A DNA stretch of 64,000 nt from Blakeslea trispora (Eukaryota; Mucoromycota; Mucoromycetes; Mucorales; Choanephoraceae), in NCBI GenBank assembly GCA_025331445.1, contig JAIWNE010000085.1, forward strand, positions 79,682 through 143,681, written 5' to 3'. Under the pieces are notes generated by a model. The model ran no database searches. It was not told the origin of the DNA and saw only the letters and a list, made by a program, of their open reading frames with translations. Positions 1 to 64,000 of this stretch are shown piece by piece. The translations under genes and the position numbers were made by a program. Within the stretch, counting starts at the first letter, position 1. Each line of letters begins with the position of its first letter.

Positions 1-1
1 G

Positions 2-3000
2 GCAATCTGTGATCAGAATAAGCTTGAATGGATCAGATATAACCAAAGCAGTTTGCGGGCAGATGTGTATAACGGCCTGACTAATGCTTTGGCCCACGAC
101 AACAGAGATTTGAGCTCAATTGGCACAAAGCTCGTCTTGCCAAGTAGTTACACAGGTGGTCCAAGATTTATGGCCAAAATTTACCAAGACTCCATGGCTT
201 TAGTAAGACATTTTGGTAAACCCACCTTCTTCATCACGTTCACAGCAAATCCAAAATGGGAAGAAATCACTAATGAGCTTATCAAGAATCCAAGCAATCA
301 AAGACCCATTCAGACTGCAGCAGATCGTCCAGATTTGATTGCTCGGGTCTTCAATCTTAAGCTACGTGAGTTCATTCATGATCTTAAGAAAAAGAAAATC
401 TTTGGCAACTATAAGGGCTTAATTCGAACCACTAAATATCAAAAAAGAGGTTTGCCTCATTGCCATCTGTTGCTATTTCTCGAAGGTGAAGATGCAACTT
501 TTCGTGATCCTGAGAAGATTGACGAAGTGATTTGCGCTGAGTTGCCTTCAGAGGAAGATCACGAGCTCTTGGAGTTAGTTTCTGGACAGATGATGCATGG
601 TCCTTGTGGAAACATCAATCCCAAGTGTCCGTGTATGGTTCCTGATGCATACGGTGTCTTGAAGTGCACTAAAAAGTTCCCCAAGCCCTTCCAATCAACC
701 ACTGTCGTCATGCCTAATACATACCCTTTGTATCACAGACGAATGGATGGGAGGTCTCATCGTGTACAAATTAGAGACAAAGATACCAGCGAGATGAAGT
801 CTGTGTATCTGACTAACCAGCATGTTGTACCTTACAATCCTTTTTTGACCAAGAAATATAAGGCGCACATCAATGTAGAGCTGTGAGGTAGTGTTGATGC
901 AATCAAGTATATAAACAAGTATGTTTATAAAGGCCTTGACCGTACTACTGTACACTTGAAAAATGAAAATGACGAGATTGAAAGATATCTCGCAAGCAGA
1001 TACATTGGCCCTACTGAAGCTGTATGGCGTCTCTTCGAATACTCGATGCATGAAGAAGATCCTTCAGTCACTTCACTTGCCATTCATCTTGAAAATGAAC
1101 AGCCTGTATACTTCGATCCTGAGTCCAGTGCTGAAGAAATTCAAGGAGTGCTCGACAACACGTGTTCTACTTTGATGGGTTTCTTCAAGTACAACTTGAC
1201 AAATGAAGATGGTCGCCGATATCTCTATCAAGAATTTCCTTCGTACTTTACATGGAAAGCGCAAGAAAGGAAATGGCAGATCCGTAAAAAGGGATTCTCT
1301 GTTGGTAGAATATACTACTGTACGCCTACTGCAGGCGAAAGATTTTTCTTGCGTCTATTGCTCACCGTTGTTCGAGGTCCCACTTCTTTTCAAGATCTGA
1401 GAACCGTCAACGGTGTAGTTTATTCTACGTTCTGTGAGGCATGTCAAGTACTGCACTTGATTGAAGATGACCAAGAATGGTTTAAATGCTTTTCAGAAGC
1501 TATTGAATTTGTTTCTGGTTCAAGTTTGCGTTCCCTTTTTGTGTCTGCGCTTCTATTTCAGGAATTGAATCAACCAAGAGCCCTTTGGGATAGATTCTGC
1601 TTGAACATTTGTGATGATTTGGATGTTCGTATGGCACGACTTGGTCTTGATGTTCAGTTGAGTAATCTTGATGTATCACATGCTTTTTATCAAGACTTGC
1701 CAAAATTAGACTACGGCCTATATCTGCTTGAGCAGGCTCTCACAGATGCTGGTAAGACTCTTTCTTGCTTTGGTATGCCTCTACCAATGTTTAATTGGAG
1801 ACATCTGCTTGAACGAATGGGTGAGATTGGCAGTAATCCAATTCTTCAAGCTGAAATTGGTTATGACAGAGATATTGAAGAGCAGAACTACCAACAGAAG
1901 ATAGCCATGATGAATGTTGGACAAAGAGCTGCATTTGATGAGATAACTGATAGCATATCGACCAATTCTTCCACTGCGCACTTCTTTCTTCAAGGTCCAG
2001 CTGGCACGGGTAAGACTTTCGTCTATAATATCCTATGCCATTATTTCAGACGTCAAGGAAAAGTTGTTGTCTGCGTTGCCTCATCTGGTATTGCCTCTCT
2101 TTTGCTTCCTGGTGGTCGTACATCACATTCTCGATTTAAGATCCCCTTGAATATCTTTCCCAATTCTGTCTGTGCAATCAGAAAAAATAGTGACCTTACT
2201 GGTATGTTAAGACAATGTAGCTTGATAATCTGGGACGAAGTCCCTATGCAGCATAGATACTGTTTTGAAGCAGTCAGTAGAACCCTACAAGACATTTGCT
2301 CGAACTCTGATTCGCTGTTTGGTGGTATTCCTGTTGTTTTGGGGGGGGGCGATTTTGCTCAAATTGAACCTGTTGTAAAGCATGGTCAACGTCACCATAT
2401 CGTTGAGGCTTCATTAGCAAAGTCGTTAGAAATTTGGCCTAATCTCAAGAAACTCAAGCTTACAGAAAACATGCGCCTATCAGGTAGTAGCCCTATTGAT
2501 CAAGCATTTTCTCAATGGATTAGTAATTTGTCTTGCAACTCTTTACTAAATGGAAGAATATCCTTACTACAATATATTTTGCAGTGTCACTCCCTTCCTG
2601 AGTTCGCTGATTCCATCTATCCTAAGGAGGCTATGGATCAAACCTTAGATCCTACTTTTTTTCAAAAAAGAGCTATCATTGCACCTAGAAATGACATGGT
2701 AGATGAGATCAATAGATATGTATTAGATCAAATGCCTGGTGACAAGGTTCTGTTGTTTGCTGTTGATCGTATCTCACAAGAAGACTCCACTGGAGCAGAA
2801 GACCGTCAAATGCCAGCTGAATATCTTCAGAGTTTAAATCCTTCTGGACTTCCTCCTTCTGTGCTCGAACTGAAAGTTGGAATGCCTGTCATGATACTAA
2901 GATATATCAGTGCTGAAAAAGGTCTATGCAATGGTACTCGAGTAACTGTTTTGAGCATTGGTGAGTATCTTCTGAAAGTAAAACTACCAGGTGTTGATGG

Positions 3001-3304
3001 CCGTGTTGAAGTAATTCCACGCTTTACTCTTTTTACCCTTGAAAATGAATACCCATTCACTTTAACAAGAAAGCAGTTCCCTGTAAGACCCTCCTTCGCA
3101 ATGACTATCAACAAGTCACAAGGGCAATCCCTCAAAATTGTTGGAATAGATCTTCGCTCACCTGTTTTCACGCATGGTCAGCTATATGTTGCTTTATCGA
3201 GAGTAACATCTGCATCCGGCCTTTCTGTTTTGCTTGACAAAAGAAACGGTGCAAAATTAACACATACTGAAAACATAGTTTATCCTGAAATCTTACTTCG
3301 CTAA
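2..3304 (+). pseudogene. Helitron Rep-helicase (RepHel), 5' partial, one in-frame stop
   Basis: Rolling-circle transposase-helicase of a Helitron, open from the left window edge, so its start is not visible. The Helitron_like_N domain covers about bases 2-960: LPSSYTGGPRF, then FGKPTFFITFTANPKW, dRPDLIARVF, and the HUH nuclease motif GLPHCHLLLF at about 450-480, followed by the Cys-rich HGPCG...CM...KKFPKPF block. A TGA at 884-886 interrupts the same frame where the family usually has Cys, only eight codons before the two-tyrosine motif KYINKYVYKG. The frame then stays open to 3304. The C-terminal half is a PIF1-type helicase: Walker A GPAGTGKT (about 1996-2019), Walker B IIWDE, GGDFAQIEPV, TENMRL, and the terminal SFAMTINKSQGQSL and LYVALSRV motifs. 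The G9 run near 2341 adds one Gly in GGGD without breaking the frame. Only one lesion, so decay is recent. Recoding of the TGA is possible but unsupported. Confidence 0.93.
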
Positions 3305-3432
3305 AGCGCATTCAACCTTATTTTAATATTTTTTGACTATCCAATTAGAAATTTCTCATAAAAACATAATTTATTCTCAATGGTCTTAAAATTTCATAAA
3401 GGAGGGAGGGGATTGGGGGTTTGTCAGGGTCA

Positions 3433-3485
3433 TAGCCGTGAGGCGACGACGATCGTAAAGCGAGCGTAGCGAGTAGGGCGGCTAG
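3433..3485 (+). mobile_element. candidate Helitron 3' terminus (CTAG, then T)
   Basis: About 150 bp after the RepHel stop lies a GC-rich palindromic stretch that ends in CTAG at 3482-3485 and is followed by T, as expected for the CTRR end of a Helitron inserted between A and T. TAGCCG (3433-3438) can pair with CGGCTA (3479-3484), and a short palindrome ACGATCGT sits inside. The GCGAGCGTAGCGAG run resembles helitron subterminal hairpins. The exact hairpin is not certain. Sequence to the right of 3486 belongs to the minus-strand recombinase pseudogene, which agrees with this being the element boundary. Confidence 0.55.
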
Positions 3486-3486
3486 T

Positions 3487-5608
3487 GTATTAGTACTAAG
3501 GTTCAAGCGAGCACGGGTTTCTTCAAGTTTTCTTGCTGCTTCTGTGAACGATATGATTTCTTCTTCAGCCTTATTTTCGATCATGGTATAAATCTCTTTT
3601 CTTCGACTGAAGAAGCGAGAGTCTTTTTTGTCCTTGCGTCAACCGGTGCCAAACTGTTCCTTTAAACGTTTTACGGAAGACCCGTTTCCAAGACCAACAT
3701 CAAAAATGGTCACGATGCTTCGACTCATAGAGTAATTGGGAGCAACAGAAGGAAGAGGAGAGACCAAGGAAGGAGACGAAGAGGAAGGCAAAGGCAAGGA
3801 GGAAGAAGTGGAAGGCAACGACAAAGAAGGAAAAGAGTCGTTACCATTGAACAAGTTATAGCCCAAAGCAAAGAAGTCGGCAAAGTTTTGAGCATTTCGC
3901 TTGTCATTTTCTTCAGCTCGTCCGTCACCTGCTTCCATACGCTGTTCCATTGCTTCTTGATTCGACTGCAGCACCTGGAACTTTGCTGCCAATTGATCAA
4001 ATCCAGTTCTGATACTGGATGCCAGATCTGGCAAGACGGCTTGAAGCATTTGGCTGGTAGAAAATGCTTGTTCGTTGTCGGCAACAACAGCGAGAACTTG
4101 ACACTCAAAATCCAAAGTCAGACGAACAGATTTCACATGTCCAAAGGTAATAGTTGGGATACTTCGCTTCAAGATGACAGAGTCCTATAAAAAAAATTAA
4201 GTTGGTTGCTTATTATGCAACAAATAAAAACAAGTTACCTGAAGAAAACGGTGCGAAGATTGGAAAGTAGATTCAAAAAGTTTGGTCCTACAATGTCTCC
4301 TTGTACTCCGTCTTGCAGTTCAAACTTTTGTTTCCAAATATCAACCTGAGGAAAGACCTGCACCTGTAAATCCATAGGTGGAACAACTACAGCACGAGGA
4401 AGAAAGTAGTTATTTGAAGCAACAGGGAAACCAGCGAGACTCTTCATTGCATCAACAGGAAGACTTGGGACATAACATCCCATCTTCCTACCATTCTTTG
4501 CTGATCCCCGGGTACATTTTCTTGGACAATCATGTTGAGAGTACTCTTTCTGTTGGCATGAGTTACTTTGGAGGTATGGATACCAACATGTTTGAAAGCT
4601 TCAAATTAAATCTTGTGCTGAGCTTGGTAAGTGATTGCTGTCTTTTGATTCTTGCCCTTGAATACGACAGTTTCATACCAGTTTTTCCTTTCAGAAAAGT
4701 CGGGAAACCCTTCGTTTTCAAAGTGGAAACGGGAAAAAAGGTAAAGAGCCAAAGCACCAACAGAACACAACTCAACTTGCTTGTGACGAATGGAGGAGCC
4801 ATATTCGATCTTGCCGTGCTGATTAGTTTTGCCAAAACTAATGGTGGCAACCAAAGAAATGCACTTCGTGATACCTTGGTTCTCAAGAGTAATTGCAAAA
4901 AGATCAGGAAATTGAAGGCCGAGAGCAGTTTGGCTTCTGCAAAGCATTGCATGGCTGATCAAGAAGCAAAGTCGATCGCGAGAGCCGTTGATGTCATTCT
5001 TGTGATTGATGAAGTACTGGCTGATCTTCATCAATTCATTCTTTCGTATATCCATCATTCAAGGTGTTCTTGCCTCTGTCTTCGAAGTTTGCTCTTTTTT
5101 GTCTGACCTTGGTCTTCTCCAAGTTGCCCAAGAAAGTACGAACCAAAGGACCTCTGGCAGCTTCGTTTGAGTTGATCTTCAAGGCCTTTTGCGTGTTATA
5201 AAGATCAGATACAGCCTTGACATAGGCCAAGATAGATTCTTTACCCAAAAGAATAGGGCTGCCATCTTCAGCTCTTTGCTTCTTTCTACCACGTGCCATG
5301 ACAAAGTCATCCAAGAAGAAACTGAGCTTGCTGTCAGATACAATTTCGCCATCTGCAAAAGTCTTTTCTTGGCGCCATTGCTATTTACAAAGTATAAATG
5401 ATGGATCTACTTTTATCACATCCCAATTTGTTTAACTTACCTTCCAGTCTCTTTGCTTGCTAACATATGCTTTGATGGTGTTTACAGGACGGCTTGCCTT
5501 ACCCTCAGCTAAAACCATTTGATTGCTACGGTACATGGCGGTATTAACATCGATCATTGATTGAATATCATTGTTGACATTGGGTTGTTGAGTTGATTGT
5601 GGGTTCAT
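3487..5608 (-). pseudogene. Crypton-like tyrosine recombinase (Ndc10_II + GCR1_C type), decayed
   Basis: Minus-strand gene. Exon 1 5608-5441 starts MNPQSTQQPN and encodes 56 residues; intron 5440-5381 (60 nt, GTAAGT...TAG); a second intron 4238-4185. The protein reads SKQRDWKQW...DGEIVSD, then RGPLVRTFLG, FEDRGKNTL, then a recombinase-like core: CRSQTALGLQFPDLF, SFGKTNQHGK, RHKQVELCSVGALALYLF, and THANR, which fits the HxxR box. Next come LPVDAMKSLAGF and YFLPRA, as in Ndc10 domain II, a Ser/Pro-rich linker, and a GCR1_C-like tail SRRKEIYTMIE...EAARKLEETRA. Lesions: a one-base insertion near 5043-5050, TAA at 4606-4608, a frameshift near 4475, an apparent missing base at the 4239 donor, and TGA at 3639-3641 where Trp is expected (FGTG-W-RK). 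The C-terminus runs into the Helitron end. Known: Cryptons and Ndc10 share this recombinase fold. Inference: this is a Crypton relic and not a host centromere gene. Confidence 0.8.
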
Positions 5609-5942
5609 TTTTAAGAATAAATTTGTTTACTTTAACAAATTATCGAAATAAGAGGGCCTTATATACTAGGAAGAGCAGTTTATCATTCAGTCTAATTACT
5701 TATTACCCATAATAACAATAATCATGTCAAAGTACAATTTGAACCACTCATCGCATTCATGCATTAGTTTCACAAAACTTCAAAACCCATTTATGGAAAG
5801 TCATTAACACAATCATTCAGGGAAGGCATTTTATTGGCTCAGAAAGTTATTTTCAAGTTATGAGTCTCAGATGAGTCTCAGAGTAGAAAAACCAACGTAT
5901 CTTATAAGGTATTTTTTTTTATTAGCTGGAAGACTAAAAATA
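5609..5942. other. AT-rich spacer, upstream of the recombinase relic
   Basis: No ORF or repeat recognised. It would hold the promoter of the minus-strand recombinase relic. The last two bases (TA, 5941-5942) are the left target duplication of the next element. Confidence 0.5.
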
Positions 5943-7809
5943 CAGTGCGTCCACCCTCATTTGGACACTTTTGTGAGCCTCAATTGCCCATAATTTTGAA
6001 GTTTAATTGTGGTTCGTTCCTACCACAATAGTCGTTGCCTTCGCTTCGACTCCAAATGTGGTATTAGCTCTCCGAGCCACGCTTTTATTTTCAGTGATTG
6101 TATTTTTTTAAGTTTTTCTCTTTATATCTTTCTAATCCAAGTATAGTCATAAATTATTTCAATAAATTAAATGGGGGCGGGTTATTTGCCAAACTTCTTT
6201 AGATATTTCAGCCATGGGTGGGACCATACCACATCTTTCGTCTTTGCTTCGGCAACCTGGTTATTGGTCACTTTTGTGAGCTCCATTTGGACAATTTTTC
6301 GAGCTTCATTTAACCGATACTATTTGGTCATTTTTGATTAGACACTTTACAACATGGAATTTTTTTATGAAGACGACACTGGAGACATTTTCATTGAAAG
6401 AGGGCAAGAAGTAACTACTTTCACTGAAGAAAAATCATTTCGGTTAAGAAATTTAACTGATCTTTAAAAATGCATCAAAAAGAAGACATGAATGGCACCA
6501 TCATGGAAGAGGTTGCTACCAAGAAAGAAAAATCGCATCAATACAATGTCTACACTTTAGAAGCTCGTAAACGGTGTTTTTGTTACTTGAAGGAAAAGCT
6601 AATGAAGCCCAGAGAAGCAGCTCAAGCAGCAAATGTTAATTATGACACTGCTCGCAAGTGGAAAAAGACATACGAAGAGGACCCAGATAGAAGGATTCCT
6701 ACGAAAAAGACAAATATTGGCTCTAGTAGGCCTATCAGCCAGCTTGGTGAGGATCATAAGCGTCATTTGATCAATTTTTTCGATGAGGATGCTTCTGCGA
6801 CTATTCAGGATCCAGTAGATGATTTGACATCAAGTTTTGCTGGGTCAAAAATCAAGAAATCCAGAGTAGCTGAATTCATGAAGGAAGAATGCAACCCAAG
6901 TATCAAGGTTGTAACACGCCATCCTGCTGCTCTTAACAGAGAAGGAAATCTTCAGGCACGGGTTGACTGGGTCAACTAATAGACTCAGAACGGAATGAGT
7001 CTGGCTTCGATGTAAACATGCGTCGCAGTCGAGGTTGGTCCGCGCAAGGAACAAAAGCCATTGTTGTAACACCTTCAACAGAGGGTACTTCGCATACTGT
7101 GATTGAAGCAATTTCAGCTATTGGTGTTGTCAATTTGAGTTTGAGAGAGGCAGGAAATAGGAAGAAAAGATGAGTAGTGGGAGCTACAAAAAGAAAGGCA
7201 CCTGAAGATAGATTGTCCGTCCCCAAAGGTACTACAGGCGGCCACTTTCTTCAATTTCTGAATGATACGATGGATATTATGGATGAGTATCCTGAAATGA
7301 AGGGGTACTTTGTTATTGTGGATAATGCTCCAGTCCATATGCCTAAGATCATTGACCCAGTCATTATAAGAAGAGGCTATACACCCGTTTATCTTCCTCC
7401 CTACTCGCCTGAACTTAATCCAATTGAGCAGTTTTGGGCTGTTGTAAAGGCGAAAGTCAAACGGAACAAGCTTACAGATTCAGAAACGCTTTTTTCACGT
7501 ACCACTGAAGCTGCTGAATCTGTACCTGTTGAGCATCTAAAAGGCTTCATTCAACATTCCGTAAATCAGTTTCAAAACTGTCTCAATAAGGTTCGTATGT
7601 AAACATTGAATAGTAATGTAAAAGATAACCTTTTTTTTTTTTTTCAAAAAATCAACCAAACGAAGTTCGAAAAATTGTCCAAATGAAGCTCAAAAAGCGA
7701 CCAATTGAACTTCAAATTTATGGGCAATTGGGGCTTAAAAGAGTGACCAATTGAATTCTAAAATCCTACCAATTTTCTCACAAAAGTGTCCAAATGAGGG
7801 TGGACGCTG
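5943..7809 (+). mobile_element. Tc1/mariner-superfamily element with intact TIRs and TA TSD
   Basis: Left end CAGTGCGTCCACCCTCATTT (5943 onward) matches the inverted right end (7777-7809) over about 33 bp, except that the left has two extra bases (TG) after CAG. Both ends are flanked by TA (5941-5942, 7810-7811). Partly matching subterminal sequence continues inwards (CAATTGCCCATAA at the left; the inverse near 7717-7730). The left inner region also holds extra copies of the TGTGAGC-CATTTGGACA motif near 6270-6300. The element carries one decayed transposase. Family assignment rests on TA duplication, DD34E spacing and the HTH domain. Confidence 0.92.
6470..7602 (+). pseudogene. DD34E Tc1/mariner transposase, broken
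   Basis: The first part (6470-6978) encodes an N-terminal helix-turn-helix: KEKLMKPREAAQAANVNYDTA, then a basic linker. It stops at tandem TAA TAG right after RVDWVN. A second frame resumes with NESGFDVNMRRSRGWS, where the first catalytic Asp of the usual DESGF is Asn (AAT, 6994-6996). Another TGA is at 7171-7173. The last part is clean: VDNAPVH (Asp at 7321-7323) and YSPELNPIEQFWAVVK (Glu at 7426-7428), with 34 residues between them, then a C-terminus ending at 7602. A short acidic ORF from ATG 6354 to 6467 in another frame may be a displaced N-terminus. The element cannot make an active transposase itself, but its ends look mobilisable in trans. Confidence 0.88.
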
Positions 7810-7811
7810 TA

Positions 7812-8315
7812 TTTGTTGGTAGATGATAAACTATTAACCGAAAGAAAGAGGAAACTCTATTCTGTTCTCTAATTGAATGCTTTAGAGTAGCCTCTTCCTA
7901 GAGATTGTGCGATGCCAATGACTAGTGGCTGATTTGAGAAAATTGTCTCTGACCATTCAATAAAGGGGGGAATCTGTTCTCTCATCTTAAAGCGGACTAT
8001 ACATCACTTTTACTCATTCTTATCTAATGATTTATGAGCTTGTCTTCACTAGCTAGTGATCAACACTGAGTTTGAATTAAACAAAATAGTAAAGGAGTCC
8101 ATTGTAGTTGCATAAATAAGGTCAATGAGTATATTATAGAAATAGAACATGGGGGGTGACTTTTCTTTTTTTGCAGTCATGTTATCCCCCCCTTTTCTCT
8201 TTAGAATAAGATGAAATTGAAACCTTTTAAAAAATCTTTTTAAAAATGTATTTTTCTTTCTTTTTTTAAAATATTAAAAAAAACAGGAATAAAGCCAACA
8301 AATTATACACACTGA
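7812..8315. promoter_or_regulatory. spacer and presumed promoter of the next gene
   Basis: No coding signal. T-rich and A-rich tracts lie just upstream of the ATG at 8316; no clear TATA box was picked out. Confidence 0.4.
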
Positions 8316-9294
8316 ATGGCTCCCATTGCCAATGAAAAGAAAAAGGAATCTTTCTTGAAACGAAAGCATAGTCGTTCATCCTCAGCTCATGTGTCTGCTA
8401 TCAATAACTCGACTGAATCACCCTCAAGAGGTTGGTTAGAGACTGTCTCTGTTCAACCCTCTCGTTCACTAGACCGAAAACCACAGAATCAACCTGTCGA
8501 ACCAGCTCATAAGAAGTCTGCTCATCTCTCTCAAAAAGGTAAAGACTAACAAGAGAAAGCTTGAAACTCGTATTGACCATACAAAATAACTTGTAGATAT
8601 ATTGGGTGCTGTTTCTGATGAAGACATTCTAAAGTTAACAGAGATCACTTCTCAATTACCTAAAATTACTTCAAAACCATCGAAACCATCCACACCCATC
8701 TTGAAAGGTATATAAATATATAATTATATCCTATAGTATGCTGATTCCTATTCTCTAGAAAACCCTAGTCCTTCTCTACCTTCTTCTTCTTCTACGCCTG
8801 CTTCTTCTGTCAGTAGTCTAGAGAAACCAGTCGACAGCAAGCGTACTTCATGGCTACATAAGCTAAAACCAAGTCGATTAAATAGACAGAGTGATGCTGA
8901 TGAACTTCCTGGAGGAAAGACACCTGCTGCCTATATGGTAGAGCAATTCTATCAAAAGCATGGACGCATTCCTCAGTTATCTATCTCTGAGGATCAGTTG
9001 TCCGATACAGATAGTTTTACAAGACAAAGGAGACATTCATTTGATAGTTTTCAGTCATTTCAAACTCAAGAAGAAGAAGAAGAAGAAGAAGATAGGAGTC
9101 TACAGCAAGAAGAAGAAGAGGAAGAAGAGGAAAGGGTGGTTCAGCTGTTGTTTGACTATCATAGTCTGCCTACTGAACTGAAGAATTTGATTGATACGTA
9201 TGATTATAAGGGCAAAGTGGAGCATGTTCAAAAGACAGTGTGGTATGAGGATAAAGGCAACAATAGCGATACAGTCAGTAGTGTATTGACAACT

Positions 9295-9326
<32 letters not shown>

Positions 9327-10626
9327 AGACAATGATAAAGAGAGTGATGTTGTCTACTTTAAGCAACTGATCAAAGGGAAGGCTGAACAAGTCAATTACA
9401 AGTCAAATCCTACACGCGATATTGGTAAGCCATTGAACAGCCAATAGATTCCTTTGCTCTAATCCACCTATCAGCCATCTTGACCATCACAGATGCTGAC
9501 CAGATTGAATTCACAAAGCTAGTTCAAGTACCTAGTGAAAAGGCAAATGAACATGGGCCTCTATTGAATTTACAGATATCTTTAGTGGATCCATTGACTG
9601 GGTAAGAAATCAAGCAGATGATTTATTCGATGCTCACCATGTTGATAGTCATCCCGAGGAAGAAGAAGAAATAGTAGAGATGCAAGACATGATACATGAA
9701 TTAGACCTTAAATTGGCTGCTATGGATGATTTCAAAATACATGCCAAGGTAACAAAAAAAAAAGCAAGATGGGCTGTATCTTATTGACATTATATTCAGC
9801 AATTCCTCTTTGATACCAATCTACTCAAAGACCGATCATTGACCCGAACAACATCCAATCCACAACTAAAGGCAATGGAGACGGAAGAACCTATCTTATT
9901 CCATAGCCATCACCGACATTCCATGTATGATGATCCTATCGATACACAAGATACCTTTGACAGTCGTATTCAAAGTACTGTCTTTCTGATCCATTCATTG
10001 ACAGAGGAATTAAAGGAGTTCAAACAATCGTTAAATCAGACAGAACTGTTGATACATGATGTACAATTAGACATGGATGATTTCCGGCATCGGATGGAAG
10101 TCTATATGAAGGATATACCCGAATCTCATTTCTCTGCTGTAAGTTATCTATTTCTTCTTTAGAGCGAGAGACTCATACAATCCACAAAAAAAAATTTAGC
10201 TGAAGCAACTTGAATTGGATATTGAATCCATCTTGTCGAAAAGAGCAAAGAACCCTTGGATGGACACAGGTTATGCTTTACTGTCTTATCTCTTAACGTG
10301 TAAGTGATGTGAATCATAGTGAATACATCAAACTGAAGGATTCGTTAGTGTTTGCCTTGGGTGTCTGGATTGTGATCTATATGATTAAATTGGGTAAAAA
10401 GATCTTACTGTTTCCCTTTAAGCTCTGGAAGGATTATTCAGATTACCTTGTTGAACGGAATAAGGCTGTCAAGAAAGCAAGTATGCGCTCTGTCAGTACC
10501 ACAAGACACACCAGTCAAACGAATCTGATGCATCGACAGCAAGAAAGAGCCTCTTCTTCCTCTTCCTTTGTTACTGCCTACGATGACCATCTCTTTCCAA
10601 CAAGACCTTCAAGCAAAAAACAATAA
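8316..10626 (+). CDS. multi-exon gene: acidic, coiled protein with C-terminal membrane anchor
   Basis: Unrecognised host gene of about 640 residues. Proposed exons: 8316-8538, 8597-8707, 8759-9424, a region of uncertain splicing at 9493-9748, 9800-10138, 10200-10299, 10349-10626; all junctions are GT-AG and keep frame. The N-terminus is basic and Ser-rich (KRKHSRSSSAH). Exon 3 has a Ser/Pro stretch, then two poly-Glu tracts encoded by GAA/GAG runs (about 9070-9130 and 9295-9330). Later exons have heptad-like, probably coiled-coil segments (LIHSLTEELKEFKQSLNQTE). The last junction rebuilds a hydrophobic segment, GYALLSYLLTLFALGVWIVI, followed by a basic patch and a ~75-residue Ser-rich tail, so a single membrane span near the C-terminus is likely. 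Splicing at 9425-9748 has at least three frame-keeping solutions: 9493-9601 + 9649-9748, or 9493-9534 + 9576-9748, or 9576-9748 alone. Function unknown; no catalytic motif seen. Confidence 0.8.
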
Positions 10627-11394
10627 TATGTTGATTTCTGTATATAGCCAATCTCTTTTATATTTATTTTCTTATTATTATGATACATACCACCTTTAAT
10701 AACTTACCATTTAACACTGAAGTTCTAATTGTTGTGCCATAAGTATCTGCTTCATTTATGAGATACATAATATGATTAGAACATGTACACTGATGGGCTC
10801 ATTACTTTGACTGTTAAAACAGTATTTGCCATTTCAACACCTTTTCTTTTATTGTCTCTTTGAAATATTTCTTGCTAATAAACAACTTCTGCTATATAGT
10901 CTTATGGCCTTTGCTTTGTTCTATCTCTTTTACTGATGATTGCAAAAAAAGAAAACTACCCATTATCCTGTTACGCACAGGAATTATACAATTACCTTTC
11001 TAATTCTTTTGAAATAGTATATAAACTCTTTCATCTTCTCTTATTTACTTTACGCTTGGTTGTAGTTTGACATATTCACTACCTAAATCCACATATTGTT
11101 ATTAGTTCCCTTGATACTTATTAAAGATCATTGTATTCATTTATTACATCTTTTCTTTTATATTACTTTGTTCTATTTACTTTACTTAAATCTCTAGTCG
11201 GACGACTCAAAACCTGGTGCTCATTACTTATAACCTTGCTGCCTGATTGCTCTGTTATATCTATTTGTTCTCTTTCTCAAGTTACTGCAAAAACTATCCT
11301 TTGTCCTGTAACAACATAACTCTATCAAATGTTATAAACATCCAGGGCGAAAAGAAATGACATGTAACAGCAAAAACATAATGCAAAAAGAAAT
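10627..11394. other. intergenic, AT-rich
   Basis: Between the membrane-anchor gene and the tRNA. Contains the 3' end of the upstream gene and T-rich low-complexity sequence. Short ORFs here are compositional and show no domain. Confidence 0.5.
11385..11393 (-). terminator. RNA polymerase III terminator of tRNA-Glu
   Basis: On the minus strand the mature tRNA end is followed two bases later by TTTCTTTTT, an oligo-T terminator of the usual pol III kind. Confidence 0.7.
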
Positions 11395-11466
11395 TTCCCC
11401 AACGGGGAATCGAACCCCGGCCGTGTCGGTGAAAGCGACAAATCCTAGCCACTGGACCATTGAGGA
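11395..11466 (-). tRNA. tRNA-Glu (anticodon UUC)
   Basis: 72-nt intronless tRNA on the minus strand. The acceptor stem TCCTCAA pairs with TTGGGGA (one T-G wobble) and leaves A as discriminator. The A-box region reads TGGTCCAGTGGCTAGGA; the anticodon stem-loop is TGTCG-CTTTCAC-CGACA with anticodon TTC; the B box is GGTTCGATTCC inside a CCGGG/CCCGT T-arm. CCA is not encoded, as expected for a nuclear gene. All arms close, so it should be functional. Confidence 0.97.
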
Positions 11467-12683
11467 TTTCATATTTGGTGTTTTACACAAATATATATAT
11501 TTGTATTTTATATCCGGGCCGGACAGTTGCCGCACTGCCGGACTAGGTTTTTCATGATAGCTAGCATTTAACTTTTAATGAACTCGAATCAAGATAGTTT
11601 AACCTTCGGGTCTATAGTTTGTTTAATCTTTGTTTGACTATGCAGTTCTGAGAAAATCAAAAGGATTTGAAAAAGGTAACTGAACCAAGATAAAGAACAT
11701 CTAAGAATTGAATTCAAGAAGCAATCAAGCATCGTCTAGTTGGCAATAAAAAAGAGAAATATCTTCCACACTCAAGCACCGTAAATGCATCCTATTGTTG
11801 TTGTCTAAACATTCTGACCAAGTCAGGTGACATTTTAAAAGCTTTTATCCAATAAGTTCAATGAGCAAATTTGATCTAGTCTGTGCTTTGTACAAGTGTT
11901 TGATAAAAGAAATTGTAACAATTCAATGTATGGTCTTTTATGTCTTCTTCTATACTATTGAAAATAACAAGTACTTTCAACTTTTACCAGATGATTTCCT
12001 TATTCTTTGGCGAATACAATAAAGAGCACAGTCAAGTCTCAACAATGACAATAAAATGATAAATAAACCAAACAAGTCATAAAGACAATAACATCGCGTA
12101 CAATGAAATCAATCCCTGTTAAATAAGCACATAAAGTAAAGTTAACAAGGCTCAGTCACTCAGTAGCATTATTCATCCAAATAAGTCATACACTAATGTA
12201 GTAACAAGATCTAGATGACTGCGACATGTATTAATTCATAGAAAATCTATATAAAACAGCTATAGTAATAATCTAGTAACCGGTTTTTCCTATTTCTGCA
12301 GTTAAAAAAAATCTCAAGATATACATGCTTGTGTGTGTGTGTGTCTCTCTTTATCTTCAATCTCCTTTACAAATACCATTAGAAGAATATCCAAATGCCA
12401 TAAATGATTTGATTATATGGGCGTTGAGTGTCTTTCTTTCTTTCTGATGTCTTGAGCAGACAATTAGATACGCTTTATTTTCAATTGTTTTTAGTAGAGA
12501 CAAATGCTTGTAGCAAATCTTTTTTCCCTTGGAGAACTGATGATAATAAACAAGCTCTTTTTTTTTTCTTTAATGCAGGAATTAGCTGGGTTTCAAAATC
12601 CAGATAAAACAAACAGAGTTTGGTTTTTTTTTCTATTTTATCCTCTTTTTTCTTTCTTTTTTTTTTCGAAAACAATAATAATT
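11467..12683. promoter_or_regulatory. long intergenic region and promoter of the Tag1-like gene
   Basis: No gene seen. Holds a short TG-then-CT microsatellite (about 12330-12350) and, just upstream of the ATG at 12684, long pyrimidine tracts (about 12559-12575 and 12625-12666) of the kind often found at fungal transcription starts. Confidence 0.4.
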
Positions 12684-15394
12684 ATGTCTTATAATCCAAT
12701 AGCTGAAGGATCTTCTTCTTCATCTCCTTCTCCATACCAAATTGATACAGACATGAAATACAATGATAACACTACTGTTAGCAGCAATCGAAAGGGAAAA
12801 GAGAAATACTCGGCCAATACACCGTTCATTGACCAAACACTATATCAACAAGAGGATGAACCACTTATTTTACCTACAGCTACCTACGGTGCTATTGACA
12901 CAACAACTCAAACTGAAACAGAACGTCGCTCACAAAAGATCTGTACATATATAGCCATTTCGATCACGACTTGCAGTATCATTATCTTATTTTGTTTACT
13001 GTGGTTTGCTCCTACGTTTGCTGAGCGAACGATCCAAGACGGAGTAGGCTTTAGTTTTCAGAAGGCTTCGATCGTCAACGTGACTCAAGAGAACGTTATA
13101 ACAATGCATGTGGTTGGTCAGATTGAGCTACGATCTGACCTGTTTCGTCTTCAGCAGAAAGTCAATTATATCTTTGGTGAGATCGGCGTACATCAAAGTG
13201 ATCTTCAAGTACATTACCCCCAAAAACCAACACAATCGTCATTATCTTCTTCTATGGGAACCATCAATCTACCGGCCTTACAGCTCAACAGTCTAAACAA
13301 CGTGACCAACTTTGATTTTGTAACCCAATTTGTCATTGATGATTCAAGGGCCTTGATGGCTTTTTGTAAAGATGCTGTTACAGCAAAGACTATTGTTTGG
13401 CGTATCACTGGTCCGCTTTCTGTATCTCCTGGATGGTTGCCATGGTCACCCAAGATATCCTTGGATAAATCAATTGATATCGAAGGTAAGAAAAAAAAAA
13501 CTAATCCTCTATTCTTGAAACTCACCAAAAAAAAAAAATAGGTATGGATGGATTAAAAAGGACGGATATGAAATCCATGTTTTTTCCGGGTCCTCATGAA
13601 TTAGGAGGTGTTGAAGTGACTGCCACTGTAGGTATTTATAACCCTTCTAGTATCCTTAGCCTTACATTAGGTGATGTCAATTTTGGTATCTATTTACCTG
13701 CTATCTCACCTGAAGATAGAGATGCTGAAATTGCTGTAGTACAAGCACATCATGCCAATCTACAAGGTCATCAAATGAACTATTTCAATGTGACCGGAAG
13801 GACATTACCTATTTCAGAAGATGAAAAGACACAGCGTCTGATGGAATCATTCTTGACTCGCTACCTTCACGGCAACTCAACCGATGTTCATGTCCGTGGC
13901 AGTGCCTTCGGTCCCAACGATCAACCTAAAAAGAAACATATCAGTCAGATTCCACGTTGGCTTCAGGATGCATTGGAATCGATTGTTTTACGTGTGCCCT
14001 TTCCTGGTGCTACAGAGACTGATTTGATCCAATCACTTCAATTGACCAACATCAAGATTGATTTTTCAGCAACAGGATCCCCCTTGATCTCAGGTGATGC
14101 AGTTGCTTTACTGAAAAAGCCAAAGGAAATGCAATTTCATCTAGACGTCAAAGAGATTGAACCGACTGTCTATTTGTTTCTCAATCAAGATTCCGTCAAG
14201 CCATTTGCAATCGTCCAGCCCAATAGACCTTGTCCAGCAAAGACAGATGAAGGGAATGGATTAGAGATACCTTTGGGCACACTCAAGTTGACCTCCAGAA
14301 TCTATCGAGCTCCATTCAAAGTGTTGCCAGGTGGACAAAAGGATTTTGAAGAGTTTCTCAGTCGTGTGTTCAACAAGAAGAAAGGGACAGTCTATATTCA
14401 TGGTACATCGGATGCTAGGATCGAAAGTGCCTTTGGAAACCTAAACATTCGGGATCTTGAGTTCAATGGTCAGATTGAAACAAAGGGCATGCAGGGCATG
14501 CGTCATCCTCCACCTCAGACCACCTTCATGAAGATTGTAAAAGGACATAAAGATGCTATTGAAGCACAAGTTGGCTTGGATATCTTTAACCCGTCCGATG
14601 TGGATATCAATATGGGATCATTGAACATGATGGTTCTTTTCAACGATCATATCATTGGTAATACGACCATTTCTGAATTCAATTTGGCTGCAAGTAGTCA
14701 TAATACCATTATGGCATCGGCCATGTTGTTTGCTAATAATCCACATGTCTTGGATTTTATTGGAAATTATATCTCAGAAGGTAATCTCTACATGCAACCT
14801 ATTTTATTTATTTATTGATTTCATTTAATTCCAAAAAAAAAAATAGGTGCCAGTTTAACTAGTAATGTTTCATTGACTATATCAGGGCAACATCCTAATG
14901 CATCTCAATCCAAGTATTTGAATGAATTTCTACAACACATGACATTCGATATACCAGTACCACCTTTTGATGAGGAACCATTATTAGCAGATTGCCAAGT
15001 GAACATCATGTCATCTACTGTTGTAATGAGCTTAAGGAATCCGTTTGAAAACATCAACATCATCATTGACAAAATCAATGCCTCTGCCACTTATCAGATT
15101 TATGAGGTCGGAAGGCTTCAGGCTAACTTTGAAGATCGTGGTGAAGGTTGGAAGGGACCGTTGATCTTACCGCCTATTGTATGTGATAAAGAATGTAAAG
15201 GTGTGGTTGTTGAATCAGAAAAAATACCAGTCATAGCCAAGAGACTAGGTTATGATGCCATCAAAAGGGCTCTTGGTGGATCCATTCAGGTTGCTGTAGA
15301 TAGTCAGATTGGACTGAAGATAGATCAATTTGAGATGAAGGATTTGAAGTATCAACAATCCAACATTACAACTAAAGTGAGAAAGGGATTTTGA
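12684..15394 (+). CDS. Tag1/DUF3712-like vacuolar membrane protein
   Basis: Three exons, 12684-13485, 13542-14780 and 14847-15394, both introns phase 1 with GTAAGA/GTAATC donors and AATAG acceptors; 862 residues. The start at 12684 (MSYNPIAEGS) is the first ATG of a good soluble N-terminus; the frame is open further upstream but only through pyrimidine-rich low-complexity sequence. Residues 1-85 are Ser-rich and cytosolic in style. One membrane span lies at about 86-109 (ICTYIAISITTCSIIILFCL). The remaining ~750 residues form a long beta-rich lumenal part with repeated LEA/DUF3712-like blocks (VGIYNPSSILSLTLGDV, LDIFNPSDVDINMGSLN) and several N-x-S/T sites. This layout matches the fungal Tag1 (yeast YLR173W) group, known from yeast as a vacuolar membrane protein in termination of autophagy. 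Equivalence is inference from architecture. The frame is intact and probably functional. Confidence 0.82.
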
Positions 15395-15827
15395 TATCAT
15401 CATTTTTATTGTGGGGTTGCCATCATAAAGTTATTGTTTCTCCTATAATGAAAAAATCCTTTTGTTAAAAAAGAAAAGAAAGAGTCTTTAGGCTGTTTGA
15501 TGATTCCAACAAAAGATTAGTTTATGAATGATACAACACAGCAACTCTGCTACTTTGTGGCTGACAATTTCTTTACTTTTCTGGCTATACTGATGATCCC
15601 CCTCCCCTTTTTTTTTTACCAAAAAAAAACACCAATTTTCTTGAGGCTGAAGACATGTGTTGTTAGTTTTTTTCTCTTTTTGCTTTTTGCATTCAACAAG
15701 TTGTAAGCTTCTACAGGTTGGCTATTGTCGTTAAAAGAATGGAATAATTCAAAGGCAATGAATTGAAGTTTGTCTTGGACTTGTGTGACCTCTACTGCAT
15801 AATATCTTTTGAGAGAAATAGAAAACT
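15395..15827. other. intergenic, 3' flank of the Tag1-like gene
   Basis: T- and A-rich, no convincing gene. Ends at the left target duplication of the LINE. Confidence 0.5.
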
Positions 15828-15840
15828 CAATTTCAATTGG
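15828..15840. repeat. LINE target site duplication, left copy
   Basis: CAATTTCAATTGG, identical to 21596-21608. The two copies bracket the non-LTR element, and the right copy follows its A-tail directly. Confidence 0.88.
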
Positions 15841-15842
15841 TC

Positions 15843-17288
15843 ATGGTTCCTCCGCTACAGAACACTTTTGGGTCGTTGCCACCAGACAGCCCCATATCAT
15901 ATCCGACTGCGTCTTTTCCGTCTCTTCCTTCTTCGCAGCCGTCTTCACCGTCTCTCATACCTTCCTCTCTTCCTTCTCTTCCTTCTGTTCCTGCCCCTTC
16001 ATCAGCATCTTCATCTGCATCTAAGCCACGCACGATGACTTATGCTTCTGCTACAGCAGCTTCTCGTAACCGTAGAGAAACGGTTTTGTATCGCTCTTCG
16101 ACCGTCAACGGTCAAAATATTGACACTGCTACTTCAGTAGTTCATAAGACTGGAACAACAGACCACTCTGTTTTCTACCATGTTCCTAAAAACTTAGCTC
16201 ATTTAAGATCTGAGATCGCTCTAAATTTAAGTGAAAAGTTTCCTTTTGGTACTGGTCTTGGTCTGACTTCGTCAGAAGATCATTTAGGTACCAACATTGA
16301 GATTTCATTAGTATCTAAAGATGCATGTGAGACAGCTATTGCTCAGCCCATTGTGGTTGGCGCTAAAGAATTTCACGCTTCTCGCGCTGTGCATCCTGAC
16401 CAAGCTTTGTTGAAAGTCAATTCGACAAAACTGTCTATTTGGGAAGGTCAACGTTTGAAAAACTCTCTTCTCAATAACCTAGCTCGTTATGGCATTGTTC
16501 GAGAAATCACCTTGTATCTGGACGATTGGTCCGGATGTTGGTTTACTGGAAATGGCCATGTTTACATTGAAAGACCTAACAACCGCGAAAAGAAATACGA
16601 AGCATTGACGTATAAGATCCCCTTGGAAGGCGATAATACCTTCTGTCTTGGCACTTGGACCAACATGGGTAAACATTGTGTTTACTGTAAAGAGACAGAT
16701 CATTATCGTAAAGAATGTACCAAAGCACCATCCGAGAAGCGTCGTTGCTACCAGTGTAACAACACTGGTCATATCGCTCGCAATTGTTTCAGAACTAAGA
16801 CTGATGACACTACGTCTAATAAGTGTCGAAGAGATGATCGTCCTGAGGTTAAAGCCCGTGTTCAACCAGTGGTATCAGCTCCTGCTGTCAGTCCTCCCTC
16901 CATGCCTGAGTCACCCGAATTATCCAATCCTGTTACTGACCATGATGCAGTAGCCGAGCCAGTATCTATGCCTAATGGGACCGAAATCGCTGACATTCGG
17001 GAGATTGATTCAGTGGTAAGTGACGAAGTTGTAGAAACGCCTCTTAATGCACAGGATCGTCGATCCACTCGCATCTCAAATAGACAACCAAAACAATTCG
17101 AGGAATACATCTTATCCTCCCAAATTGATAAGGCTTGTAAGTGTGGGAGTTTGAGCCACCGTAAGACCAATCATAGCCAATGTCCATTAAACAAGAAAAA
17201 TGTCCAACGCAGGGATGCAATGGAAATTTCAGACGACGATATACAGAATGAGGATGCCTTGGTTGGTCCTCCATCTGACCGTCAGTAA
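15843..17288 (+). CDS. LINE ORF1, gag-like nucleic-acid-binding protein
   Basis: 481 residues from the ATG at 15843, single open frame. The first ~60 residues are Ser/Pro-rich low complexity. A central region (about 70-270) resembles the gag-like part of fungal LINE ORF1s. Two CCHC knuckles follow: CVYCKETDHYRKEC (about 279-292) and CYQCNNTGHIARNC (about 301-314). A third Cys/His cluster CKCGSLSHRKTNHSQC lies near 432-447. Expected to bind the element RNA and form particles with ORF2 protein. Because the element starts two bases before this ATG, the original ORF1 may have begun further upstream. Unlike ORF2 it is intact. Confidence 0.88.
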   Translation: MVPPLQNTFGSLPPDSPISYPTASFPSLPSSQPSSPSLIPSSLPSLPSVPAPSSASSSASKPRTMTYASATAASRNRRETVLYRSSTVNGQNIDTATSVVHKTGTTDHSVFYHVPKNLAHLRSEIALNLSEKFPFGTGLGLTSSEDHLGTNIEISLVSKDACETAIAQPIVVGAKEFHASRAVHPDQALLKVNSTKLSIWEGQRLKNSLLNNLARYGIVREITLYLDDWSGCWFTGNGHVYIERPNNREKKYEALTYKIPLEGDNTFCLGTWTNMGKHCVYCKETDHYRKECTKAPSEKRRCYQCNNTGHIARNCFRTKTDDTTSNKCRRDDRPEVKARVQPVVSAPAVSPPSMPESPELSNPVTDHDAVAEPVSMPNGTEIADIREIDSVVSDEVVETPLNAQDRRSTRISNRQPKQFEEYILSSQIDKACKCGSLSHRKTNHSQCPLNKKNVQRRDAMEISDDDIQNEDALVGPPSDRQ

Positions 17289-17378
17289 CATCCTTTTGTC
17301 ATCCCCTCTTAGAAAACGTTAAAGCACCAAAAAAAACAGAAACAGTCTTATAACCCAAAAAAAAATTACATTTATTCT

Positions 17379-20300
17379 ATGATATTACCTTTACAACCAA
17401 CATTACCTTCAACTCCTCCTTCCCTTGCCAACAACATCCAATCCACTATACCTGAACCTAACATCAGCTCTTTCAAACTCAACATTGGCACTATAAACTG
17501 CCGTGGTCTTCGTAAGACCAGCGATGCCAATATCCGAAAACAGTTCATCCGATATTTACGCACCACTGCCACAGATATACTTACACTCCAAGAAACTCAT
17601 GCAGATACTGAACCTATATAGAACACCTTCCACATGCAATTTCAAGCCAAACAAAGCGCTTGGACTCAGCATTGCGGAATTGTTGTTTTTAACCCAGACA
17701 TTGCTCTTTCCGATGTTGTCAAGAGTGATTGTGGCAGGTGGATGAATGCTAAAATCTCTCATTCCACCAAAGTCTTCGACCCAGTTTATATCACTGTGGT
17801 ATATGCTCCAGCATCTCGACAGCTTCGTTCACCTTTTTTATCGAATCTTAAACATCTGCTCTCCACTTCTAGTTCTATTTTACCTAATACTTCTAGACAT
17901 ATTGTTTTGGGTGACTTTAACTACTTGCATTCTACATCTTTTCTGTCCCACTCTCGTCGACGTCAAGCTCCATCTGACTGGATTCAGTTTGTCTCTGACA
18001 ACTTCCAAGATGGTGTCACGTCTGATGATTCGTCCTCTCAAGCAACGTTTTGTCGAGGATTTCAGCTCTCAGCAATCATGCATTGACTTTATCTTTGTAT
18101 CTACTGATTTGGCTCATTGCCGAACCAAGGGTAGTGTTACCTATATTAATCCATCGTGGACAGATCATTTTCTCTTACGTTCTACTCTCCAACTGATCTC
18201 TGAGTCCTCTATTGACACTACTAAGAGTACTGGGAAGGGACATTGGAGAGCTCATCCTAAACTAGCCTCCGATGATCAGTTCTGTACTAAGCTTCACTCC
18301 GCTATAATGGTTTCCAATTCTTCTATGCCTCATACCTACTCTCCCCAAGAGCGATGGGAGGAATTCAAAGCTGTGGCTGCGCGTATCGCACGAGCCCACT
18401 CCAGAAAAAAGGCATTTGATATCAAACAGGCTGAACACATTCTTCAGAAGAAGCGACATAAGATTCAACAACAGTTGATTCTACGTCCTGATTTGGCTGC
18501 ACAGTACCTTCCACAACAACAAGTTGTTGAACAACAATTACGATCTTTACAGGAATATCATGTAGACACTCTCGCGCTTAGAGCGGGGATACGTTGGCGT
18601 GATTTGGGTGAATCGTCTGCCGGCTACCTGAAACGCACAGTTTCGCACCGAGCAGCTAAACACCTGATTCCCCCTTTGATTCACCCTATCACACGGGAAA
18701 TCAGCACAACTAAGACAGACATGTTAAAAGCAGCGTCCAGTTTCTACGAGAGCCTTTACTCTCCTGATCCTGTGAGCCAAGATGCTATTGATGATTTGCT
18801 GACCAACTTACCTCATAATGTACGATTGTCTGAAGAACAACAGAGTTCGCTCACTCATCCCTTGACCTTGGATGACTTGCTCAATGGGGTCTCTCGTAGT
18901 CCTAAACGGAGTAGTCCTGGTAGGGATGGTCTTCCATACTAGATATTGCGCCTCCTGTTTTTGCATCCAGTGTGCCAATCTACTGCTGTGGCGGTTTACA
19001 ATGATGCACTTCTTCATGCTGTTTTTCCTGTCTCCTGGCAAAAAATCATAGTTTCCTTACTGCCAAAAAAAAGGGCAACTTTCGGAACTGAAAAATTGGC
19101 GTCCCATTTCTTTGATCAATACCGACGCTAAAGTATTCACACGAATTCTCAACAGCCGGGTTATTGAATGTGCTAGCAATCTTATCAACCCCTTCCAAAC
19201 AGGATTTGTACGCGATCGTTTTATTGCAGACAGCGGCTTACTCATGAAGTTTGTCATGGATCATGCTCGTCAATCAGGCGATTCATCTATTGGCCTTCCC
19301 CTTGATCAGGAAAAAGCTTATGACCGAGTTCATCCTGACTACTTACGCAAGGTCTTGCTTCACTTTGGTTTCCCTCTCATTATCGTAGACAGTATCTGTT
19401 CCCTTTTCTTCAACACCCACCTTAGTCTGAACATCAATGGTCATCTATCTCCTACAGTGATTCAGCGCAGGGGTCTTCGACAGGGCGATCCTATATCGCC
19501 AGTCCTTTTCAACTTGGCATTTGAACCTTTGCTCCGGCGACTACTCCATGATAGTCAATTTCAAGGCATCACTCTACCACCTCCGATGTTCCTTAGCCAA
19601 CCCATTGGCCCTATCACTCCCATCAAACTGCTGGCTTATGCTGATGATGTGGTGTGCTTTTTAAAAGATCCGTCTGACTTGTCTCGTCTACAGTCACACT
19701 TAGCCACCTATTCCCTCGCATCCAATGCACAGGTCAATCTTCACAAGACTCAGGCTCTATCCTTATCTGGCAAACCGTTTGCGGTCACTGGTCTATGGAG
19801 AAACGCCTTAGTAGAGAACCGCATTACCCAGATGCATGATTGTCACTCTTTCGCTCTTCTCATTTACCTTGGTTATCCACTGTATACCTCTATTTCTCAA
19901 CGTGATGTCTACCTGTCCACTCTGTTGGACAAAATCTCTCGGTCGTGTGGTATTCATTCGCAAAGATTCTTGTCTGTTCGAGGAAAGGCTACCATCCTCA
20001 ATAGTCTGATTCTTTCACGTCTTTGGCACGTCCTAAGGGTATTGACGGTCCCTGACTCCTTTTTCCAGAAGATTGATTCTATTATGAGTTCTTTCATCAT
20101 GCGTCGAATCTTTCCTCGGATTGGCATTGCCGCTTTGTTTCTGCCTCGGAAAAGAGGTGGTTTAGGTCTCTTGAATCCTCGACACCAACAGCTCGCCCTT
20201 CAACTTAGATGGCTCAATCCGTTGTTGTCTTTTACCGATTCTGTTCTTAATCCCATTTCATGGAAAAGCTCAGCTTTGACACATTCCTTTGTTTTGCCCT

Positions 20301-21435
20301 TCTTGGTTCAGTCTGCGCTCTATCATCTGCCTGACAATCCCTTTATTGCTGCTGACTCTTGGTCCTTCCAAGATTTCCGACTGCTCTTTTTGTTCCCTCA
20401 TTTGAGACCTTCTATCCTTAGGTCCTTTCAGAGTCCATTCCACTTGTTATTCCGCTCGATGGATGCTCTTCCAAAACCGTCCGTCAATGTTGTAGTTAGC
20501 CTCGAGACATGCCTGAGTCTCCCTTTAGGCTCACTTTATCTACAGCCTCCCACCGTTACAGTTTTTCGCTCATTAAAACAGTTGGCTTGTTCTGCAGCTT
20601 ACATACTTGACTCTGCTTGCCATCGTCTCAGACCAAAGACTTTGAATGAAATTACAACTCATCCATATCTTGTTCGCAAATTTCTTCGCTTGGTACGAAC
20701 AAACACATTGGTTCTTTCCCCATTCTTTGTGCGAGCATTTATCCCCCCTGCCTTCGCCCAAATTGGATCTCATCCCTTCGTGCCTGTCAGCCATCACCAA
20801 GTGGATGCATCACCGTTCCTGTCATCTCTAGGTCTTGGTTCTACAGATCTCGCTCTCCAGCTTAAGTCTAGGGAGTACCGTCTCGCTCTCCTTCCTTCTT
20901 CAACATCTCGCCTGACAGCCAAAAATGGAATCAATTTTGGTCTTATTCCTTGTCGCATACTAGTTGGAACGTGTGGTATCGGCTCTTACTGGGTAAGCTT
21001 CCTTGCCGGGCAATTTTGCATAGAATCCTTCCTGCCATTACTGACCCTATTTGTACCATCTGCTCTCAGAAGACTGACTCTATGGAGCATTTCCTCTACG
21101 AATGCGAGAAGAAACTACCTGTTTGGGAGGAATTGTGGTCAATGCATTTTGCCACTCTGTTCTCCACTCAGGCACTTAGAGCGGCACTCTTTAATCTTCA
21201 CCTGCCACAATTGACCAAGACCTCGTTTTGCAGGAACCCATACGTTGTACTTGCCTCATCGCTTCAAGCAGTTTGGCGTTGTCACTGGTTGTTTGTCTTT
21301 GATGATGTTCCTTTCCTTTCAGCTACAGCGATTAACCTGGCTTCTACAGATCTCCATCGACATGCTCAAGAGACTTTATTACAAACAGGTGTTTCTCCTC
21401 TCCCTATTATAGGCCTAGTCTTTCCAGCGTCTTAA
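17379..21435 (+). pseudogene. LINE ORF2 (endonuclease-reverse transcriptase), multiply broken
   Basis: ATG 17379. Endonuclease: TINCRGLRK, LQETHA, GDFNYLHS and a final TDHF. Reverse transcriptase: LKNWRPISL reads from about 19085, then GLRQGDPISPVLFNLAFEP and the catalytic YADDVV (YADD at 19637-19648). The C-terminus carries CTIC...MEHFLYEC, a zf-RVT-type zinc motif, and ends at 21435. Lesions: TAG at 17619-17621; a frameshift between about 18010 and 18060 in the endonuclease; TAG at 18940-18942; a frameshift in the A-run near 19064; another frameshift near 20930-20960. Catalytic residues that can be seen remain, so the element decayed after insertion. It sits 90 bp behind ORF1. Confidence 0.9.
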
Positions 21436-21595
21436 TGGTCGCTTTATTTATATCTTTTCCTACCCACAACCATATTCTCAACTTCCCCTTTCCCCTCATA
21501 TACCGCATAAAAAAACAATAACCCAAAAACAATAATTGTGACTCGAGTTTTCTCGTCATTTAATAAAGAGATTTTATTTCTCCATAAAAAAAAAA

Positions 21596-21608
21596 CAATT
21601 TCAATTGG
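21596..21608. repeat. LINE target site duplication, right copy
   Basis: CAATTTCAATTGG directly after the A-tail; pairs with 15828-15840. Confidence 0.88.
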
Positions 21609-23149
21609 CTATACAGGCTGTTACACTAAAACACTTATTGACATTGTGGTGTCTTTGACTTCATATCTTTGGTATACCTCATCCACTTTCTATAAAGCTT
21701 TTTGTAAAACGGTGGTATTAGTTTAGCTTCAAAGGCATCTTTCTTCTTTCACTTGATTAAAGGAATAAAGATGACTCATTTCGCTTGGTAGCCTATCTTT
21801 GACATATTGAATGGCTAAAGTTCAAATATCAAAAGTTAAAATCAAAAAATCAACAACAGTTTATTTAGAATGCGATGAAATGAACTTTATTTCTCATATG
21901 CTTACTGGTTTGAATATCAGTAGAAATAAAACTAATAGATACAAAGAAAAAGAATTGCTTTTGTTAGCATACCATTACACTTGTATTTTATATCAAGTGA
22001 CTATAAGAAGTTTAACAATCAGTCAAAGTTTCGGTACTGGTTGCTTCATTTAAAGAAGAGCTTTGAGTTAACAAGATGCTTGCTCAACGACAATAGTGTG
22101 ATCATAAAATCCATGCTCATTTCGGATTACTGTCATTGTGAATTTGTTCTTGGTATGTCCAGTCATTCTTATGATAGGATTTGCAGATAAGGAGAAATCA
22201 GTTGGCATAAAAAACAAAGATCAGCTTTGATTTGTTCAAGATAAAACTGTATAAGCGTCTGTTGAAGAGGACTTTTAATCAACTTGAGTGACACGTTTGT
22301 GTGGTGAAAGCTCATATATGTTTCTGAGCACACCAAAAGGGAGAATGATTGTTTGCTATTGTTCTTGCTGCTGCTTCTGACAGCGTTGTTCATCGATGCT
22401 ACACACAATTAGCAAACCGTCTAAAGAGACACAAAATCGGCAGTATTCACCTATGGTTGAAGAGGAAATTGATCACTTCAATCTCTGTCATAGCACATGA
22501 GTTAATGTGGCAAAAACACAGGTAAAATGCTACTTTTAACCCTATTTTATTGACATACAAGTAGCTATACAGCATTCATATGTATTTGTGCTTGTCTCAA
22601 TAGTTGATCTGTTCCTACAGATCATGTTGTTGGTTATGCTTATGATTTAGGCAATTATAGAGAAAGGAATTTGCTTTGACATTACAAAAGAAACAAGCTG
22701 TACAATAAATCCAACAAGTAAAGTTGCAGCCAATAAAAAAACTGATGTCACTGGGTTATTGAATATGAAGTTGCAGGTCAATCGAAATTGATTCCGCGTA
22801 TTCAGGAGTGAAAGTCGTGTTTTTATTTAGAAACCATAAAATAAATTTTGACATTGAGAAAAAATCAAAGAATGATTATTTCTTTTCTTCAATACTTTAA
22901 AATGAGACATGTATACACTATTTTTATATAAAGACAAGCATAGAAGGGCTGTTGATGAGAATGGTGGCCCGAGATTATAGACAACAGCGTTCATCAGAAT
23001 GAGTTTATTGTGTAGACAATTGCTTCGCATACCGAGTATTTGAAATCTATGGCTATTAGTGAATTATTTTCGACTTGCCTAATGTTGGTAAAAAAGAAAG
23101 AAGACAAAAGGCAAAGATACCCTTATAAAAAAGATGAAAACGAAATGGG
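21609..23149. other. AT-rich sequence, no recognised gene
   Basis: Several short ORFs but no domain, TIR or tandem structure identified. Probably old, decayed repeat sequence. Confidence 0.45.
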
Positions 23150-24160
23150 AGTATGTATAACGCTCAGGATAAAGCTAGGTTTTATGTTCTGAAGATAGAA
23201 AAGTGCACGGGTGCGTCAGCTGCAACAAAGTAGTTGGGTATTCACTATCGAACAGCCCAGAGATGGGTTGACTACTATAATATTATGTCCTAGCAGTATT
23301 CTTATTTTGAGAGTTGTAAAAGAGTAATTCGTAGTTGTATCTTAACCAAAGAGCATAAATCGACTGCTATCTGCTTTATTGATGCTAGACTCTCTGCTGC
23401 TGTTGTTGAAATTACTGAACATTTATTGAAGGAAATTCATAATATCAAAGCCTCAAGCAATACTGTCCATAACTTTATGAGAAATGAATGTAATTTTTTG
23501 TTGAAAAAACAAACTTTCATTCTGTTAAAAGAAATAGTTTAGTAAAGATTGAAAAACAATACAATTGAGTTTGGCAAATAGGAGAATACTGACATGAGTT
23601 TCCTGAGAGATTGCATGTTTCTGCGTTTGATATCAATACAAAATACTCAAGAGCTCAATTCGAAGAAAGTTCTCGTGCCATTGTTACATAGCCCACTACA
23701 AAATCAACTAAAGCGTCTAGATTGGACGCTATCTTCACTTCAGGTTTGATTGCAGTTGGTGTGAAAGATAGACAAAGATTTACCGAGAAGAAAAAAGTTG
23801 ATGTCTATATAAACTCAGGAACCAGTACAGGCCACTACATCGGTCTCTCTAAAGCAATTTTTGACGAAACAGACAATTGTCTTGGATATGAAAAGTCATT
23901 ATAGAGTCATAGATAATGCACTCATTCGTAGGTAAAAAATATATAGACGTATATTGAGGATTGAGGACACAAATGTGTGTATATTCTACTTGATATCCGA
24001 AGATCAACCTGATAAAAACCATTTTGGGCATTGGCAAAGAGTAAGGTTAAGCATCGTGTGTTTTTTTTTTGCAGGAAGACGCTTTGTCAAAAAGGATTTC
24101 AAGAGCCTGCCAGAGTATGGAGAAAAGTCATCCCAAAGGTTTCGTTTTTTTTATTATTAC
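23150..24160 (+). pseudogene. ancient mariner-type transposase relic
   Basis: Traces of a transposase scattered over all three frames. HTH part near 23155-23280: YNAQDKARFYVLKIEKC, then LGIHYRTAQRWVDYY. Middle near 23690-23850 with RLDAIFTSGLIAVGVKDRQ and the GTSTGHYI block, which parallels GTTGGHFL of the transposase at 6470-7602. A second-Asp block (VIDNAL, from the family pattern DNAPxH) near 23890-23930, then a FWAL-like segment before KSKVKHRV near 24000-24055. No TIRs found. Far older than the other Tc1/mariner copies in the window. Confidence 0.65.
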
Positions 24161-25079
24161 AAGTGCTGGGATTAATGTCGAAACGAGAAGCCTATATGAT
24201 GGTATCGAAGAGCATGTCAGAAACTAACAGCATAGCAACCAAGAAAAAGGTAAGATACAATCGAATCAACAACAAAAATTTTTTATTTGTAGATTGTACA
24301 GCACTGGCAAGTACTTTTAAAATACTAAGTATAGGATGCTTCAGAAAAGAGGCAGCGAAATAAGAAGAGATGTTAAACATTTCGGCTGCGCTCAAACTAA
24401 TAAAAAAATTAGCAGAACATGTTTAAAGGATCATGAAGAGCTATGTCTTATATATATGTCACGGATTAAAAGTAGTCATTGCATCGAAAAATCGTCTTTC
24501 TCTTTCAAAATAAGATGCGTTCTCTCTTCAATGAGCAATCCAGTTTTCCAAAGATCAACCTACCATCACATTAATAAGTTGAAAGGGCATGGCGTAAGCT
24601 CTTTTTCAAAAAGAGAAGATCAGGCTTGCAATAAGCAGCTTTTTTTTGTTTAACAATCTATTTGCATGGAAAAATAAATTAACTCAATATTTGAACTTTG
24701 CAAGGGTTATTATTTTTCAAGGTGAAAAAGTCTCAAACAAAAAGCCATAAACTACAACGGCTTCCTCGATATTACTTCATTTTCTAATAGTCAAAGTAAT
24801 TAGCATCAGAAAACTTGTTGCACTATGGGAAATTTTTTTGTGATTACTTCAAAAAGCGTCAGATTTACTTCTAAAAAATTCAAAAGAGCCGGATTTACTT
24901 CAAAAATAAGTTTTTTTTTTTTATATTTTTATTTTTGGGACTTTGATTGTCATGTCTGTAGATAAAATTCTAAATTCCAATCATTATAAATCCTCAGTTG
25001 TCTTTTTTTCTCGTTTTAATTATTTTTCACGCTTTTGAACGAATAACCCATTTATCAATAATACTTTATATAGCAACTC
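24161..25079. other. AT-rich sequence, no recognised gene
   Basis: Low-complexity sequence with small A/T runs. A short motif GCCGGATTT next to TTACTTC (about 24850-24910) recurs near 27880-27912. Confidence 0.45.
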
Positions 25080-25423
25080 ATGCTCCAAAGAGTCCTTATG
25101 ATTGAGTCTTAAGGCATCTCATAAAAGCTGAATGAACTTGTTAACACAGTCAACAAGTTAGAACAAGAAGGCAGTTCCTTAAGAGAGGAGATAACTTTAT
25201 TAAAAAATGATATTTTGAAATCTAGTAAACAGTAGATTCACTTTTGCTTTGCCTACTGAAAACAACACGACGTCTGATGTCACAATTAACGGTCTGTTCT
25301 TGGACAACTTGAGCCTATTGAGAGACTTGTTCAGAAAATGTACAAGGATCTCAAGGTTTTCGTTTAAGATGTATATCACAAGCTTGCAGAGAAGGTACTT
25401 GAAAGGCTGCTGCAAGAATACTA

Positions 25424-26758
25424 CAGTCACACCCAAAAGTGTTTAGTCCTGAATTAAATATGCATTAAATTCCTGAAGAACGTTAGTCTTCTTTCTTTTA
25501 TTTCCCATCACTTTTCTAAGTAAAACAACATGAACTATACATCAAACGAAAGCTCTGAGTCGCGCAAAAACGTCTATTACAATGATTTTTTTTCGAGGAG
25601 GTGTTTATTTTCTTCGAAAGTCTGGAGTGAAGTATAAGGACATTAAAGCATTAACAGGTGTAAACAAGAAGTCTGCACGAAGTATAGTGGTTGAAATTGA
25701 GAAAAATGAATCTTTTGAGAAGCGTAAGAGTTCAGGTAGAAAGCCCAAGGAATCAGAAGCCGATATTAGATTGTTTGTTCAATATGTGCAGAAGGAACCA
25801 TTTGCCACTTTTTCTCAGGTTCAAGCCTATGCTGCCACGTTTGGATTGACAGTCAACAAAAAAACCATCATCAGCTATTTGGCTCAGAAGGGTTTCAATT
25901 CATACTGGGTAGCTCATAAGCCAACTCTTACTGACCATCATAGAGAATCCAGGTTGAATTGGGCTCTTCGCCATATCAATTGGGACATTGACCGGTGGTA
26001 AGGTGTAGTATGGTCCGATGAGGCACGTTTTCGGGTCGAAAACAGTGATTGCGCTGCTCGAGTTATTCGAGAGAAATACAAAAATTATGATCAAAGAAAC
26101 GTACTCGAAACGACTAAATGGGGCAAAGGATCAGTGATGATTTGGGCTTGCTTTTGTGCGGAGGGTTTTAGTCCCCTTGTGATCGTTGAAGGCAACATGA
26201 ATCAAGATGTTTACATCGATACTTTGGCCACCCTTGGTTCAAAGAATTGCATGATAAACATCAGAGGGACTATATATTGCAAGAAGACGGTGCTACCTGC
26301 CACACAGGTGCCTATGGTCGTTGGTGGAAGGAGGGTCATCAAATCAGCGGCTTTGATTACTGGCCAGCTCAAAGTCCTGATTTGAGCCCTATCGAGTATG
26401 TGTGATGGAAGCTGGATAAGCGTCTTGCATCCCAGAGGCATGCCATTTCTAATGTGAATGAGTTGAAGGCGCTAATCCAACAGGAATGGGAGCAAATCGG
26501 ACTTGACTTTGCAGCTACTTTAGTCGAAAGCATGACGGCTAGATGTCAATTTGGGATTGACGCTAAAGGTGGGCATACTAAATATTAAATCGCCCACTTT
26601 TTTTTTTATTTTAATAAACTGAACATCTTTGTCTTTTATTTTACGAAGTTTAAAGTCTCTGCAACATACACAACTCATACAAACTATTGTCAATGATAGA
26701 GTAGTATTTCATCCTTATATTTATGGAAAAAAAGCTTGAACACTTTTGGGTGTGATTG
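25424..26758 (+). mobile_element. Tc1-like element, TIR CAGTCACACCCAAAAGTGTT, TA TSD
   Basis: 1,335 bp. The left end CAGTCACACCCAAAAGTGTT and the right end (CAATCACACCCAAAAGTGTT when inverted) differ by one base. TA flanks both ends (25422-25423, 26759-26760). Contains one decayed transposase. Inserted into older coding sequence. Confidence 0.93.
25530..26588 (+). pseudogene. Tc1-like transposase, broken
   Basis: Begins at ATG 25530 (MNYTSNESSESRKNV); a frameshift in the T8 run near 25585 leads into the main frame RGGVYFLRKSGVKYKDIKAL, an HTH domain. TAA at 25999-26001 precedes VVWSDEARF (first Asp, 26017-26019). GSVMIWACF and FSPLVIVEGNMNQDVYID follow. A frameshift near 26232-26240 moves to WFKELHDKH, then ILQEDGATCHT (second Asp, 26286-26288) and SPDLSPIEYV (Glu, 26394-26396). 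By this count 35 residues separate Asp and Glu, one more than canonical Tc1. TGA at 26403-26405 stands where the conserved Trp after IExV is expected. The C-terminus ends with GGHTKY. All three catalytic residues remain. Confidence 0.87.
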
Positions 26759-27661
26759 TAGTTCCAAGTCTACTGCAAGGGCAATGCCTATGTAGGCTCA
26801 ATTAACCCTATGGTGTATAGCGTCAAAAAGAAATACAACCTCATTAAAAGTCAGGTAAGTTATGCAAAGCTTCTAGTCAATGTACGCGAGGAAGTCAATT
26901 TTGCTTGAGGAGAAAGCAGTACCTTTTTTTTAGCACTTATATAAATTTGACAAAGATGAGCAAGAAGATGAAGAACATAATGATATGGCTTGTTATGAAA
27001 CGTAAGTTATAGGCGTTTTACTTTTGCTTATTCAGATTATTAATGCTCTACTCATAGGGATGTGTCTTCAGATTTGTCACTTCTCGCATTAGATTCAAGC
27101 ATAGAGCCATATGCAAGGCCACGCTGAAGGTATATTTTGTTATTTGTTGTTCTCCAAAATAATCACTGTACTAAGTTGACTTTTTCTATATGTAGTAGAC
27201 AAATATGTTGACAATCCTGTCTAAAGAAAGAGAGGACACCCTTCAACTAAAGATAGGAAATGGACTATGCAACAACAACATACACACACATAGTAGATTT
27301 TTAGCTAATGTATTATTACTAGAAGCCTAGTGCAAGCAAAAAAGAATACTTTGAACATAAGGTACGGTAGGTATATTGTCAAGAGGTGAGCCTCTATTTT
27401 CCAAGCTTTAGTATTGCACGATAAAGTTATTATAGGTTATTTCAAGACGAGATGATGATAACAAAGTTAAGTACTGCCTATTGTAGCCTTTTGCTTTAAG
27501 CCTGACTATATATTATATCAAAATAAACAATGTTGCCTATTCTTCAATGTATCGCAATGAAATAAACAATCCTAAACGGATGTAATCAAATTAATAAAAT
27601 ACAATTTTATTAATTTTAAAGAAAAGCGATGAAAAGTGGCTTCAGTTTGACCCATGATGGA

Positions 27662-27748
27662 GAGTGCTGTAGAGTATTGTGGAGTATTGTGGAGTATTGT
27701 GGAGTATTGTGGAGTATTGTGGAGTGTTATAGAGTATTGTAGAGCGAA
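27662..27748. repeat. 10-bp minisatellite (GGAGTATTGT)n
   Basis: About eight tandem copies of a 10-bp unit, with variants at both ends (GAGTGCTGTA, GGAGTGTTAT). Any ORF through it is repetitive and not a gene. Confidence 0.9.
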
Positions 27749-27902
27749 GGAAAGCAAAGGAAGTTTTTTTTAATTTACTTCAGTTTTACTTATTTTTGTA
27801 GAAAAATTACTTCACTTTCTTCAGGTTTATTTATTTTGACGAAAAATCACTACACGAATGAAAAAAACGTATGCAAATCTGAAGCATTTTACTTCAAAAC
27901 AA

Positions 27903-27920
27903 GCCGGATTTGCATCCGGC
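27903..27920. repeat. short perfect hairpin next to array A
   Basis: GCCGGATTTGCATCCGGC: 7-bp stem with a 4-base loop, followed by a T-rich stretch, 40 bp left of the first unit of array A. Could be a transposon subterminal hairpin; role unknown. Confidence 0.5.
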
Positions 27921-28626
27921 TTATTTCATTTTTAAAAAAAAATTCCAGCCAAAATTTCCCGTTGGATAGATAAGTAATGGCTAATGATTACCATCTTATT
28001 ACCGATGTAATAAGAATCCTGTATGGTTAAATCATAAGCAAAGCAAAGCAAAGCAAAGCTCAGTCTTAAAGTTGTTAATATAAATGCTTGCTATTAATGC
28101 ATCTGCTTTATCGAAAAGCGCACGTTTGGTAAAAAGAGCGTACTAAGGAGTAACGCAGCTATAGTCAGTTGTAGAACAATGAGTTTGTCCATACTTGATT
28201 AAATCCACTTTTTCTATCTTCTATCTTCTGGATCATCTTTACCTTTTGCATTGTCTCTACCTTGGTAGATTAATTCTCCTTTTGTATACAGCTACTAGCT
28301 TGGTTGTGGTGTTTACAATACCACACTCTTTTTTTTTTAATAATAATAATAACAAAAAAAAATGTATTCGATGCGTAAATCGGTAAACCATTAAGCTTAT
28401 GAATCATGTTATGAGCCAATGATTGGATAAACCTATGAAATAGCAAATGAATGATAATGATGATAGTGGCAGTAGTGGCAGTAGTGGCAGTCATTAGCTA
28501 ATAGCGTCTGTCACTTTTCCAACATATGCCAATTCGACAATAAGCGATAAACAGCAGATGAACATTCAAACATAAACTTGTTTTTCTTTGTTTGCAAGAT
28601 CATAAAGCATAGCCCCCCTCTAGCTT

Positions 28627-28926
28627 ATGAGTCACCATTTGTTACTTGCATTTCAGATCTTGAGCATTCCCAAGAGGTATAATAGCAATAATATCAATGA
28701 TAGCAATAATACTGATAGTAGCACTAATACTGATAATAGCACTAATAGCAGCAACAGCAATGATGGTAAAGATGAAAAACCAAAAAATAGTTTGAAATCA
28801 TTTAATATGTGGCGTTTTATAGCAGGGGTAATGTCAATGAGATTGTTAGGGGTAGTCAAGCTGACGATCTCTAATTGCTCAAGCAATCACAACAAGACAT
28901 TTATAAATAAGCATAATAATAAGTGA
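28627..28926 (+). CDS. 99-residue Asn/Ser-rich ORF of array A unit (hypothetical)
   Basis: MSHHLLLAFQILSIPKRY, then an Asn/Asp/Ser/Thr-rich repeat stretch, then MWRFIAGVMS...LLGVVKL. The same frame occurs at 31145-31444, 33663-33962 and 36182-36481. Array B units 2 and 3 keep start, stop and frame with indels in multiples of three (57509-57832 and 60377-60700, minus strand), while B unit 1 is broken by one base in a T-run. Frame retention between diverged arrays hints at selection, but the sequence is low complexity and a TTTCAG splice acceptor lies inside, so it may be an exon or chance. Confidence 0.3.
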   Translation: MSHHLLLAFQILSIPKRYNSNNINDSNNTDSSTNTDNSTNSSNSNDGKDEKPKNSLKSFNMWRFIAGVMSMRLLGVVKLTISNCSSNHNKTFINKHNNK

Positions 28927-29501
28927 AAACAAAAACGAAAAAAAAAATAATGTGTTTAATTTCATTGATTTCATTGTTTTTTAGTGTTTTCATTGATTTC
29001 ATTGATTTCATCGATTTCATTGTTTTTATTGACTTTAAATACTTTTATTGTAATCATTACTCTTCTATCTATTTCTTTATTTTATTACGGCTATTTACTA
29101 TTGATGATGCTTTATTTAAGAGATCTAATAGCCTGAAACTTCGTACTTTATTATTATGGCCATAGATCATCATGAACGAGGATTAAAAAAAAAAAAACAA
29201 AAGAAAAAAAAAAGAAGGAAAGTCATAGTTAGTACACATCAGTTTAGTAGAAGATATCAAGTTAGTAGACATTGCATGTACACGCACAAAGGAATAGAAA
29301 AAAAAATGGGGTTAGTAGCGTAAGCTCGCACAGCATATTCCAATATCCTCAATGATGCTGGTCCACTATAGATGCTGGTCCATAACAATGCTGGTCCATA
29401 ACAATGCTGGTCCATAACAATGCTGGTCCATAACAATGCTGATCCACTATAGATGCTGGTTTACATTTCGACCGGTATAGAAGCGACCACGTCTTGAATA
29501 C

Positions 29502-29561
29502 CTGCAAAGAAAAGAAAAAGGTCTTATTAGTATCCGTAATTCAGAAAGATAGCATGATTAC
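29502..29561 (-). other. intron-like segment in array A unit 1 (minus strand)
   Basis: 60 nt, GTAATC...TACTAAT...pyrimidine tract...TTTGCAG on the minus strand, followed by GTATTCAAGACGTGG. Conserved in all A and B units. Size and signals match the introns of the two host genes in this window. Confidence 0.5.
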
Positions 29562-30286
29562 CCGATTCACTGCACAGCATAACACCAGGTCACCGAAAAG
29601 CATCAGAGCCAAAGACCAGAGAGACCAAAAGACCAGAGAGACCAAAAGACCAGAGAGACCAAAAGACCAGAGAGACCAGAGAGCCGAGAGAGTAAGAACC
29701 AAGTCTTGAAAAGCTGCATAAAGAAAAGTTACTATCTGTGATTTCAAGAAAGATGATATAGTCACCTAGTTTTTTTTTTCTGGACAACAAAAGACGCGTC
29801 GTATCATTTGTAAGCACCAAACCAGAAGGACCAGAGAATAAGCCAAAAATACCGGAGGACCATTTTTGTCGTGATTGCAAAGTGATTCCAAAGTGATTTC
29901 AAAGATGAGCGGAATCGCGTTTGAAACAAAAGAATAACCAGAACTAGTAAACCAGGTGCTTAGTATAACAGCTTTTAGGGTGACAAAGTCAGAAATATAG
30001 GTTACATACCAAGACTTGCATTCTTGTCGTGCTTGAGAACCTGATTTCGAAGATGAGCAACATGGCGATCGAGAGATGAGGGTAACCAGAATCACAAAAA
30101 AAAAACCGCGTAGTATAACGGCTTTTAAGGAGACACAATCAAAAGCATACAGTAGTTGCCTAACCAGACGGTTTCTTCTTCTTCGGTATACACCAGCAGT
30201 AACCACCATGAAAGATCTATAACCTATACCTATGTGCGTGTACATGTCTATTTTACCTGATGTCTACTAATCAGAGAGAGAGAGAA

Positions 30287-30326
<40 letters not shown>

Positions 30327-30469
30327 CAAGAAAAATTCCCTCCCTCAAGCGTGGGCGGACATTGAACACCCATTTTTTTTTTCAAACGTGTCTTGAGCCC
30401 TTTCCTCCAAAGTGCGTCAACACAGTGAGAAATCGCTCTCATGGCGCATGTAGCCTCGTCGGGGTACCA

Positions 30470-30477
30470 TATAAAAG
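30470..30477 (+). promoter_or_regulatory. TATA-box-like TATAAAAG at A1/A2 junction
   Basis: Created only where two units meet; repeated at 32989-32996 and 35507-35514 and, inverted, at the two junctions of array B. Promoter activity is inference. Confidence 0.35.
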
Positions 30478-30478
30478 A

Positions 30479-32804
30479 GTTGGATAGATAAGTAATGGCT
30501 AATGATTACCATCTTATTACCGATGTAATAAGAATCCTGTATGGTTAAATCATAAGCAAAGCAAAGCAAAGCAAAGCTCAGTCTTAAAGTTGTTAATATA
30601 AATGCTTGCTATTAATGCATCTGCTTTATCGAAAAGCGCACGTTTGGTAAAAAGAGCGTACTAAGGAGTAACGCAGCTATAGTCAGTTGTAGAACAATGA
30701 GTTTGTCCATACTTGATTAAATCCACTTTTTCTATCTTCTATCTTCTGGATCATCTTTACCTTTTGCATTGTCTCTACCTTGGTAGATTAATTCTCCTTT
30801 TGTATACAGCTACTAGCTTGGTTGTGGTGTTTACAATACCACACTCTTTTTTTTTTAATAATAATAATAACAAAAAAAAATGTATTCGATGCGTAAATCG
30901 GTAAACCATTAAGCTTATGAATCATGTTATGAGCCAATGATTGGATAAACCTATGAAATAGCAAATGAATGATAATGATGATAGTGGCAGTAGTGGCAGT
31001 AGTGGCAGTCATTAGCTAATAGCGTCTGTCACTTTTCCAACATATGCCAATTCGACAATAAGCGATAAACAGCAGATGAACATTCAAACATAAACTTGTT
31101 TTTCTTTGTTTGCAAGATCATAAAGCATAGCCCCCCTCTAGCTTATGAGTCACCATTTGTTACTTGCATTTCAGATCTTGAGCATTCCCAAGAGGTATAA
31201 TAGCAATAATATCAATGATAGCAATAATACTGATAGTAGCACTAATACTGATAATAGCACTAATAGCAGCAACAGCAATGATGGTAAAGATGAAAAACCA
31301 AAAAATAGTTTGAAATCATTTAATATGTGGCGTTTTATAGCAGGGGTAATGTCAATGAGATTGTTAGGGGTAGTCAAGCTGACGATCTCTAATTGCTCAA
31401 GCAATCACAACAAGACATTTATAAATAAGCATAATAATAAGTGAAAACAAAAACGAAAAAAAAAATAATGTGTTTAATTTCATTGATTTCATTGTTTTTT
31501 AGTGTTTTCATTGATTTCATTGATTTCATCGATTTCATTGTTTTTATTGACTTTAAATACTTTTATTGTAATCATTACTCTTCTATCTATTTCTTTATTT
31601 TATTACGGCTATTTACTATTGATGATGCTTTATTTAAGAGATCTAATAGCCTGAAACTTCGTACTTTATTATTATGGCCATAGATCATCATGAACGAGGA
31701 TTAAAAAAAAAAAAACAAAAGAAAAAAAAAAGAAGGAAAGTCATAGTTAGTACACATCAGTTTAGTAGAAGATATCAAGTTAGTAGACATTGCATGTACA
31801 CGCACAAAGGAATAGAAAAAAAAATGGGGTTAGTAGCGTAAGCTCGCACAGCATATTCCAATATCCTCAATGATGCTGGTCCACTATAGATGCTGGTCCA
31901 TAACAATGCTGGTCCATAACAATGCTGGTCCATAACAATGCTGGTCCATAACAATGCTGATCCACTATAGATGCTGGTTTACATTTCGACCGGTATAGAA
32001 GCGACCACGTCTTGAATACCTGCAAAGAAAAGAAAAAGGTCTTATTAGTATCCGTAATTCAGAAAGATAGCATGATTACCCGATTCACTGCACAGCATAA
32101 CACCAGGTCACCGAAAAGCATCAGAGCCAAAGACCAGAGAGACCAAAAGACCAGAGAGACCAAAAGACCAGAGAGACCAAAAGACCAGAGAGACCAGAGA
32201 GCCGAGAGAGTAAGAACCAAGTCTTGAAAAGCTGCATAAAGAAAAGTTACTATCTGTGATTTCAAGAAAGATGATATAGTCACCTAGTTTTTTTTTTCTG
32301 GACAACAAAAGACGCGTCGTATCATTTGTAAGCACCAAACCAGAAGGACCAGAGAATAAGCCAAAAATACCGGAGGACCATTTTTGTCGTGATTGCAAAG
32401 TGATTCCAAAGTGATTTCAAAGATGAGCGGAATCGCGTTTGAAACAAAAGAATAACCAGAACTAGTAAACCAGGTGCTTAGTATAACAGCTTTTAGGGTG
32501 ACAAAGTCAGAAATATAGGTTACATACCAAGACTTGCATTCTTGTCGTGCTTGAGAACCTGATTTCGAAGATGAGCAACATGGCGATCGAGAGATGAGGG
32601 TAACCAGAATCACAAAAAAAAAACCGCGTAGTATAACGGCTTTTAAGGAGACACAATCAAAAGCATACAGTAGTTGCCTAACCAGACGGTTTCTTCTTCT
32701 TCGGTATACACCAGCAGTAACCACCATGAAAGATCTATAACCTATACCTATGTGCGTGTACATGTCTATTTTACCTGATGTCTACTAATCAGAGAGAGAG
32801 AGAA

Positions 32805-32845
<41 letters not shown>

Positions 32846-32997
32846 CAAGAAAAATTCCCTCCCTCAAGCGTGGGCGGACATTGAACACCCATTTTTTTTT
32901 TCAAACGTGTCTTGAGCCCTTTCCTCCAAAGTGCGTCAACACAGTGAGAAATCGCTCTCATGGCGCATGTAGCCTCGTCGGGGTACCATATAAAAGA
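30479..32997 (+). repeat. array A unit 2
   Basis: Near-identical to unit 1; contains the same open frames displaced by 2,518. Confidence 0.95.
32989..32996 (+). promoter_or_regulatory. TATA-box-like TATAAAAG at A2/A3 junction
   Basis: Same junction motif as at 30470-30477. Confidence 0.35.
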
Positions 32998-35322
32998 GTT
33001 GGATAGATAAGTAATGGCTAATGATTACCATCTTATTACCGATGTAATAAGAATCCTGTATGGTTAAATCATAAGCAAAGCAAAGCAAAGCAAAGCTCAG
33101 TCTTAAAGTTGTTAATATAAATGCTTGCTATTAATGCATCTGCTTTATCGAAAAGCGCACGTTTGGTAAAAAGAGCGTACTAAGGAGTAACGCAGCTATA
33201 GTCAGTTGTAGAACAATGAGTTTGTCCATACTTGATTAAATCCACTTTTTCTATCTTCTATCTTCTGGATCATCTTTACCTTTTGCATTGTCTCTACCTT
33301 GGTAGATTAATTCTCCTTTTGTATACAGCTACTAGCTTGGTTGTGGTGTTTACAATACCACACTCTTTTTTTTTTAATAATAATAATAACAAAAAAAAAT
33401 GTATTCGATGCGTAAATCGGTAAACCATTAAGCTTATGAATCATGTTATGAGCCAATGATTGGATAAACCTATGAAATAGCAAATGAATGATAATGATGA
33501 TAGTGGCAGTAGTGGCAGTAGTGGCAGTCATTAGCTAATAGCGTCTGTCACTTTTCCAACATATGCCAATTCGACAATAAGCGATAAACAGCAGATGAAC
33601 ATTCAAACATAAACTTGTTTTTCTTTGTTTGCAAGATCATAAAGCATAGCCCCCTCTAGCTTATGAGTCACCATTTGTTACTTGCATTTCAGATCTTGAG
33701 CATTCCCAAGAGGTATAATAGCAATAATATCAATGATAGCAATAATACTGATAGTAGCACTAATACTGATAATAGCACTAATAGCAGCAACAGCAATGAT
33801 GGTAAAGATGAAAAACCAAAAAATAGTTTGAAATCATTTAATATGTGGCGTTTTATAGCAGGGGTAATGTCAATGAGATTGTTAGGGGTAGTCAAGCTGA
33901 CGATCTCTAATTGCTCAAGCAATCACAACAAGACATTTATAAATAAGCATAATAATAAGTGAAAACAAAAACGAAAAAAAAAATAATGTGTTTAATTTCA
34001 TTGATTTCATTGTTTTTTAGTGTTTTCATTGATTTCATTGATTTCATCGATTTCATTGTTTTTATTGACTTTAAATACTTTTATTGTAATCATTACTCTT
34101 CTATCTATTTCTTTATTTTATTACGGCTATTTACTATTGATGATGCTTTATTTAAGAGATCTAATAGCCTGAAACTTCGTACTTTATTATTATGGCCATA
34201 GATCATCATGAACGAGGATTAAAAAAAAAAAAACAAAAGAAAAAAAAAAGAAGGAAAGTCATAGTTAGTACACATCAGTTTAGTAGAAGATATCAAGTTA
34301 GTAGACATTGCATGTACACGCACAAAGGAATAGAAAAAAAAATGGGGTTAGTAGCGTAAGCTCGCACAGCATATTCCAATATCCTCAATGATGCTGGTCC
34401 ACTATAGATGCTGGTCCATAACAATGCTGGTCCATAACAATGCTGGTCCATAACAATGCTGGTCCATAACAATGCTGATCCACTATAGATGCTGGTTTAC
34501 ATTTCGACCGGTATAGAAGCGACCACGTCTTGAATACCTGCAAAGAAAAGAAAAAGGTCTTATTAGTATCCGTAATTCAGAAAGATAGCATGATTACCCG
34601 ATTCACTGCACAGCATAACACCAGGTCACCGAAAAGCATCAGAGCCAAAGACCAGAGAGACCAAAAGACCAGAGAGACCAAAAGACCAGAGAGACCAAAA
34701 GACCAGAGAGACCAGAGAGCCGAGAGAGTAAGAACCAAGTCTTGAAAAGCTGCATAAAGAAAAGTTACTATCTGTGATTTCAAGAAAGATGATATAGTCA
34801 CCTAGTTTTTTTTTTCTGGACAACAAAAGACGCGTCGTATCATTTGTAAGCACCAAACCAGAAGGACCAGAGAATAAGCCAAAAATACCGGAGGACCATT
34901 TTTGTCGTGATTGCAAAGTGATTCCAAAGTGATTTCAAAGATGAGCGGAATCGCGTTTGAAACAAAAGAATAACCAGAACTAGTAAACCAGGTGCTTAGT
35001 ATAACAGCTTTTAGGGTGACAAAGTCAGAAATATAGGTTACATACCAAGACTTGCATTCTTGTCGTGCTTGAGAACCTGATTTCGAAGATGAGCAACATG
35101 GCGATCGAGAGATGAGGGTAACCAGAATCACAAAAAAAAAACCGCGTAGTATAACGGCTTTTAAGGAGACACAATCAAAAGCATACAGTAGTTGCCTAAC
35201 CAGACGGTTTCTTCTTCTTCGGTATACACCAGCAGTAACCACCATGAAAGATCTATAACCTATACCTATGTGCGTGTACATGTCTATTTTACCTGATGTC
35301 TACTAATCAGAGAGAGAGAGAA

Positions 35323-35363
<41 letters not shown>

Positions 35364-35515
35364 CAAGAAAAATTCCCTCCCTCAAGCGTGGGCGGACATT
35401 GAACACCCATTTTTTTTTTCAAACGTGTCTTGAGCCCTTTCCTCCAAAGTGCGTCAACACAGTGAGAAATCGCTCTCATGGCGCATGTAGCCTCGTCGGG
35501 GTACCATATAAAAGA
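32998..35515 (+). repeat. array A unit 3
   Basis: As unit 2, but with one C fewer in the C-run near 33651. Confidence 0.95.
35507..35514 (+). promoter_or_regulatory. TATA-box-like TATAAAAG at A3/A4 junction
   Basis: Same junction motif as at 30470-30477. Confidence 0.35.
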
Positions 35516-37841
35516 GTTGGATAGATAAGTAATGGCTAATGATTACCATCTTATTACCGATGTAATAAGAATCCTGTATGGTTAAATCATAAGCAAAGCA
35601 AAGCAAAGCAAAGCTCAGTCTTAAAGTTGTTAATATAAATGCTTGCTATTAATGCATCTGCTTTATCGAAAAGCGCACGTTTGGTAAAAAGAGCGTACTA
35701 AGGAGTAACGCAGCTATAGTCAGTTGTAGAACAATGAGTTTGTCCATACTTGATTAAATCCACTTTTTCTATCTTCTATCTTCTGGATCATCTTTACCTT
35801 TTGCATTGTCTCTACCTTGGTAGATTAATTCTCCTTTTGTATACAGCTACTAGCTTGGTTGTGGTGTTTACAATACCACACTCTTTTTTTTTTAATAATA
35901 ATAATAACAAAAAAAAATGTATTCGATGCGTAAATCGGTAAACCATTAAGCTTATGAATCATGTTATGAGCCAATGATTGGATAAACCTATGAAATAGCA
36001 AATGAATGATAATGATGATAGTGGCAGTAGTGGCAGTAGTGGCAGTCATTAGCTAATAGCGTCTGTCACTTTTCCAACATATGCCAATTCGACAATAAGC
36101 GATAAACAGCAGATGAACATTCAAACATAAACTTGTTTTTCTTTGTTTGCAAGATCATAAAGCATAGCCCCCCTCTAGCTTATGAGTCACCATTTGTTAC
36201 TTGCATTTCAGATCTTGAGCATTCCCAAGAGGTATAATAGCAATAATATCAATGATAGCAATAATACTGATAGTAGCACTAATACTGATAATAGCACTAA
36301 TAGCAGCAACAGCAATGATGGTAAAGATGAAAAACCAAAAAATAGTTTGAAATCATTTAATATGTGGCGTTTTATAGCAGGGGTAATGTCAATGAGATTG
36401 TTAGGGGTAGTCAAGCTGACGATCTCTAATTGCTCAAGCAATCACAACAAGACATTTATAAATAAGCATAATAATAAGTGAAAACAAAAACGAAAAAAAA
36501 AATAATGTGTTTAATTTCATTGATTTCATTGTTTTTTAGTGTTTTCATTGATTTCATTGATTTCATCGATTTCATTGTTTTTATTGACTTTAAATACTTT
36601 TATTGTAATCATTACTCTTCTATCTATTTCTTTATTTTATTACGGCTATTTACTATTGATGATGCTTTATTTAAGAGATCTAATAGCCTGAAACTTCGTA
36701 CTTTATTATTATGGCCATAGATCATCATGAACGAGGATTAAAAAAAAAAAAACAAAAGAAAAAAAAAAGAAGGAAAGTCATAGTTAGTACACATCAGTTT
36801 AGTAGAAGATATCAAGTTAGTAGACATTGCATGTACACGCACAAAGGAATAGAAAAAAAAATGGGGTTAGTAGCGTAAGCTCGCACAGCATATTCCAATA
36901 TCCTCAATGATGCTGGTCCACTATAGATGCTGGTCCATAACAATGCTGGTCCATAACAATGCTGGTCCATAACAATGCTGGTCCATAACAATGCTGATCC
37001 ACTATAGATGCTGGTTTACATTTCGACCGGTATAGAAGCGACCACGTCTTGAATACCTGCAAAGAAAAGAAAAAGGTCTTATTAGTATCCGTAATTCAGA
37101 AAGATAGCATGATTACCCGATTCACTGCACAGCATAACACCAGGTCACCGAAAAGCATCAGAGCCAAAGACCAGAGAGACCAAAAGACCAGAGAGACCAA
37201 AAGACCAGAGAGACCAAAAGACCAGAGAGACCAGAGAGCCGAGAGAGTAAGAACCAAGTCTTGAAAAGCTGCATAAAGAAAAGTTACTATCTGTGATTTC
37301 AAGAAAGATGATATAGTCACCTAGTTTTTTTTTTCTGGACAACAAAAGACGCGTCGTATCATTTGTAAGCACCAAACCAGAAGGACCAGAGAATAAGCCA
37401 AAAATACCGGAGGACCATTTTTGTCGTGATTGCAAAGTGATTCCAAAGTGATTTCAAAGATGAGCGGAATCGCGTTTGAAACAAAAGAATAACCAGAACT
37501 AGTAAACCAGGTGCTTAGTATAACAGCTTTTAGGGTGACAAAGTCAGAAATATAGGTTACATACCAAGACTTGCATTCTTGTCGTGCTTGAGAACCTGAT
37601 TTCGAAGATGAGCAACATGGCGATCGAGAGATGAGGGTAACCAGAATCACAAAAAAAAAACCGCGTAGTATAACGGCTTTTAAGGAGACACAATCAAAAG
37701 CATACAGTAGTTGCCTAACCAGACGGTTTCTTCTTCTTCGGTATACACCAGCAGTAACCACCATGAAAGATCTATAACCTATACCTATGTGCGTGTACAT
37801 GTCTATTTTACCTGATGTCTACTAATCAGAGAGAGAGAGAA

Positions 37842-37882
<41 letters not shown>

Positions 37883-38020
37883 CAAGAAAAATTCCCTCCC
37901 TCAAGCGTGGGCGGACATTGAACACCCATTTTTTTTTTCAAACGTGTCTTGAGCCCTTTCCTCCAAAGTGCGTCAACACAGTGAGAAATCGCTCTCATGG
38001 CGCATGTAGCCTCGTCGGGG
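35516..38020 (+). repeat. array A unit 4 (right end)
   Basis: Ends at CTCGTCGGGG. The right flank GTTTCAAAATTTTTGATTTC then forms a hairpin-capable motif that also flanks array B in inverse orientation. Confidence 0.95.
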
Positions 38021-40135
38021 TTTCAAAATTTTTGATTTCTAACCCCGCGCGGTCTTTAAGTATAATGAATAATCTTTGTGATGTTTGTGGGTCCATCGAA
38101 ACTGAAATGAAGTTTAGAACAAGAGCTATTGTCACACTTATCTTTCGGTAAACATATATAAAGTCAATAGAATTAAAGAAGGTTTACTAGCGGGTCTAAT
38201 CGGAGTAAGAACGGAATATCAATATTTTATAATTTGTAGTGACACAAAACAGAACTTGTCTCTGACATGGTTGCTATCAAATATTATAAGATTTATGTCT
38301 TGTACGATACGTCACTTTGACAAAACAAATATTCAGCTCTCACTTATTCTATATTCGTTTACTTGAACCATATTATTAAAAACTAGCCTTTGTGTTGTAT
38401 GCAACGTCCTTTTTAGGGACAATAACAAATTATAAAGTCAGATTAGCCATCATATCGTTAACATATATGGACATGTTGGTTAACAGTGAAATACGTTCTT
38501 ATACAAATAAACAGAGAGTAAGTTGTGTGTCAAAGTAAGGTAAACGCTCAGTTAAGATGCGGGGTCCATCATTAGTATAAATAGAGCCACAAAATGTATA
38601 TTAAATAAAGACAACTTTCTTTTGGGTCCGATTGATTTATTACTGTTATCAATTGTACCGCGAATGTCACACTTCGGTCAATCTACAAGAAATGCTGCTT
38701 TCTACCCATTACACCTAAAAAGTTACCAATAATACCCCTCAGTTTCATTAAAAATTGAAGCGCATTCAATCTGAAAAGTTTATAAGGAAGGCACGTATAT
38801 ATAATAAATGCAGACCAACTTCTACCTATCTTTTTTGACCGTCATCTGTTTTTTTCGTCTTTACTCTTTTATTGTATTTGTGTACCGTTATATTTTTGGA
38901 ATAAAACAAGATTGGCGTTCTTAAATATTGTCTGACTAAACTTGTTTTTAACATTTACATTAGTGTCAAAGTTTGATTTTTTTGTCAGTAGTAATGCTAG
39001 CACCAGCAGGTGTATATAGATGTAGTACAAGGCTTGTGACAGCAATGCTGGAGCTGTCTAACAATTTTGTTATACTCCAAGAATATAACAGGTGTTATAG
39101 GCCAAGAAATCAGGGAATTAATCAGACTAAAGATAATGTTTTATTTACTTCAAAATTGATGTGCTATTTATACTTTTCATGAAGATGATATTTCAACTGA
39201 GATTGTAAAACTTTTCTAGAGGCTTGTAGATGATTATGATAATAACAACGAATCGGATGAGAGATGAATGATGACAGTCTTGTAAAGAAGAATTACTAAA
39301 ATAGAATGATTGGCCATCTGTACCTTAAACCCAGTAACTGGTAAATTATTGGTAAGATGTCAGTCCTGACCTTGAATGAAGGTTTATCCGAATTCACTCC
39401 TAGCGAGATTTCATCCAAATATGGTATAAAAGTGTACAAAAATCTGAATAACGTACTGCAATTGGCTAAAAATTAAAAACTCTGTGTAATTCGAGTTTAG
39501 ACGGCGTTTGAGAGTCAATGGAGCTTTAAAATGAGCAAAAAACAGATTTTATTGGCTGCTATGGGTACACAGGTTTCGTCTTTTAATTTTGCGCTTGCTA
39601 TGTAATTTTTGAGTCTTAAAATCCTTTTTTTTTGCGTAGCACCAAGAAAAAGCTTGCACTTGGGTTTAAAATGACTTAGAAAAAATTAGTCACTGCGTAG
39701 AAGAAATCTGCCGCTATGTAGAAAAAAATTGCTTCTTTTTCTCTTTATTCTTTTTGGTACAATATGTTTGACTCTATGATCTTTTAACACAACACACTCA
39801 TAGCAGATCAAGTTCCTAATAACAAGCGCAAGCTCTATGTCATTTTACTGTAACAAGAAGCAGATCACTAACTTTGCTCGCTTAAACTTTCTCTAGTGAT
39901 GTCGATGCCAAGATGTGTTGGTAAGTTTGTTTTTATTACAAAAACATATCACTCACTAATACAACTTAATTACATAGACTGATATGTGTGTTATCTCGCC
40001 TATGGTCTTGATGTAAGTAATACTCTGACTAGAAAAGTTCAATTATTCACACTTTCTTTTAAGTAGATTGCTTTGAACTTTTTGTAATATCTCTGCCACT
40101 TTGAAGGTCAATTAGCAGCTCATATATACCAGATT
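38021..40135. other. inter-array sequence, no recognised gene
   Basis: AT-rich. The first ~35 bp after array A match, inverted, the left flank of array B. Beyond that only short frames without a domain. Confidence 0.5.
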
Positions 40136-40320
40136 GTCGCTAGGTATTAGATGGCTACCATTGGAAAATAGATACCAGGGTAGGAAGGATTACTTTAAGA
40201 TACTACGCAAGTAGGCTGTAGGCTCTTGTAGCCATAATTCGCATACTTTGTATCTTAAAGCAATCCTTCCTACCCTGGTATTTATTTTCCAATGGTAGCC
40301 GTCCGATACCTGGTGGCAGC
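40136..40320. mobile_element. hairpin MITE (foldback)
   Basis: Two ~51-bp inverted arms, 40153-40204 and 40250-40300 (GGCTACCATTGGAAAATA...; TACCAGGGTAGGAAGGAT), nearly perfect, separated by 45 bp. Weaker pairing continues outwards (GTCGCTAGGTATTAGAT with ATACCTGGTGGCAGC). No coding. Class unknown; no clear target duplication. Confidence 0.75.
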
Positions 40321-41039
40321 TAAGTTTTTTTTAAATCTTTAATCCAATAAAAAACTATATTTTCTATGTAACCATTCAATTCTAAATGAAGTATCTAGTC
40401 CCCCATCACCCCCATTGAGTCTAATCCATATTAGGCCTATTTCAACCCATATTTGGCTTGTTCCAAAAAAGGAATCTAAGAAAGTCCCGACGTTACACAG
40501 CTGGGTCCCAAAAACTTCGCTGGCAGTGTTGAATGTCAAATGAAACAAGCTGAAGTCGAATTAGAGAATGATTGTGGATTCATAAGTGGTTAAATAATTG
40601 ATCCGTACTGTATGAATATAACAACAGGCACAAAATATAATAAAGTTTAAAGACGAGTAAAGTCGATTAGAACCAGAACGGTCAAAAAAGATAGATATGA
40701 ATCTGATCCGCGTTTATTTCAAATATGTGCCTTGTATTTATACTTTTTACGATGACTGAGTAACAATCCTTAATTTAACTGAGTGACATGGACAATAGCT
40801 TATTTTTGGTGTAATGGATAAAGAGTGAGTACCTCTTGTGTATAAACCATAATTCACTGTTTGTGCTTCAATCCAAGTGTACTTGATGCAAATGAAGTGT
40901 GATCCAATCCTTTATTTTAGATTGAGCTTAGATGTCAATTAAGCTATAGCCAGTTATAACTGTAGAGCTGTGAACACGTTTAGGTCTGTATTATAACTCA
41001 GATAGGGTAGAATGTAGGCTGTATACAACACATTTCAAA
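40321..41039. other. AT-rich spacer
   Basis: No gene or repeat recognised. Confidence 0.45.
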
Positions 41040-43300
41040 ATGAAAGGAGTTCCTGCTTTAAGAGGCATATTAGAAAAGGACGACTTCATTTGCAAAACAG
41101 ATTTAAAAGATGCCTACGTCGTAATTCCAATTCACCAACAGTCTCGTCAGTTTTTGACGCGTCACCATCAAAGAACTGTTCACCAGTACAAGACCTTGGT
41201 CTTTGACTCAGCGTGACCCCAAGGGTTTCCAGCAAACTCATGCGGTTCGCACTAGAAATTTTAAGAAAGGAAGGCGTTCGTATAGTATATTGCTTAGACG
41301 ACATTTGTCTACTAAAAAAAGCCAAAAAAAGTTCTCGAGTTAACAAAGAGAGTAATATTAACTCAGAAGCATTACATTTCTCCATAAATAAAGTAAAAAT
41401 GGTTTCACACCTTTATGAACTCAAGATTTCCAAGGATTCAATTCAACACAAAGAGGGTTTTTATCAGAGTTCGTCAAGCCAAGATACAAAAGGTCATTCA
41501 CCAAATCAAACAGAGCTTGAGACCAGACCACCAATACAGCTGTCGTTGGTTTGCAGGACTTTTGGGAGAAATAACTTCTGTAATTCCAGCAATAGGAGAA
41601 GCGCTTTTTCACATTCTCTATCTACAGAGAGACCTCTCTCACAGCTTGGGTCTTCACCATCAATATTGGAACGGAAGATTCCACTTGAGTCTTCCAGCTA
41701 ATACATAACTACAACGGTGGCTGACATTTGCACTGAAAAAGAATTGTCTCCTTATCCGAACTCTACCATTGACACATTCAAGCCTAACGATACACACGGA
41801 TTCATCCGGCACGGGTTGGTGAGTGTCGTCAAAAGACATGAAGATACTCAGTTTCTCGACCAAGAAAGAAAAGCTAACATCTATAAATGCCTGAAAGCTA
41901 CAAGCAATTTATTTCGCTTTAAAGCTTCATGCCAAGAAATTTTAAGGAAAAACGACAGAAGTATTTCCAGACAACAAGATGGCGTTAAGATATACCACCA
42001 AGTTAGGAAGAATTTCTTTGTCTTTGTTTTAAAAGCTATCCGTGATGATACAAGATCTTTTCAACGCTTACAAGTTGAAACCTACGAATCACCACATCCC
42101 AGAATTGAAGAATGTAACGGCCTACTAATTGAGCAAAGTACAGAAAAAGCTCCTTTACGATGCAGTCTTATTGCAGAAGACAATTCAGCTGATCCAACGA
42201 ACTTGGGGTTCTCTGACGACGAATGCGTTTGCATCACGGCAAACTAAAAAGCTGCTAATGGTTTGGAGCTTGAGGCGGGATCCAGATGTCCAAACGACGG
42301 ATGCTATTCACCAATAATGGCTTTTATCTATTTTTACCGTGAAAGCTAGTTCCAAGAGTTCTACAGAAGTTGAAACGAGAGATAATCCAATCTGCAGTGC
42401 TGATGTTCTCTTAATGGTCAACGCAGCACTGGTTTATCATGTTGCTCCAGATGGAATAGCTGTCCTCTCTTTTAATGTTCATATGGAAAAGAAACGAATA
42501 ATTGCTTAGAGATTGTTCTGAAAAAACGCATTTTTGAGGAATCAACCAGCTTATTAGAGAAAAGTCAGCGAAACAAAACCTGTAAATATTATGTTTTGAA
42601 ATGAAAAAATGGACTACCTGGTGTAACGAACAAGTTTCCTAGGTTAACCCAACAGCCTACGGTCCTTTAGCCGTCCTCAAATTTCTTACTGTCAACAATA
42701 CATAAGCTTGTTTCACTCTGAATGAATACCGCTCCTCGAATGCATCAGCTTTTCGAATCTTGACCCCCTGAAAAACGCCTATTGCTAAAGTCAATTTCTT
42801 TCGGTCAAAGAAACACCAAGAAGTCAAGATTTCTACTACCTCCCGACTACAGACATGGGATATAGATGTTATTGTGTCATACATCTTGGATCATTATTTT
42901 ACTATTTAAGACATTTTCTTGTATGGCTTGCAACAAAAAACTCTTCTCCTTTTTTGCCTCTCAACCATAGTCCGTTCTTGATTAGACATAGACCGCCTTT
43001 GGTTTAGGGATGTCTTCTTCGATTTGTCTCAAGCAAATCCTACATCCCTCACTCTTCATTTCTGTGAAGGAAAAAAAGTCCAAGTCAAGACTGTTCAATT
43101 AGACTCCAACTGAAGTTGAAGAACTCTGTCCTGTACAAACTGCCTACCAATTCACCGAAAAATCTCCTTCTCTTCAGATTTCTTTACCTCTTGATCACAA
43201 TTACTTCCTTGACTACAACGAAGAATCTGACAAGATCAATTTCATACGTCCATCAACTCTCTAAACGTGAATAAGAACTTCAATGAAGAGGGCTGGTATA
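41040..43300 (+). pseudogene. DIRS/Ngaro-type retroelement relic (RT, RNase H, tyrosine recombinase)
   Basis: Order of domains: reverse transcriptase from 41040 (KTDLKDAYVVIPIHQQSRQF; YCLDDICLL near 41285), RNase H (IHTDSSGTGW near 41790-41820; DNKMALRYTTKLGR near 41970), connection region (DAVLLQKTIQLIQRTWGSL; NAFASRQTKKL near 42215), then LVPRVLQKLKRE near 42345. A YR-like C-terminus follows near 42660-42900: VLKFLTVNN, FTLNEYRSSNASAFRIL, SRLQTWDIDVIVSYI. This RT-RH-YR order is characteristic of tyrosine-recombinase retrotransposons. The frame changes many times and stops are frequent, so it is dead. No split direct or inverted repeats were recognised around it, so DIRS versus Ngaro cannot be decided. 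Confidence 0.78.
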
Positions 43301-43830
43301 GATACGGAGGTCTAAAAACCACATTCGTTTCATTCAGCCTCAAGTACAAAAGCAGTTGAACAAGGGTTCTTCATGGAAGAAGCGAAGTAGCATGCAAACT
43401 GAAGTATTCACTCAAACACCTGTAAAAAGCACTATTAAAAACCTCTTACTTAACAAGACACAAGTACTCAAGTAGCCAATTCAATTTATTCAACAGAAAA
43501 CCGCATCACATTGGAGGTCGGAGTCGAGCCAACAAGAATTGTTTTAGAAGCGACAAACAATACCAAAGTTGATGAGACAAAGACTAAAAGTATGATGCGC
43601 GCCCGCTCCTCTTCTTTTTGGTCTCGTCTTTTCTCGTGACTTCTTATGATTCTCAGGTCTTATCATTCCTTCCCCTAAAATATATTAAGTGGATTACCTA
43701 TGATGTTTAGTACGGAAGATATGAAGGAAAAGGGATGGTTTATTTCCTGACGTATTTATATGAAACCAAAGTGTAACTCAGAGAGCATGTACCATGTTTT
43801 TAGTCTCCGTCTAATCAACTTTGGTGTTTT
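43301..43830. other. decayed tail of the DIRS-type relic or spacer
   Basis: Possible last traces of the recombinase; no clear motif. Confidence 0.4.
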
Positions 43831-43833
43831 TAT

Positions 43834-44180
43834 TATTTTTTTAAAATCGACAAAATTTGGCGTAAATTGTGTTGGCCTAAACTGTGTAGGGGTAAATCTA
43901 ATTTTTAAAAATTAATTTTTTATTTTTGTTTTTGTTTTTGTTTTTGTTTTTTCATTCATCTTGGGTTCATAATGTAAACTACTCCAAATTGAATGAAACT
44001 TGTATGAAAAGATAGCGCTATTTTTGCCTTACTATTTGGTTATTTTATCTTTGATTTTTGATCAAGATCAAGTGAAAATAAAAATAAAAATAAAAAATTA
44101 ATTCTTGAAATTTAAATTTACCCCTACACAGTTTAGGCCAACACAATTTACGCCAAATTTTGTCGATTTTAAAAAAAAAA
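43834..44180. mobile_element. foldback MITE with ~60-100 bp inverted repeats
   Basis: AAAATCGACAAAATTTGGCG at 43843 onward is repeated inverted up to about 44170. The match continues through GTAAATTGTGTTGGCCTAAA and CTGTGTAGGGGTAAAT, then less perfectly through the TTTTTG / AAAATA pentamer and hexamer runs. The centre (about 43970-44060) is unique. No ORF. Outer ends are AT homopolymers, so the target duplication is obscure. Confidence 0.85.
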
Positions 44181-44434
44181 ATAACATAGTTTAAAAAATT
44201 CAGAAAAAAAATACTGGCAGGGGTGCAAAAAAGAAAACATCATTTAGGCTTGTTTTGAGAACATCGCTTGTTAAGAAACAGAAGAGACGCAAACAAATGC
44301 TTCTTTTAGGAGCATCTTTGGATGGGGGGGATTAAGTACCGATAGTATGCGGTTATATGAAGGCCTCCTCTTTTCGAAACGTCAATGAAAGAGGTCGTTT
44401 TCTCATGCCGATTGGAATTTAGGTTTGTCTTTCT

Positions 44435-44902
44435 TTGAAAAGATCTATTCTAAAATGTTGCTTCTCTTTTCTAGTATCACTCTATGAATTAGGCCTCCTT
44501 ATGATTATCCTTATCAATCAGCTCATCCCTCAACCGACTATAAGTTTTGTCTTACTATCAGTTTACCAGTTGGTCTGTTGCTTCATCTATCAACTGGGTC
44601 ATTTACCTGTTCTTTTAGCACTCGATTATACAATCTATCTTGTTGTCTATCATCTAAATTCACAAACTATTTACCAAGCTCTCTATCTTGCTGTCTATCT
44701 TGCTGTCTATCTTGCTGTCTATCATACAGTTTCCAAGTTAGCTTGTCGTTTGTTTCATCAATCTGTTCATCTACCACTCTATTCTGAAGTCTATTTAACT
44801 ATCTATCCTATGATCTGTCAAATGGACTATCATTTAGTGTATCTGTTAGTCTGTCAAATGCTCTGTCAGTTATACTATTCACTGGTCTGTGACACAACAT
44901 GA
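44435..44902 (+). repeat. degenerate CTRTCTAT microsatellite region
   Basis: Dense degenerate repeats of CTGTCTATCTTG and relatives, clearest at 44685-44725. They hold open a long frame rich in Leu/Tyr/Val that is an effect of the repeat. Confidence 0.65.
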
Positions 44903-45398
44903 TGTGTGAATTGTAGTCTAGACTTTAACTTGAAATTATCATTGAATTATCTTATAAAACCATGCATCTTATAACACTCTTTGGATTTTTAATGATAAAG
45001 CGGTGTTTAAATGGTGGAAATTTTGAAAAGAAAAATCAAGGCTTATAAAGCTCAAGACTGGAGGCACTGTAAAACAGATGTTTTTACGTCCCCCCCCTCC
45101 CATATAAATCAAGTATGTATGGGTCTATAGAAATACTAAATAATATCATTAACTTGGGTCAACGAGCTTTTTTATCCTACACAACAAGTGAAGTTTTGAT
45201 CTCATGTATTGCAAAGCCTTTTTTTTTTAGTCAAGTAAAATTTGATCATTGTTTAACATTATAGAACTTGGTTATTAAATAGTTCCTGACATCTAGAACC
45301 AATAAGAGAGTTAATTACAACCCAAGTTAAGAAAAGAAAGTGATTCTTATCATCATGTACAAGGAGTGGGAATCACTATGCATTTGATATAGCAGTAG

Positions 45399-45399
<1 letters not shown>

Positions 45400-45430
<31 letters not shown>
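45400..45430. repeat. (TG)15 microsatellite
   Basis: Uninterrupted TG dinucleotide run. Confidence 0.95.
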
Positions 45431-45431
<1 letters not shown>

Positions 45432-47358
45432 GATGAAAGAATAAAAATCAAGACAATGAAAATAAAGAACAATAGATCAAAGAAATCAAATGGGAGAATA
45501 AATTGTTCAATTTCCTTTTTTTGGGTTGTTATTCCATTGCTGTTTATGATTTTCATTGTCTCTGCTTTTAATCCAAAATAACTTATCAAGCCAATAATTA
45601 TACGCTCTTGTAGAGTTCACTTGTTTAGTCGATACAAAACACACACTTCTCTGACCCTTCATGTTTAAGCAAGACAGCAAAGCTTAGACTTCGTTGTAGC
45701 TTGTGTCTTTTAAACAAGTCGTCTGGCTTATTCAGTACTTGTGGTGCTGTTATTATGATAACAATCAATGCTACACACAATGTATCTATACTGAGTGAAC
45801 TAGGTAATGTGATAGCTCATACTGATGGATGGTAAGAAGCCACTACTCTGATACAAAAAGTACTATACTTAGTTTGCTATACAGTCTTCTTGATTAATTC
45901 TTTATTTCATTCTCTTGATACATCCAACAAGAGTCATACGATAGCTAAGGTACTTGTTCATTTTGAATCCGATGCTTACATTATCATTCTTTGACTAAAA
46001 GTCTCAATATCTTATCACACGATGTATATCCACCAGTCAGGGATGTCTAGACAGCTAGAGTGTTTTTTACTCATTATCAGACATGACCAAATACTCCTTA
46101 GTCAGTCTTCAGCTGGATTGCCAATGATCCAATACTTACTGTCAATTCTTTTTATCTCTCTATCTGCTTTTCTTGTAAAAGCATCAACATACAATGGCTT
46201 GTCCTGATTATCATTCAACTTCCCTGTCTCTCATTTATTTTTCCACCTCTGCCTTTTCCTGTCGTTTGTCTTTTTTTACTTGTTGTCACAGTCAGTGCAT
46301 TTTAGCAAATTGTTTATTGAGCTGACATGTTGCCATCTCAACACTTGCATCTTGCATCTTGCATCTCGACATTTCCGACTTGACACTTTTAGTCTTACCT
46401 AAGCTATGTTTATATGAAATCCACTTGCCTTCGTATCCTTCAGACTACATAATGGTAACATATGTTCCAGTGTTCATGCACAAAATACCAAGTCGTGATG
46501 TATCATAATCTGTCTGTACGCTTTTCATCACACGTTTTCGAGTAAAAAGCATATCGCCATCTCGACATCTCGCCATCTCCCAAGTGCTAAAGTTGACACA
46601 GTCACTATTATAAGCCTCATAGTCTTGTCAAGTAGAGCTTTTGATATTGGTTACAGCTGATAGGTTACTGGATGAAGAGAAGTAAGCACCAATTTGTGCA
46701 TAGCAGCAGGTTTAGTTTTCAAATAATAGTTAATGTAGCTAAATTCCAGCTCCGATAGTGTAGTGCAAGTATACACCGATGTGTACATGCGCGAGTGAAA
46801 GAAGTGGAGCCAATGCACTCAGCTGTGTTCTTTCACAGCCTCGATAAACGTGTAACAGTACAGAAATTAAACCTTGCTTTGCTAGTGTATCAGCAAATTG
46901 GTATGTGATATCCAGCACTCCAATGTTTACATGCTCAGCTTACATGTAGATCTGAATTTGTCTGATTCAAATCTATTCTCTTTTGTTTTTATTTGTGACA
47001 GCTTGAACTTTATTTAGTAAAATGATTTTGATACAAATAGCACTGAAAGGGTACATACTTAAAGGTTTATAATGAAATAGTTTTTTAACAGTAATTTGCT
47101 AGTATTTCAAATGAGATAAAAAGATATTAAAACTGGTTGTAATGACTATTCCGCCTTTTGATACTGTCAAGATTGATTTGGGTAATTTCTGATTGCTTAG
47201 GTTTTTCATAAATTAAGAGCCAGTCAACTCAGATCCTAACAACCAAATGTACTTGTAGGGCCATTTGACACTTTTAAAGAAGTAATGCGTAAAAACAGAT
47301 GTCATGAAAATAAGATTAATATTTGTGAGACTATGGTTGAGTAAGATAAACCTATGTA
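45431..47358. other. no recognised gene
   Basis: AT-rich sequence with short triplicate CATCTTG motifs near 46345-46370. Ends at the TA (47357-47358) of the next element. Confidence 0.45.
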
Positions 47359-48687
47359 CAGTGGGCTAACAAAAAAATTAGAATCGTTTAAAATCCCGCA
47401 AAATTGAAATCGCTATATGTATTGATAATGATCTTTAAAGAACTACTTGCTTTCTATTTAATCTTCTAAAACCTATGGATAACTGTTAAAAATACTCTTA
47501 GATTATGCTCAAACACTATTATGAAACAAAAATAGACTTTTTAAATTAAAAAGGGCCAACTAATCATTAGTTGGCCCACCTTTATTCTTTACAACATCTT
47601 GTAGTCTTCTAGGCATGCTTGCAATGAGTTTGTTCCAATCTTCTGGTTGTAATTCATCCCAAACCCTTTGCAAGCATGCGTTATACTCCTCTGCGTTTTG
47701 GAAGCGCCTACCTCCAGCTCGAAGGGCCTGCACACGCCTTTTCATTTTCATCCATAAATTTTCGATAGGATTTAAATCAGGCAATTGTGAAGGCCATGGC
47801 AAGACTCGCATGTTTCTCTGAGCCTTCCGATCTTTTGTAGCTCTGCATCTATGGATTGGAGCGCCATCTTCCATTAGGATAAGATCTTGCTCCGTTCCAG
47901 AGAATCTTGGGAGCGGGCCTTCGTATATGCGTGATACAAAACCTGCTCCCTTTCGCTCTTCATTGCTGCAAAAGTGTAGCTCAGACTTGTGATCATATCT
48001 GATGGCACCTCAAACAATCAGGCTAGTCCTGCCACTCTTAAAGGTAGGCGCCAAGCAATCCTCCAGGTATTTCTCCAATGGCAAGCGCCAGACCATAACA
48101 GGGGCGGAATTTCTGCCGTTTTCGAACGAGCTTTCATCCGTGAACACCACCTTCTTTCAGTCCTCGAGCGTGAAGTTTTGGTACTCCTCTGCAAACTCGA
48201 GTCTGTTGAATCGATGCAGAGGAGTAAGAAAGGGCTTCTTGACCGCCACACGGTTGTGGAACCCCATTTTGTGCAACGCACGACGTACCGTGGCGGGGTG
48301 TACCTTGACAGGAAGAGATGCTGTCAGTTCAGCCAATGTGGCTCTCCTGTTGATGATTACTTCTCTTCTGAGTAATCGTAGCGTTATTGGCGAGAGCTTG
48401 GAGGGTCCTCCAGATTCTGTGGCACGATCCGTGGTACCTCTTAATTTTGCCCTCTTCAGAGCTGCATACACCGTACTCACTTTTACCGCCAATGCATCTG
48501 CAATTTGAGAAACCTTAATTCCCTGCTTTCTTATTTCAAGCATAATACGCTTTTCTTCGTTGTTGAGGAACTTTTTAGTAGTCATTTTATTATATGAGAG
48601 AGATGAAAATGGTCTGGAATGTTATGCATATCTTTTCTTTTTATTTCGGTATTTTAAAAGATTCTAATTTTTTTTGTTAGCCCACTG
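47359..48687 (-). mobile_element. mariner-like element, TIR CAGTGGGCTAAC, TA TSD
   Basis: 1,329 bp. Left end CAGTGGGCTAACAAAAAAAT and right end are inverted copies over about 29 bp, differing in the A-run length. TA duplications at 47357-47358 and 48688-48689. Encodes a nearly complete transposase on the minus strand. Best preserved Tc1/mariner copy in the window. Confidence 0.95.
47560..48585 (-). pseudogene. DD34E mariner transposase with two in-frame TGA codons
   Basis: 341 codons in one uninterrupted frame apart from two TGA codons. N-terminus MTTKKFLNNEEKR, then two HTH units (KVSQIADALAVKVSTVYAAL; RATLAELTASLPVKVHPATV). Catalytic core: VVFTDESSF (first Asp, 48136-48138), LMEDGAPIH (second Asp, 47866-47868) and LNPIENLW (Glu, 47761-47763), with 34 residues between the last two. 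The TGA codons (48157-48159, in TLED-stop-KKVVF; 48010-48012, in SLIV-stop-GAI) both stand at positions where Tc1/mariner transposases have conserved Trp. No frameshift. A single-step change of TGG to TGA explains both; readthrough cannot be excluded. Confidence 0.93.
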
Positions 48688-48689
48688 TA

Positions 48690-49379
48690 CTACATAATTT
48701 CTACAATACTGAAAAGAACAGGCTTTATTTGTACCGTATGACTCTGATAATGCTAATCCGTAGACCCAGAGCATTCTGTGCAAAAGTAACAAATGTAACA
48801 CGACAATATTTCTAAAAGTAACAGTGATGAGTTTTATCTACTGAGATTGTAATAGCAACATGGTGTATATCAACAAAACGAAAGATTGTAATTAAAGTTG
48901 TTGACTGTCGCTTAGAGTTCTTCTTAAGCTTCTATGATAGTATGGCTTGTTCGCCTATCAACTTTTTTTTGTCTCTTATTTGAAGCACATACAAGTGTGT
49001 ACTGGCTTACGAAATCAGGCTCACACTCTACATCATGACTTAAGTTCATTGTATCTGTTCTTTTAAAACATCTGTTTCTGCTGGTTGTTATTTCATGTTC
49101 CAGCATGTCTATTTATGTTAAGTAATAATGTCTGTTGACAGGTTACTGCTGTTGGCCACAATGATACGTAAATGGATTTTAAAACTAGATTTTTGTATAT
49201 AACGTAAAACTTCGAACACTACAAGCACGAATTAGCACGGGTTAAGATAGTCATTTCGTTTGTTTTAATGTTCAATCGCACTCTCCTTGCACAAAATGCA
49301 AAGCATGAGATGACTAAACGAATTTGCCTTCATTGGAACAAACATGATCATGTACGCTGCACTCATTCCACAGTAATAC
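48690..49379. other. no recognised gene
   Basis: AT-rich; the last 100 bp may contain the start of the Helitron relic that follows. Confidence 0.4.
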
Positions 49380-51300
49380 TGATTTGCGACGCACTTGCAT
49401 AAGATGCAGACAAGAGAGCCATCGTCTCAAAACCCATCAATTATGCCCAATAAACTCAATATCGTCAATTTGGTTGAGAAGATTGAAAGTACTCCTATTG
49501 AAGACGGAGCCCAAGAAACAAGTACAAATGCTCCTAAGCAATACATCTGCAACTCATGTGTCATCTCAACTTATTACCGTAAATGTCACTTTTATGTGTA
49601 TATCAGACTTACGCCAGTTTAAGTGTCTGCTGAAATTCTAATTGAGAGAGATGCGCTAGGTGAGATCAATGTTCTTTGATATAAATGCATTGCTCTTATG
49701 CAAATCTAAGAGCGCACTTCGCATTCAAGTAATGTTTGACCACAGTTGCAGTTGCTTTGTGGTAACTGATCAGCCATTGTTGAGCCCTTATGTGTAACAC
49801 CACAAGTTTTGGCTTCTTCGTAGACACCAAGAGACTAAAATTCAAGAGACTAGAATTCAACTGAACTTAAGAATAGTATTAGTTCTTATGACATGTTTCT
49901 CAGCTTTGCTTCAGTGGGTGAAAAGCTTGATTCGAGTCTTGTTAACATGAGATCTGATATCTACAACTTTCACATGGAAGACATTTCTAATCATTTGACT
50001 GGATTTGCCCTTCCTGAGGATGTGACAGCACCTATATCTGCTCAAATTCATCTTCACAACTCCATCATTCAGCTTTAAAATAGAGCATCCAATTTCTCTG
50101 ACATGAATTAGAACGTCTTGCAGCAGACTCAAGATGTAATGCATACTATGAATCATTTTGATCAACTGAATAAAAACATGCTTCAATTTACTGAGGAATA
50201 GTAAAACAATCTCAACGGTATCGAGGGGCTGTATAAGGTCAAGATGGTTTTTTTGTATAGAAGTTTCACATGATAGAAGGCGGTACAACAGACCGACTGA
50301 GCACTCTAGAATTGGATTGATCAAAGTTAGCAACGAAGCTACTTTCAATTGAGATGTAAATGTTTAGTTAAAAGGTGATGAAACCCTTCCCAGAACAAGC
50401 AAAACCAATCAGGACTATGAGTCCTTGTATTGTAACCTGTTGTATCCAGATAAAGCAGCTGCTGGATCATTAAAAAATGAGATATTGTCAAGCTTTACAA
50501 TAAAATGCCTACTATGACATGTTATACTTCTTGCTTAATAATTTGGCTCAGTCCTAAAAATCTCCCTCATCTTTCTCACAAGAACCACCAAGACGCTGTT
50601 AGCATTTTTCGACGCTTTGGTAAACCTGATCTTTTCAGCACTATAAAACCACAGCCTAACTTGACTGGAGATTCAGCGAAAGCTTTAGAATGCATAACAT
50701 GCCTTCAGTTGTCTAAGCTCTTGCACTGAATTGTTCAACATGAAGTTTGTTAGAATTCTTGAAGAAAAAATTGATGAATACGTATTTGGTAGAGTTGTTA
50801 AATACGTTTCGGATTGTTCATAAAATCTATATCTTTGTGGCAAATTCAGCATTTGTATCGACGATGAGTCGTTTGCCTTCCAGGTGCTATCATGTACATT
50901 ATCGAATATGTCTATAAGTGTGATGCTAGAGCAGCTTTTACTCCTAAAGAGAGAAATAAGATGAATTTATGCCTCAATGCGAGACAAGTTTCGACTCTAG
51001 ATACATGTTAGAGATCATCTTATTATCATCCTTAGAGAAACTATTTAGCATATTAAAGTCTACAAGTACACTATAAAAATTGAAAAGCAGCGCTTTATAA
51101 AAAAAAAAGTTAAAATCAACACTCATCGCTTAAAAGAAGGAAAGCCGAATCAATCCGGATACCAGAACCATTTTGTATCCTAAATTCCTTGCAACTTTAC
51201 GTCTGGTATAGTAGTAAAAATTGACACTGAGCACCCGGAAAGAATGACAACCCAATCTGTCTTTTCTAAACAATCGCATTCAAATAAGTCAAAAGGTACT
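49380..51300 (+). pseudogene. old degenerate Helitron Rep relic
   Basis: Traces in changing frames: a Cys/His knuckle RRTCIRCRQESHRLKTHQLC (about 49387-49450); FASVGEKLDSSL then RSDIYNFHMEDISNHL (about 49905-50000); HQDAVSIFRRFGKPDLF (about 50588-50635), the family block before the nuclease; MKFVRILEEKID...FGRVVKYV (about 50740-50810); MYIIEYVYKCDARAAFTPKE (about 50890-50950), corresponding to the two-tyrosine block KYINKYVYKG of the Helitron at 1-3.3 kb. Dozens of stops and shifts. No helicase part recognised. Clearly older than the left Helitron and from a different subfamily. Confidence 0.72.
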
Positions 51301-51723
51301 ACCTACATATGCTTCTTTACCTTGCTTCTGGTGCCCAATGCTTTGCTGATTCAACAGATCTAAATGATGCTGTGTATTCCATTTACTGATTGGCAATAGA
51401 AGCACTTGTGCTAATTTAGCAAGACGCTCAGTGGTAGCACTTTATAACCGAAGCAACAGTAGTTTCTTTAGCAACTTTGCTTGAAAGTTGACTTTGCACA
51501 GACATTACCTTTTGATTATCTACAAATCTATCCAAGCTGTTTAACAAGTTTAAAAACAACTTGTCAGGCGATTGTTTGCACAAAATACAGAATGCCGATT
51601 AACAAAGTATAGGAACAGGCTTCAGATGACTTTGGTATGTGACTCTCAAACTATTTTTCTGGTCAGGACCAATTAAATGTGGCTTTGCTCAGAGCTAAAA
51701 CTCCTGGATCAATCAAGTTACTA
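51301..51723. other. decayed sequence, no recognised gene
   Basis: AT-rich, between the Helitron relic and the small MITE. Confidence 0.4.
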
Positions 51724-51878
51724 CAGTAGTCGCTCTATATAAGGGTGTTCTGTTTAATGGTATTCTCGATATAAAGGTGGGGTTTTGAAAGGATTTTTCA
51801 AGACAAGCTCTAAAACCAATTCTATTTAAGGGTGAGATTTTCAACATTTTTGGCTACCCTTAAATAGAGCGACTACTG
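51724..51878. mobile_element. 155-bp MITE, TIR CAGTAGTCGCTCTATATAAG, TA TSD
   Basis: Left end CAGTAGTCGCTCTATATAAG and inverted right end (CAGTAGTCGCTCTATTTAAG) match over about 25 bp; flanked by TA (51722-51723, 51879-51880). No coding. TIR style fits pogo/Fot-type non-autonomous elements of the Tc1/mariner superfamily; no autonomous partner in this window. Confidence 0.88.
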
Positions 51879-51880
51879 TA

Positions 51881-52800
51881 GTAGACAGCAATTGCAACTC
51901 AAATCTTTTTCAATTCATTGAATCTTCATATGATACGCACACTCACATGGAGGTCTATACGAAAGCCATCAGAGGTTGTTGTCCTGTTGTTGGTATGTAC
52001 TTGCAATAAAAGACATCGTATTTAATTAGTAGCTAATCTCACTCTTCAATAGATTGTAGTCTTTGGCTTCAAACAGAATCGTCTTGTTTAACTTTACCAA
52101 AGAACTCTGGTCAACTCAGATCTATAAAATTAATCTAGAACACGCGCTATCTTTATGGTAAAAAAAAACTTAAAGACCACGAAACGTAGCTCAAGACCTA
52201 TTATGCATCATTGCAAAGGTTTCGAAATATAAATTAGAACCCGACCTTGTCCTTCTATCGGATTATCAAGCATCCGACGACACAGGCACTATGTCAAACG
52301 TATCAAAGTTCAGATTGATATCCATAAAACAGAGAGTTGGTTTGTAACATGTTTTTCAATTCTCAGCTAAACTGAGTGGCATTTTCAGTAGCTTATTTGG
52401 GTGCAATAGGTAGAAGTTAGGTATCACCTGTACGCGACCATAAGTTACTTTCCAATAATTTGATCCAGGTATAGGAATGTAAAAGAAGTAGAATACAATC
52501 ATGCTTTGTGTCTAAGCAATGTATCTTACTATGCATACACTACGTAAAAACTAACAGACAATTAAATTAGAAAAAATTACATTGAGTAACATTAAACGGG
52601 GGTTAAAAACAAACATCAACATTGCTCCGACTTAAATCCTCTGGTAATTCTACCTTTCATTATGTCAAGCTTAAAATAAACAATAACTTAAAACTCACAA
52701 CACTCTAACTTCAGAAAACCCAAACAACATCACTCATCTCATTTGTTATTAAAAAGGGGAGAATATTAGGCGCAGTGCGGACTCTAAAATCGAAATTTTT
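51881..52800. other. inter-array sequence, no recognised gene
   Basis: AT-rich. The last ~40 bp (CTCTAAAATCGAAATTTTTG) resemble the inverted right flank of array A. Confidence 0.5.
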
Positions 52801-52966
52801 GAATCCCCGACGATGGTACAAGCACTATGAGCGGGCGGGGGGATGTTTATTTTTCTTTCTCTCACTGTGTTGATGCACTTTGGAGGAAAGGGCTCAAGAC
52901 ACGTTTTTAAAAAAAAAAAATGGGTGTTCAATGTCCGCCCACGCTTGAGGGAGGGAATTTTTCTTG

Positions 52967-53004
<38 letters not shown>

Positions 53005-55650
53005 TTCTCTCTCTCTCTGATTAGTAGACATCAGGTAAAATAGACATGTACACGCACATAGGTATAGGTTATAGATCTTCATGGTGGTTACTGCTGGTAT
53101 ATGCCGAAGAAGAAGAAGAAGAAGAAGAAGAAGAAGAAGAAGAAAAAGAAGAAACCGATTGGTTAGGTGACTATCGCATATTGTTGACCATGTCTTTCTT
53201 TAAAAGCCGTTACACTAAGAGCCTTTCTCTCGTTCTGTAGTCCTCATCTCTCAAGCGATGTTGCTCATCTTCAACATCAGGTACTCAGACTGACAAAAAT
53301 GCTGTCCGGTGTGTTCCGCTTATCTTCGGTTTACCGGTTGGTGCTTGCAAGTGCTACGGCGCGTCTTTTGTTGTTCAGAAGAACTAGGTGACTATACTAT
53401 CCTACTTGACTTACGGATACTGACATACCCCTTATTTCTTTTATACAGCTATTCAAGACTTGGTATGCGCTCTACTGGCTTTCTAGGCTACTATGATGCT
53501 ATGGTCTTTTGGTCGTATGGTCTTTTGGTTATACCGCTTTTTACTACGCGGCTTTTTTTTTTCTTATTTCTTCATGATTCTGGTTACCCTCATCTCTCGA
53601 TCGCCATGTTGCTCATCTTCGGAATCAGGCTCTCAAGCACGACAAGAATGCAAGTCTTGGTATGTAACCTATATTTTGACTTTGTCACCCTAAAAGCTGT
53701 TATACTAAGCACCTGGTTTACTAGTTCTGGTTATTCTTTTGTTTCAAACGCGATTCTGCTCATCTTTGAAATCACTTTGCAATCAGGACAAAATGGTCCT
53801 TCGGTATTTTCTGCTTATGCTCTGGTCCTTCTGGTTTGATGCTTACAAGTGCCACGACGCGTCTTTTGTTGTCCGCAAAACTAGGTGACTATATCATCTT
53901 TCTTGAAATCACAGACAATAACTTTTCTTTTTTTTTTTTTTTTGCAGGTATTCAAGACTTGGCTTATCCTCTATTGGCTTTCTGGCGTTCTGGTCTTTTG
54001 GTCTTTTGGTTTTTGGCTCTGGTGCTTTTCGGTGACCTGGTGTTATACTGTGCAGTGAATCGGGTAATCATGCTATCTTTCTGAATTACGGATACTAATA
54101 AGGCCTTTTTCTTTTCTTTGCAGGTGTTCAAGACGTGGTCGCTTCTATACCGGTCGAAATGTAAACCAGCATCTATAGTGGATCAGCATCTATAGTGGAT
54201 CAGCATTGTTATGGATCAGCATCATTGAGGATGTTGGAATATGCTGTGCGAGCTTACGCTACTAACCCCGTTTTTTTTTTTCCTTTGTGCGTGTACATGT
54301 AATGTCTACTAACTTGATGTCTTTTACTAAACTGATGTGTACTAACTATGACCTCTCTCTCTTTTTTGTTTCCTTTTTTTTTTAATCCTCGTTCATGATG
54401 ATCTATGGCCATAATAATAAAGTACGAAGTTTCCGGCTATTAGATCTCTTAAATAAAGCATCACCAGTAGTAAATAGCCGTAATAAAGTAAAACATAGAA
54501 GAAGTAGATAGAAGAGTAATGATTACAATAAAAGAATTTAATAAAATCAATAAAAACAATGAAATCGATGAAATCAATGAAAACACTAAAAAACAATGAA
54601 ATCGATGAAATCAATGAAATTAAATACACTATTTTTTTTCATCTTTGTTTTCATTTATTATTATGCTTATTTATAAATGTCTTTTTGTTGTTGTTGTTGT
54701 TGCTTGAGCAGTTAGAGATCGCCAGCTTGACTACCCCTAACAATCTTATTGACATTACCCCTGCTATAAAACGCCACATATTAGATGATTTTAAACTATT
54801 TTTTTTTTATCGTTGCCATCATTGACATCGCTTCCATCGTTGCTATTGTTGTTATTGCTGCTATTATCAGTACTAGTGCTACTATCAGTATTATTGTTAT
54901 CATTGATATTATTGCTATTATACCTCTTGGTAATGCTCAAGATCTGAAATACAAGTAACAAATGGTGACTCATAAGCTAGAGAGGGGCTATGCTTTATGA
55001 TCTTGCAAACAAAGGAAAACAAGTTTGTGTTTGAATGCTCAGCTGTTATTTATCGCTTATTGTCGAATTGGCATATGTTGGAAAAGTGACAGACGCTATT
55101 AGCTAATGACTGCCACTACTGCCACTACTGCCACTATCATCATTATCATTCATTTGCTATTTCATAGGCTTATCCAATCATTGGCTCATAACATGATTCA
55201 TAAGCTTAATGGTTTACCGATTTACGCATCGAATACATTTTTTTTTTGTTATTATTATTATTAAAAAAAAAAGAGTGTGGTATTGTAAACACCACAACCA
55301 AGCTAGTAGCTGTATACAAAAGGAGAATTAATCTACCAAGGTAGAGACAATGCAAAAGGTAAAGATGATCCAGAAGATAGAAGATAGAAAAAGTGGATTT
55401 AATCAAGTATGGACAAACTCATTGTTCTACAACTGACTATAGCTGCGTTACTCCTTAGTATGCTCTTTTTACCAAACGCGCGCTTTTCGATAAAGCAAAT
55501 GCATTAGTGGCTAGTATCTATATTAACAGCTTTGAGACTGAGCTTTGCTGTGATTTGATTTGCTTATGATTTAACCATACAGGATTGTTATTACATCTCT
55601 TACAATATGGTACTCATAAGTAGCTGTGTGTTTATTCAACTCTTTTATAC
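52801..55650 (-). repeat. array B unit 1
   Basis: 2,850 bp. Differs from units 2 and 3 mostly by single-base deletions, for example CTGTCCGG versus CTGCTCCGG near 53303 and TCCGCAAAAC versus TCCGGCAAAAC near 53873. Confidence 0.93.
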
Positions 55651-55816
55651 GAATCCCCGACGATGGTACAAGCACTATGAGCGGGCGGGGGGGATGTTTA
55701 TTTTTCTTTCTCTCACTGTGTTGATGCACTTTGGAGGAAAGGGCTCAAGACACGTTTTTTAAAAAAAAAAATGGGTGTTCAATGTCCGCCCACGCTTGAG
55801 GGAGGGAATTTTTCTT

Positions 55817-55854
<38 letters not shown>

Positions 55855-58510
55855 TTTCTCTCTCTCTCTGATTAGTAGACATCAGGTAAAATAGACATGT
55901 ACACGCACATAGGTATAGGTTATAGATCTTTCATGGTGGTTACTGCTGGTATATGCCGAAGAAGAAGAAGAAGAAGAAGAAGAAGAAGAAGAAGAAAAAG
56001 AAGAAACCGATTGGTTAGGTGACTATCGCATATTGTTGACCATGTCTTTCTTTAAAAGCCGTTACACTAAGAGCCTTTCTCTCGTTCTGTAGTCCTCATC
56101 TCTCAAGCGATGTTGCTCATCTTCAACATCAGGTACTCAGACTGACAAAAATGCTGCTCCGGTGTGTTCCGCTTATGCTTCGGTTACCGGTCTGGTGCTT
56201 GCAAGTGCTACGGCGCGTCTTTTGTTGTTCAGAAGAACTAGGTGACTATACTACCTACTTGACTTACGGATACTGACATACCCCTTATTTCTTTTATACA
56301 GCTATTCAAGACTTGGTATGCGCTCTACTGGCTTTCTAGGCTACTATGATGCTATGGTCTTTTGGTCGTATGGTCTTTTGGTTATACCGCTTTTTACTAC
56401 GCGGCCTTTTTTTTTTCTTTATTTCTTCATGATTCTGGTTACCCTCATCTCTCGATCGCCATGTTGCTCATCTTCGGAATCAGGCTCTCAAGCACGACAA
56501 GAATGCAAGTCTTGGTATGTAACCTATATTTCTGACTTTGTCACCCTAAAAGCTGTTATACTAAGCACCTGGTTTACTAGTTCTGGTTATTCTTTTGTTT
56601 CAAACGCGATTCTGCTCATCTTTGAAATCACTTTGCAATCAGGACAAAAGTGGTCCTTCGGTATTTTCTGCTTATGCTCTGGTCCTTCTGGTTTGATGCT
56701 TACAAGTGCCACGACGCGTCTTTTGTTGTCCGGCAAAACTAGGTGACTATATCATCTTTCTTGAAATCACAGACAATAACTTTTCTTTTTTTTTTTTTTT
56801 TGCAGGTATTCAAGACTTGGCTTATCCTCTATTGGCTTTCTGGCGTTCTGGTCTTTTGGTCTTTTGGTTTTTGGCTCTGGTGCTTTTCGGTGACCTGGTG
56901 TTATACTGTGCAGTGAATCGGGTAATCATGCTATCTTTCTGAATTACGGATACTAATAAGGCCTTTTTCTTTTCTTTGCAGGTGTTCAAGACGTGGTCGC
57001 TTCTATACCGGTCGAAATGTAAACCAGCATCTATAGTGGATCAGCATCTATAGTGGATCAGCATTGTTATGGATCAGCATCATTGAGGATGTTGGAATAT
57101 GCTGTGCGAGCTTACGCTACTAACCCCGTTTTTTTTTTTCCTTTGTGCGTGTACATGTAATGTCTACTAACTTGATGTCTTTTACTAAACTGATGTGTAC
57201 TAACTATGACCTCTCTCTCTTTTTTGTTTCCTTTTTTTTTTAATCCTCGTTCATGATGATCTATGGCCATAATAATAAAGTACGAAGTTTCCGGCTATTA
57301 GATCTCTTAAATAAAGCATCACCAGTAGTAAATAGCCGTAATAAAGTAAAACATAGAAGAAGTAGATAGAAGAGTAATGATTACAATAAAAGAATTTAAT
57401 AAAATCAATAAAAACAATGAAATCGATGAAATCAATGAAAACACTAAAAAACAATGAAATCGATGAAATCAATGAAATTAAATACACTATTTTTTTTCAT
57501 CTTTGTTTTCATTTATTATTATGCTTATTTATAAATGTCTTTTTGTTGTTGTTGTTGTTGCTTGAGCAGTTAGAGATCGCCAGCTTGACTACCCCTAACA
57601 ATCTTATTGACATTACCCCTGCTATAAAACGCCACATATTAGATGATTTTAAACTATTTTTTTTTTCATCGTTGCCATCATTGACATCGCTTCCATCGTT
57701 GCTATTGTTGCTATTGCTACTATTATCAGTACTAGTGCTACTATCAGTATTATTGTTATCATTGATATTATTGCTATTATACCTCTTGGTAATGCTCAAG
57801 ATCTGAAATACAAGTAACAAATGGTGACTCATAAGCTAGAGAGGGGCTATGCTTTATGATCTTGCAAACAAAGGAAAACAAGTTTGTGTTTGAATGCTCA
57901 GCTGTTATTTATCGCTTATTGTCGAATTGGCATATGTTGGAAAAGTGACAGACGCTATTAGCTAATGACTGCCACTACTGCCACTACTGCCACTATCATC
58001 ATTATCATTCATTTGCTATTTCATAGGCTTATCCAATCATTGGCTCATAACATGATTCATAAGCTTAATGGTTTACCGATTTACGCATCGAATACATTTT
58101 TTTTTTGTTATTATTATTATTAAAAAAAAAAAGAGTGTGGTATTGTAAACACCACAACCAAGCTAGTAGCTGTATACAAAAGGAGAATTAATCTACCAAG
58201 GTAGAGACAATGCAAAAGGTAAAGATGATCCAGAAGATAGAAGATAGAAAAAGTGGATTTAATCAAGTATGGACAAACTCATTGTTCTACAACTGACTAT
58301 AGCTGCGTTACTCCTTAGTATGCTCTTTTTACCAAACGCGCGCTTTTCGATAAAGCAAATGCATTAGTGGCTAGTATCTATATTAACAGCTTTGAGACTG
58401 AGCTTTGCTGTGATTTGATTTGCTTATGATTTAACCATACAGGATTGTTATTACATCTCTTACAATATGGTACTCATAAGTAGCTGTGTGTTTATTCAAC
58501 TCTTTTATAC
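55651..58510 (-). repeat. array B unit 2
   Basis: 2,860 bp, nearly identical to unit 3 except run lengths and isolated indels. Confidence 0.94.
57509..57832 (-). CDS. 107-residue Asn/Ser-rich ORF of array B unit (hypothetical)
   Basis: Counterpart of the 99-residue ORF of array A: same start MSHHLLL, same MWRFIAGVMS block and same end KHNNK; extra residues come from in-frame repeat expansion. A second copy lies at 60377-60700. Coding status unproven. Confidence 0.3.
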   Translation of the reverse strand: MSHHLLLVFQILSITKRYNSNNINDNNNTDSSTSTDNSSNSNNSNDGSDVNDGNDEKKNSLKSSNMWRFIAGVMSIRLLGVVKLAISNCSSNNNNNKKTFINKHNNK

Positions 58511-58677
58511 GAATCCCCGACGATGGTACAAGCACTATGAGCGGGCGGGGGGATGTTTATTTTTCTTTCTCTCACTGTGTTGATGCACTTTGGAGGAAAG
58601 GGCTCAAGACACGTTTTTTAAAAAAAAAAAATGGGTGTTCAATGTCCGCCCACGCTTGAGGGAGGGAATTTTTCTTG

Positions 58678-58712
<35 letters not shown>

Positions 58713-61373
58713 TTCTCTCTCTCTCTCTGATTAGTAGACATCAGGTAAAATAGACATGTACACGCACATAGGTATAGGTTATAGATCTTTCATGGTGGTT
58801 ACTGCTGGTATATGCCGAAGAAGAAGAAGAAGAAGAAGAAGAAGAAGAAGAAAAAGAAGAAACCGATTGGTTAGGTGACTATCGCATATTGTTGACCATG
58901 TCTTTCTTTAAAAGCCGTTACACTAAGAGCCTTTCTCTCGTTCTGTAGTCCTCATCTCTCAAGCGATGTTGCTCATCTTCAACATCAGGTACTCAAGACT
59001 GACAAAAATGCTGCTCCGGTGTGTTCCGCTTATGCTTCGGTTTACCGGTCTGGTGCTTGCAAGTGCTACGGCGCGTCTTTTGTTGTTCAGAAGAACTAGG
59101 TGACTATACTATCCTACTTGACTTACGGATACTGACATACCCCTTATTTCTTTTATACAGCTATTCAAGACTTGGTATGCGCTCTACTGGCTTTCTAGGC
59201 TACTATGATGCTATGGTCTTTTGGTCGTATGGTCTTTTGGTTATACCGCTTTTTACTACGCGGCCTTTTTTTTTTCTTTATTTCTTCATGATTCTGGTTA
59301 CCCTCATCTCTCGATCGCCATGTTGCTCATCTTCGGAATCAGGCTCTCAAGCACGACAAGAATGCAAGTCTTGGTATGTAACCTATATTTCTGACTTTGT
59401 CACCCTAAAAGCTGTTATACTAAGCACCTGGTTTACTAGTTCTGGTTATTCTTTTGTTTCAAACGCGATTCTGCTCATCTTTGAAATCACTTTGCAATCA
59501 GGACAAAAGTGGTCCTTCGGTATTTTCTGCTTATGCTCTGGTCCTTCTGGTTTGATGCTTACAAGTGCCACGACGCGTCTTTTGTTGTCCGGCAAAACTA
59601 GGTGACTATATCATCTTTCTTGAAATCACAGACAATAACTTTTCTTTTTTTTTTTTTTTTTGCAGGTATTCAAGACTTGGCTTATCCTCTATTGGCTTTC
59701 TGGCGTTCTGGTCTTTTGGTCTTTTGGTCTTTTGGTTTTTGGCTCTGGTGCTTTTCGGTGACCTGGTGTTATACTGTGCAGTGAATCGGGTAATCATGCT
59801 ATCTTTCTGAATTACGGATACTAATAAGGCCTTTTTCTTTTCTTTGCAGGTGTTCAAGACGTGGTCGCTTCTATACCGGTCGAAATGTAAACCAGCATCT
59901 ATAGTGGATCAGCATCTATAGTGGATCAGCATTGTTATGGATCAGCATCATTGAGGATGTTGGAATATGCTGTGCGAGCTTACGCTACTAACCCCGTTTT
60001 TTTTTTTCCTTTGTGCGTGTACATGTAATGTCTACTAACTTGATGTCTTTTACTAAACTGATGTGTACTAACTATGACCTCTCTCTCTTTTTTGTTTCCT
60101 TTTTTTTTTAATCCTCGTTCATGATGATCTATGGCCATAATAATAAAGTACGAAGTTTCCGGCTATTAGATCTCTTAAATAAAGCATCACCAGTAGTAAA
60201 TAGCCGTAATAAAGTAAAACATAGAAGAAGTAGATAGAAGAGTAATGATTACAATAAAAGAATTTAATAAAATCAATAAAAACAATGAAATCGATGAAAT
60301 CAATGAAAACACTAAAAAACAATGAAATCGATGAAATCAATGAAATTAAATACACTATTTTTTTTCATCTTTGTTTTCATTTATTATTATGCTTATTTAT
60401 AAATGTCTTTTTGTTGTTGTTGTTGTTGCTTGAGCAGTTAGAGATCGCCAGCTTGACTACCCCTAACAATCTTATTGACATTACCCCTGCTATAAAACGC
60501 CACATATTAGATGATTTTAAACTATTTTTTTTTTCATCGTTGCCATCATTGACATCGCTTCCATCGTTGCTATTGTTGCTATTGCTACTATTATCAGTAC
60601 TAGTGCTACTATCAGTATTATTGTTATCATTGATATTATTGCTATTATACCTCTTGGTAATGCTCAAGATCTGAAATACAAGTAACAAATGGTGACTCAT
60701 AAGCTAGAGAGGGGCTATGCTTTATGATCTTGCAAACAAAGGAAAACAAGTTTGTGTTTGAATGCTCAGCTGTTATTTATCGCTTATTGTCGAATTGGCA
60801 TATGTTGGAAAAGTGACAGACGCTATTAGCTAATGACTGCCACTACTGCCACTACTGCCACTATCATCATTATCATTCATTTGCTATTTCATAGGCTTAT
60901 CCAATCATTGGCTCATAACATGATTCATAAGCTTAATGGTTTACCGATTTACGCATCGAATACATTTTTTTTTTGTTATTATTATTATTAAAAAAAAAAA
61001 GAGTGTGGTATTGTAAACACCACAACCAAGCTAGTAGCTGTATACAAAAGGAGAATTAATCTACCAAGGTAGAGACAATGCAAAAGGTAAAGATGATCCA
61101 GAAGATAGAAGATAGAAAAAGTGGATTTAATCAAGTATGGACAAACTCATTGTTCTACAACTGACTATAGCTGCGTTACTCCTTAGTATGCTCTTTTTAC
61201 CAAACGCGCGCTTTTCGATAAAGCAAATGCATTAGTGGCTAGTATCTATATTAACAGCTTTGAGACTGAGCTTTGCTGTGATTTGATTTGCTTATGATTT
61301 AACCATACAGGATTTTTATTACATCGGTAATAATATGGTACTCATAAGTAGCCGTTTGTTTATTTAACTCTTT
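58511..61373 (-). repeat. array B unit 3 (right end)
   Basis: 2,863 bp. Its last ~60 bp (TTATTACATCGGTAATAATA) agree better with array A than with units 1 and 2. Intron-like segments at 59100-59160, 59602-59665 and 59790-59849. Ends at AACTCTTT against a gypsy fragment. Confidence 0.93.
59790..59849 (+). other. intron-like segment in array B unit 3
   Basis: 60 nt: GTAATC donor, TACTAAT branch-like motif at 59819-59825 (24 nt before the end), pyrimidine tract, TTTGCAG. The next bases are GTGTTCAAGACGTGG. Same element as 29502-29561 on the other strand of array A. Confidence 0.5.
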
Positions 61374-62405
61374 GGACCATGCAAATTATCGGAGTCAAGT
61401 AGATTTAAGAAGTGGCTTCCATCAAATGCCATTAGATCCGCCATCTAGATATCTTACAAACTTTATATGTAAACTTGCAAGTTTGCAATATGATATACTA
61501 CCTATGGGATTAGTAAATGCACCCTCAGACTTTATGAAGATGGTTGAAATCTGCTTTCACTCTTTGCTCAACAAGTGTGTTATAGCTTACCTCGACGATA
61601 ATACTACTTATACATCAGGCACTACCGAATATCATCTAGAAGCAATACAGAAGACTTTTGACTGTATTGAAAAAGGAGGCTTAATGCTTAACTCTGGAAA
61701 GTGTATCTTCTTTGCTCGCAAAATTTTATTTCTTGGTTTCAAAATCTTAGAGAAAGGCTTGGGTCAAATTCCTACTATTATTGATAAAATTGCCAATTTT
61801 TCTCGTCCAATTCAGAAGCAGCAGATCAATAGCTTTGTATCACTTGCATTTTATTATCGAAGATTCATAGAGAATTTCGCAAAGACAGCTCGACCTCTAC
61901 ACAACTTGACAAAAGATGAAGCACTTGAAAAAGTCGGATGGACAAAAGAAGCTGAAGACGCATTCTTATTACTCAAACAAAAGCTATTTGAAGCACCTAT
62001 TTTTATTATGCCAATTTTTTACAAACCATTCTTTATTTTATATAATGTATCCATCGAGGGTCTTGGTTGTATACTTTCTCAAAAGGACGACAAAGGATAT
62101 GAAGACCCTGTAGCATATGCTAGTAGAGCAACTACTCAAGGAGATAGAAACTATGGCATTAGCAAGTTAGAATTATGTGCTGTCGTATGGTCATTGAAAC
62201 TATTCCAATTATACTTATTAGGAAGCAAATTTACTGTTACTGTTATATCTGATCATGCATCTCTATCTGGTCTCATCAAAACTAAACAGCCTACTGGTAT
62301 ATTTGCTAGATGGTTACAACAAATTGCTGAAATCAATTTTGGAATCAAATATCGTCCAAGAAAAAACACATAATGGACCTGATTTCTTATCAAGACTAGG
62401 ATACT
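61374..62405 (+). pseudogene. Ty3/gypsy reverse transcriptase-RNase H fragment
   Basis: Open frame to 62373. RT: VDLRSGFHQMPLD, GLVNAPSDFMKM, catalytic IAYLDDN, GKCIFF, and the thumb/connection INSFVSLAFYYRRFIENFAK. RNase H: FILYNVSIEGLGCILSQ, YGISKLELCAVVWSL, VISDHASL. The first RNase H Asp (family DAS) is Asn here, so this domain is probably inactive. After KYRPRKNT a stop occurs, while GPDFLSRLGY continues in another frame, equivalent to the family motif before integrase. The protease and most of the RT fingers are missing because the sequence begins exactly at the end of array B. No LTRs seen. Confidence 0.9.
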
Positions 62406-62725
62406 AAATGAAAGACTGACCAATTCCGCTGATGTCGTTAAACTTTGTTGATGACTGGCCAACTATTGCGAAGTCATTAAAAGCTCCTCTACACCACCAT
62501 CGATTTTTTTTGTAATTCCGACTGAAGTAGCGGGGATAAGTTAACGAGCCTTTTTTGGAATGGGGGGTAGATGGAGTTTGTATTTATGGGGGGAATGGGG
62601 GGGGTGAATTGGGGGTGAATTGGGGGTTGATGGTAGTACTGGGGGGCTGATTGAATTATAATTTCAGATACAAAAATAGATTTCAAATAATAATATTTTA
62701 TTGGATAAAAAAATGCTAGCTAGCT
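62406..62725. other. spacer with G-rich tract
   Basis: Non-coding. Contains the G-quadruplex-prone tract listed separately. Confidence 0.5.
62588..62626 (+). other. G-quadruplex-prone tract
   Basis: Four G-runs of 6, 8, 5 and 5 bases at 62588-62593, 62597-62604, 62611-62615 and 62622-62626, with loops of 3, 6 and 6 bases; two further G6 runs lie nearby. Meets the usual quadruplex pattern. Unusual in this AT-rich window. Confidence 0.75.
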
Positions 62726-62961
62726 CACCTGGTATTAGGCTCAGAATTTCCACAGCTAGGCTCCAGGCAGCTACTGCTAGGCTCTGGCTACTAGGGTAGG
62801 CTGTACTAACCTTGGACTACAGGCAAATAGGTAATTAGGCTTCTACAGCCCATCGCCTATCTACACCGCTTCCAATGTTAGTACAGCCTACCCTAGTAGC
62901 CAGAGCCTAGCAGTAGCTGCCTGGAGCCTAGCTGTGGAAATTCTGAGCCTAATACCAGGTG
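62726..62961. mobile_element. 236-bp foldback MITE with ~84-bp perfect arms
   Basis: CACCTGGTATTAGGCTCAGA at 62726 onward is repeated inverted up to 62961; the arms appear identical over about 84 bp (through GGGTAGGCTGTACTAAC). The ~68-bp centre is unique. Rich in TAGGCT motifs. No coding. The perfect arms suggest recent activity. Confidence 0.88.
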
Positions 62962-63532
62962 AACATTGATAAACTACAGTAAGCAATGATGGTTTTAACT
63001 ACGCTTGAAGTAGTTGTTCATCCTAACTTGATAAAAAAGTGTTAGCAACAGTGAAAGACAAAAGAAACGCGCATCACTTACATTATTAGCAATTCACTTT
63101 AGCAAGGAAGATATGGTCTACATAAATAAAATACAGTTAGAACTACACTTTTTAAATGGCTTGTTGGAGATTTACTCACCTCTTCGTGGTATTATTATCA
63201 CATCTTCTATTCCTAGCTTTGTGCAAGAGTCAGTAGACAGTAATACTGTAGCGCGTTCAACTTACCTATTGTGTTCTACGCGTTGATGAGATAGAAGTAA
63301 GTAATCTACAGAATGGGTACGTGTCTAGTTATAGTTAAGAAAATAAAAATAGTGTAGAGAAAAAATAAATAAAATTTTCTCTAAGTCCCAACACTAAAAA
63401 AAAAAGTTATATAGTCCGCCGCCTAGCCATAAGTCACTTAGGCTAAAATAGCATTTGTTGTTATTTATTTTTTCTTCACCTTTTACTTATATACTTTTCA
63501 CTTTCTTTCTGAAGAGATTATATTATAACAAA
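62962..63532. promoter_or_regulatory. spacer upstream of the right-edge ORF
   Basis: AT-rich; short GC island CCGCCGCCTAGCC near 63416-63428; pyrimidine-rich stretch before 63533. No gene seen. Confidence 0.4.
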
Positions 63533-63619
63533 ATGTAACCATACCAAAGAAAACAACACCCTATTCAATCTACTTTGCCTGGAACCAGTATTATCAATAC
63601 TCGTTTAGAGGTAAACCAA

Positions 63620-64000
63620 ATGTGTATACTTTGTGATGTATGTTTGTCTACTAGGGGAAATCTCCAAAAGCACTTGATTCGTAGGCACAACCTAACCAAA
63701 GAGCGAGCCGATGCAATCATTTTGGAGGGACACATCTCAGTAGAATCGACTACAGCTGAAGAAATCGAAGAGGAATCCAGTGATGATGAAATTGACTTGG
63801 TCTCTGACGACGAAGAAAGTCAGCAACAAGAAGAAAGAGCTGATGAGCTGTTGTTTCATCTTGAAGCTGAACGTCTTGGAGAAGCAGTACTTTCAGAGGA
63901 ACCTAGGTGGAATCAGTTCACTGATCCTTTTATACCCTTTAACACCGTTGAAAGTATGATCTTGCACGTGCTTATGAACGGTGACAATGACATGATCTCT
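63620..64000 (+). CDS. C2H2 zinc-finger protein, 3' partial at window edge
   Basis: Open to the window end, 127 codons seen from ATG 63620. Begins with one C2H2 finger, MCILCDVCLSTRGNLQKHLI then RRH (Cys-x2-Cys-x12-His-x4-His). A strongly acidic Glu/Asp/Ser region follows (about residues 45-85), then DPFIPFNTVESMILHVLM. The same frame is open upstream to an ATG at 63533, which is followed at once by TAA (63536-63538); CAA at that codon would give a 29-residue longer start. Finger plus acidic linker fits the N-terminus of a transposon-encoded protein in these fungi, but family is not recognised; a host regulator is also possible. Confidence 0.6.
   Translation, partial: MCILCDVCLSTRGNLQKHLIRRHNLTKERADAIILEGHISVESTTAEEIEEESSDDEIDLVSDDEESQQQEERADELLFHLEAERLGEAVLSEEPRWNQFTDPFIPFNTVESMILHVLMNGDNDMIS

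Follow-up and report, generated by a model that had tools for sequence, protein, structure and literature searches.

Outer arrays of the locus

We analyzed a 64,000-nt stretch of DNA from Blakeslea trispora, an industrial carotene producer. This whole stretch is referred to as the window, and its position 64000 is the terminus of a 143,681-bp contig. The window carries two outer arrays of a macrosatellite unit on opposite strands:

27961..38021, + strand: left outer array, four units, non-coding; the core-facing end is the unit 3′ end
30459..30482, + strand: unit junction with TATAAAAGAGTTG, a TATA box; likewise at 32978-33001 and 35496-35519; directed at the core
52801..61373, - strand: right outer array, three units of ∼2860 bp, non-coding; the core-facing end is the unit 3′ end
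55637..58520, - strand: span of the right-array TATA junctions (55637-55660 and 58497-58520), directed at the core
61374..62491, + strand: truncated RT/RNase H retroelement beyond the right array

The original prediction described four ∼2,518-bp units and three reversed ∼2,860-bp units lying 14.8 kb apart, nearly identical within arrays and diverged between them, and re-measurement of the coordinates and strands bore this out. The left-array units (27961-30478, 30479-32997, 32998-35515, and 35516-38021) are arranged head-to-tail at a spacing of 2518-2519 bp with 99.96% mutual identity. The right-array units (58511-61373, 55651-58510, and 52801-55650, minus strand) are spaced at 2850-2868 bp and are 99.4-99.8% identical over aligned bases (98.6-99.2% by BLAST with gaps). 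Between the left and right arrays the identity over aligned bases was 92.8-93.0%, with main BLAST blocks at 87-91% and a single ∼260-bp block at 96%; the arrays are different subtypes. Array copy numbers are given as assembled and may be wrong through assembly. A LINE adjoining the left array encodes the domain types given for Grem-LINE1, a zinc knuckle and an RT.

It had also been claimed that the arrays encode no rRNA or known domain, which agrees with our searches. An Rfam scan of the window at the gathering score gave zero families within the arrays; the sole match was a tRNA at 11395-11466, 16.5 kb outside the left array. Among 10 stop-to-stop ORFs (eight from the unit, two from between the arrays), none had a Pfam match above cut-off and two matches were sub-threshold. 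When 10 units were compared with one reference unit, 92 of 285 indels were a multiple of 3 in length, and a period of 3 looked for among the variable sites of the unit was not found. Since neither indel lengths nor variable sites show a 3-base pattern, the unit reads as non-coding. The ORF, Pfam, indel-length, and site-period tests together led us to reject a protein-coding unit, and rDNA or another known RNA was rejected for arrays free of Rfam matches. A genome search with the TATA-containing junction pattern recovered all 12 of the 12 intra-array junctions read, and a control pattern gave 0.

The core between the arrays

The original prediction overlooked that, of the two halves of this feature, the 14.8 kb separating the arrays matters more. 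Its parts are given below (C-numbers such as C36, C84, and C110 are contigs of the same B. trispora assembly):

38022..39095, no strand assigned: inner edge of type A, whole at C84 right; its first 271 bp at C84 left and C36 right
40606..41933, no strand assigned: retroelement remnant, RT-like by eye, without a Pfam match
43833..44180, no strand assigned: imperfect 350-bp palindrome, putative MITE; also in C84, C110, and C36
45067..46615, no strand assigned: shared central segment, candidate kinetochore seat
45430..45602, no strand assigned: AT-rich block of ∼170 bp, GC about 28%, inside the shared central segment
47231..48691, - strand: nested Tc1-like element, at the equivalent site in C110, C120, and C156
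49860..52800, no strand assigned: inner edge of type B, whole or partial in C110, C120, C156, C36 left, C71, C95, and C86

The type B tally holds among the matches listed and leaves out a ∼160-bp dispersed repeat (about query 1809-2009) as well as matches of 65-73% identity to query 3-526 on core-less contigs. The ∼430-bp repeated end of the retroelement remnant also occurs at C84 (three places), C36, C71, and partly C95. The 43833-44180 palindrome was considered as the core centre, but this was dropped; it has terminal inverted repeats, and the sequences retrieved from C120, C76, and C86 contain no match to it, which led us to read it as a MITE. The Tc1-like body is absent from the equivalent site in C36 and C71. 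Two ORFs from cores outside the window, one of 307 aa (C84, C36) and one of 490 aa (C84, C86), gave no Pfam match above cut-off.

The shared central segment contains no ORF of ≥100 aa. Its AT-rich block has a GC content of about 28%, the window as a whole 37%, and array units contain stretches that are AT-richer than the block. The block was read at nine loci: the C156 copy is identical to that of the window and seven others are 88-91% identical. At a tenth locus, C95, it was placed via match coordinates. An inverted 13-bp motif, AGACAATGAAAAT, lies in the block at 45451-45463 and 45549-45561. The motif was picked post hoc; 0 of 300 block shuffles reached a 13-bp inverted motif. When one mismatch was tolerated, two matches to this post hoc choice also turned up in 6 of 100 window shuffles.

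Recurrence of the module across the genome

A search of the unit against the whole assembly, which the original prediction had called for, found it on many further contigs (among the matches listed). The paired arrays belong to a larger array-core-array module, of which the assembly has about ten copies. Core DNA is homologous between loci, mostly at 85-99% in alignments that omit short matches (length limits 60-200 bp), and the nested transposons differ. The central segment was found on at least 11 contigs, comprising at least 10 core loci and one fragment. It is whole, in places split by insertions, at C270, C156, C110, C120, C36, C84, C76, and C86, in two pieces at C95 and C71, and present as a single 320-bp piece at C191; 17 matches of 52-69 bp to the query ends on other contigs were not counted as core loci. 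Eleven copies of the segment from 8 loci are 87-100% alike although non-coding.

The distance between arrays ranges from 15 to 37 kb across loci. Inner array edges are constant between loci and outer edges are variable, breaking at unit position ∼1 in the window, C71, and C95, ∼500 in C110, ∼950 in C84, and ∼1000 in C36. The unit 3′ end points core-ward in 12 of 12 arms read (C36 right is a 290-bp unit end only), although these polarities are not independent because the loci share descent; a 13th arm, at C86, has the same polarity as judged from coordinates. The cores of C120, C76, and C86 are large palindromes with arms 97-99% identical. Units are homogenized, with 98.2-100% identity within arrays vs. 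90.5-99% between arrays of different loci. These sequence comparisons suggest that arms may be exchanged between loci. Three further observations concern C275, C152, and C76. The 592-kb contig C275 contains diverged unit pieces internally, arranged as a small palindrome with no core; C152 carries arrays of opposite polarity in a head-to-head palindrome; and C76, a 48.6-kb contig with a core, showed no array in the 22 kb read.

A modular, recurrent structure with inverted ends could be a huge non-autonomous foldback-type transposon, present in about ten copies, with the terminal arrays as its long inverted ends and the core as cargo. The nested elements that copies share at an equivalent site would fit such an element. 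However, we consider it unlikely: the fixed inner and variable outer array edges argue against a transposon, whose outer ends should not differ from copy to copy, and the inter-array distance varies more than twofold. Moreover, flanking DNA beyond the array is common to three loci (the array-to-retroelement joint at 61374 was also found at C95 left and C71 right), no matching target-site bases were seen by eye at the two outer ends of the window, and the ORFs tested, from the parts of the cores read, gave Pfam matches to nested Tc1-like and Helitron elements only, with no transposase of its own.

A subtelomere was among the options raised originally. Contigs often terminate in arrays, and the C152 palindrome could have arisen if such chromosome-end repeats became palindromic via end fusion or assembly. 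This option found no support and is very improbable, as some array pairs are flanked by long outside DNA (107 kb beyond an array at C270, 51 kb at C36, and 14 kb at C71). Four tandem TTAGGG repeats had no match anywhere in the assembly, and telomeres therefore could not be placed. It is scarcely credible that the module is an assembly artefact. Near-identical units are difficult to assemble and one palindrome may be a fold-back error, but the architecture is repeated at many loci with different sequences and nested insertions.

Centromere interpretation

The original prediction listed a centromere-like domain as one option among several. We now favor it because about ten loci share a core with arrays directed at that core. 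We put the probability at roughly two in three that the paired arrays, together with the DNA they enclose, constitute one B. trispora centromere, with a fission-yeast-like layout in a lineage that appears to lack CENP-A. The outer tandem arrays would correspond to otr and the central core, palindromic at some loci, to imr/cnt. A module at about ten loci is what would be expected of one per chromosome. Ten modules fall within the range of relatives, these figures being the relatives' and not those of B. trispora: ten core centromeres are given for Mucor circinelloides (PMC12925627) and 11 chromosomes for Rhizopus stolonifer (PMC13111411) in the parts of those papers available to us.

The kinetochore seat would lie in the shared central segment, probably at the AT-rich block, where the inverted 13-bp motif is found. 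Convergent unit transcripts may supply RNAi and heterochromatin formation in the two arms, and gene conversion with arm exchange between centromeres may keep arrays and cores alike. As suggested earlier, the inverted arrays may also produce dsRNA or drive inversion. In gene searches, a genome search for H3 with E up to 1 gave four loci, all near-canonical H3, and no CENP-A-like H3; a highly divergent, intron-split CENP-A could be missed because the search runs exon by exon. CENP-C was not found in a weak search, in which 4 of 14 controls gave sub-cut-off matches and there was no eukaryotic positive control. Ndc80 was found in a control search, and the genome has one Argonaute (Piwi) gene.

Several observations count against a centromere. 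The Grem-LINE1-like LINE is not concentrated at cores: at least 10 near-full copies (96-100%) occur on ten contigs, one each, and one of the ten lies on a core contig (three copies of 70% identity and shorter pieces are left out of this tally). As a marker of centromeric contigs the LINE thus failed. The opposite-polarity arrays of C152, the core-less unit palindrome of C275, the array-less stretch of C76, the unit stretches AT-richer than the core block, and the post hoc choice of the 13-bp motif also count against it.

The LINE distribution bears on another explanation, in which the module is a pericentromeric or heterochromatic satellite near the kinetochore site and the true centromeres lie elsewhere, as Mucor-like point motifs with LINEs on either side. 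One near-full copy on each of ten contigs would suit it, and Mucor pericentric DNA is described as abundant in such LINEs in the available text of PMC7377519. We find it improbable, as several copies lie inside long contigs, one (C251) about 5 kb from Ndc80, and the core with its AT-rich block, common to every module, is a better match to a kinetochore seat.

A more specific form of the centromere reading is tentative, and we would not bet on it as a whole: a CENP-A-independent, DNA-specified centromere in which polar arrays would transcribe inward, the AT-rich 13-bp-motif block would seat the kinetochore, the fission-yeast-like design would have arisen independently in a lineage that would have lost CENP-A, and inverted arms would be swapped between the centromeres of different chromosomes.

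How centromeres are maintained without CENP-A is an open question for which the Mucorales are a main test case. If the centromere reading is true, a second, very different centromere design exists inside this order, with a DNA segment common to all its modules, and an inverted-repeat design evolved again outside Ascomycota. Sequence, inverted geometry, and RNAi could then be compared as substitutes for CENP-A, and the modules supply coordinates that can be used directly in ChIP and Hi-C of B. trispora.

Comparison with known centromeres

A literature search over titles and abstract openings (most subscription papers were out of reach) returned no such paired arrays and no Blakeslea centromeres among the matches listed. 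For Mucor lusitanicus and M. circinelloides, the available parts of the papers describe the lack of CENP-A, ten core sites (M. circinelloides), and cores that frequently lie on short contigs (PMC9089191, PMC10977804, PMC12925627). B. trispora resembles this mosaic type in belonging to the Mucorales and in having no CENP-A-like H3 found by the exon-by-exon search. The Mucor centromere combines retrotransposon-rich flanks with a short core that has a 41-bp motif, and those parts do not mention the paired arrays or palindromic core present in B. trispora. An AT-rich core is another trait of the Mucor type; the 28%-GC block would be its counterpart in B. trispora, where the array units hold still AT-richer stretches. 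Unlike in Mucor, the putative Grem-LINE1, assigned by domains only, is not concentrated, as shown by the single core-contig copy among the ten near-full ones listed.

Candida tropicalis has inverted repeats and a mid core homologous across chromosomes, with left and right repeats homogenized, according to the accessible portion of PMC4741521. Such homogenization was seen at C71, whereas the two arms in the window are different subtypes. The C. tropicalis centromere is 10-11 kb long, CENP-A-based, and lacking outer repeats, in contrast to 15-37 kb plus arrays in B. trispora.

The centromere of Schizosaccharomyces pombe consists of a central core, inverted flanks, and outer repeats, with sequence shared between centromeres, as outlined in the available sections of PMC4741521 and PMC6538654. 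B. trispora modules likewise have inverted repeats around a central core, as in cnt/imr/otr, and sequence common to the modules of the genome. Outer repeats of the fission-yeast type carry siRNA-linked H3K9me heterochromatin; on this side, B. trispora has the one Argonaute gene found. They differ from S. pombe in that no tRNA cluster borders the arrays within the window, a CENP-A-like gene was not found in the genome (E up to 1), the outer repeats form macrosatellite arrays with units placed head to tail in a single polarity, and the arrays enclose 15-37 kb with core sequence common to the loci.

Paired arrays and polarity of the repeat unit

We treat the two arrays and the DNA between them (the core) as one module. 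Judged from sequence, we put the probability that these modules are the centromeres of Blakeslea trispora (Mucorales, Choanephoraceae) at roughly two in three. A protein encoded at 13505-14815 matches a Blakeslea trispora protein with 100% identity over 72% of its length. In the window (contig C270; other C numbers are contigs of the same assembly) the arrays lie 14.8 kb apart:

27961-38021, + strand: left array of four 2,518-bp units
52801-61373, - strand: right array of three homologous units, each about 2,860 bp long

Over aligned bases, identity was 99.4-100% within the window arrays and about 93% between left and right. The unit reads as non-coding because none of 10 ORFs (8 of them unit-derived) gave a Pfam match over the cut-off, indels and variable sites lacked a triplet pattern (92 of 285 indels in the unit comparison were multiples of three; no period of three was found among the variable sites), and Rfam had no match within either array. 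A similarity search of the assembly (37.2 Mb in 285 contigs) placed the unit on many further contigs. Assembly-wide, the exact unit-joint pattern occurred at 25 joints on 8 contigs, with 0 matches for the reversed control pattern; it added arrays on C86, C152 and C184 that were absent among the matches listed by the similarity search. Unit size, from joint spacing, varies from about 2.5 to 3.35 kb among loci.

The 3' end of the unit was towards the core in all 12 arms read on the inner side (C270, C71, C84 and C36 on both sides, C120 and C156 on the right, C110 and C95 on the left), the C36 right arm being a 290-bp unit end only. C86 is consistent with inward polarity by coordinates. The inner edges all fall at the same unit end and are of two kinds:

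Edge A (window 38022-39095): window left, C84 both sides, C36 right
Edge B (window 49860-52800): window right, C71 both sides, C120, C156, C36 left, C95, C110

The outer array ends vary from locus to locus, and the same joint to a retroelement fragment was found at three of them (window right, C71 right, C95 left). A 240-bp imperfect palindrome (62725-62962; 88%), MITE-like, lies outside the right array. The motif TATAAAAGAGTTG was present in 9/9 unit joints inspected, and 12/12 joints in the arrays read matched a pattern that includes it. The TATA box at the joints is absent from the four outermost unit starts beginning near position 1, so any such promoter would lie between units and point inward. 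Transcription from the joint TATA boxes may run towards the core.

A core shared among loci

Core sequences are homologous from locus to locus (identity mostly 85-99.6%, in some pieces 72-82%) and are interrupted by nested elements that differ among loci. The assembly search found the central segment (window 45067-46615) on at least 11 contigs:

Complete, though interrupted here and there by insertions: C270, C156, C110, C120, C36, C84, C76, C86
As two pieces: C95, C71
As one piece: C191

Palindromes in C120, C76 and C86 carry the segment twice each, with arms 97-99% identical, and 11 copies from 8 loci showed 87-100% identity across aligned 45380-46640. A long contig (C242:479192-487117) carries pieces that match the centre of the C120 palindrome at 71-80% identity, possibly a relic. 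Core-bearing contigs range from 12 to 144 kb, short lengths that any large repeat would be expected to produce and that alone cannot tell a centromere from a transposon. The main rival reading, that the module is a giant transposon, appears unlikely: the outer ends vary, the window shows no clear target-site duplication, and in the ORFs tested Pfam recognised no transposase of the module's own.

Nine loci were read across an AT-rich block (45430-45602); C156 matched the window exactly and the seven others showed 88-91% identity, and match coordinates indicate the block at a tenth locus, C95. Inside it lies the inverted pair AGACAATGAAAAT, with a start-to-start distance of 98 bp. The 13-mer occurs in the window at those two places only, even allowing one mismatch. 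Exact copies of an extended form of the pair were present at 9 places, spread over 8 of the 43 loci retrieved; in C36 and C84 one arm differs. In shuffle tests run post hoc, after the motif had been seen, a 13-bp inverted pair was reached in 0/300 shuffles of the block, and two one-mismatch 13-mer matches also arose in 6/100 window shuffles.

Proposed exchange between loci

The left and right arrays of C71 are 98-100% alike. The window left array is nearer to C84 right (95-96%) than to window right (93%), and the window right array is nearer to C110 left (97%) than to window left (93%). Four cores share the position of a Tc1-like element; C36 and C71 lack the body of the element there. The window core (45380-46640) is 99.8% identical to C156, whereas the adjoining B edge is 97% identical, a contrast that suggests recent conversion between these two loci. 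The array, Tc1-like and core/edge patterns fit conversion and arm exchange between loci.

Two other ORFs were noted. One of 307 aa, open in C84 (fetched locus L016:7643-8563), was matched full-length in one frame at C36:79424-80347 and, as broken fragments, in C86 and C71; it had no Pfam match over the cut-off and is absent from the window. A PIF1 helicase ORF at 887-3304 is Helitron-like by its relatives, with a Rhizopus delemar protein as best match (67% over 72%).

Observations against the centromere reading

An element beside the left array carries domains also listed for Grem-LINE1, the Mucor pericentric LINE:

15822-21432: LINE with zinc-knuckle ORF1 and RT ORF2

At least 10 near-full copies exist in the genome (9 span the whole query, one 2,763 of 3,101 bases), and 9 of the 10 are listed on contigs without a core match, which counts against the centromere reading. 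On C251, about 5 kb separates one near-full copy from the Ndc80 gene. Diverged unit pieces (72-82%) at C275:463129-469684 (L024) form a small 99% palindrome without a core, well inside a 592-kb contig; this also counts against the centromere reading, and the palindrome is perhaps an old or dead centromere. At C152:5548-22534 (also L041), arrays of opposite polarity with 3' ends outward surround a 98% palindrome centred near 14050; this may be a genuine head-to-head array or an assembly error by fold-back. No array was seen in about 22 kb read of the 48.6 kb of C76, and its 3-kb piece at 22500 had no match among the fetched sequences.

Kinetochore genes and comparison with known centromeres

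An exon-by-exon search for histone H3 (E up to 1), which a very divergent gene could escape, gave four loci with matched pieces 79-95% identical to canonical H3, none of them CENP-A-like. CENP-C was not found in the assembly by a family search, a weak one; Ndc80 and one Piwi-domain gene were present. These results agree with the loss of CENP-A in Mucorales reported in PMC9089191. The module layout works like that of the fission-yeast regional centromere; because CENP-A was searched for and not found, we do not class it with that type. The module differs from the mosaic centromere described in Mucor.
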